Shown piece after piece: positions 1-64,000 of a DNA stretch of 64,000 bases; the first letter of the stretch is position 1; the number at the start of each line of letters is the position of its first letter. The notes beneath the pieces were generated by a model that ran no database searches, was not told the DNA's origin, and saw only the letters and a program-made list of their open reading frames with translations. The stretch is from the NCBI GenBank assembly GCA_023078555.1, contig CM041199.1, forward strand, positions 3,344,513 through 3,408,512. The letters are read 5' to 3'. Position numbers and translations under genes: made by a program. Source of the stretch: Ulva prolifera. Its lineage: Eukaryota; Chlorophyta; Ulvophyceae; Ulvales; Ulvaceae.

Positions 1-89
1 AATTTTTTATTTGTGCTCGAAGCAGCATGGCTTTCCTTCAGCCAACCTGGCCGCGGCTACGCTTCTACGCACACATCGAGGACTAGCAC

Positions 90-153
90 CTGTCACCACG
101 TTCACGCTGTACAGCAGTGCTGCAGCTGCGATGGGCATAAGCAATGGCTGCAT
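90..153 (-). CDS. Gene A0, signal-peptide exon only (rest off left edge)
   Basis: First coding exon of a CBM1-PAN family gene whose other exons would lie left of the window. It starts at ATG (151-153), encodes MQPLLMPIAAAALLYSVNVV plus T, and ends with G before a GT donor at 88-89, so the next exon is entered in phase 1 exactly as in the complete genes. The exon is nearly identical to that of gene A1, 6.16 kb to the right. An in-frame upstream ATG (six residues earlier) could also be used; the shorter start is chosen because it matches the other family members. A TATA-like box lies about 260 bp upstream. Identity rests on similarity to the intact paralogues; the rest of the gene cannot be seen. 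Confidence 0.65.
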
Positions 154-404
154 GGCTTGCTGTACTGGCATCCTTACCTGCACGTGGTACATTGAGTCAA
201 CCCGTGCGCTTGGTTTGTGGGTCCTAGATTGCATGCAGGTGCCCCGAGCCTGGAGGGATATGCAGCAAGGCGGTGGCCATGGCCGTGGCCCTGAATACGC
301 GAACTCCTTACCTTTGACGTATTCTCCTGGACCTCGTCTTCGTCCACCAGTGTTGGTGTCAACGTGCAAGCGCGGAGTACCGTCGATGGTGTGATCTCAT
401 GCGG

Positions 405-420
405 TACTGCCATATACAGC
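405..420 (-). promoter_or_regulatory. TATA-like box of gene A0
   Basis: Minus-strand TATATG-type sequence (plus strand catata at 411-416), about 260 bp upstream of the A0 start codon. The plus-strand flank gagtaccgtcgatggtgtga (at about 374-393) recurs at the same place in A1 and, partly, in A8 and in the U repeats. Confidence 0.4.
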
Positions 421-2465
421 CTGAAGTCTCCGACCAAGAAATCGCCATGATGGCAAGCTACGCCAGGGCTCGCACAACGAAGCTCTGGTACCGGTTATGC
501 GAATTGCTATGCTGTTCGTGATACCTAGGCTTGCGCCCTCGTTCCTTCGTGCGGCATCTGCTCTTTGTGTGCAGTGCTCCGTAGGCTATATGGCGCCGAA
601 TTGCTAGACCTCAGAATATTGCTTAGTGGTTTCAGCTCTTTTGCTCTTTATGTCCGTCTTGCTTTTCTCCTGATGTCGCCCGTGCGTGCACAGGTCACAC
701 CATGCGCGGTAAGTTCGCTTTCAAAGACTGCGCGAATGCTGCATAAGGCGGCTGGACGAACATGTGCAGCATATATGCATTCTCGCTGCTGGGCTAACGT
801 GTGCTCGTTGTTCAGGAGCAGCAGTGGGCCGATCGGCAAGGCTGCGTGGCGTTGTTACTCGACCGCAGCCAGTGAGATGCACGTGGATACACAACCCGGC
901 AATTCGCTTTCGGCGTGCTGCTCATTGGAGTGCTGGTGCGACATTATAAGCAGCTCCTGCCCGGGCTGCTACCTTCTGACATATCTTCGAGTCACGAACA
1001 CCCAGATGTCCAGTCCCGCAAGCAACACGAACACGCCCCGGTGTGGAAGGCCCCCAGCAGTGTGATTTTGCAGACCGGAATGCTCCTTGCACATGTGGTG
1101 TACTCCCTTAGACTCGGAATCTCATGATCGGGAGAGCAGTACGGAGCTGCCGCGCTACACCTGCCATGGACTGTTGGGGAGCTTGTTGTTGTGGACGCGG
1201 CCTGCCAGGACAACGTCTGGACACACCCACGTTACGCATATTGCAGCACCGCTGACCTGTGCGCACCTGTAGCTTTGGCGGACTCGTTGTACGCCGTGTG
1301 GCGCAGCACTGCCTCGGGTGAGCCACATCCAGATGTGAACCTGCTGCCTCAGCTGTTCTCTGACCTGGCTCGAGTCTCAAGAAGTCGCAATCTTGCTCCA
1401 AAACAATGCGGAGTGTAGCCTGACAGCGAACGCTTGTTGCTGAGATGCAGCTGTCAGAAGTTGGCTCCCAGAGAGTTCACTACACCTGCCTGCAACAGAG
1501 TCACCATCAGATCGGCCATGAAGCACATGTAGCACCCGCAGTCCATGGACTGCAGCCAAACGTAGTCATTTTCGGGATGCATGCATGCCATGCACGAAAA
1601 CAGGCCATGCCCAGAGGTTCACATAACAGACTTCTGTTGCGAATGCACAAGAGTGCACCTGATCCTTCCCTGGCAATTACATCCTATTGTTGAATATGTC
1701 TTCGCATTTGTACTGATGCAACCAAACAACGTTCATGCATGCAACAGGTCTGCGTCCACCTGAAGCTGTGTCTCTCCCATGTTTCATGGACAACTGCCTC
1801 TGCTGAACAACGATGCATTCATACAAGCCGATGCCGTGATGAAGAACTTCCTCTGCCCACAAACACTATTGTCCTTTACACCTTCCTACTGCAAAACCTC
1901 CCTGCCTAGCATGCACTTAAACCCACACAACAACAAATCTCGCAGAAACCGGACACAGCAGGGACTCCAGGGGAGCTACTATGGGTGCTGTGCAGGCCAA
2001 GTCTCTCATTTCACCAGAGACTTGCTCGCCTGCCACACCACATCAGCCTGTGGCATTGTCGCGAACGCTAGATCAACACCACAACACCGACCGCATCTGC
2101 CGTATGCACACCCACACGGCAGAGGCAGCAGTGTGTTGGGTTTGGCCCTGTCGTACGGCGGCGGGCGTTGTGTTGCTGGTGGTTGTGATGTTGTGTGTCG
2201 GCCGTGGGGTTTGTGCGTGCGCGTGTGTGGGTTTGGGTTTGTGGGTGTGTGGGTCTGTGCGTGTGTGTGCTGGTGTGTGGGTGTGTGCTTGGCGGTGTGC
2301 GGATCTGTGTCGCTTGCTACGCCGGTGATGGGTGAGGTGTTCGTGGGTGTCTTGGTGTTTGCTTCATCTGCTTGCTCCTTTCGCGGTGCTGCCCGACTTG
2401 CTGCCTTTGTCCTTGTAACACACCCACACGGCTATACCGTGTGTGTGCAGAGGGCCGTAGCGTAG
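421..2465. other. Spacer upstream of A0 (no gene seen)
   Basis: About 2 kb of intergenic DNA. Its first 1.2 kb is clearly related to the spacer upstream of A1 (landmarks at about 495, 625, 785, 1110 and 1480 correspond to about 6665, 6790, 6950, 7260 and 7590). No open frame here is conserved between the two copies. A GT-rich tract occupies about 2170-2330. Confidence 0.6.
2170..2330. repeat. GT-rich low-complexity tract
   Basis: Irregular run of gtgtgtg, gggtttg and tgtgcgtg units on the plus strand. It explains the valine/cysteine/glycine-rich open frames predicted there. Confidence 0.75.
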
Positions 2466-2473
2466 GAGCAGCG

Positions 2474-2720
2474 GTACAGGCAGGCCTCGATGCCTGTGCC
2501 CCCGCGGGACTTCATGATCAGCAAGGAGGCCATCGCGGTAGTTGCGCGTGCCGGGGCCGTGGGGATTGAGCAGCGTGACGCCGCAAAGCGCCGGCTCCGA
2601 GGGAGTCTATTGCAAAGCCGATGCAGCCACCGTGGCAGGCGCGATTCGACCGAGGAGGCCTGCGTCGATGGCGGCCGTGATGGTGTCATCCGCGGGGCTG
2701 CCAAAACCAGCGACCTCGAG
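2474..2720 (-). pseudogene. Decayed B-type terminal exon (first copy)
   Basis: Minus-strand sequence matches the last exon of B genes: the ending IEACL, the NYRSDLL-like region, and the RLHRLCD/GGCIGF region are visible but in shifted frames. The normal stop TAG is changed to TAC, indels break the frame, and the 5' part with the CDPATREV start and the TGCAG acceptor is missing. No matching exons 1-4 lie upstream; the next exons to the right belong to gene A1. It is the remnant of a dead B gene. Confidence 0.7.
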
Positions 2721-3952
2721 GTGGCACTCGTGCCTGTGTCGGTGCATTGGCAAGTGGCTGTCTCTACCTCGGGCCTGATAGGTAGCATGCGTCTGGGGCG
2801 GTGCTTTTGGAGCGCAGGCTGCCTTGATGCGCCACACATGTGTGTGGCCAGGTGCTGCAGCGGTGAAATGGCTGCCAAGGAATGCCACTGAAGAACCACA
2901 TCACTGGCAATGAACTGTTACTGCCAGTGAACCATCTCGTCCCGGAATCAAGCGCTGCAGCTGCATGTAACGAACACTGGACATGCGTGAGTGGTGCCAG
3001 GGGTGTCACAAATGTACAGGCAAAGACGCAGGTGGGCGGCTGCTTCCCCCGCGGCAGGCACGTGGTCCAGCCAAGCAGCCCTGGATTGGGTTGTCTCGAG
3101 ACATACCTTCTTACATGCACAGTGCACATTGCATGCGCACACGCTCTGGCATGCTCCGGTGGCCACCATGACATGGGGCCACTGAGCATGGCCGGCAGCT
3201 GCATACCGTAGTAAATGTAAAGAACCCTCCAGAGGCACCATGCCAGAAGGCACCACCATGTACAGAAGGCTCAGTTGAACCAGCCAGCCCTACGGCAATG
3301 CACAGCCCGCACGCCCATATCTGCTGCATGTGGAGCACAGCATGTGGCATGTCTACAAGTGACCCAGTGAGGAGGTGCTCAGCCCGAACAGTGTTGCCAA
3401 GATGTGTGGCGTTTCGTCGGGGTGCAAACTGCAAATTGCAAATCTCACATGCGGTCGACTGTCGCGATCACAGGGATTCCACTTCCATGCTTGGTAGGCA
3501 ACATTTAAAACGGACTGGAAACGTACATGATCACATGCACATGCATACAACTAGGCATGCTCCGGTGGCCACCACTATATGGGGCAGCACCTGCATCAGG
3601 CAAAGAAGCCTACACATCATGGACTCTGCTACAGCATGCACCTACAGTCTGCCAGGAGCCCGCCACACCACCACACCCAGCCCAGCATGACAGATCACCT
3701 GCGGCCTCGCAGTAGCGTTCTCCCGCTGCCTAGGCCCTCGGCCTACTGTGGCACCACTGCCTCGTCTCAAAGGGGCTGAGTTGGATGCTCCATGCTATAT
3801 CATGCATGGCGCACAAGTAGGACGATATGAGGGCTTGGCGACCACGATCAGAGTGTCAGGCAAGCCGTACAAACTACTTCAGATGTCCCCCAGCGTCCTC
3901 CAGCCCTACGATATAAAGTGCACATGAGCCACACTCCACTGCGGAAGCCCAG
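2721..3952. other. 3' flank of gene A1 (no gene seen)
   Basis: Intergenic DNA related to 8340-9232 (3' flank of A2): the two share a long stretch beginning near 2930 and 8570 and a gcatgctccggtggccacc motif that recurs at about 3150 and 3556. No conserved open frame. Confidence 0.55.
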
Positions 3953-6315
3953 CTACGTGCACTCCTCGATGTTGTAGACCTTCGGGTTGACGCCCTCAAA
4001 GTCGACAGTGAACCGGCCTGGGGGGTACAGCAGTGTGACCTTTGTGTTTTCGCGGCCGGGGGGAGGCGCCTCAATGGCAAAGCCGATGCAGCGGCCGGGG
4101 TCGCCGTTGTTGAGGCGGCAGGCGTTGATGCCGGCCGTGATTGCGTACTCCGGCGCTGCGAGGAAGAAGCTGCTGGCCTCAAAGTTGCGATCCTGCTGGT
4201 GGGGGCCGCCGTCTGCCGCCATGATGGAGTTCACCTGGCGCACCTCCCGAGTCGCCGGGTCACACACTGCATGCTGGCACGCCCTGTCAGCGAATTTGAA
4301 GGCATGGGACCAGCAGTCGGCTGTGCACATGCCTCCCCGAGGCGCACACGGCACGCTGACATGCACATGCATATGCGACATATGACGCCGCGGTGACAGT
4401 AGACTGTGCGCGAGAAAGGTGTGGCTGGGATGCCTTTCATGCGGAACAGTTCTGCTCTCAGGCCGGAGGTGCTGGGACTGATACACCAAACCATTGGCAG
4501 ATTCACATTGCAGCGTTTGAGAACGACCACAAAGGTCGGATCGCAATGCAAGTGGAGTTGTTCAACATTCTTAGAAGTCTGGAGGTGCACGACAATCGCG
4601 GAGTAGTAGCATCAGGAGGTGTCAGGTCGCATGAGCGGAGGCTCAAGCGGCACAACGCTGATGTCTTCCTTCTTACCTATTGTGTGCATATTGATGTGGG
4701 TATAGGCAAGTAAAGTAAATCTAAATTTACTGAGCCGTATCCTGAACAGGACATTGTCAACTCCAAATTAACAGGACCACGTGTGCCGTGTACAGAGAGG
4801 ATCGCACTACTCCTGGCGACATGTGTTTTGGGCATGCCTCCCCAAAACACATGTCAGAGCTCTGCATGAGGCGATGATGGCGCAGACATGCTCCGGTGGA
4901 GATGGGGGGCGGCAGGGGGGAGGGGCGCACATGGCTCGGGGAGGAAGCACTTTGTGAGAAACACCTCCGCATCAAAGAACGGCTGCAGGTTTCCCTCAGT
5001 GGTGAACAGGTTCTTGCCAAACAGGGTACAGCTGCACAGACACCGGTTTTATGCTCATGGGAATAGTGTGAACAGGGCTGTACTCACATGCACCCATGTC
5101 TGACATCCAGGAGCCCTGAAGCTGAAGAGGGCAGGGCCGCACTCGCCGTCGACTGACTCATTGAACACAAAGCAGTCATCGTTGGTCTGGCATGCTCCGA
5201 GGCAGTTGGTGTCCAGTTGGTAATCGAGTTCATCAGCGTAGAAAAATTCGAGTTCAATTCCTCTATTTATATTAGACGCTGTGAAAGTCCTGGCAGCTGA
5301 CAGCCCACCAAGTCGCAGGTTGATCACTGTTGGATCACACTCCGATGGCTCTGCATGTCGTTGCAGACCCATCAGAAATAATGTATCGCGCAAAGCCATA
5401 GCTAAAGGCTCCATAGCGAGCGTGAATGGCCAGGGAGAGGTCGCAGTGGGACTGTCCAGTATCATTTGGCGTCAGCAGTGGCGCACAATGAGCTGCATAC
5501 AACTTGGTCAAGTATGGTCAAAAAAAGTGTAGCACACAGAGCTCCCTGTTCTACCTTTACTTTGAGCCCTGTGGCGCGTGTCACGGCACATATTACTGTA
5601 TGTCTTACTGTATCTCTAGGCAGGACTGTGCACCAACATTGAGGGCAGCACATAGCTGTTGTCCTCGACAATACGATTGACAAGCAAGCATGGATTTTCG
5701 TGGGCAAAGCTTACACAAAACGAATAATTCAAGATGACAAAGCTTTCATCGTTCGATTCAGACCTGTACAAGTGAGGATGGCTCCGCTGGGCCACGACGC
5801 AGGGACATCCTGAGATTTGGGCCGACATTGGCTGAAGGAGGACGTTTTCTCGACACATTGGTCGCCTTCGCTGCAGCAAGGCCTTATCGTTCCAGATGCA
5901 ATCCCTTCGCCTGCGCACTTCTTCCACCTCTCGACGCACTGCCCATTGCAGGTCAAGCCTTGACCTGCACATATGTGGACGTTGAGGTAAACGTATGCAA
6001 GCAAGGTGTCAATGTTCGCATCAGCATGATTGATAGCCAGTCGCGTGCGCGTATTCGATGAAAATGGGCAATTGTGCGCTCGTCCGCTCAGTCGAGATAC
6101 TAGGCATCTAAAATGTGCACCGCTGCCTTAGTGGCAAACTCTGCAACGCGACGTTTTTGCATTCATGTTCGTAGCAGCATGGCTTTTACTCCAGCCAACC
6201 TGACCGCGGCTACGCTTCTACGCACACATCGCGGTTGTAAAGGACGAGCACCTGTCACCACGTTCACGCTGTACAGCAGTGCTGCAGCTGCGATGGGCAT
6301 AAGCAATGGCTGCAT
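3953..6315 (-). CDS. Gene A1: secreted CBM1-PAN-PAN protein, 295 aa
   Basis: Five exons: 6252-6315, 5764-5964, 5143-5350, 4931-5031, 3953-4266 (888 nt, in frame, stop at 3953-3955). Residues 1-21 form a hydrophobic signal peptide starting MQPLLMPIAAAALL. Residues 23-88 are a CBM1-like module: W35, WKKCAGEG, C51-C52, C58, then FSQC at 65-68. Residues 90-191 form a PAN/Apple-like domain (CDP start, CLGACQTNDDCF, then DC-TLFGKNLF) divided by an intron. Residues 193-295 form a second one, starting CDPATREV and containing INACRLNN and RCIGF. All 18 mature cysteines are paired in number by module (8, 6, 4). Junction phases are 1, 1, 2, 1. Acceptors are TGCAG; donors are of GTGCG, GTGCT or GTCTG type. 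CBM1 and PAN modules suggest secreted glycan or cellulose binding; ligand unknown. The splice model is inferred from eight agreeing paralogues. Confidence 0.85.
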
Positions 6316-6573
6316 GGCTTGCTGCACTGACTTCTTTGCCTACACGTGGTACGGTCGAATCAACTCATTCGTTTGGTTCATGGGTCCTAACATACATACA
6401 GGTCCCCTTGGCCTCGAAGACATGCAGCGAGGCGGTGACCATGGCCGTGGCCCTGATTATATGCACTCTTTACCTTTGATGTAATCTTTCGGACCTCGTC
6501 TTTGTCTTCCAGTGTTGGTGTCAATGTGCAAGCGCGGAGTACCGTCGATGGTGTGATATCTCATGAGGTACTG

Positions 6574-6588
6574 TTATAATATATATGG
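6574..6588 (-). promoter_or_regulatory. TATA-like box of gene A1
   Basis: Plus-strand ttataatatatatgg, about 265 bp upstream of the A1 ATG. Same position as in A0, within an almost identical flank. Confidence 0.45.
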
Positions 6589-6589
6589 C

Positions 6590-8005
6590 CTGAAGTCTCC
6601 AAAAAGAAATGCCATATATTCTAGCTACTCTAAGGCTCGCATCACGAAGCTCTGGTAGCAGCCATGCGAATTGCTCTGCTGTTCGCCATGCTCAGGCTTG
6701 CGCCCTCGTTCCTTCGCGCGGCAGCTGCTCTTGTGTGCACAGCTCCGTGCTTTATACAGCGTGAAGCGCCAGACCTCAGAATGTTTCTCATTGGTTTCAG
6801 CTCTTCTGATCTTGAGCTCCGTGTTGCTTTTCTCCTGGTGTCGCCAGCGAGAGCACAGGTCACATTATGCGCGGTGATTTTGCTTTCGAAGTATGCCCGC
6901 ATGCTTCATGAGGCGGGCTGTGACCATCATACGGCATGACTACATACTCGCTGCTGGGCTGACCTGTGCTCGCCATTGACAAGCAGCAGTGGACCGGTCG
7001 GCAAGGCTCGACCGGGTGGCGGTGTTACTCGACCGCAACCAGTGAGATGAACGTGAATACACAACCAGGCAGTTCACTGCTCATCTTGTTGGCGCATCTT
7101 GTAGCAGTTCCTACCCGGCGCTAATCCTTCTGAGACACCTTCGAGTTACGAAAACCCGGATGTCCAGTCACGCCACACGATCACGCAGCAATTTGGAGGG
7201 CCCCCAGCACTGCCACTGCAACTTCAGACCTGTGTGCTTGGTGCACAAGTATTCTAGTCCGTGAGACTCGGAATCTCAGGATTTGGAGAGCAGTGCGCAG
7301 ATGCCGCGCTACACCTGCCATGGACTCTTGGGAGCTTGAGAATGTGCCTGCCAGGACTACGTCTAAACACAGCCTCACAGTACGCAAATTGTAACACCTC
7401 TACACTTTGGCTTTTGTGGGGTCGTTGTACACCGTGTGGCGCAGCACTTCCTCGGGTGAGCCACATCCAGATGTGAACCTGCTCCAGCTGTTCCCTGATG
7501 TGGCTTGCGTTGTAAGTAACCGCAAAGCTTGCTCCAAAACAGTGCGGAGTGTAGTCTTACAGCGAAAGCTGATTGCTGAGATGCACCCGCAAGAAGTTTG
7601 CTCCCAGAGAGTTCACTACACCTGCCTGCGACAGAGTCACCATCAGATCGGCCAGGAAGCAGGTGTAGCACCCACACCCCAGGCAAAGGTAGTCTTTATC
7701 GGGATGTTTGCATGCCATGCACGACAAGAGGCCACACTTAACGACTCACATAACAGACTTCTGTTGTGAATGCACCACATATTTCTCGCAAAAACCGGAT
7801 GCGGCAGGGACTTCAGGGGAGCTCGTGTGTCTCCTGAGTAGACCAAGGCTGTACATTCACCAGAGACTTGCTCGCCTGCCACACCAAATGTGGCATTGGC
7901 ACAAAGTATACCTCTAGATCAACACCACTACACCCACCGCATCTGTCCTAGGCACACCCACACGGCTTTGCCGTGTGTGTGCAGAGGCCGGTAGCGTAGG
8001 AGCAG
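6590..8005. other. Spacer upstream of A1 (no gene seen)
   Basis: Intergenic DNA closely related to 421-2465. A 91-residue open frame on the plus strand (from 6664) begins MRIALLFAM and looks like a signal peptide, but the copy at about 495 does not keep the frame. I see no supported gene. Confidence 0.5.
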
Positions 8006-8007
8006 CG

Positions 8008-8061
8008 GTACAGGCAGGCCTCGATGCTGTACCCCTGCGGGACCTCAGCAAGGAGGTTCTC

Positions 8062-8159
<98 letters not shown>

Positions 8160-8330
8160 AGTTGCTGGTGCGGGGGCCGCGCGGGTACAGAAGTGTTGAC
8201 GACGCCAAACGCCGGCTCTATCGCAAAGCCGATGCGGCGCCCGAGGCAGGCGCGGTCCCCGAGGCGGCCCGCATTGATGGCGGCAGTGAGGCTGTCGATA
8301 GACAGTCGCGGGGCTGACTGATAGCGCATT
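8008..8330 (-). pseudogene. Decayed B-type terminal exon with TC microsatellite
   Basis: Second dead B terminal exon. The 3' end (IEACL, with TAG changed to TAC as in the copy at 2474) and the RACLGRRIGFAIEPAF and LTAAINAGRLG regions are recognisable on the minus strand. The frame is interrupted by a TC microsatellite at about 8062-8156. The 5' end and acceptor are lost. It sits at the same place relative to the spacer as the first copy, so both derive from one dead exon duplicated with the spacer. Confidence 0.75.
8062..8156. repeat. (TC)n microsatellite
   Basis: About 95 bp of uninterrupted TC dinucleotides inside the dead exon. It creates a spurious arginine-glutamate repeat frame on the minus strand. 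Confidence 0.97.
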
Positions 8331-9232
8331 GTGGAGGTGACGTCGCTCGTGCCTGTGTTGGTGCGTTGGCAGTGGCTGTTTCTACCTTGGGCTCAGCGGC
8401 CAGCAAGCGTCTGGGATAGGGCTCTTGGCGCGCAGTTGGCAGTCTACTGCCTTCATACACCACACATGTATGTAACCAGGGTGCTACAGCAGCCAAGGAA
8501 TGCCAATCAACACTCACATCACCTGTAGAACTCTCACATGATCGGCAATGAATTGCCACTTACGGCAATGAAGAGTGTCGTCCCGGAATCAAGCGCTGCA
8601 GCTGCGAGTCACGAACAATGGACATGCGCAAGTGGTGCCAGGTGTGTCACAAGTGCACAGGCAAAGACGCAGGTGGACGGGGGTCGGCGGCTGCTTCCGC
8701 CCGCAGTCACGTGGCCCGGCCGGGCAGCCTTGGGCCGTCTCGAGACATACACTCTTACATGCACAGTGCGCAGTGCACGCGCATAAGCTCAGCCATGCTC
8801 CAGTGGCCACCACCTCATGGGGCCACAGAGCATGGCCGGCAGCTGCATAGATCAGGAAACAGAGAAAGAGAAAATTCTGGCACAGCATGCATTCATGCTC
8901 TAACATGTGCCACCAGCGGCCTACCACACTGCCACACCCGCCCAGCCCAGGCCAGAGCCCTGAAGCCACACAGCTGTATGGTCCAGCTGGGCCCGCGACC
9001 CAATGTGACACCACTAAACCTCGGTACGGCAGAAATCTGACGCTGCGGCCCTACAGAGCTCCCAACACATTGTTCTAGTGCAAGTACTGTGACGTGTGGG
9101 GGCTCAACGATCACTGCACAACACAGCACAGCCTCAAGCACGCCCTGCTTTCGTCGCTGCATGTGCCCCAGGCCCATACCGCATGTTGTCATCATATCTG
9201 TGCGGACCACACCCCACTGCGGAACAGCCCAT
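8331..9232. other. 3' flank of gene A2 (no gene seen)
   Basis: Intergenic DNA related to 2721-3952 and, near its right end, to the 3' flanks of A4 (about 17000-17590) and A8 (about 50270-50829). The shared motif near cgcaacacagc...cctcaagc recurs at 9117, 17467 and 50610. It is probably 3' untranslated or 3' flanking sequence of A genes. Confidence 0.5.
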
Positions 9233-11613
9233 CTAGGGGCAGGCCTCGATGCTGTACACCTGCGGGTTGACGCCCTCGAAGTCGACAGTCAGCGGGCCCC
9301 GGGGGTACAGCAGCGTGACGGTGGTGTCCGTGCGGCCGGGGGGAGGCGCCTCGATCGCGAAGCCGATGCAGCGGCCCGGGAAGCCGTCGTTGAGGCGGCA
9401 GGCGTTGATGCCGGCGGTGATGGCGTACGAGGCATCCGTGAGGAAGAAGTTGGTGGACTCAAAGTCGCGGAACTGCTGGTGGGGGCCGCCGTCGGCGGCT
9501 TCGATGGAGTTCACCCGGCGCACCTCCCGAGTCGCCGGGTCACACACTGCATGCTGCTACGCCCTGTCAGCGAATTTGAAGGCATGGGACCAGCCATCGA
9601 TTGTGCATATGCCTCCGCGAGGCGCACACGGCACACTGACATGCACATGCATCACATGCCGCCGCGATGACAGTAGACTGTGTGCGAGAAAGCTGTGGCT
9701 GTGAATGGGGAACAGTTCCGCTCTCATGCGGGAGGCCTCGGGCTGATACACCAATCCATTGGCGGGTTCACCGTGCGGGTTTTGACCTCAAAGATCGGAT
9801 CACAAAGCAGATGCAGTCGCTCAGAATCTGCAGCAGTGTGGAGGTGCACGAGAATCATGGGAGAAGTGGTAGCATCAGGCGATGTCAGGTCGCACGAGCA
9901 CAGGCTCGAGCGGCACAACAGCGATATCTTCCGTCTTACTTCTTCTGTGCATATAGATGTGTGTCATGTAAAGTAAACTAAAAGAATTTAGTGAGCCGTA
10001 TCCTGATGAGGAAATTGACACCTCCAAATCAATGGGACCACGTGTGCCGTGTACAGGGAGGTTCGCACCACTCTTGGCACCGGCGTGCCTCCCCATAACA
10101 CATGTCAGAGCTCTGCAGGAGGCAATTCTGGCGCAGACATGCTCCCGTGGAGACGGGGGGCGGCAGGGGGGAGGGGCGCACATGGCTCGGGGAGGAAGCA
10201 CTTGGTGAGGAACACCTCCGCATCGAAGAACGGCTGCAGGTCTCCCGCCCTGGTGAACAGGTTCTTGCCAAACAGAGTACAGCTGCACGCACACCGGGGC
10301 TGTTATGCTTATGGGCATAGCGTGAACGGGGCTGTGCTCACATGCATCCATGATACGTGATGTCTGACATCCAGGAGGCCTGAAGCAGGAAAGGGCAGGG
10401 CCGCACTCGCCGTCGACTGACTCATTGAACACAAAGCAGTCCTCGTTTGCCTGGCATGCTCCGAGGCAGTTGGTATCTAATTGGTAATCAAGTTGGTCAG
10501 CGTAGAAGAAGTCCAGTTCAATGTCGTCATTATCCGCATTCCTGCCAGCTGACAGTCCACCAAGTCGCAGATTGATGACTGTTGGATCACACGCCGGGGG
10601 CTCTGCAGGTCAGTGCGGATAATTTGAATAGTGCAGTGTGCCTTGCCATGGCTAATGGCCTCCATAGCAAGCGTGAATGGCCGTTGAGGGCGCGCATTGT
10701 GATTGTACAGTACCGGACATGGAACAGCCAGCAGCAGCAGTGGCAGGTCATGACCGTGCATGAGATTCGACCGTGCACAGTTGGGACAGGTCTGGTCACA
10801 AAGATGTACCTGTGACCCCGCTACCTAGACTCCTACGACTCCTATGCTATTCATCTTATAATCTGTGCATACGTGTGCTGAAAACAAATTTGCTAGAATT
10901 GGGCGCACATGCCTAGGGCATTACACAGCTGCTGTTATACAGCTGCTGTCCCCGACAATGCCCAGAGTGCAATGAGACACTGATGATGATATTATGCGGG
11001 CGCAGCCTAAAAGCATTGTGAGGATGTCATGATGTGGACGCCTCCTGCGTTCGAAAATCACCCATGCAAGTGAGGACCGCTCCACTGGGCCACGATGCAG
11101 GGATCCTCTGACTTTTGGGTCGACACTGGCTGAATGAGGAGGTTTTCTCGACACACTGGTCATCCTCACTGCAGCAAGGCCTGATTGTTCCAGAGGCAAG
11201 TCCTTCGCCAGCGCACTTTTGCCACCTCCCGACGCATTGGCCATTGCAAGTCAAGTCCTGACCTACACATATGCAGGCGTTGATGCAGAAGAATATATGG
11301 AGGGCGGCAAAAGTTTCTTACATATATCGCTGCAAATGGAAAACTGTGCGCCAGTTTGCGCTGCCGAGAAAATTGGTCACAAGCGTGTACATCGCTGCTT
11401 TCGTCGCTGGAAATTGCTCAACGCGAGATATCGTGCCTCCAGAACAATCTCATGCATCTAAAAGTATGTTTATGTCAGCCTGTGTTCACTCAACAGATTG
11501 GCCGCGGCTATGGAGCCACGCACACAGCGCGATTGCGGAGCAGCAGCACCTATCACCACCTTCAACCTGAACAGCAGTGCTGCAGCTGCGATGGACACAA
11601 AAAGTTGCCGCAT
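9233..11613 (-). CDS. Gene A2: secreted CBM1-PAN-PAN protein, 291 aa
   Basis: Exons 11550-11613, 11062-11262, 10407-10602, 10182-10282, 9233-9546 (876 nt, in frame, stop 9233-9235). Residues 1-21 are the signal peptide (MRQLFVSIAAAALLFRL start, with a less usual charged end). Residues 23-88 are the CBM1-like module (W35, WQKCAGEG, FSQC). Residues 90-187 are PAN-like domain 1, split between two exons. Residues 189-291 are PAN-like domain 2 of the A type, ending IEACP. Compared with A1, exon 3 is four codons shorter and the following intron carries a 10-bp insertion near 10350 that does not touch the coding frame. The exon 2 donor is G-GTGATT. A dead B terminal exon lies 0.9 kb beyond its 3' end. 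Confidence 0.85.
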
Positions 11614-11874
11614 GACTAGCTGCACTGGCCTCTACCTACATATGGTCTGGTACATTGAAAAATTCCATGCGCTGGCTGTGCAGTGCCTGGAATACACACG
11701 AGTGGCAAGGGAGAAGATGCGGCAGAGGCTGTGACCATAGCCGTGGTGCCGTAGAATCTTTACCTTGACCGGATTTTGATGTGGACCTCACGTGTTTTCT
11801 CAAGTGCAATTTGCAAGCGCGGCCGATTGTTCGAGCACAGTCAATTGTGTGATCGCATGCGGCCGATGTACTCC

Positions 11875-11884
11875 CACATATAGC
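11875..11884 (-). promoter_or_regulatory. TATA-like box of gene A2
   Basis: Plus-strand cacatatagc, about 265 bp upstream of the A2 ATG, followed by the cctgaaag flank seen in A0 and A1. Confidence 0.4.
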
Positions 11885-13690
11885 GACCTGAAAGTGAAAT
11901 CGATGTCATCTTTGCAAAATGCTTTAGGGCTCGCATCACGAACCTTTGTTTCAGGCGTGCGAGTTGCTTTACTGTTCGCGCGCGACCGATGCGCAGTTCG
12001 TTCGATTGGGCGGCAGGTGGTCCTTGTGTGCACTTTGCCGTAAGCTACTGGTCCATAGCATGTGCTACAATTTAGCATGTATTCCACTCTTCTGCTCTGT
12101 CTTGATAATTTACGGGCGTCGCTCACGAGCGCCCAGGCCATGTCATGCGCATCGTGCCACCGTAATTCTGCTTGCAGAGCATATGCATGCTCCATAACAT
12201 ATGTGTAGGGGTGCAATCGCGTGGCCCGCCTAATTCGCTGCTGGGCTGACCTGTGCTCGCTGTGCGCAAGCAGAAGTGGGCGGAGCTGGGTGGGGGTTTC
12301 ACTTGCAATTGACCACATCCGGCGAGGAAATTGGACACAGATTCCACAGCCTTGGCCGCGGAGCATGGTTCACTGGACAATTGATGCATCTCCAGCTGTT
12401 TATGCCCACAGCTTGCCATCGAGGATCACGGGGACCTGGAACTCCAGTCATGCAAGCACGTATACAAGGTGGAAGGATCCCACCACTGCCAGCACTGTCA
12501 AAATCTGAGATGGGAGTACCTTGAGTATGGTCTTTGCACAGGTGTTGTGGTCTACGGGCTTCAATATCTCATGAGCAGGAGAGCAATTTGAAGCTTCCAT
12601 GACGCACCGGCCTGGTGGCTGGTGCTCGTGCCATGGATGCTTCGTGAGGCTGTCCTCCAGAATGCTGATGGCTTGCGAGCGTAGCAAGCCAGGTCCAGAC
12701 GCCTTGATAGTATGCATACTCGCAGGTCCTCTTGATGTTTGCACCAGCGCAGTCAGTGCAGGCCTTGCAGTACTGAGCAAGTGGTGGTGTGGTGGTGTGA
12801 CGCCTGCGGTACATTCCTGCTCTGGGTGTTTGGTCTTCAGCCGAGAATCACAGGAACACCAGCACCACTCCGCAAAAGTGCGGGAATCAGCGTGATTGCA
12901 GCAGTGTAGTTTCCCTGGCATCTAACATGCCACCACGAGGTGACTACAATCGCCTGCAGATGTCCTGTGATGTGCTTCGTCAGACCAAGGCAGTACACGT
13001 TGCATCCATGATCCAGACAAACACAGTATGTCAGTAAGGCTGTGGTGTCATGGCTGTTTCAATTGCCGCTCGGGGTACTGCTGATGTGACAGTGAGTCAT
13101 GGCACAAGCTTCACGGGCAGATGCCACATCTACACTGACATGTGACAGGATTTCGTGAGGAACACATTGAAATGCTGCTCCCGCATTGCCAACACCCGTT
13201 TACAACATCCTATCGAGAACTCATCTTTGCTTCTGTGTATCCATTCTGCCAGAAGATGCTTAGACTTGCACCAGACTCAGCAAGACCATACATGTACATA
13301 GAGCATCCTTTCATCGGCAGATCCAACACAAACTGTACTAAAAGCATGCAACTCGAGGCGAATTCACCTGCCCACAATACTTTCCAGCTTGACATCTGTC
13401 TTCCGCAACGCCCCAATTGTAACCCGCCTGCCCGGCAAGCATACACGTGCACACACTCACTGACATAACATTTGGCAGTACCAGCGAATCAAACAGGGAC
13501 CGCTATATTTGCCAGGTCACTTGGATCACCAGAACACTGCTCTCCTACCATACCAAACAAAAACTGTCGCCTCACCTTGCTCAAGCATCATGTACGATTC
13601 CTCAACACCCGTACCGCCCACTACATCTATGTCAGACACACCTGCGACTACACCGCATAACGCAGATGAATTCACTGCGTAGGAGCAGCG
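11885..13690. other. Spacer between A2 and B3 (no gene seen)
   Basis: Contains landmarks of the shared spacer (cgctgctgggctgacctgtgctcg at about 12237; catgagcaggagagcaa at about 12570, also at about 18198). From about 13030 to 13690 I see no similarity to the rest of the window and no supported frame. Confidence 0.5.
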
Positions 13691-16094
13691 CTACAGGCAG
13701 GCCTCAATGCTGTACACCTGCGGGAGCTCGTCGAGGAGGTCGCTGCGGTAGTTGCGCGTGCCGGGGCCGCGGGGGTACAGCAGCGTGACGCGTTCGGACG
13801 CCGCGTCAATCGCAAACCCGATGCAGCCGCCGAGGCGGTCGCGGTTCAGGCGGCACGCGTTGATCGCGGCCGTGAGGGTGTAGTCCGCGGGGGTGACGGA
13901 GAAGGAGCTGAAGTCGCTGTTCGCGTCCATCTGGTGGAACAGGCCGTCGGTGGCGGTGAGGGGGTTCACCAGCCGCACCTCCCGCGTCGCTGGGTCGCAC
14001 ACTGCACGGCAGCACACACACCGATCAGTGGCCTCTCGCCAGAAGAACATGAACCATGTGGCCGGATGGCGGATTTTACGAGGGTGTGTGTTGGCCCGTG
14101 GACAGGTGGCATTGTGAGGCCTTGCTTGGATCTACTGCTGCTGATCGCTCGCGGTCGGAGGGGTCAGTCACGTGGAAGCAGAGGAGCTGGTGCATGACCC
14201 GCGGCAAGCGAGTGTGGCCTCAGGTGATGGCGCCCCAGGTGGTGTGCATGCGATCTATGCATGCACTCATGTTGACGTAGTCATTCGTGCCACAGACAGC
14301 GGAAACAAGCGCAGCATGACACTGATCTGGTGCGGTGCGGGCGTCGCAGTGGTCGAACGCAACAGCAGAGTTTATTCCTGTGGTCAGTTTCACGGATGGC
14401 AAGGGCACAAAGCCCTAGCAAATGGAGACAGCATGAAAGAATGGCAGTACACAGTGGCGCAAGGTCGAGAAGAAGGGGCGTACGTGGCTCCGGGAGGAAG
14501 CACTTGGTGAGGAAGATCTCCGAATCGAAGAACGGCTGCAGGTCGCCGGCGGTGGTGAAGAGGTTCTTCCTGAACAGAGTGCAGCTGCACGGACACCGGG
14601 ACTGTTGGGGCCGTGCCGGTGATCACATCCACGGCCGCAATGGTGTCGGTCATAGAGCCCAGACACACAAATGAATAACAGATGAGCAACTCATCATGCC
14701 TATGTTCCAGGTCTGATCATAATGACAGGGATGAGTGAATGTGGAGGAGGTAGGGAGCTCTGGCACACACTGTATGCTGTCGGGCAGCGTCCGGATGCTG
14801 AAGGCAATTGTTGGATGTTCTGGGCGACAGGGCAGGAATATTGAGAAAGAATGACATGGCTGTGCTTCAGCACCACATCTGGTTCAGCGGCCAACCGCTG
14901 CAGCATGTTGCCGGATCAGTCACTGGATCCGGTGATGATGCAGAGCAGCGTTCGTAGCTGCGCACGCAGAGGGAGCGAGAGTCAAATGTGTGGGACTTAA
15001 GAAACCCTGTCGGAGGAGTAGTCAAAGGGGCAGGTACTGGCAATCACTGGTGCAGAGGGAGGGGCAGCTCACTCAAGGTCGACTGACTCGTTCATGGCAA
15101 AGCAGTCCTCGTTGTCTAGGCACTCCTGCAGGCAGGTGGTGCCTGCGAAGTCGAGCTCATCTGCGAAGATGAATGCCAGCAAGATGCGGCCGTTAGTTGC
15201 AAACCTGCCGGCTGACAGGCCGCTGAGCCGGGCGACGATTGTCGTCGGGTCACACGCTGGGGGATCTGCATAGCGGTGCAGTGAGATGTGATGGCCGTGC
15301 TGCGAAAGAGGTCATGACCGTGTGCTAGAACGTCACTTTTGAACACTACAGCGAATCATAGTGGACAGCGGCGGATCGCAATTTGGGACTGTGCAGTTGT
15401 GTGCATGTGTGTGATCACCCTTGCACTGCTTGGCGCCCTGAGTCTGCTGCTTGCTTAAGTCCTACCGCAGTATGCTCAAAGTCACGAAGCATGTACCTTT
15501 ACGAAATTCCCATGACCACCAGACATGCGGCCCAGTGTCTACATGCTTGTCGCTGTCCAGGACATACCGGTGCAGCTGAGGATGTCTCCGCTGGGCCAAG
15601 ATGCAGGGACGTCCTGAGATACTGGCCGACACTGGCTGAATGCGGTAGTTTTCTGCACGCAATGGTCATCTTCGCTGCAGCAAGGCCGCATCGTTCCTGA
15701 TGCGATCCCTTCGCCAGCACATTTCTTCCAGGTTGCTACGCACGAGCCGCTGCAGACCAAGTCTTGACCTACAGTTTAACAGATTGAGGGACATGTTGTG
15801 CGACACTGCGGCGGTACCGTATAAACGCAACTGAACAGCGTCACGCTGACGTGCTGATATGGACAATATTCCTTACGTTCGGCCGGGCGAGAACAGATGT
15901 ATGTGGTAGGTCCCCATTGAATGCAGCAAATGCCCTGATCGGTTGTGGGAGACTTGCCGTACACCCTTGATCACTTTGCATGTGTGGCATCAACATGTCG
16001 CATCGATGGTATTCATTCCTGTCTCGAGAGAAGCACCTGTCACCACGGTCAAAGTCAACACAGCTGCAGCGGCAAACACCGAGACAGCCTGCAT
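13691..16094 (-). CDS. Gene B3: secreted CBM1-PAN-PAN protein, 287 aa
   Basis: Exons 16037-16094, 15568-15768, 15073-15265, 14484-14584, 13691-14001 (864 nt, in frame, stop 13691-13693). Signal peptide 1-19 (MQAVSVFAAAAVLTLTV). CBM1-like 21-86 with WKKCAGEG and AFSQC. PAN-like 1 at 88-184: CLQECLDNEDCF joined to DC-TLFRKNLF, where Arg replaces the family Gly. PAN-like 2 of B type 186-287, with LTAAINACRLNRDRLGGCIG and the ending IEACL. Here the exon 3 donor is GTGAGC and the exon 2 donor GTATGT, both closer to the usual GT-R-AGT consensus, which supports the same junctions in paralogues that use GTGCG. The terminal exon is the shortest of the B type. Confidence 0.84.
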
Positions 16095-16370
16095 GTTGTA
16101 GCTTGATGCCTTCAACCTGCACGCAGCAAGGAGTACACCCTCTGCCTGTGAAGTGCTGGAGGGATCTCATGTTTGAGCAGCGCAGGCACTGTCAGCTTGC
16201 CAGGTAGCCGATGACGGACTGCACCTTGATACCTTCAGACTCTGTGTAAATGGGGACAGCTTGACGTAGATGTTGATGATGTGTGAGCTCGGGTTTATGC
16301 AGTACTTGACAATCTCACGCACGTCTGTCCTGATGTTTTCAATTGATGGACTTACTGTGCGTTTCCGCGA

Positions 16371-16378
16371 TATATAAA
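16371..16378 (-). promoter_or_regulatory. TATA box of gene B3
   Basis: Plus-strand tatataaa (minus TTTATATA), 277 bp upstream of the B3 ATG. Confidence 0.5.
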
Positions 16379-16445
16379 CACATGCGGTAATCGCTGGGTC
16401 ATGCTCTGCAACCTGAGGCTCGCATCGCGATGGCAGGTACCATTT

Positions 16446-16503
16446 CTGTGATAAAATTTCGCTATGCGGTCCGCGATGCTCCGACTCGCGCGCTCCTGCT
16501 GTC
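16446..16503 (-). promoter_or_regulatory. Conserved B-promoter block, gene B3
   Basis: Plus-strand block with gataaaatttcgct followed by gatgctccgactcgcgcg. The same block lies 65-90 bp beyond the TATA box in B5, B6, B7 and B9, although neighbouring spacer DNA has diverged. Probable upstream promoter element or binding-site cluster (inference). Confidence 0.45.
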
Positions 16504-17595
16504 GTGTCACAGCCTTTCAAAGGCAACTTGTCGTCTTTAAATTGCATTCGTAAATACTTGGTGTATTCATGATCGCAGTCTGCTGCGCACCAGAGCATGA
16601 CCGTGGGGTAGTGTCAATCATTCAACCGAGTCTTCGTCTGCGTAGAGTTTGCGCTTTCTTGGACATTGTTCTTGGACATCAATTTGTTCAAATAAAATAG
16701 GTGACTTCTGTTGTCAAGCCAACTCATGACAGTGAGGATTGTGGCTCGATTCGTTGGAGCGTCTCCATTAGGCTTGAGGGGTCAGGTTGTCAGACTGCCC
16801 ACATGTTCTCCAGCTGCACCACACCGGAAGGCACCAACATGTACACGTTAGGCTCAGTTGAACCAGCCAGCCCTAGGACAATGCACAGCCGGCGTACACT
16901 TGCCTGCAGTGTATGTAGTACAGCATTGGGCATGTGCAAGTGAATCCAAACAGAGCTGTCCAGTGCGGATCGTTTGTTGGGTTACAGTCTGCGTTCCTGA
17001 CTTGCAGTTTGTTTATGGAATCACAGGAACAACATTTCAATGCTTGACAGCCAACAGCACAAACATGCATGATGACATGCACACGCATACACCCAGGCAT
17101 GCTCCCGAGGCCCCCACAACCAGGGCACCCTGCGCATGGCCACAAGCGGCTCACAACAAACATCAGCAAAGGAAACCCACAAACCAAGGATCGTGCTACA
17201 GCATGAAACTACGATGTGCTACCAGCGGCCTACCACATCTCCACACCCAGCCCATCAGGACACAGATTTGAGGCCACACAGCGATGAGCTCCAGCTCACC
17301 CTGGGCCACCGACCCAGTGTGACACCATGACAATGCCTCAATCGGGCTGTACTCTATTGCTCCCGCTTCAAAGGAACCCTAAACAGTGCCCTGAAATAGG
17401 ACTGCCACAGCTTGTGAGGGCTTGTGACCACAACTTGTGACCACAACACGTGAGGGCTAAATGAGGACTGCGCAACACAGCAGAGCCTCAGCCACGCCTT
17501 GCTTGCGACTCTGCATGTGCCCCGGCCTCCCCTAAGCCCACACCCTGCACCGCCCTGTGCACACGCAGGCCAAGCTCGGATGCGGAACACCCCAG
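16504..17595. other. Spacer between B3 promoter and orphan exon A4
   Basis: From about 16790 it resembles the 3' flank of A genes (compare 3230-3700, 8790-9230, 50270-50829). No supported gene. Confidence 0.45.
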
Positions 17596-17909
17596 CTACG
17601 GGCAGTCCTCGATGTTGTACACCTTCGGGTTGACGCCGTTGTAGTCGATGGTGAGCGGCCCGCGGGGGTACAACAGCGTGACTGTGGTGTCCGTGCGGCC
17701 GGGGTGAGGCGGCTCAACCACAAAACCGATGCAGCGGCCGGGGCGGCCGTCGTTGAGGCGGCAGGCGTTGATGCCGGCGGTGATGGCGTTCGAGGCATCC
17801 GTGAGGAAGAAGTTGGCGGCGTCAAAGTCGAAGAACTGCTGGTGGGGCCCGCCGTCGGCGGGTTCGATGGAGTTCACCTGGCGCACCTCCCGCGTCGCCG
17901 GGTCACACA
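17596..17909 (-). pseudogene. Orphan A-type terminal exon (A4)
   Basis: Intact A-type terminal exon: TGCAG acceptor, TG-TGT-GAC start in the family phase, 103 codons open, ending IEDCP and TAG at 17596-17598. It encodes CDPATREV, INACRLND, RCIGF and TLLYPRG as in A1, A2 and A8. But no A-type exons 1-4 follow on its right: after about 150 bp of A-type intron the sequence passes into the spacer that normally lies upstream of a promoter. It is either the remnant of a gene whose first four exons were deleted, or an alternative last exon for B5, whose exon 4 (20288-20388) has the matching phase. The open frame and splice site argue that loss is recent or that it is still used. Confidence 0.7.
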
Positions 17910-19527
17910 CTGCATGCTGGTACACCCTCTCTGTGACACTGAATGCATGGGGTCTGTGGCCGGGGGTGTACGTGCCGCCCCGAGCCGCACATCGCAGGCC
18001 GGCACGCTCTCTCAGCACAGCACGGTGCCCATGAATTGCAATGATCGATGTTGTATTGCAATCCGTTTGCCTGTTTGCCTGACGCCTGTGTTCGAGTCAC
18101 GCGGACCTGGGTGTCCAGTCACGCAAGCGACAATTGTACAAAGTGTGATGGCAGTGTAATTGTTGTACAGCTGGTGTGGTCCATGAGCTTCAGAATCCCA
18201 TGAGCAGGAGGGCAATACGGTCTTTTCACAGTACACCTGCCACAGAATGTTGATGGCTTGCGAACATGGCATGCCAGGACTAGACGCCTGAACACGCACT
18301 TATACTATGCATGCTCATAGATGCTCTCTTCTTTGGCTCTGGCGCATTCGGTGTAGGCCGTGTAGTGCCGCGATGACTGAAAATGGTGGTGTATGGCACA
18401 CCTCTAGCCCATTCCCAGCTCTGACTGTTCGCTGTTTGGTCTTGAGTACAGATCCACAAGAACACAAGCACTGCTCCACGAGAGTACGGACTGCAGCCTG
18501 ATTGCGAAATCTATTCCTGGAACTCACTTGTACCCAAAAACACGGGTGGACTACACTTGCCTGCAAAGGTTCCGTGATGCACTGCCTTCGTCCGACCCAT
18601 GCAGTACGTGTATTACCCACGATCCAGACAAAGCCTGTACTTCTGTGAGGCTGCGTTGTAATCGCTGCTTAGACTACCACTCGGCACTGTGCATGTCAGA
18701 AGGTGCACGAGAAGAGGCTACAATGCCACGGTTTTTGATTAACACAGTAGAGTGCTGTTTATGGCCGCACTGGCATTACATCATCCTATCGAGCAATCAT
18801 ATTCGCTATTGTGTATTGGCTCGACTAGAAGCCTTGACTTGCTTCTGGTCGAGCAAAGAAACAGATGCTTGGACTTGCACCAGACTCTGCAAGAGCGTAC
18901 ATCTATGTGGAAACTGGTACTGTGCCAAGCCCCAATTATTTGCTGTTGGGGCACAAACTTGATGCGCTACTAGACTAGGTGACAGTGCGACGGCAGAAAC
19001 AGCCTGTTTGCATCACAGGCGCATGCAGTCAACCACCACTGAGGTTTTCATGCTCCTCTGGCCTGCGACATCACTCTATCGCTGTATTCTACTTGGCAGA
19101 TGAACAGAAAAATATCCTCACTTCTCGCAGGCCTTGTCTCACTCTTGCTGCATACGGCCTCCATCCTGAGGCAACATGAACTTGAATCAAGCCGCACACC
19201 CCAGTGTGTGCCTAAACAACATGCGCCAGCCCGCATGAGCCTGCCCCGCAACTGTTACCAATCCTTTGCGCTACGCCACCCAGGGTCCGTCCACGTTGTT
19301 ACCGTGCTGTTCCTCCACAGCTGCGTGCGGATCAGGCGCACGGCCCGTGCCTGTCCCAAGCAACACTTGTGCGGCTGCACCGCAGAGGCGCGCAGACGAG
19401 TGTTGGGTCGTCAGGCCCGAGCACGTGTAACAATTCTGAATATTCAGGTCTAATTTCTGGGTGGTAGCCCTGACAATGCTGCAAAGCGACCCGCGACTGC
19501 GTCTGTGCCGAAGCTAACAGCCAGAGG
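17910..19527. other. Spacer between A4 and B5 (no gene seen)
   Basis: Shares landmarks with 12540-12900, 7260-7690 and 1110-1560. It contains no intact family exon. Confidence 0.5.
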
Positions 19528-21927
19528 CTACAGGCAGGCCTCGATGCTGTACACCTGGGGGGTCTCATCGAGGAGGTCGCTGCGGTAGCGCTTGGTCTGG
19601 GGCCCGGCGTTGTACAGAAGAGTCACCTTGTTGCCACGCGTGTCGGTGGCGGGCTCGACCGCAAAGCCGATGCAGCCGCCGCGACGCGCGCGCTGCAGTC
19701 GGCACGCGTTGATGGCCGCCGTGAGGGTGTAGTTCAGGGGCGTGACGTAGAAGAGGCGGGTGTCTTTGTACGTGTCCATCTGGTGAAAGCCGCCGTCCGG
19801 CGCCATGATGGGGTTGATTTGGCGGACCTCCCGAGTCGCCGGGTCACACACTGCATGCCAGCATGAATCTTACAAGAGTCTGTGCCTTCTCACAAAAGCA
19901 GTTGAGGGGTGAAGCACGGGTACGGGGCACGTGCGTCACTGTAGCCGCAGCCGCTGTTGGATGCGATTGGTTGACACGGAAACGTCGGCGCAACGATATA
20001 GATGGCCGAGTTGGCATCATCTGGGAGCAGGGGAACAAGGCGACGGCGGCTGCCGACGGATTGCGAGCGGTAATGCTGAGTTGCGGCGCCTACAACATGC
20101 ATGAGCGAAGGTGCACAGGTGGCCAAGTGGACGAGTCAAACCCAGGACCGCTGCGCCGCTTCTCAACAAGGCAGTAAGAAGCATGCGCATGGCAGGGAAA
20201 GGTAGCACGCAGCGCAAGCCTGAGTCGGCACAGACTCCATCTTAATGGAAGCAGCAAGAGTTGGGGGGGGAGGGGGGGGAGGCGCACAGGGCTCAGGGAG
20301 GAAGCACTTGGTGAGGACGATCTCCGAATCGAAGAACGGGCTGAGTTTGGCGGCGGTGGTGAAGAGGTTCTTGCCGAACAGAGTGCAGCTGCATGGGCAC
20401 CGGGGCTGTTGATTACGGGGACGAACGCGCATACCGACAGACAGGCAGGCGTCGGCATGCAGCACCGTGATGCACATGCAACACCGTCACATGCAGCACC
20501 ATGATGCACATGCACAGCATGCGTTCAGGTGATGATGTTCACACTCCAGCTATGTACCAGCCGACCGCTGAAGCAAGTGCTGGAAGAGCCGGCGTGCACA
20601 GCAGCTGCTGAGGCGATTGCCTGCGCGGCAATGGTCACGACCTGGGAATCTGATGTCCATGTCATGCCCGACATCGAGGTCGTGTCCGATATGCTTACAC
20701 GTAGCGACCGCGAGTCATCCCCTGCCCTTGTCAGCAACTCGTGTGCACATGGCTGTGGACATGGCCAAGCAGTTCTCCACGTGGAGACAAGCTCACAAAA
20801 GACCTACATCTGAGGCTGTTCACAGGAGGGAACTGGGGGGGTGGCGCACTCTCCATCGACTGTTTCGTCAAATGCAAAGCACTCTTCGTTAGCCTGGCAC
20901 TCTTGCATGCAGGTGGTGTCCTTGATGGACAACTCTTCGATGTGGAACTGCTCCAGCTCGATGGCTTCGTTGTCTGCGAATCTCCAGGCAGAGAGCTCAA
21001 CGAAACGGGCGGCGATGGCTGTCGGATCACATGCCGGGGGATCTGCAGACCAGTGCAATACAGTCGTCCATTTTTGTCAGGGCTGATTGACTGCTTGTGA
21101 CTGCTGTATTCCTGGGTTACTGCAGATGGTTCACAACGACCGTGTCAGGACTGTAGAAGAGCGTTTGGGTGTTCATCGTGATTCCAGCAGAGGTTCGCAA
21201 GGGCGTGGATGAAAATGCAGAAGGCCAGTCGTGAGGTCAGCGCTGCTGCTCTTTCGTCGCCAAGATGACAACAACACAAATTTCTCATAGCATGAACCAA
21301 TCTCAGTCACAAATCTATCACATGAGCAGTTTGTTTGCTGCTTGATGGCGCAGCTCGGTTCAGGTGTAGTCGGTCACTGTCCGGGACGAACCTGTGCAAG
21401 ACAAGATGTCTCCGCTTGGCCAAGACGAAGGGATGACACCGGACTTGGGGCGGCACTGACTGAACTTGGAAGTTTTTTCCACACAGTGATCGTTGTCACT
21501 ACAGCAAGGCCGCATCGTGCCAGTGGCGATTCCTTCGCCAGCGCATTTCTTCCAGGTCCCGACGCATGAACCAGTGCAGACCAAGTCTTGACCTGCACAT
21601 CAATGCAAATTGAGAGATACTTGTCGCGACGGTCGCGTTCGCGAGGTGTCACGCCTGTTAATCCGTGAGACAGTCACTGGCGATGATACAGCTAGCAGCA
21701 TTGCAGATGAACCGTGACACAAGGGCGGTTGCATCTAGCCAAGAATGAACATGGAGAAACATAGCGAATACATACTTCTACGTGTAGCTGATGTGCACGC
21801 CAGAGTTTCACATGAGACGCTGCAGCACCGCGATGCATCGCGATGCACACAATGTGAGAAGCACACCTGTCACCACCTTCACACATAGCAGCACTGCTGC
21901 AGCGGAGAGTACAGAGAGGAATTGCAT
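19528..21927 (-). CDS. Gene B5: secreted CBM1-PAN-PAN protein, 292 aa
   Basis: Exons 21867-21927, 21392-21592, 20850-21042, 20288-20388, 19528-19850 (879 nt, in frame, stop 19528-19530). Signal peptide 1-20 (MQFLSVLSAAAVLLCVKV). CBM1-like 22-87 (VCTGSCVGTWKKCAGEG, KFSQC). PAN-like 1 at 89-185 with a divergent first half (FVELSAWRFADNEAIELEQF) but the usual CMQECQANEECF. PAN-like 2 at 187-292, ending IEACL. Splicing instead to orphan exon A4, 1.6 kb further on, would also keep the frame and give 289 residues ending IEDCP. Confidence 0.84.
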
Positions 21928-22202
21928 AAGACAACGTTGCAATGCCGACCTGTACCAGTACGTCGAGTGAACTGCCTATCGCGACATGCCATTCGTTGGG
22001 GTTAATTTCGGATACCAAAGCCTTGCAAGGCCCTGCCAGTGTGCCACATAACTGTGACGATGAACAATACCTTGATTCCTTCAAAACCAATTCTGCTTGT
22101 GTATCGGAGTAGGAACACTCTTTCCTCGTTCGTATGCTCAGAAGTGTGTTTGCACACTCGGGCTTGCTTCAGATGGGTTTGGCGCAACTGTGCGGAAATT
22201 CG

Positions 22203-22214
22203 CCATATATATAG
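22203..22214 (-). promoter_or_regulatory. TATA box of gene B5
   Basis: Plus-strand catatatatagg, about 277 bp upstream of the B5 ATG. Confidence 0.5.
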
Positions 22215-22268
22215 GTGGGTAGCGTCTAAATATCAGTCTGGATTCGCATTGCGATGGATAGTTTCATT

Positions 22269-22330
22269 TCTGCGATAGAATTTCGCTGTGCGTCTCGCGA
22301 TGCTCCGCCTCGCTCGCTCCTGCCGTCGCT
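22269..22330 (-). promoter_or_regulatory. Conserved B-promoter block, gene B5
   Basis: Plus-strand tgcgatagaatttcgctgtg followed by cgcgatgctccgcctcgctc. Closest to the B3 copy; similarity to B3 also extends some 20 bp to the left (gcatcgcgatgg / gcattgcgatgg). Confidence 0.45.
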
Positions 22331-23525
22331 CCGCAACCGTCCAATATCGCGTATCGGGCTGCTGGGACAGTAATACGCTATGTTCAGTCGGTCGCGTCAG
22401 TTGATCAACTCGCATTGATGTTCTGCGTTGTTGATGGGTTGATGGTTTTTATTGGACAATACGTGTCGTCCGACGAAGGCAGAAGCGTCATGCAGCCGCA
22501 TTGACGATTCTAGAGGGAACGTATTCAGTAACTATGCAGCTATGTACTCGATGCTCGATTTCGGTGACATTCCCAGAAATGCCAGAAGCTTAGCCGTGAC
22601 CCTCCAGCCATGAGCGCAAGCAAAGCTGTACGCCTGCGCGTGCAACACGTTCGCAGGCAATAGGATAAGCGGAGCCACCCATCAACACAAGGTTGGGAGA
22701 TAATGGAATCGCTGTTTTCGGCAGCGTGCTCCACACAGTAAGGAGCCATAATCTCGTATGGCCATGTCCGATGTTCAAACTTACACAGTCAAACATTGAA
22801 ATGAGGCACCGCATTACTGGAAACATCCACCTAGCCTTGTTGTCCTGGACTGAACTAACACAGGCATTTGGCCATTTCCTCCCACTACATGCATGTACGA
22901 AGCACAAACCTGCTTTTGCATGCTCCCACACTGTCTACAGGGCTGCCACAGCATCACGGTGTGCACCAGGGCAGCAGCATCGACACAACAGCCACCGAGG
23001 CTCCAGCCGCATCTGCTGTGCAGTGCACTCGGCCTCTCGCAGCTCCTGTGTGCCACGCTGCCAGGGCACTGCAGCAGCACCATTACCCCACAGCCACCTG
23101 GGACTGAAGATATAGCAATACACTACGTTCCTGATGTCTCTGCCATTCAGATGTCTAACACATTCAAGCAGAGGTGCTACGGTGGTCCGGGGCAGTGGCC
23201 ACTGCGCCACGCGCGTAAGCATCTTCACGGGCGCCATCGTGACCTGAGGCTCGGAAGGAGCAGCTCCTCCTCGAACAGCACCACCGAATGCCATCGGCCC
23301 CGCTGAACCCCCCAGCCCTGGCACCGTCCCACCCACATGGCTGCACGGCAGCGTGGCTAGCATCGCAACCTCACTGATTCATTGATTTTCATCGATTATC
23401 TGGCGACTTCCAGGGCAGGGCGGTGCATTTCACAGAGCTACACTGACCCTGCCTGCTCAGCAGCACGTTGGAGGCGCTGCTGGATGCTGCTGGACGCTGC
23501 GACGCACCCGCGCCCTGGACCAGGG
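22331..23525. other. Spacer upstream of B5, duplicated next to B7
   Basis: From about 22425 to 23360 this spacer matches 29180-29900 (landmarks: gtccgacgaaggcagaagcg at 22469 and 29239; ctacatgcatgtacgaagca at 22886 and 29456). The spacer to the left of B6 and of B7 therefore duplicated together with those genes. Confidence 0.65.
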
Positions 23526-26079
23526 CTACAGGCAGGCCTCGATGCTGTACACCTCCGGCTTCTTGGCGAGGAGGTCACTGCGGTAGTTGCGCGTGCCGCG
23601 GCTCCGGTTGTACAGCAGCGTCACGACGTCGCCGTACTCCGGTTCGCCGGCCTCGATCGCGAAGCCGATGCAGCCGCCGAGGAGGTCGCGAGTGAGGCGG
23701 CACGCGTTGATGGCGGCCGTGAGGGTGTAGCTCTGCGGCGTGACGTAGAAGTCGCGCTCGTCGCTGTCGGCGGCCATCTGGTGGAAGCCGCTCGGGTTGT
23801 TCGGCGTGATCAGGGGGTTGACCTTCCGCACCTCGCGGGTTGCAGGATCGCACACTGCACACCGGGACACTCTCAGCCTCTCAGTGGAGTGCAGTGGGGT
23901 GTTGGCACAGACAGGATCGATGCAATGAACTCCTGGTTGGAAGTGCTGCTGCCTCAAAGGATCCGAGCCTTGTTCAGCGGCACATGTGGCATGAAGGCTT
24001 AAAACGGCAAGGCGTGGGGGCAGCAGAATCTGCTTAGTAGCACGTTACGGCAGTTCACAAAAGCTCACCGCTGCTGAGCAGCGTGTGGGGCTTGTCATTG
24101 TACAGATGGCTGCCAAAGGGGGCCAGGGGGGCGCACAGGGTTCCGGGAGGAAGCATCTGGTCAGGAAGATCTCCGAATCGAAGAAGGGCTGCAGTGTGGC
24201 GGCGGTCGAGAAGAGGTTCTTGCCGAACAGAGTGCAGCTGCATGGGCACGGGGGGCGTTACAACAAGCATGCTGGTGAATGCGCGGGGGCAGACAGCAGC
24301 GACGACTCGCCAAGCACGACCGCACGAATTTCACTTCCCAGTTTGAGGCCTGTCAGTGCACGCGAGGTTGCAGCCTCACACTGCGAGAAAGTGGTCTAAT
24401 GTGGGCAGGGAGCATGCATCGCCACAGAGCTGGTCACTGCTAGTGAGATATCGGGGCATGGCAAGCAGGGCAAGCGCACACCACACCCTGTGCACCCATT
24501 TCCCAGGTGACTCCTGATGAGGCACCACATGCCAGTGTCGGTGTACATGGTCATGCATGCACAGACGCCAGCCGTGCCACTACAGCAGAAGCTCTATGGC
24601 TATTTCTGGGAGCAGTGCTTCAGCAGGACCAAAGTGCTGCATGCAAAAGCACGATCAGAGCTGGAACGCACTCCGCATCGGCCGTGATGTCGAAGGCAAA
24701 GCACTCCGGATTCTCCTGGCACTTCTCCAGGCAGCCGGCCTCGCCGTCGATGTAGTCTCCATAGAAGAAGTCGAGCTCTATGGGCGCGTTGTCGACCTGC
24801 AGGTTGGCTGACAGGCCGCCCAGGCGGGCCGAGAAGGCTGCCGGGTCACACTCCGGGGGCTCTGCACGCAGCTTCCATTGGGCATTGCATGTAGTTACAA
24901 AGGACAGAGGCCGGGCACGAGGCATGCATGTACGTATGCTGACAATGCTTCAATTGATGACTGCTGGCTCTGCTCTGGTGTTGCAGTACACCGCCGTGAG
25001 CTCACCCGACCTGGTCGCACACGAGGATGGATGATCGATGCTTCACTCCATGGGTCCACAGTGAGAATGGCGATAGCACGATGTGGGGGGAGGCGGCTGC
25101 TCTCCACCGCTGCGGTGCGGAGCATTGTATGGTGAGTGATGACCAGAGCTGCGCCGCTTCATTGAGCAAAGGGCATGGCCGGGAAACATGTACATGTCGC
25201 TGCTTTGCGCCGATGCTGCGAGTGCGAACATCGCTCAGTCAGTTTCAATCACTCGCCGATTCTGGTTGCCTTCCAGATGTGATTTAGTAGAGATGTACTG
25301 GAGTGGCATGGCAGTCACCACGGCGTGCATGGCTGGACATGGCATCTCGAGAGGCTCATTATCGCGGGAACAGGTGAAGACGCTGGAGAACAATGCCGGG
25401 GTGAGTGCCCAGAACAATGCTGATCATCATTCGCATCAGTGCAGTACGGCAGTTGACACGGCACACTGAGTGCATCTGTGACCGAGCTGGACATGTTCTG
25501 GTGCATATGTCCAACGTGACAGATTGCAGGGGCTCTCACCTGTGCAAGTGAGGATGGCTCCGCTCCAGGATGCAGGGATGTCCCGAGCCTTGGGCCGGCA
25601 CTGGCTAAACCCGGAAGATTTCTCGACACAATGGTCATCATCATTGCAGCACGGCCGCAGCGTCCCAGCGGCGATGCCTTCGCCCGCGCACTTTTTCCAG
25701 CGCTTCACGCACGACCCAGTGCAGACCAGGTCTTCACCTGCACAGCGAAAGCAAGCTGATGAAACAGTGAACCAGCGAATGCAAAAGCACTTCGGCACCG
25801 AACGCGGTCTCTACCCACAATCTAAAGACAGTCAGCGATACAACCAGCGCAAGAGAAGTTGAACGCGATGCCTTGACACAAGAACGCTGCACCGCCGAGT
25901 CAATACAGACCTCGACACATGCCGACAGGTCAATCGCTTTGTTCAACTGCACGTCATGGTAGCAGTCATACATCGCAACCGTGGTCAGGCAAAGCATGGT
26001 ACTCTGTTGGAGATGCACCTGTCACCACGTTTGAGATTAGAACCACTGCAGCAGCAGTGAGGATGAAAAAGGTCTTCAT
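23526..26079 (-). CDS. Gene B6: secreted CBM1-PAN-PAN protein, 292 aa
   Basis: Exons 26019-26079, 25540-25737, 24672-24861, 24137-24237, 23526-23854 (879 nt, in frame, stop 23526-23528). Signal peptide 1-20 (MKTFFILTAAAVVLISNV). CBM1-like 22-86, one codon shorter than in the A genes (PASWSG for PASWPSG), with WKKCAGEG and GFSQC. PAN-like 1 at 88-183 (CLEKCQENPECF, then CTLFGKNLF). PAN-like 2 at 185-292, the longest of the set, with an acidic EAGEPEYGD insert after RGGCIGF-type sequence and ending IEACL. The exon 2 donor is GTGAGA. Gene, spacer and promoter are most similar to B7, so the pair arose by a recent duplication. Confidence 0.85.
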
Positions 26080-26350
26080 GTCTTGATGGAGCGACTTAGA
26101 TCTGCATAGAGTCTGACATCCGTGACGCTCTCAATCCGAGTGGAGTGTTCGCACAGTCGGAGGCCTCTGGGCACGATGTAACGTCGAGATCATGGGCATC
26201 ACCTGGATTCCTGAATAATGTGCAGTGTGCTGAGCTGGTTCTTGGTTGCGAATTCTGCTAATTATATCTGGCGAACTGGTTCAAGTGTATCAAAAGGTTA
26301 AGTTTGTTTAGAATACCTCAATGGCGTTGATTACAACACTGTCATTCGTG

Positions 26351-26359
26351 CTATATATG
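26351..26359 (-). promoter_or_regulatory. TATA box of gene B6
   Basis: Plus-strand ctatatatg, about 273 bp upstream of the B6 ATG. Confidence 0.45.
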
Positions 26360-26418
26360 AATGCTGCAAATCGAATTTGGATCGAAGACTCGCTACTGTT
26401 TCCGGATCGGGACGATCG

Positions 26419-26472
26419 CCGATAGGTTTTCGCTGCCCCGTTCTCAGTGCTCCGACTCGAGCGCCCCAGCCA
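26419..26472 (-). promoter_or_regulatory. Conserved B-promoter block, gene B6
   Basis: Plus-strand cgataggttttcgctg followed by cagtgctccgactcgagcgc, about 65 bp beyond the TATA box. Confidence 0.45.
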
Positions 26473-27337
26473 TCGCTTCGCGCCACGCCAAGATATACCT
26501 CCAGCTGTGTGAACTCTTGTGTAAGCAGCATTACGGCTTGGCTATTTTGATGTATCAGGTCTTCGACGCTTGAGTGCTCACCTTCGAAGCATTGAGCTTC
26601 ACAGCACAGCGTCTTCCTTTCGGCACGAGCGCCGGAACTGTGAAAGACACATACATCTACCAGGTTCATCGAAACTGGTCTTCAGATAGATCGCTGCTAG
26701 GCTGGCCCGACCTCTGCAATGGTGTGGACATGCAGCACTGCTCAGCACCAGCACCGTTCTGCACATCTGGCAACACCGAGCAGACGGCGACGACCACTTG
26801 TGACAATCAAACAAGCCAAGCTGCCGCATCAAGTGTATTGGCGCCCTGATCAGTTCTTCAGTTGGTGCAGCAGCAGCGCCTTCCCGACTACCCCAAAGGC
26901 TGTAGCTTGATAACATTTCACACTCACATCAGCTAGGAATGAGCCATTTCCCCACATCCCCGCCGGCTTTGTGCACAACGACCGTCAGTTGTACACATGA
27001 CGCAGTACATCTATGCTCTCCCAAAACATGCCACATCGCCAGCCGTTGGACGCATTCGCCTGTTGGTCAGCCATACCTCTCCGCAGAAGGACAAAACTTT
27101 GCCTGCATCAGTAGAACCTACGACTCCTACCCGAGTAGTGGCACACATGCAAGTGATCATGGACTGCTGACCATCTCGCACACCCAGACACGGCAGTCTC
27201 CGCAGCCCACACACCAACACCACAAGCAGATATCGGTACCTTGACATCCATCTCTCGAGATGCTATTGCTGTGGTACTGGCTGAGCAGGTTTCTGCTATG
27301 AAGTTGTACCGCAGCGCTTGATCACTCCCTCGCCAGT
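26473..27337. other. Spacer upstream of B6 (no gene seen)
   Basis: Related to 32931-33830 upstream of B7 (landmark gtgtggacatgcagcactgct at 26721 and 33189). No conserved open frame. Confidence 0.55.
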
Positions 27338-28512
27338 CAGTGTGGCGTGGGCCCGGGAGACGACCAGATTGTACTTGACCATGCACTGCGAGGCGCACAG
27401 AGGTCATGCATGCGCAGGGATGCCTTCCTGCTGACATCCAAACAAAGACATCCATATTTACTGTGGTATGCAGAGCACAGTCAATATGGATGTCTTTGGA
27501 TTCGGGCTTTATTTACTGTATTCTACATACCACCACATGGGGTCGGACCGGCAACGTGATGCATGTATCGTGAGCGGTAGATTGGCGAAAACGGCGATGA
27601 TGGAACAATCTCCCCCCCCCCCCCATGTAGCCTGTGCTCCCCCTGACAGTGGCTCGGAGTGACCACCAGTGTGTGATCCACGCAGCCTGTGCTCCCCCCC
27701 TCAGCGGCACCACGCGCACCTCATGAGCAGTCTGCCAATGCATGGGAGTGTGCTGCACGAGTTATGTTGCGTGAAAGTAAACGAGTGTAACGAGCGTAAA
27801 CATGTGGCGAACACAGCAACAGACTCGATTCCGCGTGCAGCAGACTCGGTATGACCACCAGTGCGACAGCCATCATGGCTGTTGCGCTGGAAACGCCACG
27901 ATGAGCCTGGATGTATGAGACCAGCCATTCGAGACGGCTGGGGTTGCTGCAAGCACAGTGCTACTGTTTGTTGACCTGTACACATGCCTGCTGGTCTGGC
28001 GATGCCTGTGCAGCACCACATGCCTACCCCACATTTCAACGACAACAAGCGGCCAAACCACCTGGGCTCGAACCCGTTTGCATACAGCAGACAGCTTGGC
28101 ATCCCGCAACATGACATTGTACGTGGCCTTCATCGCCTGGAAAGCTCTGGTGTGACAAGACCAGGCAATGATGGATGTTTCAGTAGAGCATGCAGTGTCG
28201 AGTCTCACAGTGTCGATAGGCGAACAGACTCTGTAAAGGCAGACTGCATTCACGCAAACTGAGTTTACAAGTGGTTATCGGCGACGCAGGAGAGGGAGAC
28301 AGCAGCAAGAGGACTGGATTGACGGATCGCGGAACAGACGCCGCCCGCGCGGCCAAAGCGCCTGAGTCTGATGTGTGGCGCATACGCCTCCTGCTGCGTG
28401 AGCGGTGTCGAGCCTGGTATTGCAGTAGCTGTGCTAGTTGCCACGGTAGTCGGCGACGGTCACCAGAATGCGGCGAAGTCCGAAATTCGACACTGTCAAA
28501 AACTTGGTGGGG
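27338..28512. repeat. R1 repeat block, copy 1
   Basis: One of five related blocks of about 0.9-1.15 kb (27338, 33840, 40640, 42940, 47930). Shared landmarks are a cacacgagtcagtatg-like start, a catgcactgagaggcgcacrg stretch, an internal caacaagcctg region and an end with gtgtcgagcctgg. Each copy ends directly at a U block. No conserved coding frame. Confidence 0.6.
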
Positions 28513-29110
28513 AAAAAATGCACTACAGCGGGGGCTCGAACTCCTGACGTGCGGTGCGCCGGGGCGAACGGAGTATCCAATCCAGCATCCACTAATCTCG
28601 TGGAATCTTCCGCGCATGCCCGCGCTGTTACAGGAAGGATGCGGTGACGGAATTTATACATCAGGATTGAGCAACTGTGCCTGAAAAGCACGCTACGGCG
28701 GCCTTCACCGAAGGCTTTGCCGAACAGGTGCCTGCGCCAGGCGCTCCTCGCCGAAGCTCATCAGAAGCCGAACGATGACAGAATCTAGCGTTTTTAAAAG
28801 TTTTACAGAGTGACAGATTGTGAGACGACACGATCGACAATAAGCTCATGTCCTCGAGCACGCTGCGATGAACATACTAGTTTGCTCGCTCCACGCCTCT
28901 GTGGCAACTGTGTGTTGCCATCGATTATGAGCTTGTCTAGCGGGAAAGACGTTCAAGCGTCTTGATATCATTCTGACGTGGTCTCAGCGGCGCGGTAGCT
29001 AAAGCGTCGCGACAGTCATCACATGCCCTAAGCCACAGACATTCTCCAAGCATGTCATGCATGCAGACTGAGCAGCACTTGCTATGGACAAGCTCCTTGC
29101 GACAGTGGTG
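28513..29110 (-). repeat. U repeat block, copy 1 (tRNA-like end at 28513-28600)
   Basis: Read on the minus strand, it ends in a tRNA-like stretch: B-box-like GAGTTCGAGCCC, then GTAGTGCA and a run of six T (28513-28518), which could be a Pol III terminator. The A-box-like TTAG part is changed here (actaat in place of gctaat on the plus strand). This copy lacks the promoter-like right end and instead keeps the longest version of a cysteine-rich frame (28937-29236). Confidence 0.6.
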
Positions 29111-29236
29111 ACTACAGATCCTGCACTTCGCGGAGCAGTGCGTCCAGGTTGTCATGTGCAATTGCTTTCTCCTTGATGCGGTGTCGCGTTGTTCTGCGTT
29201 GTTTATGGGTTGAAAATGTTGATGGATAATACGCAC
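28937..29236 (-). pseudogene. Cysteine-rich open frame in U repeat (possible zinc-finger remnant)
   Basis: 99-residue open frame with three CxxC motifs (CRIC, CSVC, CDDC) plus further Cys and His, then DALATAPLRPRQNDIKTLER. Other U copies keep parts of the same frame (NRKGLVHSK and DALATAPL in 44290-44470; DALATAPLEARQKD in 35430-35600) but with stops and frameshifts. The pattern suggests a zinc-binding protein encoded by an ancestral mobile or repeated unit, now decayed. I do not recognise the family, and chance conservation of a repeat is possible. Confidence 0.3.
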
Positions 29237-29947
29237 CGTCCGACGAAGGCAGAAGCGTCATGCAGCTGCATCGACAATTCCAGGGGGGGCCATTCAAGTG
29301 TTGTACAACTTTTTCATGCCGTATCTGATATCATATATTCAAACTTACAGAGGGATCATAAATTGACATGAGGCACAAGAGCGCCACATACTGGAAACAT
29401 GCAATTAGCCTTGTTGTACTGGACCCAACACAGGTACTTGACCACTTCATCACACTACATGCATGTACGAAGCACGAACCTGCTTTCGCATGCTCCCACA
29501 CTGTCTACAGGGCTGCCACATCATCACGGTGTGCACCAAGGCAGCAGCATCGACACAACAGCCACGGAGCCCCAACTGCTGTGCAGTGCACTCGGCCTCT
29601 CGCAGCTCCTGTGTGCCACGCTGCCCTGCAGCAGCGCCATTCCCCCACAGCCACCTGGGACTGAAGACACGCACTACGTTCCTGATGGCTCTACCATTCA
29701 GATGTCTAACACATGCAAGCAGAGGTGCTACGGTGGTCCGGGGCAGTGGCCACTGCGCCACGCGTGCCAGCATTGTCAAGGGCGACACCCTGACCTGAAA
29801 CTCGGGAGGAACTCCTCCTCCTCGGACAGCGCCACCGCATGTTATCTCCCGCCTCCACCCCCCCGCCAGGGCACCCCGACCCAGCACCGTCCCCCCCACG
29901 TGGCGGCATCCCAGCATGGCCGGCCGCGCCCCCACGCCGAAGCGGGG

Positions 29948-32510
29948 CTACAGGCAGGCCTCGATGCTGTACACCTCCGGCTTCTTGGCGAGGAGGTCGC
30001 TGCGGTAGTTGCGCGTGCCGGGGCCCTGCTTGTACAGCAGCGTCACGCTGCCGTAGTACTCTGCATCCATCGCGAAGCCAATGCAGCCGCCAAGGAGATC
30101 GCGGGTGAGGCGGCACGCGTTGATGGCGGCCGTGAGGGTGTAGCTCTCCGGCGTGACGTAGAAGTCGCGCTCGTCGCTGTCTGCGGCCATCTGGTGGAAG
30201 CCGCTCGGGTTGTTCGGCGCGATGAGGGGGTTGATCTTGCGCACCTCGCGGGTTGCAGGGTCGCACACTGCACACCAGGACACTCTCAGACTCTCAGTGG
30301 AGTGCAGTGGGGCGGTGTCGCAGGGTGGCGGGGGTGGGTGGCGCTGCGATGAGCGCCTGGTCGGAAGCGCTACTGGCTCACAGGATCCGCGGCTTGTTCA
30401 GCGGCGGAACAGAGACAGGAAGGCGATCAAGCAGAGGCGGCGGTGTGAGCACAGCAGGGCATGGTAATACTTCGCGCGATCGCTTGCCTGTAGAGCTGCG
30501 TGTGTGCGGAACCAGGTCACGCAGGGGGGCTAGGGAGGGCGCACAGGGCTCAGGCAGGAAGCATCTGGTCAGGAAGATCTCCGAGTCGAAATAGGGCTGC
30601 AGTGTGGCGGCGGTCGAGAAGAGGTTCTTGCCGAACAGTGTGCAGCTGCATGGGCACCGGCGGCGTTGAGGTGGACATGCTGGTGAGGCAGTGGTGACAG
30701 TGTGTGGGCGGGCAGCGGTCACAGCAGTTGAGCCTGACAGCAGAGGAGGTCGCCCGCATTGGGGCCGTGAGTGCGAGGTTGCAGCGCTCGCGAGGCAGGA
30801 AAGCGACGCAAGATGCACAGGCAGAATGCAGTAGCACAGGGCTGGTCGCTGCCAGTGGCATGCTGCCGGCCAGACCAGCGAGGAAGGCGCATGCAGCAGC
30901 CCGAGGGCGCCACGTGGACATGTGACGAAGGGGCGCGTGGTAGGTTTGGTTTGGTATGTACAGTCCAGCAGATGCACAGGGCTCGGGAATCATGCAGCCA
31001 GAGCACGTTGCGACGGCCATTGCCGGCACCAGTGCTTCGACAGGGCAATGGATGGGACGGCGTGCGCAGGGACAGGCCTAGGGCTGGTGCGTACTCCGCG
31101 TCGCAGGTGATGTCGAAGGCAAAGCACTCGGGATTCTCCTGGCACTTCTCCAGGCAGCCGGCCTCGCCGTCAATGTAGTCTCCATAGAAGAAGTCCAGCT
31201 CGATGGGTGCATTCTCGACCTTCAGGTTGGCTGACAGGCCGCTGAGGTGGGCCGAGAAGGCCGTGGGGTCACACTCGGGGGGATCTGCACACAGCTGCTG
31301 CGCAGTTGGTGTCTACCGGGGCAGCTTTGATGGATGACTGCTGGGGCTGCTCTGGTGTTGATTCACCGGGCTTGTACCTCATCGTTGGGTGACCAGACAT
31401 GACTCCGCACGAGCATCAATGATCATCTGCAATCCCGAGATACAGGCAGGAGATAGCTGCAGAGTTGGGGTTAGGGGTTAGGGGTTAGGAGGAGACAGCT
31501 GCAGAGTTGGAGGAGCGGGCGAGTGCCGCCCCTGCTGCGGTGCGGATGAGTGTATGGTGAGCGATGACAAGAGCTGTGCTCTGGTCTATTGAGCAAACAA
31601 CATGGCCGGAACAGTGGACAGGCCGCCGATGCGTGTCGCTTGCGCGAGACATGTTCAAGTCAGTTTTCATGGATCAGTACGCTTGAAGCAGCCACCGGCT
31701 CACCAAATCCGGGTGCATCCCTGGATTGGTTGAGTAGTGTTGCTGGAGTAGCATGGCACTCACCGTGGCAGCCAGACTTGGATGAGGGATGTCCAGAGGC
31801 ACACACCAGATGTGTGAACGCGTAAACATACGGTCAAGAGCACCCGTAACGCCAGAGTGCAGACTCCATCCCTTGGGGTCAGCACAGAAATTCATATCGG
31901 ACGGCGCAGTGAGTGCGGCTGTGACCCAGCTGGTCATGTTCTGGTGCATGTGTGCAACGTGGTGGCTTCCAGGGGCACACCTGTGCAAGTGAGGATGGCT
32001 CCGCTCCAGGATGCAGGGATGTCCCGAGCCTTGGGCCGGCACTGGCTAAACCCGGAAGACTTCTCGACACAATGGTCATCATCATTGCAGCACGGCCGCA
32101 GCGTCCCAGCGGCGATGCCTTCGCCCGCGCACTTTTTCCAGCGCTTCACGCAGGACCCAGTGCAGACCAGGTCCTCACCTGCACAGCGAAAGCAAGTTGA
32201 CATAACATTGGCACAGAGGATCAAAAAGCGTTTCGGCAAGTACAGCATCTTTATCAACGTTCGAAACCTTGTTAGCGACACATTCAGTGGCCGAGAAGTT
32301 GGACGCGATGCCATGATGCAACGCTGCACCACCGTGGCAATACAGACCTCGACACATGTCGGCAAGTCTTCCGTGTGGCTCAACTACACGTCATTGTAGC
32401 GGTCATACATCGCAGCCGTGGTCAGGCAAAGCATGGTACTCTGTTGGAGATGCACCTGTCACCACGTTTGAGAGTAGAGCCACTGCAGTGAGGATGGCGA
32501 AGGTCTTCAT
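29948..32510 (-). CDS. Gene B7: secreted CBM1-PAN-PAN protein, 287 aa
   Basis: Exons 32456-32510, 31981-32178, 31095-31284, 30545-30645, 29948-30267 (864 nt, in frame, stop 29948-29950). Signal peptide 1-18 (MKTFAILTAVALLSNV), the shortest of the set. CBM1-like 20-84, almost identical to B6. PAN-like 1 at 86-181: exon 3 ends DITCDAE-like sequence, giving an extra, odd cysteine not seen in B6 (DITADAE). The exon 4 core FSTAATLQPYFDSEIFLTRC differs slightly from B6. PAN-like 2 at 183-287, ending IEACL. The exon 3 donor is GTACGC where paralogues have GTGCGC. Confidence 0.85.
31466..31489. repeat. Telomere-like GGGGTTA repeat
   Basis: Plus-strand ttggggttaggggttagggg followed by ttagg: three consecutive GGGGTTA units inside the second intron of B7. 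Too short to be called an interstitial telomere with certainty. Confidence 0.5.
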
Positions 32511-32787
32511 GGCCTGATTGAGCGACTTACACCTGCAAACAGTCTGACTGACATCCGTGACGCTTTCAACCCGAGTGGAGTAGTCGCGCAGTCGGGGCCT
32601 CCTGGCACTATGGTACGTCGAGGTGATGGGCATCACCTGGATACCTGAACAATGTGCAACGTTCTGAAGCTGAAAGAGTTTTTGTTCAACTCGCTGATGC
32701 TATGTAGTGTCTTGGCTCAAGTTGTATCAATACTAGATTTTGTTTGGAATACCTCAATGGCGTTGATACACGACACGGTTACTCGTG

Positions 32788-32799
32788 CTATATATAAAC
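32788..32799 (-). promoter_or_regulatory. TATA box of gene B7
   Basis: Plus-strand ctatatataaac (minus GTTTATATATAG), about 280 bp upstream of the B7 ATG. Confidence 0.5.
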
Positions 32800-32866
32800 G
32801 CCGCAAACTGAAAATTGATCGACAATCCGCAGCTGTCTCCGGATCGGGACGATGGCCACCAGACCT

Positions 32867-32930
32867 GATAAATTTTCGCTGCCACGTTCTCAGTGCTCCG
32901 ACCCGCGCGCCCCTGCCGTCGCTTTGCTCC
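32867..32930 (-). promoter_or_regulatory. Conserved B-promoter block, gene B7
   Basis: Plus-strand gataaattttcgctg followed by cagtgctccgacccgcgcgc, about 70 bp beyond the TATA box. Confidence 0.45.
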
Positions 32931-33839
32931 CCGCCAACACATGCATCCAGGTCTGTGAACTCGTGCTTAAGCAGCATTACGTCTCAGGCTATTTTGATGT
33001 ATCATCTCTCGGGCGCATGAGTGCTCACTTCCGAAGCATCAAGCATCACAGCAAAGCGCCTTCCCTTTCGCGGCGCGAGCGCTGGCCCTGTGAAAGACAC
33101 TTGCATCTTCCAGGTGGTCCAGGGCTGGGCTACAGGTAGATTGCGAAATGTTTACACCGCTGCCAGGCTGGCCTGACCTCTGCCATGGTGTGGACATGCA
33201 GCACTGCTGAGCACCGGCACCGTTCCGGACTTATACCATTGCAACCTCGAGCAGACGACGACAAGCACTCGAGTCGATCGTGACAGCTGAAACAGACCAA
33301 GCTGCCGTATCAGGTGGCATTGACGCCCAGATCACTTCTTCAGCTGATGCAGCAGCAGCAGCAGCGAAAGGATGTAGGTTGATAACACTTCACACTCACA
33401 GCAGCTAGTGATGAGCCATTTGCCCACATCAGCGCAGGCGTTGTGCACAACGACCGTCAGTTGTATACATGATGCAGCACATCTATGCTCTCCCAGAATA
33501 TGCCAGCGCACCAGCTGCTGGACTGCGTTCGCCATGCCTCTCCGCAGCAGTCGATGATGTTGGCTGCACCAGTGAAAAAAAAACCAGTAAGTTTCACCCC
33601 CCTGCTCAAGCAATGGCACACGTGATTACGTAATCATGGACTGCTGACCGTCTCGCACACCCAGGTACTCCAGCCCACACCAGCCCACACACCAACAGCA
33701 CGTGCAGGTATCGGTATCTCAATATCGATATCTCGAGATACTACCGACCTGGCACTGGCTGGGCATGCCTCTGCAACTACTGCACATCGCAGCGCTAGCG
33801 TATGGCTGCTGCCATACACGCAGGATTGTTGTGGTGTTT
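32931..33839. other. Spacer upstream of B7 (no gene seen)
   Basis: Related to 26473-27337. It includes a short CAG/CTG run near 33345-33365 that gives a leucine-rich spurious frame. Confidence 0.5.
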
Positions 33840-34998
33840 ACATCGCAGCGCTTGCTTGAACACCCCCACACGAGTCAGTATGGTGCCACATGGGTCTGTA
33901 TGGCGCGTGCCTGGGAGGCGACCATGCAGTGAGAGGCGCGCGGAGAGGCCACACGCCCGCAGCGACGCCTTCCTGCTGCCCGAACGCATATGCCCATGGG
34001 AACGCTGCCACCACATGGGGCTGGACCGGCAATCAGATCCACGTAGATCGGGGCCAGATCGGCGTTGATGCAACAACACCCCCAACAGAACCTGTGCTCC
34101 CCCCGGACCATGGTGTGCCACACGCAGCTAGGGAGCGAGCCGTCAATGCGCGTGCAGTGTCTTGTGCTACAGTACAGGAAATGGGTGCATAGAAGTACAG
34201 AACAGTAAATGGGTGCAGACGAGAACAGCAAAAGAAACTCCTCCGCGTGCAGTGGCCTCGGTAAGATCACAAGGACGACAGCCCCGTGGTGGCTACCAGG
34301 CGCCGCGCTGGAAACACCACAACAAGCCTGCATGTATGGCAGCAGGCATAGGAATGCTAGTGTTGCTGCTGCCAGCACAGTTTTGCTGCATACTGGAGAG
34401 CACTTGTGCTGTGTCGGGGATGCCTGTGCAGCGCCACATGCTCACCTCCTTCTGCTATGAGTTGATTTGTTTAGTTGCTCTGCCATACAATGGCCCGCGA
34501 TATTGTGAGTTGATCGTACACAGCCTGCTACGCTCGAACCCGTGTGCAAGCAGCAGACAGCTTGGCACCGCAACATGAACTCATACATGGCCTTCATTGC
34601 CTGGACAGCTCTGAGTCGACAAGACCTGTGGCAAGACCAGGCAATGACGGATCTTTCAGTAGAGCATACAGTGTCGAGTCTCACAGTATGAATAGGCACA
34701 CGGACTAGCTTGTGGCGTGACCAGAGTGTCTCCGACTGCATTCAGCCTACCAATGGATATCGGCGAAGCAGGAGAGGGAGGCAGCAGCAAGAGGACTGGA
34801 TGGAGGGATCGCGGATCAGACGCCACCAGCGTGGCCAAAGCGCCTCAGTCTGATGAGTAATGCTTATTCCTCCTACTGCATGAGCGGTGTCGAGCCTGGA
34901 GGTGCAGTAGCTGTGCTGCTTGCCACGGCAGTCGGCGACAGTGTTTTTCAGAATGCAGGGAGGGCGGGATATTGAAACCGTAAAAAGTGTGTTGAGGC
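33840..34998. repeat. R1 repeat block, copy 2
   Basis: Same landmarks as copy 1; very similar to copy 3 at 40640. It ends at the T run of U copy 2. Confidence 0.6.
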
Positions 34999-35790
34999 AA
35001 AAATTGCACTACAGCGGGGGCTCGAACTCCTGACGTGCGGTGCGCCGGGCGAACGGAGTATCCAATCCACATCACAGTCCGCTAATCTCGTGGAATCTTC
35101 CGCGCATGCCCGCGCTGTTACTAGAGATGTGTGGAGATGGTATTTATACATCAGATTCGAGCAACTGTGCCGGACAAGCACGCTACGGCGGCCTTCAATG
35201 GAGGCTTTGCGCCAAACAGGTGTCCGCCCCGGGCGCTCCTCGCCGAAGCTCTACAAAACCCGAACGATGACAGAATCCAGCGTACACAAATCTATTACAG
35301 ACTGAAAGACGGTGAGAAGAAGCGATCGACAATGAGCTGTGCTAGGACACGCTGCGATGAACAAACAAATTTGCTTGCTCGACCCCTCTGTGGCAGCTGT
35401 GTGTCGCAAAAGGAAATCCACTTGTTTGGCAACAGAGCTGTTCACGCTTCTTGAAATCCTTCTGACGTGCTTCCAGCGGCGCGGTAGCTAAAGCGTCGCG
35501 ACAGCCATCGCGTGCCCTTAGCCACCGACATACTTGGCGTATTTATGCATGCAGGCCGAGCATCGCGCACGCGCACTTGCTACGTGCAAGCCCATTGCGG
35601 CTGTTGTGGATTAAAGTGAAGAAAGCACGTTCGGCTGGTGCCCGACTGCATGAACGACGCTGAGTTTGCTCGATGCATTGCTCGAGACAAGTGGCTAGGA
35701 CTGTCACTGATCAGGCAGAAGGTAGCGAATTGTCAGAGTCCCATCAATCGGGTGAACACACTCAACACTGCTATATCACGGATCTGGACC
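34999..35790 (-). repeat. U repeat block, copy 2
   Basis: Minus-strand unit. Right end carries an A-class promoter-like stretch (TATA-like ctatatcac at 35771-35779 and gagtcccatcaatcgggtga before it). Left end (34999-35090) carries the tRNA-like stretch: A-box-like TTAGCGGACTG, B-box-like GAGTTCGAGCCC, then TTTTT. Stem pairing is poor for a real tRNA, so tRNA-derived is a suggestion only. Confidence 0.6.
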
Positions 35791-35809
35791 TTCGCCATGT
35801 ATAGTCATC

Positions 35810-36724
35810 TGAAGGTTCATGCCAGAACAAATGAGGACACAGCAACAGACGATGAGGATGAGTTCATGGTTGTCATGTAGCATAGCATCCATCGGTGAAT
35901 CCTCTCACCCAGATCTTGCAAGAGGCAAACTGTACTTGAGCATTCATTTCACCCCTCCGGAGCAGAGATTAAATGCCAAGGATGTGACGGATGGACATGC
36001 AGCATATCATAAAGCAACTGTTCAGATATTTACCATGGCAATGCCCGACGGAGGCCAGCAAGTAGATGTTTCAGGCAATCAGACAATTACCACTACACAC
36101 TACAAATGCCTGTAGGCTGGAGTGTGCTGTGCCACTGCAACACGCAGATATGTCACAACAGCCCGATCATATGTCACAATTCCGAATGTTCAGGTATAGT
36201 TTCTCAGTGGCAGCCCTGGAAATGCTGCAAAGCGACCCAAAACTGACGTATACCTGCTGAGCCATATGCACACGGTTATCGGCACAAGGCACACGCTGAA
36301 GTGTGGAGGTGCTGAGCAGGCCAGTGTGGGTCAGTGTGCGACAGCTTGACAGCTCAGGATGAAACTCCTCGCAGCGGTGCACTTCAGAGGCACCACTGAC
36401 TCCACACAGCATGGACGGATAGAATATATGTGATAATATTAGTTCCTGCTGCTCAAGCAACGGACGTGGTGTGCAATCCCGCTGAGACTGCACTTGTTGT
36501 GCTTCAACTGGCCGTGTAATTATGTAAAGGTTTTTATTGAAATGCCTCTGGAGTAAACTACACGAAATCGACAACAAGCATGTTGCCGATTTCGTATAGT
36601 TACTGGCGTAGAAGCGGCGATTATTCAGGCATTGCAGACACTGTGCTGTGCTGCTTGCCACGGCAGTCGGCGTCACGAACAATACTACAAACTGCTTAAA
36701 ATGCCGAAAAAGAAAGGCTAGGAC
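35810..36724. repeat. R3 repeat block, copy 1
   Basis: Block present three times (35810, 37536, 44915). It contains a plus-strand frame of 98 residues (35819-36115) in which the stretch GQQVDVSG and TMAMPDGG is partly kept in the diverged third copy (GQQVDVSG, TMAMLDDG), though that copy has a stop. No family recognised. Confidence 0.6.
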
Positions 36725-37516
36725 AAAAATTGCACTACAGCGGGGGCTCGAACTCCTGACGTGCGGTGCGCCGGGCGAACGGAGTATCCAATCCACATCA
36801 CAGTCCGCTAATCTCGTGGAATCTTCCGCGCATGCCCGCGCTGTTACTAGAGATGTGTGGAGATGGTATTTATACATCAGATTCGAGCAACTGTGCCTGA
36901 CAAGCACGCTACGGCGGCCTTCAACGGAGGCTGTGCGTCAAACAGGTGTCCGCCCCGGGCGCTCCTCGCCAAAGCTCTACAAAACCCGAACGATGACAGA
37001 ATCCAGCGTACACAAATCTATAACAGACTGAAAGACGGTGAGAAGAAGTGATCGACAATGAGCTGTGCTAGGACACGCTGCGATGGACAAACAAATTTGC
37101 TTGCTCGACCCCGCTGTGGCGGCTGTGTGTCGCAAAAGGAAATCCACTTGTTTGGCAACAGAGCTGTTCACTCTTCTTGATATCCTTCTGACGTGCTTCC
37201 AGCGGCGCGGTAGCTAAAGCGTCGCGACAGCCTTCGCGTGCCCTAAGCCACCCACATACTCGACGTATTTATGCATGCAGGCCGAGCATCGCGCACGCGC
37301 ACTTGCTACGTGCAAGCCCATTGCGGCTGTTGTGGATTAAAGTGAAGAAAGCACGTTCGGCTGGTGCCCGAATGCATGAACGACGCTAAGTTTGCTCGAT
37401 GCATTGCTCGAGACAAGTGGCTAGGACTGTCACTGATCAGGCACAAGGTAGCGAATTGTCAGAGTCCCATCAATCGGGTGAACACACTCAACACTGCTAT
37501 ATCACGGATCTGGACC
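36725..37516 (-). repeat. U repeat block, copy 3
   Basis: Near-identical to copy 2. tRNA-like end at 36725-36816 and promoter-like end with ctatatcac at about 37497-37505. Confidence 0.65.
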
Positions 37517-37535
37517 TTCGCCATGTATAGTCATC

Positions 37536-38440
37536 TGAAGGTTCATGCCAGAACAAATGAGGACACAGCAACAGACGATGAGGATGAGTTCATGGTTGTC
37601 ATGTAGCATAGCATCCATCGGTGAATCCTCTCACCCAGATCTTGCAAGAGGCAAACTGTACTTGAGCATTCATTTCACCCCTCCGGAGCAGAGATTAAAT
37701 GCCAAGGATGTGACGGATGGACATGCAGCATATCATAAAGCAACTGTTCAGATATTTACCATGGCAATGCCCGACGGAGGCCAGCAAGTAGATGTTTCAG
37801 GCAATCAGACAATTACCACTACACACTACAAATGCCTGTAGGCTGGAGTGTGCTGTGCCACTGCAACACGCAGATATGTCACAACAGCCCGATCATATGT
37901 CACAATTCCGAATGTTCAGGTATAGTTTCTCAGTGGCAGCCCTGGAAATGCTGCAAAGCGACCCAAAACTGACGTATACCTGCTGAGCCATATGCACACG
38001 GTTATCGGCACAAGGCACACGCTGAAGTGTGGAGGTGCTGAGCAGGCCAGTGTGGGTCAGTGTGCCACAGCTTGACAGCTCAGGATGAAACTCCTCGCAG
38101 CGGTGCACTTCAGAGGCACTACTGACTCCACACAGCATGGACGGATGGAATACATGTGATAATATTAGTTCCTGCTGCTCAAGCAACGGACGTGGTGTGC
38201 AATCCCGCTGATGCTGTGCTTCAACTGGCCGTGTAATTATGTAAAGGTTTTTATTTAAATGCCTCTGGAGTAAACTACACGAAATCGACAACAAGCAATG
38301 TTGCCGATTTCGTATAGTTACTGGCGTACAAGCGGCGATTATTCAGGCATTGCAGACACTGTGCTGTGCTGCTTGCCACGGCAGTCGGCGTCACGAACAA
38401 TACTATAAACTGCTTAAAATGCCGAAAAAGAAAGGCTAGG
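37536..38440. repeat. R3 repeat block, copy 2
   Basis: Near-identical to copy 1, with the short deletion near 38215. Confidence 0.7.
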
Positions 38441-39260
38441 AAAAATTTGCACTACAGCGGGGGCTCGAACTCCTGACGTGCGGGTGCGCCGGGCGAACGG
38501 AGTATCCAATCCACATCACAGTCCACTAATCTCGTGGAATCTTCCGCGCATGCCCGCACTGTTGCTGGAGATGTGTGGAGACGGTATTTATGCATCATGA
38601 TTTAGCAACAGTGCCTGACAAGCACGCTACGGCGGCCTTCAACGGAGGCTATGCGCTGAACAGGTGCCGGCGCCAGGCGCTCCTCGCCGAAGCTCATCAA
38701 AACCCGAACGATGACAGAATCCAGCGTAACTGAAGCTTCTACAACGAAATGTAGAGACGAAACGCGATCGACAATCAGCTGCAGCTTGTATCCTCGGGCG
38801 CGCTGCGATGGACACTCTCGCTCGACGTCTCTGAGGCAGCTGTGTGCTGCAAACAGATACCACTTTGTCTGGCAAGCAAGCCCTCTTGGTATCATTCACA
38901 AGTGGACGCAGCGGCGCGGCAGCTAAAGCGTCGCGATGAGACGAGACAGCCGCGCGTGCCTCAAGCCACAGACATGCTCGATGTATTCATGCATGCAGGT
39001 GGAGCATCGCGCATGCGCTTGCTTTGTGCCAGCCCCTTGCGGCTGTTGTGGATGAAAGTGAAGAAAGCACGGTCGGCTGGTGCCCGAATGCATGTATGAT
39101 TCTGAGATTGCGGATCTCTCGAGACAAGTGGCCGGGACTGTCACTGGATCAGGCACAAGGTCGCGCAATGTGCAAACGACTCGTTTAAAACGAGGCCGAT
39201 TGTCAGAGTACCGTCAATCGGGTGAACGCACGCAACATTGCCTTGTCACGGATCTGGACC
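38441..39260 (-). repeat. U repeat block, copy 4
   Basis: More diverged copy. tRNA-like end at 38441-38534. The promoter-like end near 39200-39260 keeps gagtaccgtcaatcgggtga, but the TATA-like position reads ccttgtcac. The cysteine-rich frame appears as ARCSTCMHEYIEHVCG, shifted by one base relative to copy 1. Confidence 0.55.
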
Positions 39261-39289
39261 TTCGCCACATATAGTAATCTGAAGGTTCA

Positions 39290-40639
39290 TGAAGCCCACG
39301 CCATATCTGTACACGCTCTGCTCGTGTAAGTCAAGAGTCGTGAAGAGAGAGATCTGCCGTATACGATTCTTGATTTCAGAGTCATAACATCTCGCGTCAT
39401 GACTTTCCGGTGCCGGCTGTGTGAGTTTGTTGTCGGCATTCCAGTCTCTCTCCGGCCTGCGCCCTCGTTCCGTCATGCGATAACTGGTACCGGTCCGGGA
39501 GTGCACTGAACTGCAGGGCTTCATTCGAGGCAAAGCCATACCTCAGCATGTCTCTCAGGACCGCATCTCAGCATGGGTTTCAGCTCTTCATCTCTTCCGC
39601 TCTTGAGCTACGTCGATGGCCCGCTGACGTCGCCCAAGAGCGCACGCGTTGCCCAAGTGGCATGCGCATCGTACCGCTGTAATATTAATTCCTTTAGAGC
39701 ACGCGCAAGCTCTGTGGGGCAGGCGTACGATGTGCGTGGTATGAAGACGCCTTCGCTGCTGGGCTGATCTGTGCTTGTTGTGGACATGCAGAAGCGACAG
39801 GTGGGGGGTGTCTCACGCAGCTCTCAGCATCCTGGCTGCGCGTTCCTGCTCATCGGTTGATCCATCGTCAGCTGTTCCTGCCCAGCGCTCGCCGTTCAGG
39901 AATCCCTGCATATGAGGTCACACTGGCAACACCTGCACGTGACAGAAGCATGGTGATCCATAGTCACCAGTGACACTTGAAGTTGCAGACAGGGCAGTTT
40001 GCGTTTTGCGTGGGTCTTGCGCTCGACCAGCTTCAGAGTCTTGTGGGCAGGACAGCCTCGAACACTGCACCTGCCACGAATTGTCAACGGCAGCTTGCCA
40101 ACAAGGCCAGCCAGGTCGACGTCGACACACGCACTTAAAGTATCTGTGCTAGCACATCTGCTGAATCTTGACTTTGGCGGACCCACTTGATGCCATCAAA
40201 TGCAGCAATGTGCCTGAGTCGTTGTGTGTGACACCCCTCCAGCCATACTCCAGCTCCAGCTATTCTCTGTTTGCAAAGGCAAACTACAACATCGCGGGCC
40301 ATGGTGTGGCAGAGGACTGGCTCAAATCAACCAACGTAGCAACAACCGGCACCGCCTCAAGCAGCAGCCACTGTCCTCTGTTTGGGCCCGGGACGGGAGC
40401 CGCACAGGGCTTGCTCCACATTGTTGGAGTCCAAAACAGTGCCAAGTTCAATCTGGCCATGCCTTTGTACCTGAACTTCGCCACCATCCAAATCGCCACC
40501 ATCATTCAACTACAGTTGCCCGAACTGGTATCGCTGTCAAATCCGAGTGGTTGAACTCACCCAGCGAACGAGCACATGTACCATCCGCAATCAAGCCCAA
40601 GACAGGCTTCGAGGCGTCTGGACGCATTGCACGTTTGTG
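39290..40639. repeat. R2 repeat block, copy 1
   Basis: Copy of the DNA that lies upstream of gene A8 (53350-54770). Shared landmarks: ctctgctcgtgtaagtca (39319 and 53377), ctctctccggcctgcgccct (39447 and 53513), catggtgatccatagtcacc (39948, with a copy at 47204), and tcttgactttggcggaccca (40166, 47420, and in varied form 54290). A is followed directly by R1. Confidence 0.65.
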
Positions 40640-41705
40640 TGGGATTGCTTGATCACCCCCACACGAGTCAGTATGGAAGAGACAATGCACTGAGAGGCGC
40701 ACGGAGGTCACACACATGCGCAGCGATGCCTTCCTGCTATCCAAACGCACATGCCGATGGGAACAAGATCACCACATGGGGCCGGATCGGTAATCAGATC
40801 CACGTAGATCGGGGCCAGAACGGCGTTGATTCAACGACACCCCCAACAGAACCTGTGCTCCCGCGGACAGAGGCGCCACATTAAGCCAGGGAGCGTGCCG
40901 TCGATGCGCGTGCAGTGTATTGTGCTACAGAACAGTGAATGGGCGACCATAAGGTCAGCAAAAGTAATTCTGCCACGTGCAGTGGACTCAGTAAGATCAT
41001 TAGGACGACAGCCCCGTCATAGCTACCAGGCGCTGCGCTGTAAACACCACAACAAGCCTGTGTTACGGCAGCAGACATCGAACAGTGCTAGTGTTGCTGA
41101 TGGCAGCACAGTATTGCTGCTTACTGGAGAATACTTGTGCCTGCTGTGTTGGTGATGCCTATGCAGCCCCACATGTGCATCTCCTGTCTCAATGTCTCCA
41201 CCTCCTCATTAACAGGAAGCAGCCAAGCCTGCTGTGCTCGAACCCGTGTGCAAGCAGCAGACAGCTTGCAATTCCGCAACATGACATTATACATGGCCTT
41301 CATATCCTGGAAAGCTCTGAGTTGACAACACCTGTTACAATTCCAGGCAATGACGGATCTTTCAGTGGAGCATGTAGTGTTGAGTCACACAGTATGAATA
41401 GGCACACGTACTAGCTTGTGGCGTGACCAGAGTGTCTCCGACTGCATTCAGCCTACCAACGGATATCGGCGAAGCAGGAGAGGGAGGCAGCAGCAAGAGG
41501 ACTGGATGGACGGATCGCGGATGCTGACGCCGCCCGCGTGGCCAAAGCGCCTCAGTCTGATGAGTAATTCTTATGCCTCCTACTGCGTGAGATGTGTCGA
41601 GCCTGGAGGTGCAGTAGCTGTGCTGCTTGCCACGGCAGTCGGCGACAGTGTTTTTCAGAATGCAGGGAGGCCGGGATATTGAAACCGTAAAAAGTGTGTT
41701 GAGGC
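40640..41705. repeat. R1 repeat block, copy 3
   Basis: Follows R2 directly and ends at U copy 5. Closely similar to copy 2. Confidence 0.6.
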
Positions 41706-42496
41706 AAAAATTGCACTACAGCGGGGGCTCGAACTCCTGACGTGCGGTGCGCCGGGCGAACGGAGTATCCAATCCACATCACAGTCCGCTAATCTCGTGG
41801 AATCTTCCGCGCATGCCCGCGCTGTTACTGGAGATGTGTGCAGATGGTATTTATACATCAGATTCGAGCAACTTTGCCTGACAAGCACGCTACGGCGGCC
41901 TTCAACGGAGGCTGTGCGACGAACAGGTGTCCGCCCCGGGCGCTCCTCGCTGAAGCTCTACAAAACCCGAACGATGACAGCACCCAGCGTACATAAATCT
42001 ATTATAATGTGAGAGACGGTTAGAATAAGTGATCGACAATGAGCTGTGCTAGGACGCTGCGATGAACAAACAAATCTGCTCGCTCGACCCATCTGTGGCA
42101 GCTGTGTGTAGCAAAAGGAAATCCACTTGTTTAGCAACAGAGCTGTTCAGGCTTCTTGATATCCTTCTGACGTGCTTCCAGCGGCGCGGTAGCTAAAGCG
42201 TCGCGACAGCCATCGCGTGCCCCAAGCCACCCACATACTCGACGTTTTTATGCATGCAGGCCGAGCATTGCGCACGCGCACTTGCTACCATTGCGGCTAT
42301 TGTGGATTAAAGTGACGAAAGCACGTTCCGCTGGTGCCTGAATGCATGTACGACGCTGAGTTGGCTCGATGCATTGCTCGAGACAAGTGGCTGGGACTGT
42401 CACTGGTCAGGCACAAGGTAGCGAAATGAGGCCGATTGTCAGAGTCCCATCAATCGGGTGAACACACGCAACACTGCTATATCACGGATCTGGACC
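41706..42496 (-). repeat. U repeat block, copy 5
   Basis: tRNA-like end at 41706-41797. Promoter-like end with ctatatcac at about 42477-42485. Confidence 0.6.
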
Positions 42497-42939
42497 TTCG
42501 CCATGTTGGGGAGCCATGTTTCAGTGAGCTGTCCAGACCAGCATATCCTGCAACAGTTTCTGAGCCTTATCGTGACCGGACCGCTGTCTCATTTGAAGGA
42601 CGTACTGCGCTGGACGATCTTCTCTGCATGATCTGGAGTCCAGATTCTGGATTGGCGAGGCCCGGCCTTGCTAAGGGCCTCGTGCGAACTCTGCATGAGG
42701 CGAGCAATCAAAAACCAACCCAGATCTGTGGCAACTCAGGGATGCGGCAGCTACACCAACGGATCCTTGCACATCTCGACATGTCATAGCGGCCATATCA
42801 CTGAATTGCCACAAGATCGCAAGCTGCGTATGTCACAACAGCCAGTCCTCAAGAGCAACGGTGCAGCACACATATGCAGCGACCTCTGTTGTCACACATA
42901 TTTAGCCTTTTCACAACCCGAACCCACATACCACGTGGG
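42497..42939. other. Unassigned 440 bp between U copy 5 and R1 copy 4
   Basis: A plus-strand open frame (42436-42789) runs through it, but only its first part is repeated elsewhere. Parts resemble 44520-44860 (gtgagctgttcagatcagcatatg-like, tggcaatc). No supported gene. Confidence 0.35.
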
Positions 42940-43847
42940 GTCGGATTGGCAATCAGCTCCACGTTCATCGGGGTCGATGCGACGTCGATGCAACATGACC
43001 CCCAAAGCAGCCTGTGCCCTGCCGGACAATGGTGTGCCACACGCAGCTAGGGAGCAGGCCATCAATGGGCTTGCAGTGTATTGTGCTACAGATCAGTAAA
43101 TGGGTGCAGATTGTGTACAGCACAAGAAACCCTTCCGCGTGCAGTTGACTCAAAAACGATCCCTAGAACGCCGGCTGCCAGGCACTGCGCTGAAAACGCC
43201 ACAACAAGCCTGTGTGTGTGGCACCAGGCCTTGGAGAGTGCTATTGCTGCTGCTGGCAGCACAGAGTCACTGCTGATTCTAGAGTACACATGTGTGCTGC
43301 ATTGGTGATGCCTGTGTAGCGCAACATGCCCACCACCTGTTTCCCCCGAAAGCAAGCAGCCCAGCCTCCTGGGCTCGAACCTGTTTGTATGCAGCATACA
43401 GCTTGGAATTGCGCAACATGAACTCATACATGGCCTTGATTTCCTGGAAAGCTCTGAGTTGACAAGACCTGTGGCAAGTCCAGGCAATGATGGATCTTTC
43501 GAGGGGGCAGGTAGTGACCAGTTTGACAGAACAAACAGGCAAACGGACTAGCTGACGATGTGACCAGAGTGTCTCCGACTGCATTCCTGCGGACTGAGGC
43601 TGCAATTCGGTATTGGCGACGCAGCAGAGGGAGACAGAAACACACGACCTGATTGGCCAGATTACGGGACAAACATCGCACGCGCGGCCATAGCGCCTCA
43701 GTCTGATGTGTGATGCATATGCCCCCTACTGTGAGAGCGGTGTCGAGCCTGGTATTGCAGTGACTATGCCACTTGCCACGGCAGTCGGCGACAGTCACCA
43801 GAATGCGGCGAAGTCCGAAGTTCGAAACTGTCCAAAAATTGGTGAGG
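42940..43847. repeat. R1 repeat block, copy 4
   Basis: More diverged R1 copy, ending at the A run of U copy 6. Confidence 0.5.
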
Positions 43848-44440
43848 AAAAAATGCACTACAGCGGGGGCTCGAACTCCTGACGTGCGGGTGCGCCGGGC
43901 GAACGGAGTATCCAATCCAGCATCCACTAATCTCGTGGAATCTTCCGCGCATGCCCGCGCTGTTACAGGAAGGATGCGGAGATGGTATTTATACATCATG
44001 ATTAAGCAACAGTGCCTGACAAGCACGCTACGGCGGCCTTCAGCGGAGGCTTTGCGCCGAACAGGTGCCCGCGCCAGGCGCTCTTCGCCGCAGCTCTACA
44101 AATTCCGAACGATGACAGAGTCTAGCGTAGAAAAATCTGTTACAGAGTGACAGACGGTGAGAATAAGCGATCGACAATGAGTTGTGCTAGGACACGCTGC
44201 GATGAACCAACCAATGTGCTCGCTCGACGCGTCTGTGGTAGCTGTGTGTCGCAAAAGGAAATCATCTTGTCTTACAGGAAAGCCGTTCCAGCTTCTTGAT
44301 ATCCTTCTGACGTGTTCCCAGCGGCGCGGTAGCTAAAGCGTCGCACTGGACAGCCATCGCGTGTCCTAAGCCACCGCCTTCCTCCATGCATGCAGGCTGA
44401 GCCATTGCTCATGCGCACTTGCTATGGACCAGCCCCTTGC
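43848..44440 (-). repeat. U repeat block, copy 6
   Basis: tRNA-like end at 43848-43935, where the A-box region is altered as in copy 1. The promoter-like right end is missing. Confidence 0.55.
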
Positions 44441-44914
44441 GGTTGTCGTAGCCGCAAATGAATCAAACGCAGATGCCTGTGTGAAAGCAAGTACATGTAG
44501 TTGTGACAAGGGTATCCGCAGGTCAGTGAGCTGTTCAGATCAGCATATGTTTTGCAACTGAGATTTTCTTAGCCACATCGAAGTCGTACCAGTATTTGAT
44601 GCGAAGTAGGAACTGCGCTGAACGATCCTTTTCAGTTGATCTGCACTGATGAGGTCCGCCCTTGCTGAGGGCATCGTCAAATCTCTTCCGGAGTTGAACA
44701 ATCAACACCGACCCAAATGTATGTATGTATAATGTGTGGCAATCCTGTGATATGGCCGCTATTGCACTGCATCCTTGCACACAGCAGTTGTTTGCAATGA
44801 GCATGGATGTAGTGGTATATCAGGCATATGACTGGATTGCCACAAGCTCGCAAGCTGCCAATGTCCAAACTTTCAGCCCCCGAGAGCAACGGTGACTGAA
44901 TCGGGGGGGGGGGT
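44441..44914. other. Unassigned DNA between U copy 6 and R3 copy 3
   Basis: No supported gene. Contains a run of nine or more G near 44901-44910. Confidence 0.35.
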
Positions 44915-46006
44915 TCAGATGCCAGAACAACTGAGGACACAGTAACAGAGGAGCAGGATATGTTCATCATTGCCATGTAAATAAGCATCCATCGGTGAAC
45001 CCTCTAACCCAGATTATACAAGAGGAAAACTGTGCTTGAATATTTGTTCCGCCGCTCCACAGCAGAGATTAAATGCCAAGGGTACGACGAGTGGACATGC
45101 AGCATGTCCTAAATCAAGAGTTTAGAGGATCACCATGGCAATGCTCGACGATGGCCAGCAAGTTGACGTTTCAGGTGATCAGACAATAACCACCAGCTGT
45201 ACAAATGACTGTAGGCTGCAGCGTTCTGTGCTTTGAAAGTGCGTGTAGTTGCCAAACGCACAACATTTTGGGTACAAGGCACATGCTGAAGTGTGGCCGT
45301 GCTGAGCAGGCCAGTGTGGTTCAGTGTGCCACAGCTTGACAGCTCAGGATGAAACTCCTCGCAGCAGTTCCCTTCAGAGGCACAGCTGGTTCAACACAGC
45401 ATGAACAGAAGGAAAGAATTAATTACTGCTGTTCAAGCAACGGCGTTCGCAATCCCGCTGAGACTGCACGTATCTCGCTTCTAATTGCCATGTCATTATA
45501 TAAACGTTTTCACTGAAATGCCTCTGGAGGAGACCGACAAGATCGCTTCGAGAAAGGTCGTGGGTTCGCGCTGCAGCATCATCTGCGGCCACAGGCTGTG
45601 CTGTTTCATCACAGGATGCAGCACACCCAGCTGGTCTTGCAAGATTGTTTGCAGGCGAAGCCTGCCCCGTGCACAGAGTCTCCGCAAGGGGCATGAGTGA
45701 GCCTCATCACAGGCAGATGGACTGTCTCCAATAGTGCCTCTGCCAGATGTGCCAGCGACTTGTTTATGCAGATACAGCAGAGGGAGTAGGAAGAATGCGG
45801 CCTGCTTGGCCACTTTATGAAGCAGGCACCGCCCAAGGTGCTCAAGCTCGTCAAAACATTGTCGACTTCGTATAATTTGTGGCGTAGAAGTGGCGATCAG
45901 TCAGGCATGCAGACACTGTGCTGCGCTGCTTGCCACGGCAGTCGGCGTCACGAAGAATGCAACGCACTCCTTGAGCTGAAGATGCCGGAAAAAAGAGAAG
46001 CGATGT
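44915..46006. repeat. R3 repeat block, copy 3 (diverged)
   Basis: Starts ttcagatgccagaacaactg and keeps the order of R3 landmarks (catccatcggtgaaccctct, gcagagattaaatgccaagg, gacagctcaggatgaaactc), with many changes and an insertion in the right half. Confidence 0.55.
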
Positions 46007-46800
46007 AAAAAATTGCACTACAGCGGGGGCTCGAACTCCTGACGTGCGGTGCGCCGGGCGAACGGAGTATCCAATCCACATCACAGTCCGCTAATCTCGT
46101 GGAATCTTCCGCGCATGCCCGCGCTGTTCCTGGAGATGTGTGGAGATGGTATTTGTACATCAAATTCGAGCAACTGTGCCTGACAAGCACGCTACGGCGG
46201 CCTTCAATGGAGGCGTTGCGCCGAACAGGTGTCCGCTCCGGGCGCTACTCGCCGAAGGACTACAAAACTCGAACGATGACAGAATCCGGCGTACAGAAAT
46301 CTATTACAGAGTGAAAGACGGTTAGAAGAAGTGATGCACAATGAGCTGTGCTAGGACGCTGCGATGAAGAAACAAATTTGCTTGCTCGACCCCTCTGTGG
46401 CAGCTGTGTGTCGCAAGAGGAAATCCACTTTTCTGGCAATAGAGCTGTTCACGCTCCTTGATATCCTTCTGACGTGCTTCCAGCGGCGCGGTAGCGAAAG
46501 CGTCGCGACAGCCGTCGCCTGCCCTAAGCCACAGCCACGCGCTCGATGTTTTTATGCATGCAGGCCGAGCATTGCGCACGCGCAATTGCTACGTGCAAGC
46601 CCCTTGCGGCTGTTGCGGCTTAAAATGAATAAAGCACGTTCGGCTGGTGCCCGAATGCATGTACGACGCAGAGTTTGTGGTTCTCTCGATGCGAGTGGCT
46701 GGATCAGGCACAAGGTAGCGCAATGTGCAAACGAGGCCGGCTGTCAGAGTACCGTCAATCGGGTAAACGCACGCAACACCGCCATATTACGGATCTGAAC
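46007..46800 (-). repeat. U repeat block, copy 7
   Basis: tRNA-like end at 46007-46099. Promoter-like end with gagtaccgtcaatcgggtaa and ccatattac at about 46782-46790. Confidence 0.6.
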
Positions 46801-46829
46801 CTTCGCCACGTATAGCAATCTGAAGATTC

Positions 46830-47929
46830 ATGAAGCCTACGCCGTATCTGTGTACGCTCTGCTCGCGTAAGCCAACAGTCATGGAGAGAGAGACCTGCCG
46901 TCTACGACGATGTGTGTGGTATGAAGACGCCCTCGCTGCCGAGCTGATCTGTGCTTGCTGTGGACATGCAGAAGCGACAGGTGGGGGTGTCTCAGTTTAC
47001 ACAGACATCTCTGAAGGGCTGTGTTGCTTCACCGCACCCAGTGATGCGCCTTCACTCGCAGCTTCAAACATCCTGGCTGCGCTGTGTTGCTCATTGGTTG
47101 ATCCATTGTCAGCTGTTCCTGCACACTGTGCAGTGCCCGCTTCTCAGGAGTCCTCGCATATGAGGTCACCCTGGCAACACCTGCACGTGACAGAAGCATG
47201 GTGATCCATAATCATCAGTGACCCTTGAAGTAGCAGACAGGGCAGCATGCGTTTTGCGTGGGTCGTGCGCTCAACCAGCTTCACAGTCTTGTACGGCAGG
47301 ACAGCCTCAACTTGAAACCTTTTGTTGTTGTTACGCTGCACCTGCCACGAATTGCCAACGTGGCCTGCCAGGTGACGTCGGCACACACAGTGAAAGCATC
47401 CATGCTAACACATCTGCTGAATCTTGACTTTGGCGGACCCAGTTGATGCCATCAAATGCAGCAATGTGCCTGAGCGCTTATGTGGGGCACCCCTCATACA
47501 CCTGCTCCAGCTGGTCTCTGCGTGCAAAGGCAAGCTACAAGATCTCGGGCCATGGTTTCACCATGCACCGCCTCAAATCAACCAACCCGTAGCAACAACC
47601 GGCATCGACTCAAGGGGCAGCCACTGAACTCTGTTTGGGTCCAGGACAGGAGCCACACAGGGCTTGCTCCACGTTGTGGAACAGGCCTTGGCACTGTCAT
47701 GGAGTCCACAACAGCGCCAAGTTCAATCTGATCATGCCGTTCTGTACCTGAACTTCGCCACCATCCAAACCGCCACCATCACTTCGACAACAGTTGCCTG
47801 AGCTGGTATCAATGCCAAATCCGAGTGTTTGAACTCTTCCAGCGAACGAGCACATGCACCATACACCATCAAGCCAAGAACAGGCTGCGAGGAGTCTGGG
47901 AGCATTGCAGGATGTATGAAAATTGCTTG
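46830..47929. repeat. R2 repeat block, copy 2
   Basis: Internally shortened copy of R2; continues directly into R1 copy 5, the same order as at 39290-41705. Confidence 0.6.
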
Positions 47930-48982
47930 ATAACCCCCACACGAGTCAGTATCGAGGCGACCATGCACTCAGCGGCGCACGGAGGTCACACGCATGCGCA
48001 GCGACGCCTTCCTGCTGCCCAAACGCACATGCCCGTGGGAACAATGAGACCACAGGGGGTCGAATCCATGTAGATCGGGGCGAGATCGACGTTGATGCAA
48101 CAATACCCCCAACGGAACCTGTGCTCTCGTGGACAAAGGGGCCACACAAAGCTAGGGGGCAGGCTGTCAATGCGCGTGAAGTGTATTGTGCCACAGAACA
48201 GTACATGGGTGCATACAAGTACAGCAAAAGTGGAGTTCGCACGCAGTGGACTCAGGAAGGTCATTAGGGCGACAGCCGTGATAGGTACAAGGCGCTGCGC
48301 TGGAAACACCACAACAGGCCTGAGTGTGTAGCACCAGCCACCGGACAGTGCTAGTGTGGCTGCTGGTAGCACAATACTACTGCGTACTCGACAGTACTTG
48401 TGCCTGCTGGGTTGGCGATGCCTATGCAGGTCCACATGTTCACCTCTGGTCTCCAGTCTCAACGCCTCCTCATTGACAGGAAGCAGCCAAGCTAGGCTAG
48501 CCTGCTGCGCTTGAACCCGTCTACAAGTAGCGTATAGCTGGGCATTGCGCAGCACGATTTCATCAATGGCCTGGATTGTCCTGGGAAGCTCTGAATTGAC
48601 AAGACCTATGGCAAGTCCAGGCAATGATGGAGCTTCCTGTGAGCATGTAGTGTTGAGTCGAACAGAGGGAACAGGCGCACGGACTAGCTAGTGATATCAC
48701 TAGACTGCCTCGGACTGCATTCAAGCGGACTGAGCCTGCAACGATTTATCGGAGACGCAGCAGAGAACGATTGAAGCACAAGGACCGGCAGGCCGGATCG
48801 CGGAAAGACGCCGCCCGCGCGGCTGAAGCGCCACAATTTGATGGGTGATGCATATGCCTCCTTTTGTGTGAGCGGTGTCGAGCTTGGTATTGCAGTAGCT
48901 GTGCTACCTGACACGACAGCGACAGTGATTTTCACGATGCAGCGAAGTCGGGATATTGAAAACGTCAAAAGTTTGTTGAGGC
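47930..48982. repeat. R1 repeat block, copy 5
   Basis: Starts cccccacacgagtcagtatc and ends at U copy 8. Confidence 0.55.
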
Positions 48983-49650
48983 AAAATATGCACTACAGCG
49001 GGGGCTCGAACTCCTGACGTGCGGTGCGCCGGGCGAACGGAGTATCCAATCCACATCACAGTCCGCTAATCTCGTGGAATCTTCCGCGCATGCCCGCGCT
49101 GTTACTGGAAGCATGCGGAGATGGTACTTATACACAAAATTTGAGCAAATGTGCCTGACAAGCACGCTACGGCGGCTTCCATCATAGACGTTGCGCGGCA
49201 CAGGTGTCCGCCCCGGGCGCTCCTCGCCGAAGCTCTTAAAACCCGAACGATGCCAGAATGAAGCGCTTCAGTAATTTCTACAGATTAGAAGGTAGTGCGG
49301 AAACACGAACCACAATCAGCTGCAGCTTATATCCTCGGGCGCGCTGCGATGGACACTCTCGATCGACGCCTCCGAAGCGGCTGTGTGCGATGAACAGATA
49401 CAATTTTGACTACCAAGCAAGCCTTCTTTTGTATCATTCACAAGTGGACTCAGCGGCGCGGCAGCCAGAGCGTCGCGATGAGACGAGAGAGCCATCGCGT
49501 GCCTCAAGCCACCGACACAATCGACGTATCCATGCATGCAGACCGAGGATTGCGCATGCGCGCTTGCCCACTTGCCGCTCTTTTGAATAAATCGAAGAAT
49601 GCACAGTCGGCTGGTCCCGAATGCATATACGACGCTGAGTTTGCGGATCT
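48983..49650 (-). repeat. U repeat block, copy 8 (partial)
   Basis: tRNA-like end at 48983-49074 with a run of four T. The cysteine-rich region reads SSVCMHGYVDCVGG. The promoter-like end is missing. Confidence 0.55.
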
Positions 49651-50829
49651 CTCGATGCAGGTGGCTGGGACTGTCAATGCATCGATGCATATGGATATCC
49701 ACTGATCAACGCTTGTTTGCAGCGGAGAACACATGCGCAGTTTCGGGCCTCGGCCATGCCCTTGATGACCGCATCATCACAGGCTGTCGCAGTGAAGTCT
49801 GCAGTGTACAGGTACAGTCGTAGACGCGGGCCCTTTGTGTTGTTGTTTCAGCCCCTTGCCAAATGGTGTCTCCCGAGGCGCATGGTCGATGCTATAAATA
49901 GCTTCAGCTGCATGCAACGGCTACCCACCAACACAACTGTGCGATTTATACATCCTTACACACGTATGCTTTTGTTTCGATGTCACATGAGACGGATGGT
50001 TGCTTGGGACAGCCTGCTATGGGTCATTTGACTCGGCTGGCCGGGGTTGCGTGCTTGCTCGGTGTGGTGCGGTGGACCATGGCAAATACTTTACGCTTTG
50101 CGCCGGTTGAGTGTGGCGTTGTGCAAAGGGAATGCTTTTGTGCTCCGTGTGGGCTTCATTCTTTAGCTGGAATTACCAACAGGGCGGCGGTACGCGGCCT
50201 AGTGCCACGAATGATTTTCGGGTGGACTCCGCGGGATGGATCTGTGCCCGGCCCCCGTCCTTTGTAACTACACACATATGCTGAGGCATGCTCCCAAGAC
50301 GAACACCACATCAGCCCCCAATGCACGGCCAACAATGGGTCATAACACATTACAGAAACAGAAGCTCACACATGCAGGAATGTGCCATGGCATGCACCGA
50401 TTTGCTGCCAAGTACCAGCGCACAATGCCCCACCAGGAAAACCATCACAATGAAGCTACAAAGCAGTGGCCTCCGCCCAGTGGGCCTGGGCCGCTGCTCC
50501 ATAGTGCAGCCGCTACACTGTCTCATCAAAGCTGACTGCTGATACTGCTGCCTCACACTTATCCCAATACAGCGTTCAACTTCTCAAAGTCCATCGAAAC
50601 ATCACAGGGCCTGATAGCCACTGCGCAACACAGCGTCAAGCATGCTCTGGTGGTGGCTCATGTCATGTGCCCCGGCACACACAATGCCCACGCCCGGTGA
50701 TGCCCCTTGACCATGCATCAGGCATGATCAGACAAGAACACCGCAGGACAATGAAGCCACATGAGCCAGCACCGCCCACGCCCTGCGATGCCCCCTGACC
50801 ATGCATCAGACTCCACTACGGAAGCCCAG
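49651..50829. other. Spacer left of A8, with a distinct island at about 49970-50275
   Basis: The right half (about 50280-50829) resembles the 3' flanks of A2 and A4. The island 49970-50275 has no second copy in the window and holds a 95-residue plus-strand frame beginning MSHETDGCLGQPAMGH. No family is recognised, so it is not called a gene. Confidence 0.4.
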
Positions 50830-53018
50830 CTACGGGCAGGCCTCGATGCTGTACACCTGGGGGTTGACGCCGTTGTAGTCGCGCGTGCGCGGCCCCGCCG
50901 GGTACAGCAGCGTGACACGCGGCTGGCTCCTGCCCGGGATATCCTCGACCGCAAAGCCGATGCAGCGGCCGGGGCGGCCGTCGTTGAGGCGGCAGGCGTT
51001 GATGCCGGCGGTGATGGCGTACCCTGGTATCGAGACGGAGAAGTGGTCTTTCTCGTAGTCGCCGTCCATCTGGTGGGGCCCGCCGTCCGCGGCGATGGTG
51101 GAGTGCACCTGCCGCACCTCGGGCGTCGCTGGGTCGCACACTGCAAGTGATCCTGCTCCCTTCGATAGAGGTCGATGGGAATTCGCACAGGAGAGAGGCG
51201 TGGCCGCACATGGCTGTTGTGCAGACATTGCGTAGATGGTTTCCGCATGCATGCCCTGAGGACCCGGACTGTTGCGTAGTTTCGTTGGCAGGTAAAATTT
51301 GCAGATATGCACTGCCGCTGTCGAAGGTAGAGTGCCATGCAAGTGGAGACGTCCAACACGGGAGGGGTCGGGCGGAGGAATACACAAGTGGCAGGACAGG
51401 TGGCATCCGACAAGGGCAAAGGCTCAGTGCCGCCCATGAGAAACCAATGTCCAGGAGGAGGAGTTCGGAGGACATATTACTCCCGGACGCCCACGGAGGG
51501 AATGTCAGAGCAGCACGCAAAGATAGCGCAGGCGTGTCCCATTACAGATGGCAGAGACAGGATGGGGGTTGCGGGTTTTCGAAGCAAACAAATGGACTGG
51601 AGAGGATGATCGAGTAGCGCACGTGGCTCAGGAAGGTAGCACTTTGTAAAGATGATTTCAGAGTCGAAGAACGGCTGAAGGTCGCCGGCGGTCGTGAAAA
51701 GATTCTTGCCGAACAAAGTACAGCTGCATGGACACCGGGGCTGTTGAGATCAGATGCACACGTGGAACCGTGAACGCAGACATGTTCATACATGCCCAGT
51801 TCTCCAGGGTCAAATGTCTGTGTTAGTTCGGAGGCGAAGCAGCCAGCGCAGTGGGGCCGCACTCATTGTCGGCAGCTTCATTGAAAGCAAAGCAGTCCTC
51901 GTGGTCCTGGCAAGCCTCGAGGCAGGTGGTGGACTGATAATCGAGTTCATCCAGGTAGAAGAAGCCAAGTTGAATGCCGCCGTTGCTCGCGAACCTGCCA
52001 GCTGACAGGCCAGGAATCCTGCCATTGATAGCCGTCGGATCGCAGCCCTCTGGCTCTGCATGTCAGCTGGGACCAGTCAATTGTGCCTAGCGACAGGTAC
52101 TCGCCTCTGTAGCAGGCATGACTGGCCAGTGAGAGGGCACTGTGGAGATGGGCAGCATCAGCACTTGCACGAATGTGCGATTCAGCACCGGATCTGGCTT
52201 TAGTGACAGGTCCCGTCGCAGATGATGACTGCTGCCCTGCTACCTTCATCTCTGTGGCGCATGCCTCGACGCATACCGGCCCTGTGCACACCTGTGCCCG
52301 GCCTGTGCATAGCTGTGCTTACAGCAGGACTGGACACCCATGCCGAGAGCAATGCATAGCTGCTGTCTCTGACACTGGCTGGAGTGAACTAAATCGCTAC
52401 TCAAGGGAGCACGAGGGCATCTCATAAGAGAATTCTAGGCAAGCTCAATGCGACAGCCTTCATTGTTCGAAATCACCTGTGCAAGTGAGGATGGCTCCGC
52501 TGGGCCACGATGCAGGGACGTCCTTAGATTTGGGTCGACACTGGCTGTACGAGGCCGTTTTCTCGACGCATTGATCGCCCGCACTACAGCAAGGTCTCAT
52601 CGTCTCGGGGGCAATCCCTTCGCCAGCGCATTTCTTCCAGGTCCCGACGCACGCACCGTTGCAAGTCAAGCCTTGACCTACACATGTGTGGATGTTAAGG
52701 CAGAACAGAGAAATGGCAGCTTTCTCATCACATTACAGGTGGACGGCGGTGTGTATGTGCGTGTTCACTGCAGATGCACGGCAGTGCGCTCGTTCGCGCT
52801 GCCGAGACATTCCGTGACAAGCAAGTTCGTCGCTTCCTCGTGGCTCACTACATCATACGCGATATCACGTTGCCTGAATTAAGCACTGCTCACGGCAGAA
52901 CATGTTTTTCCCAGACAATGTGACCGCGGCAACGCCGTAGCAAAGCGTCCACACCTGTCACCACTTGCAAGCTGAACAGCAGTGCCGCAGCTGCGATGGA
53001 GACACAACATGGCTGCAT
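50830..53018 (-). CDS. Gene A8: secreted CBM1-PAN-PAN protein, 289 aa
   Basis: Exons 52955-53018, 52477-52677, 51863-52055, 51623-51723, 50830-51140 (870 nt, in frame, stop 50830-50832). Signal peptide 1-21 (MQPCCVSIAAAALLFSLQV). CBM1-like 23-88 with WKKCAGEG and SYSQC: the only family member with Tyr at the aromatic position of the final motif, as in classical CBM1. PAN-like 1 at 90-186 (CLEACQDHEDCF; TTAGDLQPFFDSEIIFTKC). PAN-like 2 of A type at 188-289, with GYAITAGINACRLND, RCIGF, and the ending IEACP. It differs from other A genes in PDE-level details such as SIPGYAI and the short VEDIPGRSQPRV loop. It is separated from the left array by about 18 kb of repeats. Its promoter region is shared with the U and R2 repeats. 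Confidence 0.85.
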
Positions 53019-53229
53019 GGCTTGGTGTGTTTCAGCCTGCATATGGTCCTCCGAGTCGGCCCAAGCGACTGCTTTGTGTGTCCAACAGTGTGTCCAACAG
53101 TATGTCCAAGAGTACAGGTGGCTGGCCTGAGGTCTGGAAGCACGTCCCACAGTGGCTGCAACCATGGCCACCGTCCTTTTGCCAAGGGATGCTCACCTTT
53201 GCTGTAGTTGTGTACGAAGCTCACTGAGA

Positions 53230-53330
53230 TATCAAGGTAGCGCAATGTGCAAACGAGGCCGTGTGTCAGAGTACCGTCAACCGGGTCAACGCACGCAGTA
53301 CTGCCGTATCACGGATCTGGACCTTCGACC
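53230..53330 (-). promoter_or_regulatory. A8 promoter-like stretch shared with U repeats
   Basis: Plus-strand gtgcaaacgaggccg, gagtaccgtcaaccgggtca and gccgtatcac (53303-53312). It aligns with the TATA region of A0 and A1 and with the right ends of U copies 2-5 and 7. The TATA-like position is about 290 bp upstream of the A8 ATG. Another candidate, minus CTTAAATA at 53370-53377, lies 352 bp upstream. Confidence 0.4.
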
Positions 53331-53349
53331 TTTACAGCAATCTGATCCT

Positions 53350-54770
53350 CATTGAGCCTATGTCGTATCTATTTAAGCTCTGCTCGTGTAAGTCAGGATT
53401 CATGGAGCGAGAGATCTGTCGTCTACAACTCTTGACTTCACAGTCCTCACATCTCGCGTTGTGAGTTTCCGCTGCCAGCTGTGTGAGTTTCTTCTGTTCT
53501 TCCGGCGTTACAGTCTCTCTCCGGCTTGCGCCCTCGTTCCGTCGTGCGAAAACTGGTTCGGGAGTGCTCTGAACTGCAGGGCCTCATCCGTGGCAAGGCC
53601 ATACCTCAGCATGTCTCTGAGGAACTCATCTCAGCATGGCATTCGGCTCTTCAACTCTTCCGCTCTTGAGCTACATCGATGGCCCGCTGACGTCGCCCAA
53701 GAGCGCACGCGTCGCCGAAGTTATGCGCATCTTACCGCTGTGAGGCTGCCTTTACGGCACGCGCAAGCTGTGTGGGACAGGCGTGCGATGTGTGTGGTAT
53801 GAAGACTCCCTCGCTGCTGGGCTGTTCTGTGCTTGGTCTGGACACGCAGAAGCGCCAGGTCGACGTCTCTGTCGGGCAGTGTTGCTTCCCCATACCCCAC
53901 TGATGCACATTCACGCACTCCCTCAAGCATTCTGGCTGCAAGGGCCTTGCCCATTGGACTTGAGGCATCGGCAGCCGTTCCTGCCTGGAGCTTTGCATAT
54001 CAGGATCTCTCACTGCATGTCTTGTCACACTAGCAACACCTACATGCGACTGCAGCGAGGGGCCCATAACTGTCAGTGACGTATGCAGTTGCATACAGAG
54101 TAGTATGCCTTTGGCGGCAGTCTTGTCGGCAGTCTTGTCTCGTTCAGCTTCAGAGTCTCACTACAAGGCGATCATTCAGGAGCTTCGACGCTGCTCCTGC
54201 CTTGAATCATCAAACGCAGCTTGACAATGTGACCTGCCAGGTCAACGTCTACACATGCACTCAAGTTGTGTATGCTAGCACTTTCGCTGCATCTTGACTG
54301 TGGCGGAGCCAGTGTCGGCCGTCAAATGCGGCGATGTTCCTTGGTCATGGCAACGGGCACCCCTCCAGCCATGCTCCTGCTCCAGCCGTTCTCTGTTTGC
54401 AAAGGCAAATTACAAGATCGCGAGCCACGGTGTGGCAGAGGGCTACACCAGATCAACTACCACAGAGCAACAGCAGGCGTCCACTCAAGGAGCAACCAAC
54501 TGATCTCTGTTTCAAAACTGGGCAGAGCTCGGGAGTCACACCAGGCTCGCTCTGCAACAGTGCCAAGTGCAGCCTGACCTTGACCGTTTGCACCTGAACT
54601 TCGCCAGCATCCAAGCTGCCACCGCCGGTTGACAGCAGTTTCCTGAATCGGCATGATTGTCGAACTCGAGTCTTAAGATATGCCCCGTAACACTCCACCA
54701 TCCACAGTCAAGCCAAAGACAGGCTTGGAGGAGTCAGGCAGTGTCGCTGCACTTCTTTGGGCTGCTCCTC
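53350..54770. repeat. R2 block upstream of A8, copy 3
   Basis: The version of R2 next to a gene, and so the probable source of the copies at 39290 and 46830. It contains tttcagctctt and tcgatggcccgctgacgtcgccc stretches that also resemble the spacer of A0 and A1 near 625 and 6795. Confidence 0.6.
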
Positions 54771-55873
54771 GGTGCAGTGCGTGTCAGAACCAGCATGAAA
54801 CGAGGTGAAAACAAATAATGCATGACAAAAAATTTACATGACGTTGCGAGATACTGATCCGTCCAGCCCTGCTCTACCCAACCATCTTTGTTTGGTCAAG
54901 CCACAACACACACAGCACACGGCCACACCCTCCCACTACGTGCATGTGCAAGGCACCATCCTTCTAGCACATGCTCCACAACTCCGCCTACAGCGGTGCC
55001 ACAACACCATGGTGCTTGCCAGGGCAGCGACCTCGACAACCCAGCCACTGAGCTGCGATATCTGTGCTGTGGCACGCCCCTCTGCAACTGCTGTGTGCTG
55101 CATACTGTGCCGCCCAGCTGCAGCACCATACCTCATCGTCCACCTGGTTGTAGTCACAAGCAGCAGCCCTACACTAATCAATTGGAGTTCCAGCCTCAGG
55201 ACCCAAGTGGGGGCCGCTCGGAAGCAACATGAATCGCTGCCGCCAACGTCATCCAGCCAGCCATGAGGCCCTGGTTCATCTCACCTTGGTCCTCAATCTG
55301 CCACCACAATGCGTCCGACCGGCAACACCATCCCCCTGCCCACCAACACCCCGGGCACCCGGGCTCAGATCGCCGAGCGCGTTTGTGCCACACTGCGATC
55401 GGCCCCACAGCAGCACAGCTTCAGCATCACTGCATGGGCAGTGCCCCAGCATCATCGCACAGGGCGCGCCCCAGCTAGTGCACAGCCTCGGGGAAACACA
55501 AGGGCGAACAGCCTACGCAAGAGGCACCGTGACCACCACACAACGTGCGCCCCAGCAGCATCGCTGCCTCGGCAGTGCCACAGCAACAGAACCGCCGCGC
55601 CGAAAGGCTGCAACCCCCCTTCACCAGTGCACAGACCTAGAGCATCGCTGCATGGGCGCTGCCCCGGCGTCGCCATCAAAGCAGAGTCACCTCGGCAACG
55701 CCACGGCATCATCACACAGCACACGCCCCAGCAGTGCCGCAGCATCATCGCCGCGCCCAAATGCTGCAGCCCCCTCCACCTCAGCGTCATACTTTCTTGG
55801 GTCCGCCCCCTCGCGAGCAACCCCCCCCCCCCCCCCCCGGCCGCAAGCGCGCCCCCTTCACCAGTGCACAGAC
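54771..55873. other. CA-rich spacer left of B9 (no gene seen)
   Basis: Loose repeats of gcatcatcgca, cagtgccacagca and accagtgcacagacct in 55350-55870, with a C run at about 55829-55844. Long proline/alanine/histidine-rich open frames on the plus strand come from this low complexity and from the reverse of the B9 last exon. Confidence 0.5.
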
Positions 55874-58278
55874 CTACAGGCAGCCCTCGATGCTGTACAC
55901 CTGGGGGTTGTCCGCGAGGTCGCCGCGGAAGCTGCGAGTGCCTGGGCCCTCGTTATACAGCAGCGTCACCTTGTTGCCGTCGCTGCCCGTCGCCGGCTCG
56001 ATCGCAAAGCCGATGCAGCCGCCGAGGCGGTCGCGGTTCAGGCGGCACGCGTTGATGCCGGCGGGGAGGGTGTAGTCCGCGGGGGTGACGAAGAAGAAGG
56101 CGATGTCGTCGTCGGCGGGCCTCTGGTGGAAGCTGCTCGGGTTGTTGGGCGCGATGATCGGGTTGACCTGGCGCACCTCCCGCGTCGCTGGGTCGCACAC
56201 TGCACGGTGGAAGGCTCATCAGCATTCTTACATCAGCACGTATCTGCAGGAACATGGTGCAGAGAGAGGCTGGCCAACACGCTCTCAGGGGCATGGTGCG
56301 CCAGTATTCGTTTGTTGTTACTTGGCCGGCTGTGCACATGTTTCTCCATGTCCATGTGGTGCAATTATGCGTCGTGACGCTATCTCACTTGCTGTCTCTG
56401 TCTAAGCTGCTGATGCGGTCGTGGCGCGTCCCCGCCACTGCGTGTGCCGGTGCATACCGAAAGATTCTCCTCTGGCTGTCATCGACAGCACCCAGGATGC
56501 CCAAACTGCACAGCACAGGGCGCACGGCAGACACAGGATCATGCCGGACATGCATGCTGAGCCGTGAGTAAGGTTGTCTCAGCTTGAGTGTCTCAGCTGC
56601 AGGTAGGGGGGGGGCGCACGGGGGGGAGCGAGGAAGCACTTGGTGAGGAAAATCTCAGCGTCGAAGAACGGCTGCAGCTTGGCGGCGGGCGAGAAGAGGT
56701 TCTTGCCGAACAGTGTGCAGCTGCATGGGCACCGGGGGCCGTTACTTCAAGCATGCTGGTGATACTGCACGAGGGCAAGGCGCGATGGAGGACCGCCCAG
56801 GCCGAGGATGGCATCCGAGACGCGACGATACGGAACGCCTCAGAAACATCGGCAACTATTGAAATTTGCTTGTAGGACTACAGTCTATGCAGGTGGTGTC
56901 GTTCCTTGCGCAGCATTGACCAGACAGTGACTAGAAGGCCGCATCATGCAATACTGCGAGGCTGGCAACAGCGACCAGGCTTGGTGCTTGAACAACAGCA
57001 TGCAGACATGGCTGCACAGCGCCACTGCCCATCACTAACTTGAACTGATGACAGCGACAGCGAAAACGACACGGAGAGGCGGATCGCAGCACGAGCACCG
57101 CACAATAACACCGAAAAACCAAATCACATCAATGGCACACCAGAATCTGGCCACCACGAAGCATGCCATTGAATAGCGCGCTTCCACCTGCCTCTGTTCA
57201 TGGTTTAGCTCCGTCACATCAGGTACAAAGGCTCTGCCTGCTGTGGCGAGATACTCTCCATCACAGCAGACAGCACGTCTGGAGAGCGCCATCTCTCAGA
57301 CGCAGGCAGCTACTAACGCGCACGCCAATCCGGGGGCGTATGTGTACGCCGGTGGGCGAGTTAACAGTTGACTGGGGCGTTCAGGGCGCACTCTCCGTCT
57401 ACAGTCTCATCGAATGCAAAGCACTCAGCATTCTCCTGGCACTCCCTCAGGCAGCCATCAGCTTCGAGGTAGTCTCCGAAGATGAAGTCAAGCTCGATGG
57501 GCCCGTTCTCCACTAGCAGGTTGGCTGACAGGCCGCCGAGACGGGCTGAGATGGCTGTGGGGTCACACTCTGGGGGGTCTGCACACAGCTTACAGGCAGG
57601 CAGGTGAGATCTGCTGACCGAGAAGCCACGTACGAATGCAAGTCACTGGTGCTGCTGCAATGTCGCCCTTCGAAAGCCTTTGGGGCATGTGAACTTGCTA
57701 GCTGGTCAGGGCACACCTGTGCAAGTCAGGATGGTTCCGGTCCAGGACGCAGGGATGTCCCGAGACCTTGGCCGGCACTGGCTGAACTTGGATGACTTCT
57801 CTACGCATTGGTCGTCAGGATTGCAGCAAGGCCGCAGTGTGCCAGGGACTATGCCTTCGCCGGCGCACTTGCCCCAGCGTTCGACGCAGGCACCAGCGCA
57901 GACCAGGTCCTGACCTACACAACAGGACACAAGTCAACGTGGCAGCCTCCACGGCAGAGAATGATATACATATGTGTACATATGTGTTCAACTGAGCTTT
58001 CTGTGCACAAGATAAGCAGCGATACATGCTGTCGTCTGGATTCGAAACGCGGTGCACTGTGACGCTGCGTGACTGTTGCCACAAGGTATTGCACTCATGC
58101 AAACCGGCGCTTTGGATCGAAACATGGAGACTGCATAGCAGCCAGCGAAGTTTCGGGCATACAGACGACCTAGCACCAGGCAGGCCCGGCCACTCATCCG
58201 AAGCTCGAAGGAAGCACCTGTCACCACATTAAAGCACAGAAGCACTGCCGCAGCGGCGATTGAGGAGAAAGTCTTCAT
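55874..58278 (-). CDS. Gene B9: secreted CBM1-PAN-PAN protein, 290 aa
   Basis: Exons 58218-58278, 57717-57914, 57392-57578, 56620-56720, 55874-56199 (873 nt, in frame, stop 55874-55876). Signal peptide 1-20 (MKTFSSIAAAAVLLCFNV). CBM1-like 22-86 with VERWGKCAGEG and KFSQC. PAN-like 1 at 88-182, with the shortest exon 3 of the set (CLRECQENAECF). Exon 4 ends CFLAPP instead of CFLPEP. PAN-like 2 at 184-290, with TLPAGINACRLN and GGCIGF, ending IEGCL. It is the gene closest to the ABCC transporter and the first of the array from that side. B9, B6 and B7 are the most similar CBM1 modules. Confidence 0.85.
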
Positions 58279-58553
58279 GGCTGAGTGTCGCAGTGTCGCA
58301 GCCGGAGCCTGTACAATGGTGGAATCTAGTAACGTGCAGCTGCCAGTTCCAGTGGGCCAATGGCACAGCGCTTGGTCAGCTCTGGCACTTCATCATGTCG
58401 CCGAGATCACGATCATTACCTGGGTGCCTTCAGAATGCGCGATACAGTTGTTATGGTACGCTCAGCTTAATTTTTGCTTCAATTTTTATGTTTGAACTTG
58501 TACTTGCAGCCAGCTGATTGAAAATTTTTAATACAAAGCACGTCCACTCGTGC

Positions 58554-58562
58554 GGTATATGT
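58554..58562 (-). promoter_or_regulatory. TATA-like box of gene B9
   Basis: Plus-strand ggtatatgt, about 277 bp upstream of the B9 ATG. Confidence 0.4.
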
Positions 58563-58639
58563 AGCTCCTCGCCGCCCCAGCCCAGATCAAGTCTTCACGC
58601 ACCCTCGTGTTCACATTGCGATGTGGGCCGCCGTGACTA

Positions 58640-58690
58640 CGATAGAATTTCGTTGCGCCACTCTCGACGCTCCGGCTCGCGCTGTCTTTC
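58640..58690 (-). promoter_or_regulatory. Conserved B-promoter block, gene B9
   Basis: Plus-strand cgatagaatttcgttgcgcc followed by cgacgctccggctcgcgc, about 80 bp beyond the TATA-like box. Conserved although B9 lies 25 kb from B7. Confidence 0.45.
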
Positions 58691-60830
58691 CGTCCCGTCG
58701 AAGCCTGTCCACGACAAGAATCAGCCCAATCAGCTCCTGTGAAAGCAAGAATGTATCGGTTGGATTCACTCAAGTGCATAGCAGCATGTTGGTAGAGCAC
58801 TGTGTGGCTTGTGCACGTACATCTACGCAGCCAGAAGCATCGTAATGCACCATCTTCGCTTTCGCGGCGTAAGCGCCACGATGTCCACCTGCACAGCTGC
58901 AGCAGGGCCGTAGCTGTGTTGTGGTTCGAGTGCACCCTCGCATGCTGGTGCCCCTCTTCGTACTGTGACATACGCTGCCGTCCAGCACTGGCAGCCTTCC
59001 GGGAGCCTGGCACCGCGACGTCAAGATCATAGCGACATACAGATGCATTGGGACAACTGTTACTGTTTTGAAATAATAGCCGGCATCATGGTGACTGTTC
59101 CTGCGCTGAAGCATGCCTGGTGACTCGCACAGATACAGGATGGTGCCATAGCTCAGAGCATTATGCCCCACGCAGTATCTGACAGGTAATCGATCGTAGG
59201 GAGGATTGGCTCATCATCGTAGATAATGGTGGGCCGTTTCGCAAGGAACAACACTTCCTATGTGCACAAGGTCCAGAGGTTGTGCCGTGGTCTGAGGTTG
59301 TGTACATGACTCTCCGTGCTGCCTCAGCATACGGCCTATCACCAGCTGCTGCATAGGATCCTGTAGCAGTAGATGTCGTGGTCGTGGTGATCAGCCATGT
59401 TGTTCCATGCAAGGAGGCCCATGCTTCACTACACTCCCCAGAATCCCTACATGCTGCTGTTCTGCAACAGTGTGAGAGTGAACGCAAGCTTGCAATGCAC
59501 TTGACGCAAATTCAGAAATTCGTTCTGACAGAAATCAGAGGTGGCAGGCCATGTTTCTTTGCTGTGAGATTCAAAGTTTGAAAGCAGTTCGGAGTATATG
59601 GCCTTCGCAGTCCCATTTCCGCAGCTGTCACAATTGCGAGACGACACAATGACACCATGACACGCAGGCGCTGATGTTTCTGTGCATCTGATCTGTGTCT
59701 TCCAGCGAGATCGAATGCTGATCCCAGTTTCAGGACGTGTCCTTTTACAACATTGTACTGCTGGAAACCACTCAAGGCATTTTCATCGTTTGCAGAAGGC
59801 AACGGCGAAGCCTCGACATCAGCCCACTAAGCACACGTATTGTGTCGCAGACGCACACACGTGTGGACACATTTCAACACAGCCACGCCCACAACACCAC
59901 CCCCGCAGGTATGGGGCAACCATCAGCAAACACTAATCGGCCGTGAGCAGGGTCAGCACCAGCAACCGCCTCTTAGCTGCGCCCTGTTGCGCTGCCGTGC
60001 TATGATCAGCACCCTACCCGGAACGGGAGATGCCGTAGCTTGCAGTCTTGGGGGAGAACGTGCCCATGGAACCGTTGGGCGCCCGCCACAGCACTACACC
60101 GCGGTGCGCAGTTTACCTTCGCCCACATGCATGCGAGTACGCGAGCCCCCCACGGGCCACTCTCGTCATCGCCAGGCCACCTCGGAAACGCAGCGTAACG
60201 CTCTGAAAGCATGAAATCTATGTCAGGCAGGAAGCATCGTTCTATGCGCCGCAACGCCATCAAAACCCTCCAGGTGTCAGAATACCATACCGGCGCCGTA
60301 CATGCATGGATAAAAGCGTTCGCTGCTCATGCGGCAGCAACTTGTCACTCGCCCCCCCCTTCCTGAGCCGCAGATCCCGACCTGAACCAAGCGCACACCA
60401 CCAAACACAATGGCGATCGATATCTATGGCCATACGCTCGGCCCGTCACCGTCCGTCCGCCCAACATGCATGTCAGTGGACATGCACCTTCCGATCCGCT
60501 ACACTTGCTGTGCTACCAACTGCCACCAGCAGCATGGTGTGTTCTGTCGGGCTGCATGCATAGGGTCCCTCAGCCCTAATATTCCTACAAGCACACACAT
60601 TCAGCAGCGTGGTGGCAAAGTGCTTTCCGGGAAGCCGCCGCACGCCCGCAACCTCCTCTGCCGCACCCCCACGCGCGGTGCCGCGCTGCGCGCTGCGTGC
60701 TGTGGATTGCTACTCGGGCAAATGTTTGCCAGCCGCCCACCACTCCCGTGCGACGCCCCTACGCTCGCGGCAGAGCAGCCAGGCACCGTCGATGTTTGCA
60801 CACACCGAGCAGCGTGCACCAGCAGGTGTG
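58691..60830. other. Spacer between B9 and the ABCC gene (no gene supported)
   Basis: Several open frames of 60-130 residues exist on both strands (for example minus 59512-59802). None matches a family I know or repeats elsewhere in the window. The rightmost few hundred bases are probably the 3' untranslated region and flank of the transporter. Confidence 0.4.
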
Positions 60831-63800
60831 CTACAGCTCCTGCTCGTTGGCCTCGGCGGCGCGCACGAGCTGTGCGAAGGTGCCCCCGCCGTGCGCGAGC
60901 TGCTCCGGCACGCCCTGCTCCACGAGCCGCCCGTCGCTGAGCACGAGCAGCTGGTCGCAGTCCATGATGGTGCCAACGCGGTGCGCGATAACGACCATGA
61001 TGCGCTCGCCGCCGCCGCCGCCGCCGCCGTCGCCGCCGAGGCGGGAGCCGCCCTTGACGGCGGCGCGGAAGGTGTCCTGGATGATCGCGTCCGTCTGCCT
61101 GCACGCAGCACGCGCAGCACGCTCAGCATGGGTTTGGGGTGGTAGCGCCAGGGTGGAGGGGGCGTCATCAAACAGCTGCTGCAGCTGCGGTCTTGCAGCG
61201 GGTTCAGGACGAGGCCACCCTTTCTGTTGTAGCAGCAGAGTACGCTTGATGACACGGAAGCCCAGGTGGTTTGACGCCATCATGAACAAAAATGCACGTA
61301 TGCATACGTGCATGCCGCACTGGATGCCATGCATGGAGGCGGCGCGCGCGCACCGGTCGACGTTGGCGGTGGCCTCGTCGAGGGCGAGGACGCGGGAGTC
61401 GGTGAGGAGGGAGCGCGCGAGGCAGAGCAGCTGCCGCTGCCCGGCGCTGAAGTTGCCGCCGGCCTCCGCCATCGACGTGTGCAGGCCCCCCAGCGCCTCG
61501 ACGGGCCGCCGCAGCTGCACGGCGTCGAGCGCCGCCCACACCGCGTCGTCGCCGCGGCCGCCCCACGGGTCCAGGTTCGTGCGGAGGCTCCCTGCACGTG
61601 CATTTCCTTCAGCAGGGGCCAGTGCTGAGCGAGCTGGAGCATCAGGGAAACACATGGCCTGAGCTCAAGCAATTGCACAGCGGATGAAAGCACAGTCCAA
61701 ATCAATGAAACCTGAAGCATCAGTGCTGCCTGGCTGGCGAGTGTATGGAGACAAGTGTCTGCGGGAGTAGCAGGTGACTGCGGGTGTGTGCGGGGTCAGC
61801 AGGTGACTGCGGGGATCCGTGAAGGCACGGGACTCGTCCATGGACCCCGCAGACCACAGGCGCAGCTCTCTTGCGTTGGTTTGTTCAGTGTCACACGGGG
61901 CGCAAAGACACGACCGAGAACAGCGGGATGACAACAGACACGATCGGATTGTCTTTGCTTCAAGAGAACACAGCATATGTGGTCCCGTTATCTCGGAGTT
62001 GTCAGTGTCCGATAGGATACGGCTCATTAAGCGCAGATTTACTTTACTTCACACATGAACGCATTTTGTGCACATTGACGATGATGCGTCATGGCCGCGC
62101 ACCTGAGAAGAGGAGGGGGTCCTGCGGGATGATGGAGATCTGGCGGCGCAGCGCGTCGAGCGCGACGCGGCTGACGTCCACGCCGTCCAGCAGCACTTGT
62201 CCTGATACCGTGTCTATGAGGTCAAACAGCACCAGCATCAGCGAGCTCTTGCCGGAGCCCGTGCGGCCCACGATGCCGCACGTCGAGCCCGACGGAATCT
62301 GCAGCACACGCCCCGCTGTTGTCAAAGAAAGGCGGGGGTGTCGTGCCGGGGAGTTCACATGCATTTGATGCATGCACACATGCAGTGTGGTGCATTCACG
62401 TCAGCAGCCTGGGGATCGGTGCTGGATTGTGGGTCCGGGAGTTTGCTGGCGGGATCGTCTTAGCGAGGCGAATCGTCAAGGCACGAATGCCATTGCCAAG
62501 TGTGACACAAAACATGCAAAGGTGATGCATGAGGACAGGTGAGCCTGGGGGCTTGACGCTGGGCATCGTGCTACACCAGCACCCCATGCACTTCGCAACG
62601 CAACAGCCTGGGCCAACAGCGGCGAGTGCATGCATGGCACTCCAACAGGCAGCGTGGCAGCCTGTAGCTTGAGAAGCCATGCGAAAGCTTTGTAATCCCC
62701 TCTGCCTCTGCCGCCGCCGCGTCCCCCGCGAAGCCCAGCACGTTCGCACCGTGAACGACAGGTCCCGCAGCACGGGCTCCAGCCCCGGCCGATACCGCGC
62801 GGTGACGCCCCGGAACTCGAGCGCCGCGCTCGCGGGCCACCCTGGCGGCGGCCGGCCGCCGCCGTCCGCCGCCGTCGCGGCGCGCTCCTGCTCGAGGCCG
62901 CAGTAGCCCAGCATGCGCTCGACCGCGGTCATGTGGTTCTCGGCCTCCGCCGTCTGCCGCACGGCCCACTGCATCGAGCCGGAGAGCTGCAGGAGGTGAG
63001 TCAGCGCGAGCGCGAGGAGGCCCGCGGAGATGATGGACTTGAAGGTCATGGTGAAGATGGTGGCGGTGGAGAGGAGGATGACGGCGATGGAGTCCATGCG
63101 CGACCCGACCCACCTGCAACGCACGGCAAACCATGCTTATGTGCGTGTGCAATAGTTGAGCTGCAAGGGGATGCATGCATACAGGCCTCGAAGCCGATGA
63201 GGCACATGTGTTTTCACTTGCATGATGCAGGGTTGCTTCTCCTGCGCTTATGTCTGTGCGTGTGTTAATGCACGGGAACGTTGACATGTTGGCTTTGACT
63301 TATATAGTTCAGGCCGATCTGCTGCTGCGTGTCAGGGATCTCGTCAGCGATTGGGATGCTTACACGTTATCAGCGCCGAATGTCGAGCCAGACCTGCTGC
63401 GATGGTACGATTGTGCAGGACCGGGACGGGCAGAGGGCCATGAACAGACTCATCATGTGCGGCATGCATGTGGAACACGGAGCCTACGCATGCTGCGGGA
63501 AAACACGCTGAGAGGAAGAGCGGCCACCAGCACTGGACGTGCCTCACACAGCACGCACAGCACGCACAGCACGCACAGCACGGGCACGCACCGGGCCGTC
63601 GCGATGTAGGCCATCCACCACGCGCCGTTGAGGTCGAGGAGGTCGAGGAAGCGGCGGCGGAAGCGGGCCTCGACGCCAAAGGCGCGGATTGTGGGCAGGC
63701 CCTTGAGGGTGGTGCTGAACATCGCGTACACGGGGCTGCGCGTCACAGCCTCAAAGCGCTTGACCTCGCGGCTCGTGACGAGGTAGTAACGGCGGATGCG

Positions 63801-63914
63801 CACAAACACAAAGGCGATCGGGAGAAAGACGGGGATGACGGGGGGGTTGGCGATCGCGATGAGGATCATCGCGCCGAAGGTGACGCTCAGGGTCTGGAGC
63901 GCGTCGAAGGTCAC
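60831..63914 (-). CDS. ABCC/MRP-type ABC transporter, C-terminal half (partial)
   Basis: Last five exons in the window: 63592-63914, 62750-63113, 62103-62298, 61354-61591, 60831-61098 (1389 nt, 462 residues, in frame, stop 60831-60833). The 5' part lies beyond the right edge. The first two exons hold the end of transmembrane domain 2: helices near MILIAIANPPVIPVFLPIAF, the coupling-region motif REVKRFEAVTRSPVYAMFS, and the FKSIISAGLLALALTHLLQL helix. The rest is nucleotide-binding domain 2: Walker A GRTGSGKSS, Q-loop PQDPLLFSG, signature FSAGQRQLLCLAR (Leu usual at the first place), Walker B VLALDEATANVD, H-loop HRVGTIMDCD, then LVEQG. Junction phases are 2, 0, 1, 2. Donors are GTGCGT, GTGCGA or GTGCGC. 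A glycine run (GGDGGGGGGG) sits between the D-loop region and the last strand. ABCC proteins export organic anions and glutathione conjugates; substrate unknown. Confidence 0.92.
63543..63583. repeat. Short tandem repeat, cgcacagca units
   Basis: About four 9-bp units (cacgcacag) in the transporter intron, close to the donor of the exon at 63592. Confidence 0.8.
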
Positions 63915-64000
63915 CTGCGGCGGGGGCGGGGGTGTTACAAGGGCCTCCAAGTCGGGGGCGGGGGTGCAAATTATGAAGGGAGTGGCCGGGGTAGGACGGG

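Follow-up and report, generated by a model that had tools for sequence, protein, structure and literature searches.

A tandem gene array in a green seaweed encoding likely wall-bound lectins with a divergent CBM1 and two PAN domains

This analysis indicated that the minus strand of the window (the whole 64,000-nucleotide stretch of DNA analysed) carries eight intact genes, each with five exons and encoding 287-295 aa, together with one edge exon and three additional copies of the last exon (Table 1), all part of an array of about 16 genes over 108 kb (15 with GT-AG models and one of a second type) which goes beyond the window, leftwards to C4:3294645. The predicted proteins join a CBM1-like knot to two PAN domains; such an architecture had been described as specific to water moulds, and this makes a role as wall-bound lectins likely by analogy. 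We favor, with a probability of roughly 0.55, the reading that the array encodes secreted, wall-anchored lectins, CBEL-like in parts but not CBEL, in which a cellulose or glucan anchor is combined with PAN domains acting as cross-linker or adhesin. This reading draws on the computed gene structures, on the homology of the N-terminal domain to CBM1 and of the first PAN domain (PANa) to PAN, on a PAN-like model of the second one (PANb), and on mainly purifying selection.

The eight complete, open paralogues reported by the initial annotation were confirmed: all eight show GT...AG splice sites, intron phases 1,1,2,1 and no internal stop, with acceptors that are mostly GTGCAG, ATGCAG or GTGTAG. 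Across the array, 15 of the 16 copies retain the frame, the GT-AG sites and the Cys framework (14 spliced by script, a4 partly by eye), and all five exons are also present in the second-type gene, which in a by-eye reading would need a GC donor after exon 2. The near-full-length matches are gene models of Ulva mutabilis (best identity 61%), in line with the non-oomycete genome proposed initially, and the predicted junctions of the window genes match those of the aligned models (eight in number, P0007 and P0008 being partial and P0002 bearing a foreign N-terminus). A comparison of three close gene pairs gave 81-100% identity for 14 of 15 exons and 46-82% for 12 introns, ranges which just touch; one 101-nt exon of the a2/a3 pair scored 39%, which we attribute to misalignment given the agreement of the proteins at that stretch. 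The domain order, in all eight window genes, is signal peptide, CBM1-like domain, PANa and PANb, without a linker. The 8+6+4 Cys pattern also stood, with 18 Cys in g1, g2, g3 and g5 and additional ones in the signal peptide (g4, g7, g8) or in PANa (g6), and the notion of a distinct family was supported.

The edge copy is indeed exon 1 of a complete gene, a7 (C4:3342324-3344665), lying mostly outside the window. Three last-exon copies sit 0.9-1.6 kb 3' of g1, g2 and g4. Described at first as remnants, those behind g1 and g2 are decayed, but the one behind g4 is intact; phase-compatible with g4 exons 1-4, it is, to judge from its sequence, a possible alternative last exon of that gene. Opposite-strand pieces were observed at C4:3222270-3233557, where no model could be built or stops lie inside. 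A second repeat array is inserted at the same place as the lectin-like genes; no stretch of it displayed codon periodicity, in a test where control exons were weak too. A 15.9-kb near-copy on C9 was left out of the gene count, since its 6 mismatches against 35 gap openings suggest an assembly or haplotype matter.

Table 1. Members and pieces of the array located in the window.
Feature	Position	Strand	Exons	Length	Remark
g1	3953..6315	-	6315-6252, 5964-5764, 5350-5143, 5031-4931, 4266-3953	295 aa	
g2	9233..11613	-	11613-11550, 11262-11062, 10602-10407, 10282-10182, 9546-9233	291 aa	
g3	13691..16094	-	16094-16037, 15768-15568, 15265-15073, 14584-14484, 14001-13691	287 aa	last exon is source of PANb structure model
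g4	19528..21927	-	21927-21867, 21592-21392, 21042-20850, 20388-20288, 19850-19528	292 aa	
g5	23526..26079	-	26079-26019, 25737-25540, 24861-24672, 24237-24137, 23854-23526	292 aa	
g6	29948..32510	-	32510-32456, 32178-31981, 31284-31095, 30645-30545, 30267-29948	287 aa	
g7	50830..53018	-	53018-52955, 52677-52477, 52055-51863, 51723-51623, 51140-50830	289 aa	
g8	55874..58278	-	58278-58218, 57914-57717, 57578-57392, 56720-56620, 56199-55874	290 aa	
exon 1 (signal peptide) of a7	90..153	-			other four exons left of window, C4:3342324-3344328
decayed PANb exon piece	2520..2699	-			1.3 kb 3' of g1
decayed PANb exon pieces	8011..8293	-			0.9 kb 3' of g2
intact extra PANb exon	17596..17909	-			1.6 kb 3' of g4; acceptor and stop present

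The N-terminal Cys-rich domain is, on profile comparison, a divergent homologue of CBM1. Compared by hhalign with nine CBM1 domains found in this genome, it reached probabilities of 96.5 (array copies), 97.5 (dispersed copies) and 97.4 (both), with E from 9e-10 to 3e-11; in the control, the best of 60 Cys-fixed column shuffles reached 5%. Eight of these reference domains exceed the Pfam cut-off, and the ninth was added by eye from the open frame that also holds one of them. The dispersed paralogue L044, used as query, also retrieved a Pfam-positive CBM_1 stretch (C3:5.246 Mb, E 1.6e-5). With E allowed up to 1, a scan of 16 proteins, the eight of the window among them, gave no Pfam CBM_1 match, and none of the nine genome-wide CBM_1 matches lies inside the window. 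L044 scored 11.6 bits, below the cut-off of 20.6, and among ten dispersed domains scanned one obtained 20.3 of the 20.6 bits needed, four scored lower and five were unmatched. The array domain shares with the genome's own CBM1 (PF00734; L001-L008) the core W-x2-C-x-G ... CC-x5-C-x8-QC, but adds a CxxxC before this core and an SW...L-x-C tail, for eight Cys in total.

In PANa, the alignments display six Cys, in what we take to be the PAN order. With E values of at most 1, 9 of the 16 proteins were hit by PAN_1 and 9 by PAN_3 (best E 0.0016); the scores are below the cut-offs in the four window proteins with bits shown (best 16.9 versus 21.4), and the paralogue L044 exceeds the PAN_2 cut-off (25.2 over 21.1 bits). 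The Pfam profile check suggested initially was accordingly divided, failing for CBM_1 and sub-threshold for PAN in the window proteins but passing for PAN_2 in their paralogue. Regarding PANb, the structure prediction gave a PAN-like model with a pLDDT of 89.8. The top 23 Foldseek rows were all HGF fragments (probability up to 1.00, E 0.003 at best), corresponding to the HGF N domain. In VIA alignment, Z rose to 6.5 and thyroglobulin ranked first; 34 of the best 50 rows are, we assume, PAN/Apple proteins (plasminogen, HGF, SML-2, factor XI, kallikrein, Eimeria, MIC4, leech). These fold scores are moderate and are to be read together with the Cys-pair evidence, and on both we conclude with moderate confidence that PANb adopts a PAN fold. 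All 15 first-type array copies have a four-Cys PANb lacking the second and fifth Cys, and PANb of the eight Ulva mutabilis models also has four; its equivalents in L044 and in the second-type gene have six, the second and fifth included. By this comparison, PANb has lost a Cys pair still present in two relatives. In line with the initial annotation, hhalign, the PAN_2 match and the Foldseek and VIA alignments thus point to one CBM1-like and two PAN-like modules.

Other searches were less informative. No Pfam PAN match covered PANb in the four proteins with positions shown, nor the L044 domain alone, and across the genome PAN_1 had 1 match and PAN_4 had 4, all of them outside the array. Profile comparison yielded a 4% probability between PANa and PANb, and 9% and 0.3%, respectively, against three PAN-like stretches of the dispersed locus L045, and so did not support a PAN assignment, the L044 row in these comparisons carrying a faulty PANa join with two wrong residues. 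A full-length structure prediction (Ulva mutabilis P0001, 8-sequence alignment) had a pLDDT of 40 and was not relied on.

Selection on the array was mainly purifying, with no clear diversification. Pairwise whole-gene dN/dS, computed for 14 of 16 genes (all except a4 and the second-type one), had a median of 0.33 and was at most 0.52 in 91/91 pairs, which does not bear out the selection for diversity proposed at first. The CBM-like exon was the most constrained part of the gene (median 0.17, 89/91 pairs), PANa having a median of 0.22 (85/91 pairs). Values above 1 occurred only in the signal peptide (up to 4.61, about 20 codons) and in some pairs for PANb (median 0.65, maximum 1.31); diversifying selection on PANb was not supported, as its raised dN/dS accompanies a very high GC3 (0.905) and low dS. 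In the tree, array and Ulva mutabilis rows fall on two sides of one branch (100/100). Rooted on L044, a very long branch whose PANa join had two wrong residues, the Ulva mutabilis set would lie inside the array's diversity, and g1, g2, a7 and g7 split from the rest (99/100). A reading as two purely lineage-specific gene sets was set aside in view of this tentative nesting and, with the same root, the g1/g2/a7/g7 split would, though we are unsure of this, predate the divergence of the two seaweeds.

The cellulose face of the N-terminal domain is modified. Position 31 is aromatic (F, W, Y) in 0/14 array copies, versus 7/8 matched CBM1 of the same genome (the exception being the domain added by eye), and the N29-equivalent is also lost in the array copies read. 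Together with the additional Cys around the CBM1 core and the many tandem copies retained, these losses would suit a knot which no longer binds cellulose and acts instead as a disulfide-rich module for interaction or scaffolding, in secreted recognition or defense proteins whose PANs bind microbial or own glycans. By contrast, the W5-equivalent, F/Y32 and Q34 are retained in 14/14 array copies matched, two of the three aromatics thus remaining, and the same residues were found by eye in a4 and the second-type gene; position-5 counts concern array copies only, the dispersed L046, L047, L053b and L056 being misread there. The strong constraint on the CBM-like exon and the restriction of dN/dS above 1 to the signal peptide and to low-dS PANb pairs also argue against such a loss of binding, which we hold to be possible but distinctly less probable than a wall-anchored lectin.

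Neutral birth and death, with unequal crossing-over generating mostly redundant copies and an array size devoid of function, would agree with the extra and decayed last exons, the unmodellable or stop-containing opposite-strand pieces and the second repeat array inserted at the same place. It is nevertheless quite unlikely in view of the frame, splice sites and Cys framework kept in 15/16 copies, of the five exons of the second-type gene, even with its GC donor, and of the low whole-gene dN/dS in every pair. That unrelated Cys-rich domains, for instance with a phospholipase A2-like pattern, were mistaken for CBM1 and PAN is very improbable: weak phospholipase A2 matches do occur (E 0.41, 0.57, 0.034 (best, 2/16 proteins) and 0.0047) and no window protein has a passing Pfam match, but the former are confined to the Cys-rich N-domain where positions are shown, and profile, paralogue and fold evidence favors CBM1 and PAN.

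From a mechanistic point of view, we infer for the favored wall-anchored lectin that a non-enzymatic, disulfide-rich protein would be secreted into the wall, where the CBM1-like knot may grip cellulose microfibrils or a similar glucan through the W5- and F/Y32-equivalents and Q34. The two PAN domains would bind a second wall glycan or glycoprotein, and the protein would thereby cross-link the wall or mediate adhesion, a role also proposed for CBEL; the array may serve dosage or stage-specific use. Ulvan binding, similar to that of heparin by certain PAN domains, was considered less likely, since all 20 proteins examined have an acidic PANa and most of them an acidic PANb. A more elaborate scenario, unlikely in our opinion, is an independent CBEL-like lectin of Ulva-type seaweeds forming a recognition repertoire, with a fixed cellulose anchor and changeable PAN tips, whose variety would come from tandem copies and from spare last exons, such as the intact one behind g4, spliced in as alternative PAN domains.

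The presence in a green seaweed of a divergent CBM1-PAN form, conserved and expanded into a family, implies that this plan emerged or spread on more than one occasion among cellulosic-walled organisms. For an Ulva-type alga, the array offers several candidate wall lectins. The titles and abstract openings listed by literature searches contained no report of the family, which the Ulva mutabilis genome paper may mention, and the words "lectin" and "CBM" do not occur in a review of green algal matrices published in 2023 (PMC10762512). The sole candidate of a domain-only protein search was its own query, and tblastn against plasmids gave one meaningless match.

Compared with PAN/Apple domains (Pfam PAN_1, PAN_2, PAN_3, PAN_4), the array shares the PANa six-Cys order, the PANb model and six-Cys PANb relatives; it differs in lacking the second and fifth PANb Cys together, and those window proteins for which bits are given score below the Pfam cut-offs. 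In the same genome, L045 (C3:12.09 Mb) has a CBM1-like domain followed by four PAN-like stretches, identified by eye, of which one exceeds PAN_1 (23.6 over 21.4 bits), one is below and two are unmatched; unlike the array, it is a single locus with more PAN-like stretches, known from these stretches rather than from a gene model. The Ulva pertusa lectin UPL1 is likewise a lectin from an Ulva, compared here by description only: excerpts of its report give a 203-aa precursor resembling no known plant or animal lectin (PMC7024344).

The resemblance noted initially to CBEL (cellulose-binding elicitor lectin), a type characterized by galactose/GalNAc lectin activity and cellulose binding, is partial. 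In the parts of the sources considered here, CBEL of Phytophthora parasitica is likewise a non-enzymatic wall protein joining CBM1 to PAN/Apple (PMC3532174, PMC4577117), and the corresponding sections of a 2012 survey placed this combination in oomycetes and not in other eukaryotes, including diatoms and brown algae (PMC3532174). Oomycete CBM1, CBEL included, has five Cys and the array domain eight, both above the fungal four. Changing Y52 of CBEL reportedly lowered Avicel binding 15-fold; when the second CBM1 was altered in the same way, binding stayed similar to wild type (PMC3532174, PMC4577117). The array retains the aromatic which we mapped to Y52. However, CBEL, as described in these excerpts, consists of two CBM1-PAN units with a Thr/Pro linker, whereas the array proteins have one CBM1 and two PANs without a linker; unlike CBEL, they lack the 31-equivalent aromatic, are encoded by tandem genes and belong to a green alga.

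All eight minus-strand genes claimed by the initial annotation (g1-g8) were recovered in the window, each giving one open frame after GT...AG splicing. Their models, built outward from exon matches, have introns in phases 1, 1, 2, 1 and encode proteins of 287-295 aa, and their splice junctions are consistent with the aligned Ulva mutabilis gene models. This species was the origin of eight of the nine matches in a search of ~5.8 billion proteins, five of its matches covering 96-100% of the query with a top identity of 61%, and three more short fragments (P0010-P0012) came from an alignment-based search. In the public model of one family member (P0002, Ulva mutabilis UM039_0003), a tryptophan synthase alpha piece stands where the signal peptide is expected, probably an annotation error.

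Exon profiles run on the adjoining DNA of the assembly (88.9 Mb, 44 contigs) extended the array to ~108 kb. Seven same-type genes lie left of the window, six of them spliced by script; for the seventh (a4), the first exon and its acceptor were identified by eye. The exon described as an edge copy is exon 1 of the nearest of them. Of the array's genes, 15 have GT-AG models; the remaining one is of a second type and, judged from its exons, a mosaic: its signal peptide and CBM-like exon are similar to the array type, and its PAN exons resemble (66-81% identical) the six-cysteine type of L044, a single dispersed relative. Three exon remnants had also been proposed: extra last-exon copies do exist, each 0.9-1.6 kb behind a complete gene, but the copy behind g4 is intact. 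Its dN/dS of 0.5 against its nearest relative is within the range of other PANb exons, and it could serve as an alternative last exon of g4. No CBM-like domain above noise was found in L048, the stretch fetched around an isolated fourth-exon match.

Coordinates of the array and associated features (C4, contig carrying the window)
Feature	Position	Remarks
Array	C4:3294645-3402790	
Second-type gene	C4:3319100-3321735	five exons, all recognisable; a GC donor would follow exon 2 (by eye)
Spare PANb exon	window 17596-17909	acceptor and stop; phase-compatible with g4 exons 1-4
Related pieces	C4:3222270-3233557	strand opposite to array; no model obtained, or stops inside
L044	C4:4744184-4747080	five exons and phases as in array; 314 aa
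L045	C3:12091001-12100000	CBM1-like domain, then four stretches PAN-like by eye
Fourth-exon match	G000:C10:1947159-1947251	near C10 end; 61% over 31 residues
300-nt repeat family	window 27800-49700	tandem; eight copies of core, a single one in the g5-g6 interval and the other seven in the g6-g7 interval
Further repeat copies	C4:1859940-1866475	four
Near-copy, 15.9 kb	C9:34923-50792 (window 9830-25697)	99.7% identical, 6 mismatches, 35 gap openings; 35 kb from start of C9
ABC transporter ATP-binding fragment	window 60831-61664	right flank, minus strand; PF00005, 31.9 bits

The near-copy on C9 is probably a haplotype or assembly matter, or otherwise a very recent duplication. Codon periodicity was not seen, by a weak test, in the 300-nt family, which holds many indels and is perhaps non-coding.

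The CBM1-like nature of domain 1 (core W-x2-C-x-G...CC-x5-C...(F/Y)-S-QC) was upheld by profile comparison but not by Pfam CBM_1, which gave no match to this domain in the window proteins. Against a same-genome CBM1 profile of nine domains (eight Pfam matches and one added by eye), array copies alone reached a probability of 96.5%, dispersed copies alone 97.5% and both together 97.4%, the maximum of 60 shuffles with fixed cysteine columns being 5%. Of ten dispersed relatives scanned, five gave CBM_1 matches below the cut-off (best 20.3 bits vs 20.6) and five gave none; a search with the L044 protein picked up a Pfam-positive CBM_1 stretch (E 1.6e-5). These relatives bridge the gap between domain 1 and Pfam-recognised CBM1. 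CBM1-like domains occur at about 30 dispersed places (L046, L047, L051-L059 and others), several on C7:1.99-2.44 Mb; among 13 loci read, several are carried on proline-rich linkers, and N replaces the W5-equivalent in L054, L055, L057 and L059. Of the four PAN-like stretches of the dispersed locus L045, one exceeds the PAN_1 cut-off, one falls under it and two have no PAN match.

The cellulose face of fungal CBM1 comprises three aromatics, Y5, Y31 and Y32, according to the available text of PMC4577117. In all 14 array copies matched, position 5 holds W and position 32 F or Y, and the residue at position 31 varies among K, N, S, A and G; reading by eye gave K for a4 and H for the second-type gene. 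An aromatic occupies position 31 in 7 of 8 matched CBM1s of the same genome. The same text reports that changing Y52 of CBEL, the Phytophthora parasitica lectin, lowered Avicel binding 15-fold, and that the corresponding change in its second CBM1 left binding as in wild type. As we equate Y52 with position 32 in the first CBM1, the array has a residue important in CBEL and is without another.

There was no clear evidence for diversifying selection, as suggested initially for the array. Whole-gene dN/dS had a median of 0.33 and a maximum of 0.52 (91 pairs, 14 genes), with medians of 0.17 for the CBM domain (89 pairs), 0.22 for PANa (85), 0.63 for the signal peptide (90) and 0.65 for PANb (91), the last coinciding with low dS and an exon GC3 of 0.905 (CBM/PANa exons, 0.64-0.66). 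GC3 climbs along the 14 array genes, from 0.63-0.66 in exons 1-3 to 0.81 in exon 4 and its highest value in exon 5, possibly by biased gene conversion. In three close pairs, exon similarity was mostly above intron similarity, which, with the low dN/dS, indicates that copies are kept. One branch (support 100/100) separated 15 array rows from six Ulva mutabilis rows. In the L044-rooted tree, the Ulva mutabilis set is nested in the array diversity, with g1, g2, a7 and g7 diverging earlier (99/100), although the L044 branch is very long and its rooting unsure, the a4 row is truncated and the L044 row has a small join error. Part of the array may therefore predate the divergence of these seaweeds, copies having been lost or converted afterwards.

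From a functional point of view, the likeliest role, reasoned from domain plan and wall chemistry, would be that of secreted wall proteins sitting on cellulose through the CBM1-like knot and holding a second glycan or glycoprotein through the PAN domains. Besides cellulose, Ulva walls contain ulvan, xyloglucan and glucuronan (PMC10762512, available text). PANa is strongly acidic in 20/20 proteins examined, which argues against direct binding of sulfated ulvan. The array proteins resemble CBEL in domain plan; in the available text of PMC3532174, this Phytophthora wall protein binds cellulose and galactose-type sugars, and the CBM1-PAN combination is recorded in oomycetes only. In the literature searched, which does not include the Ulva mutabilis genome paper, no such family in Ulva came up, and a CBM1-like and PAN family in an Ulva-type green seaweed would lie outside the sole group given in PMC3532174.
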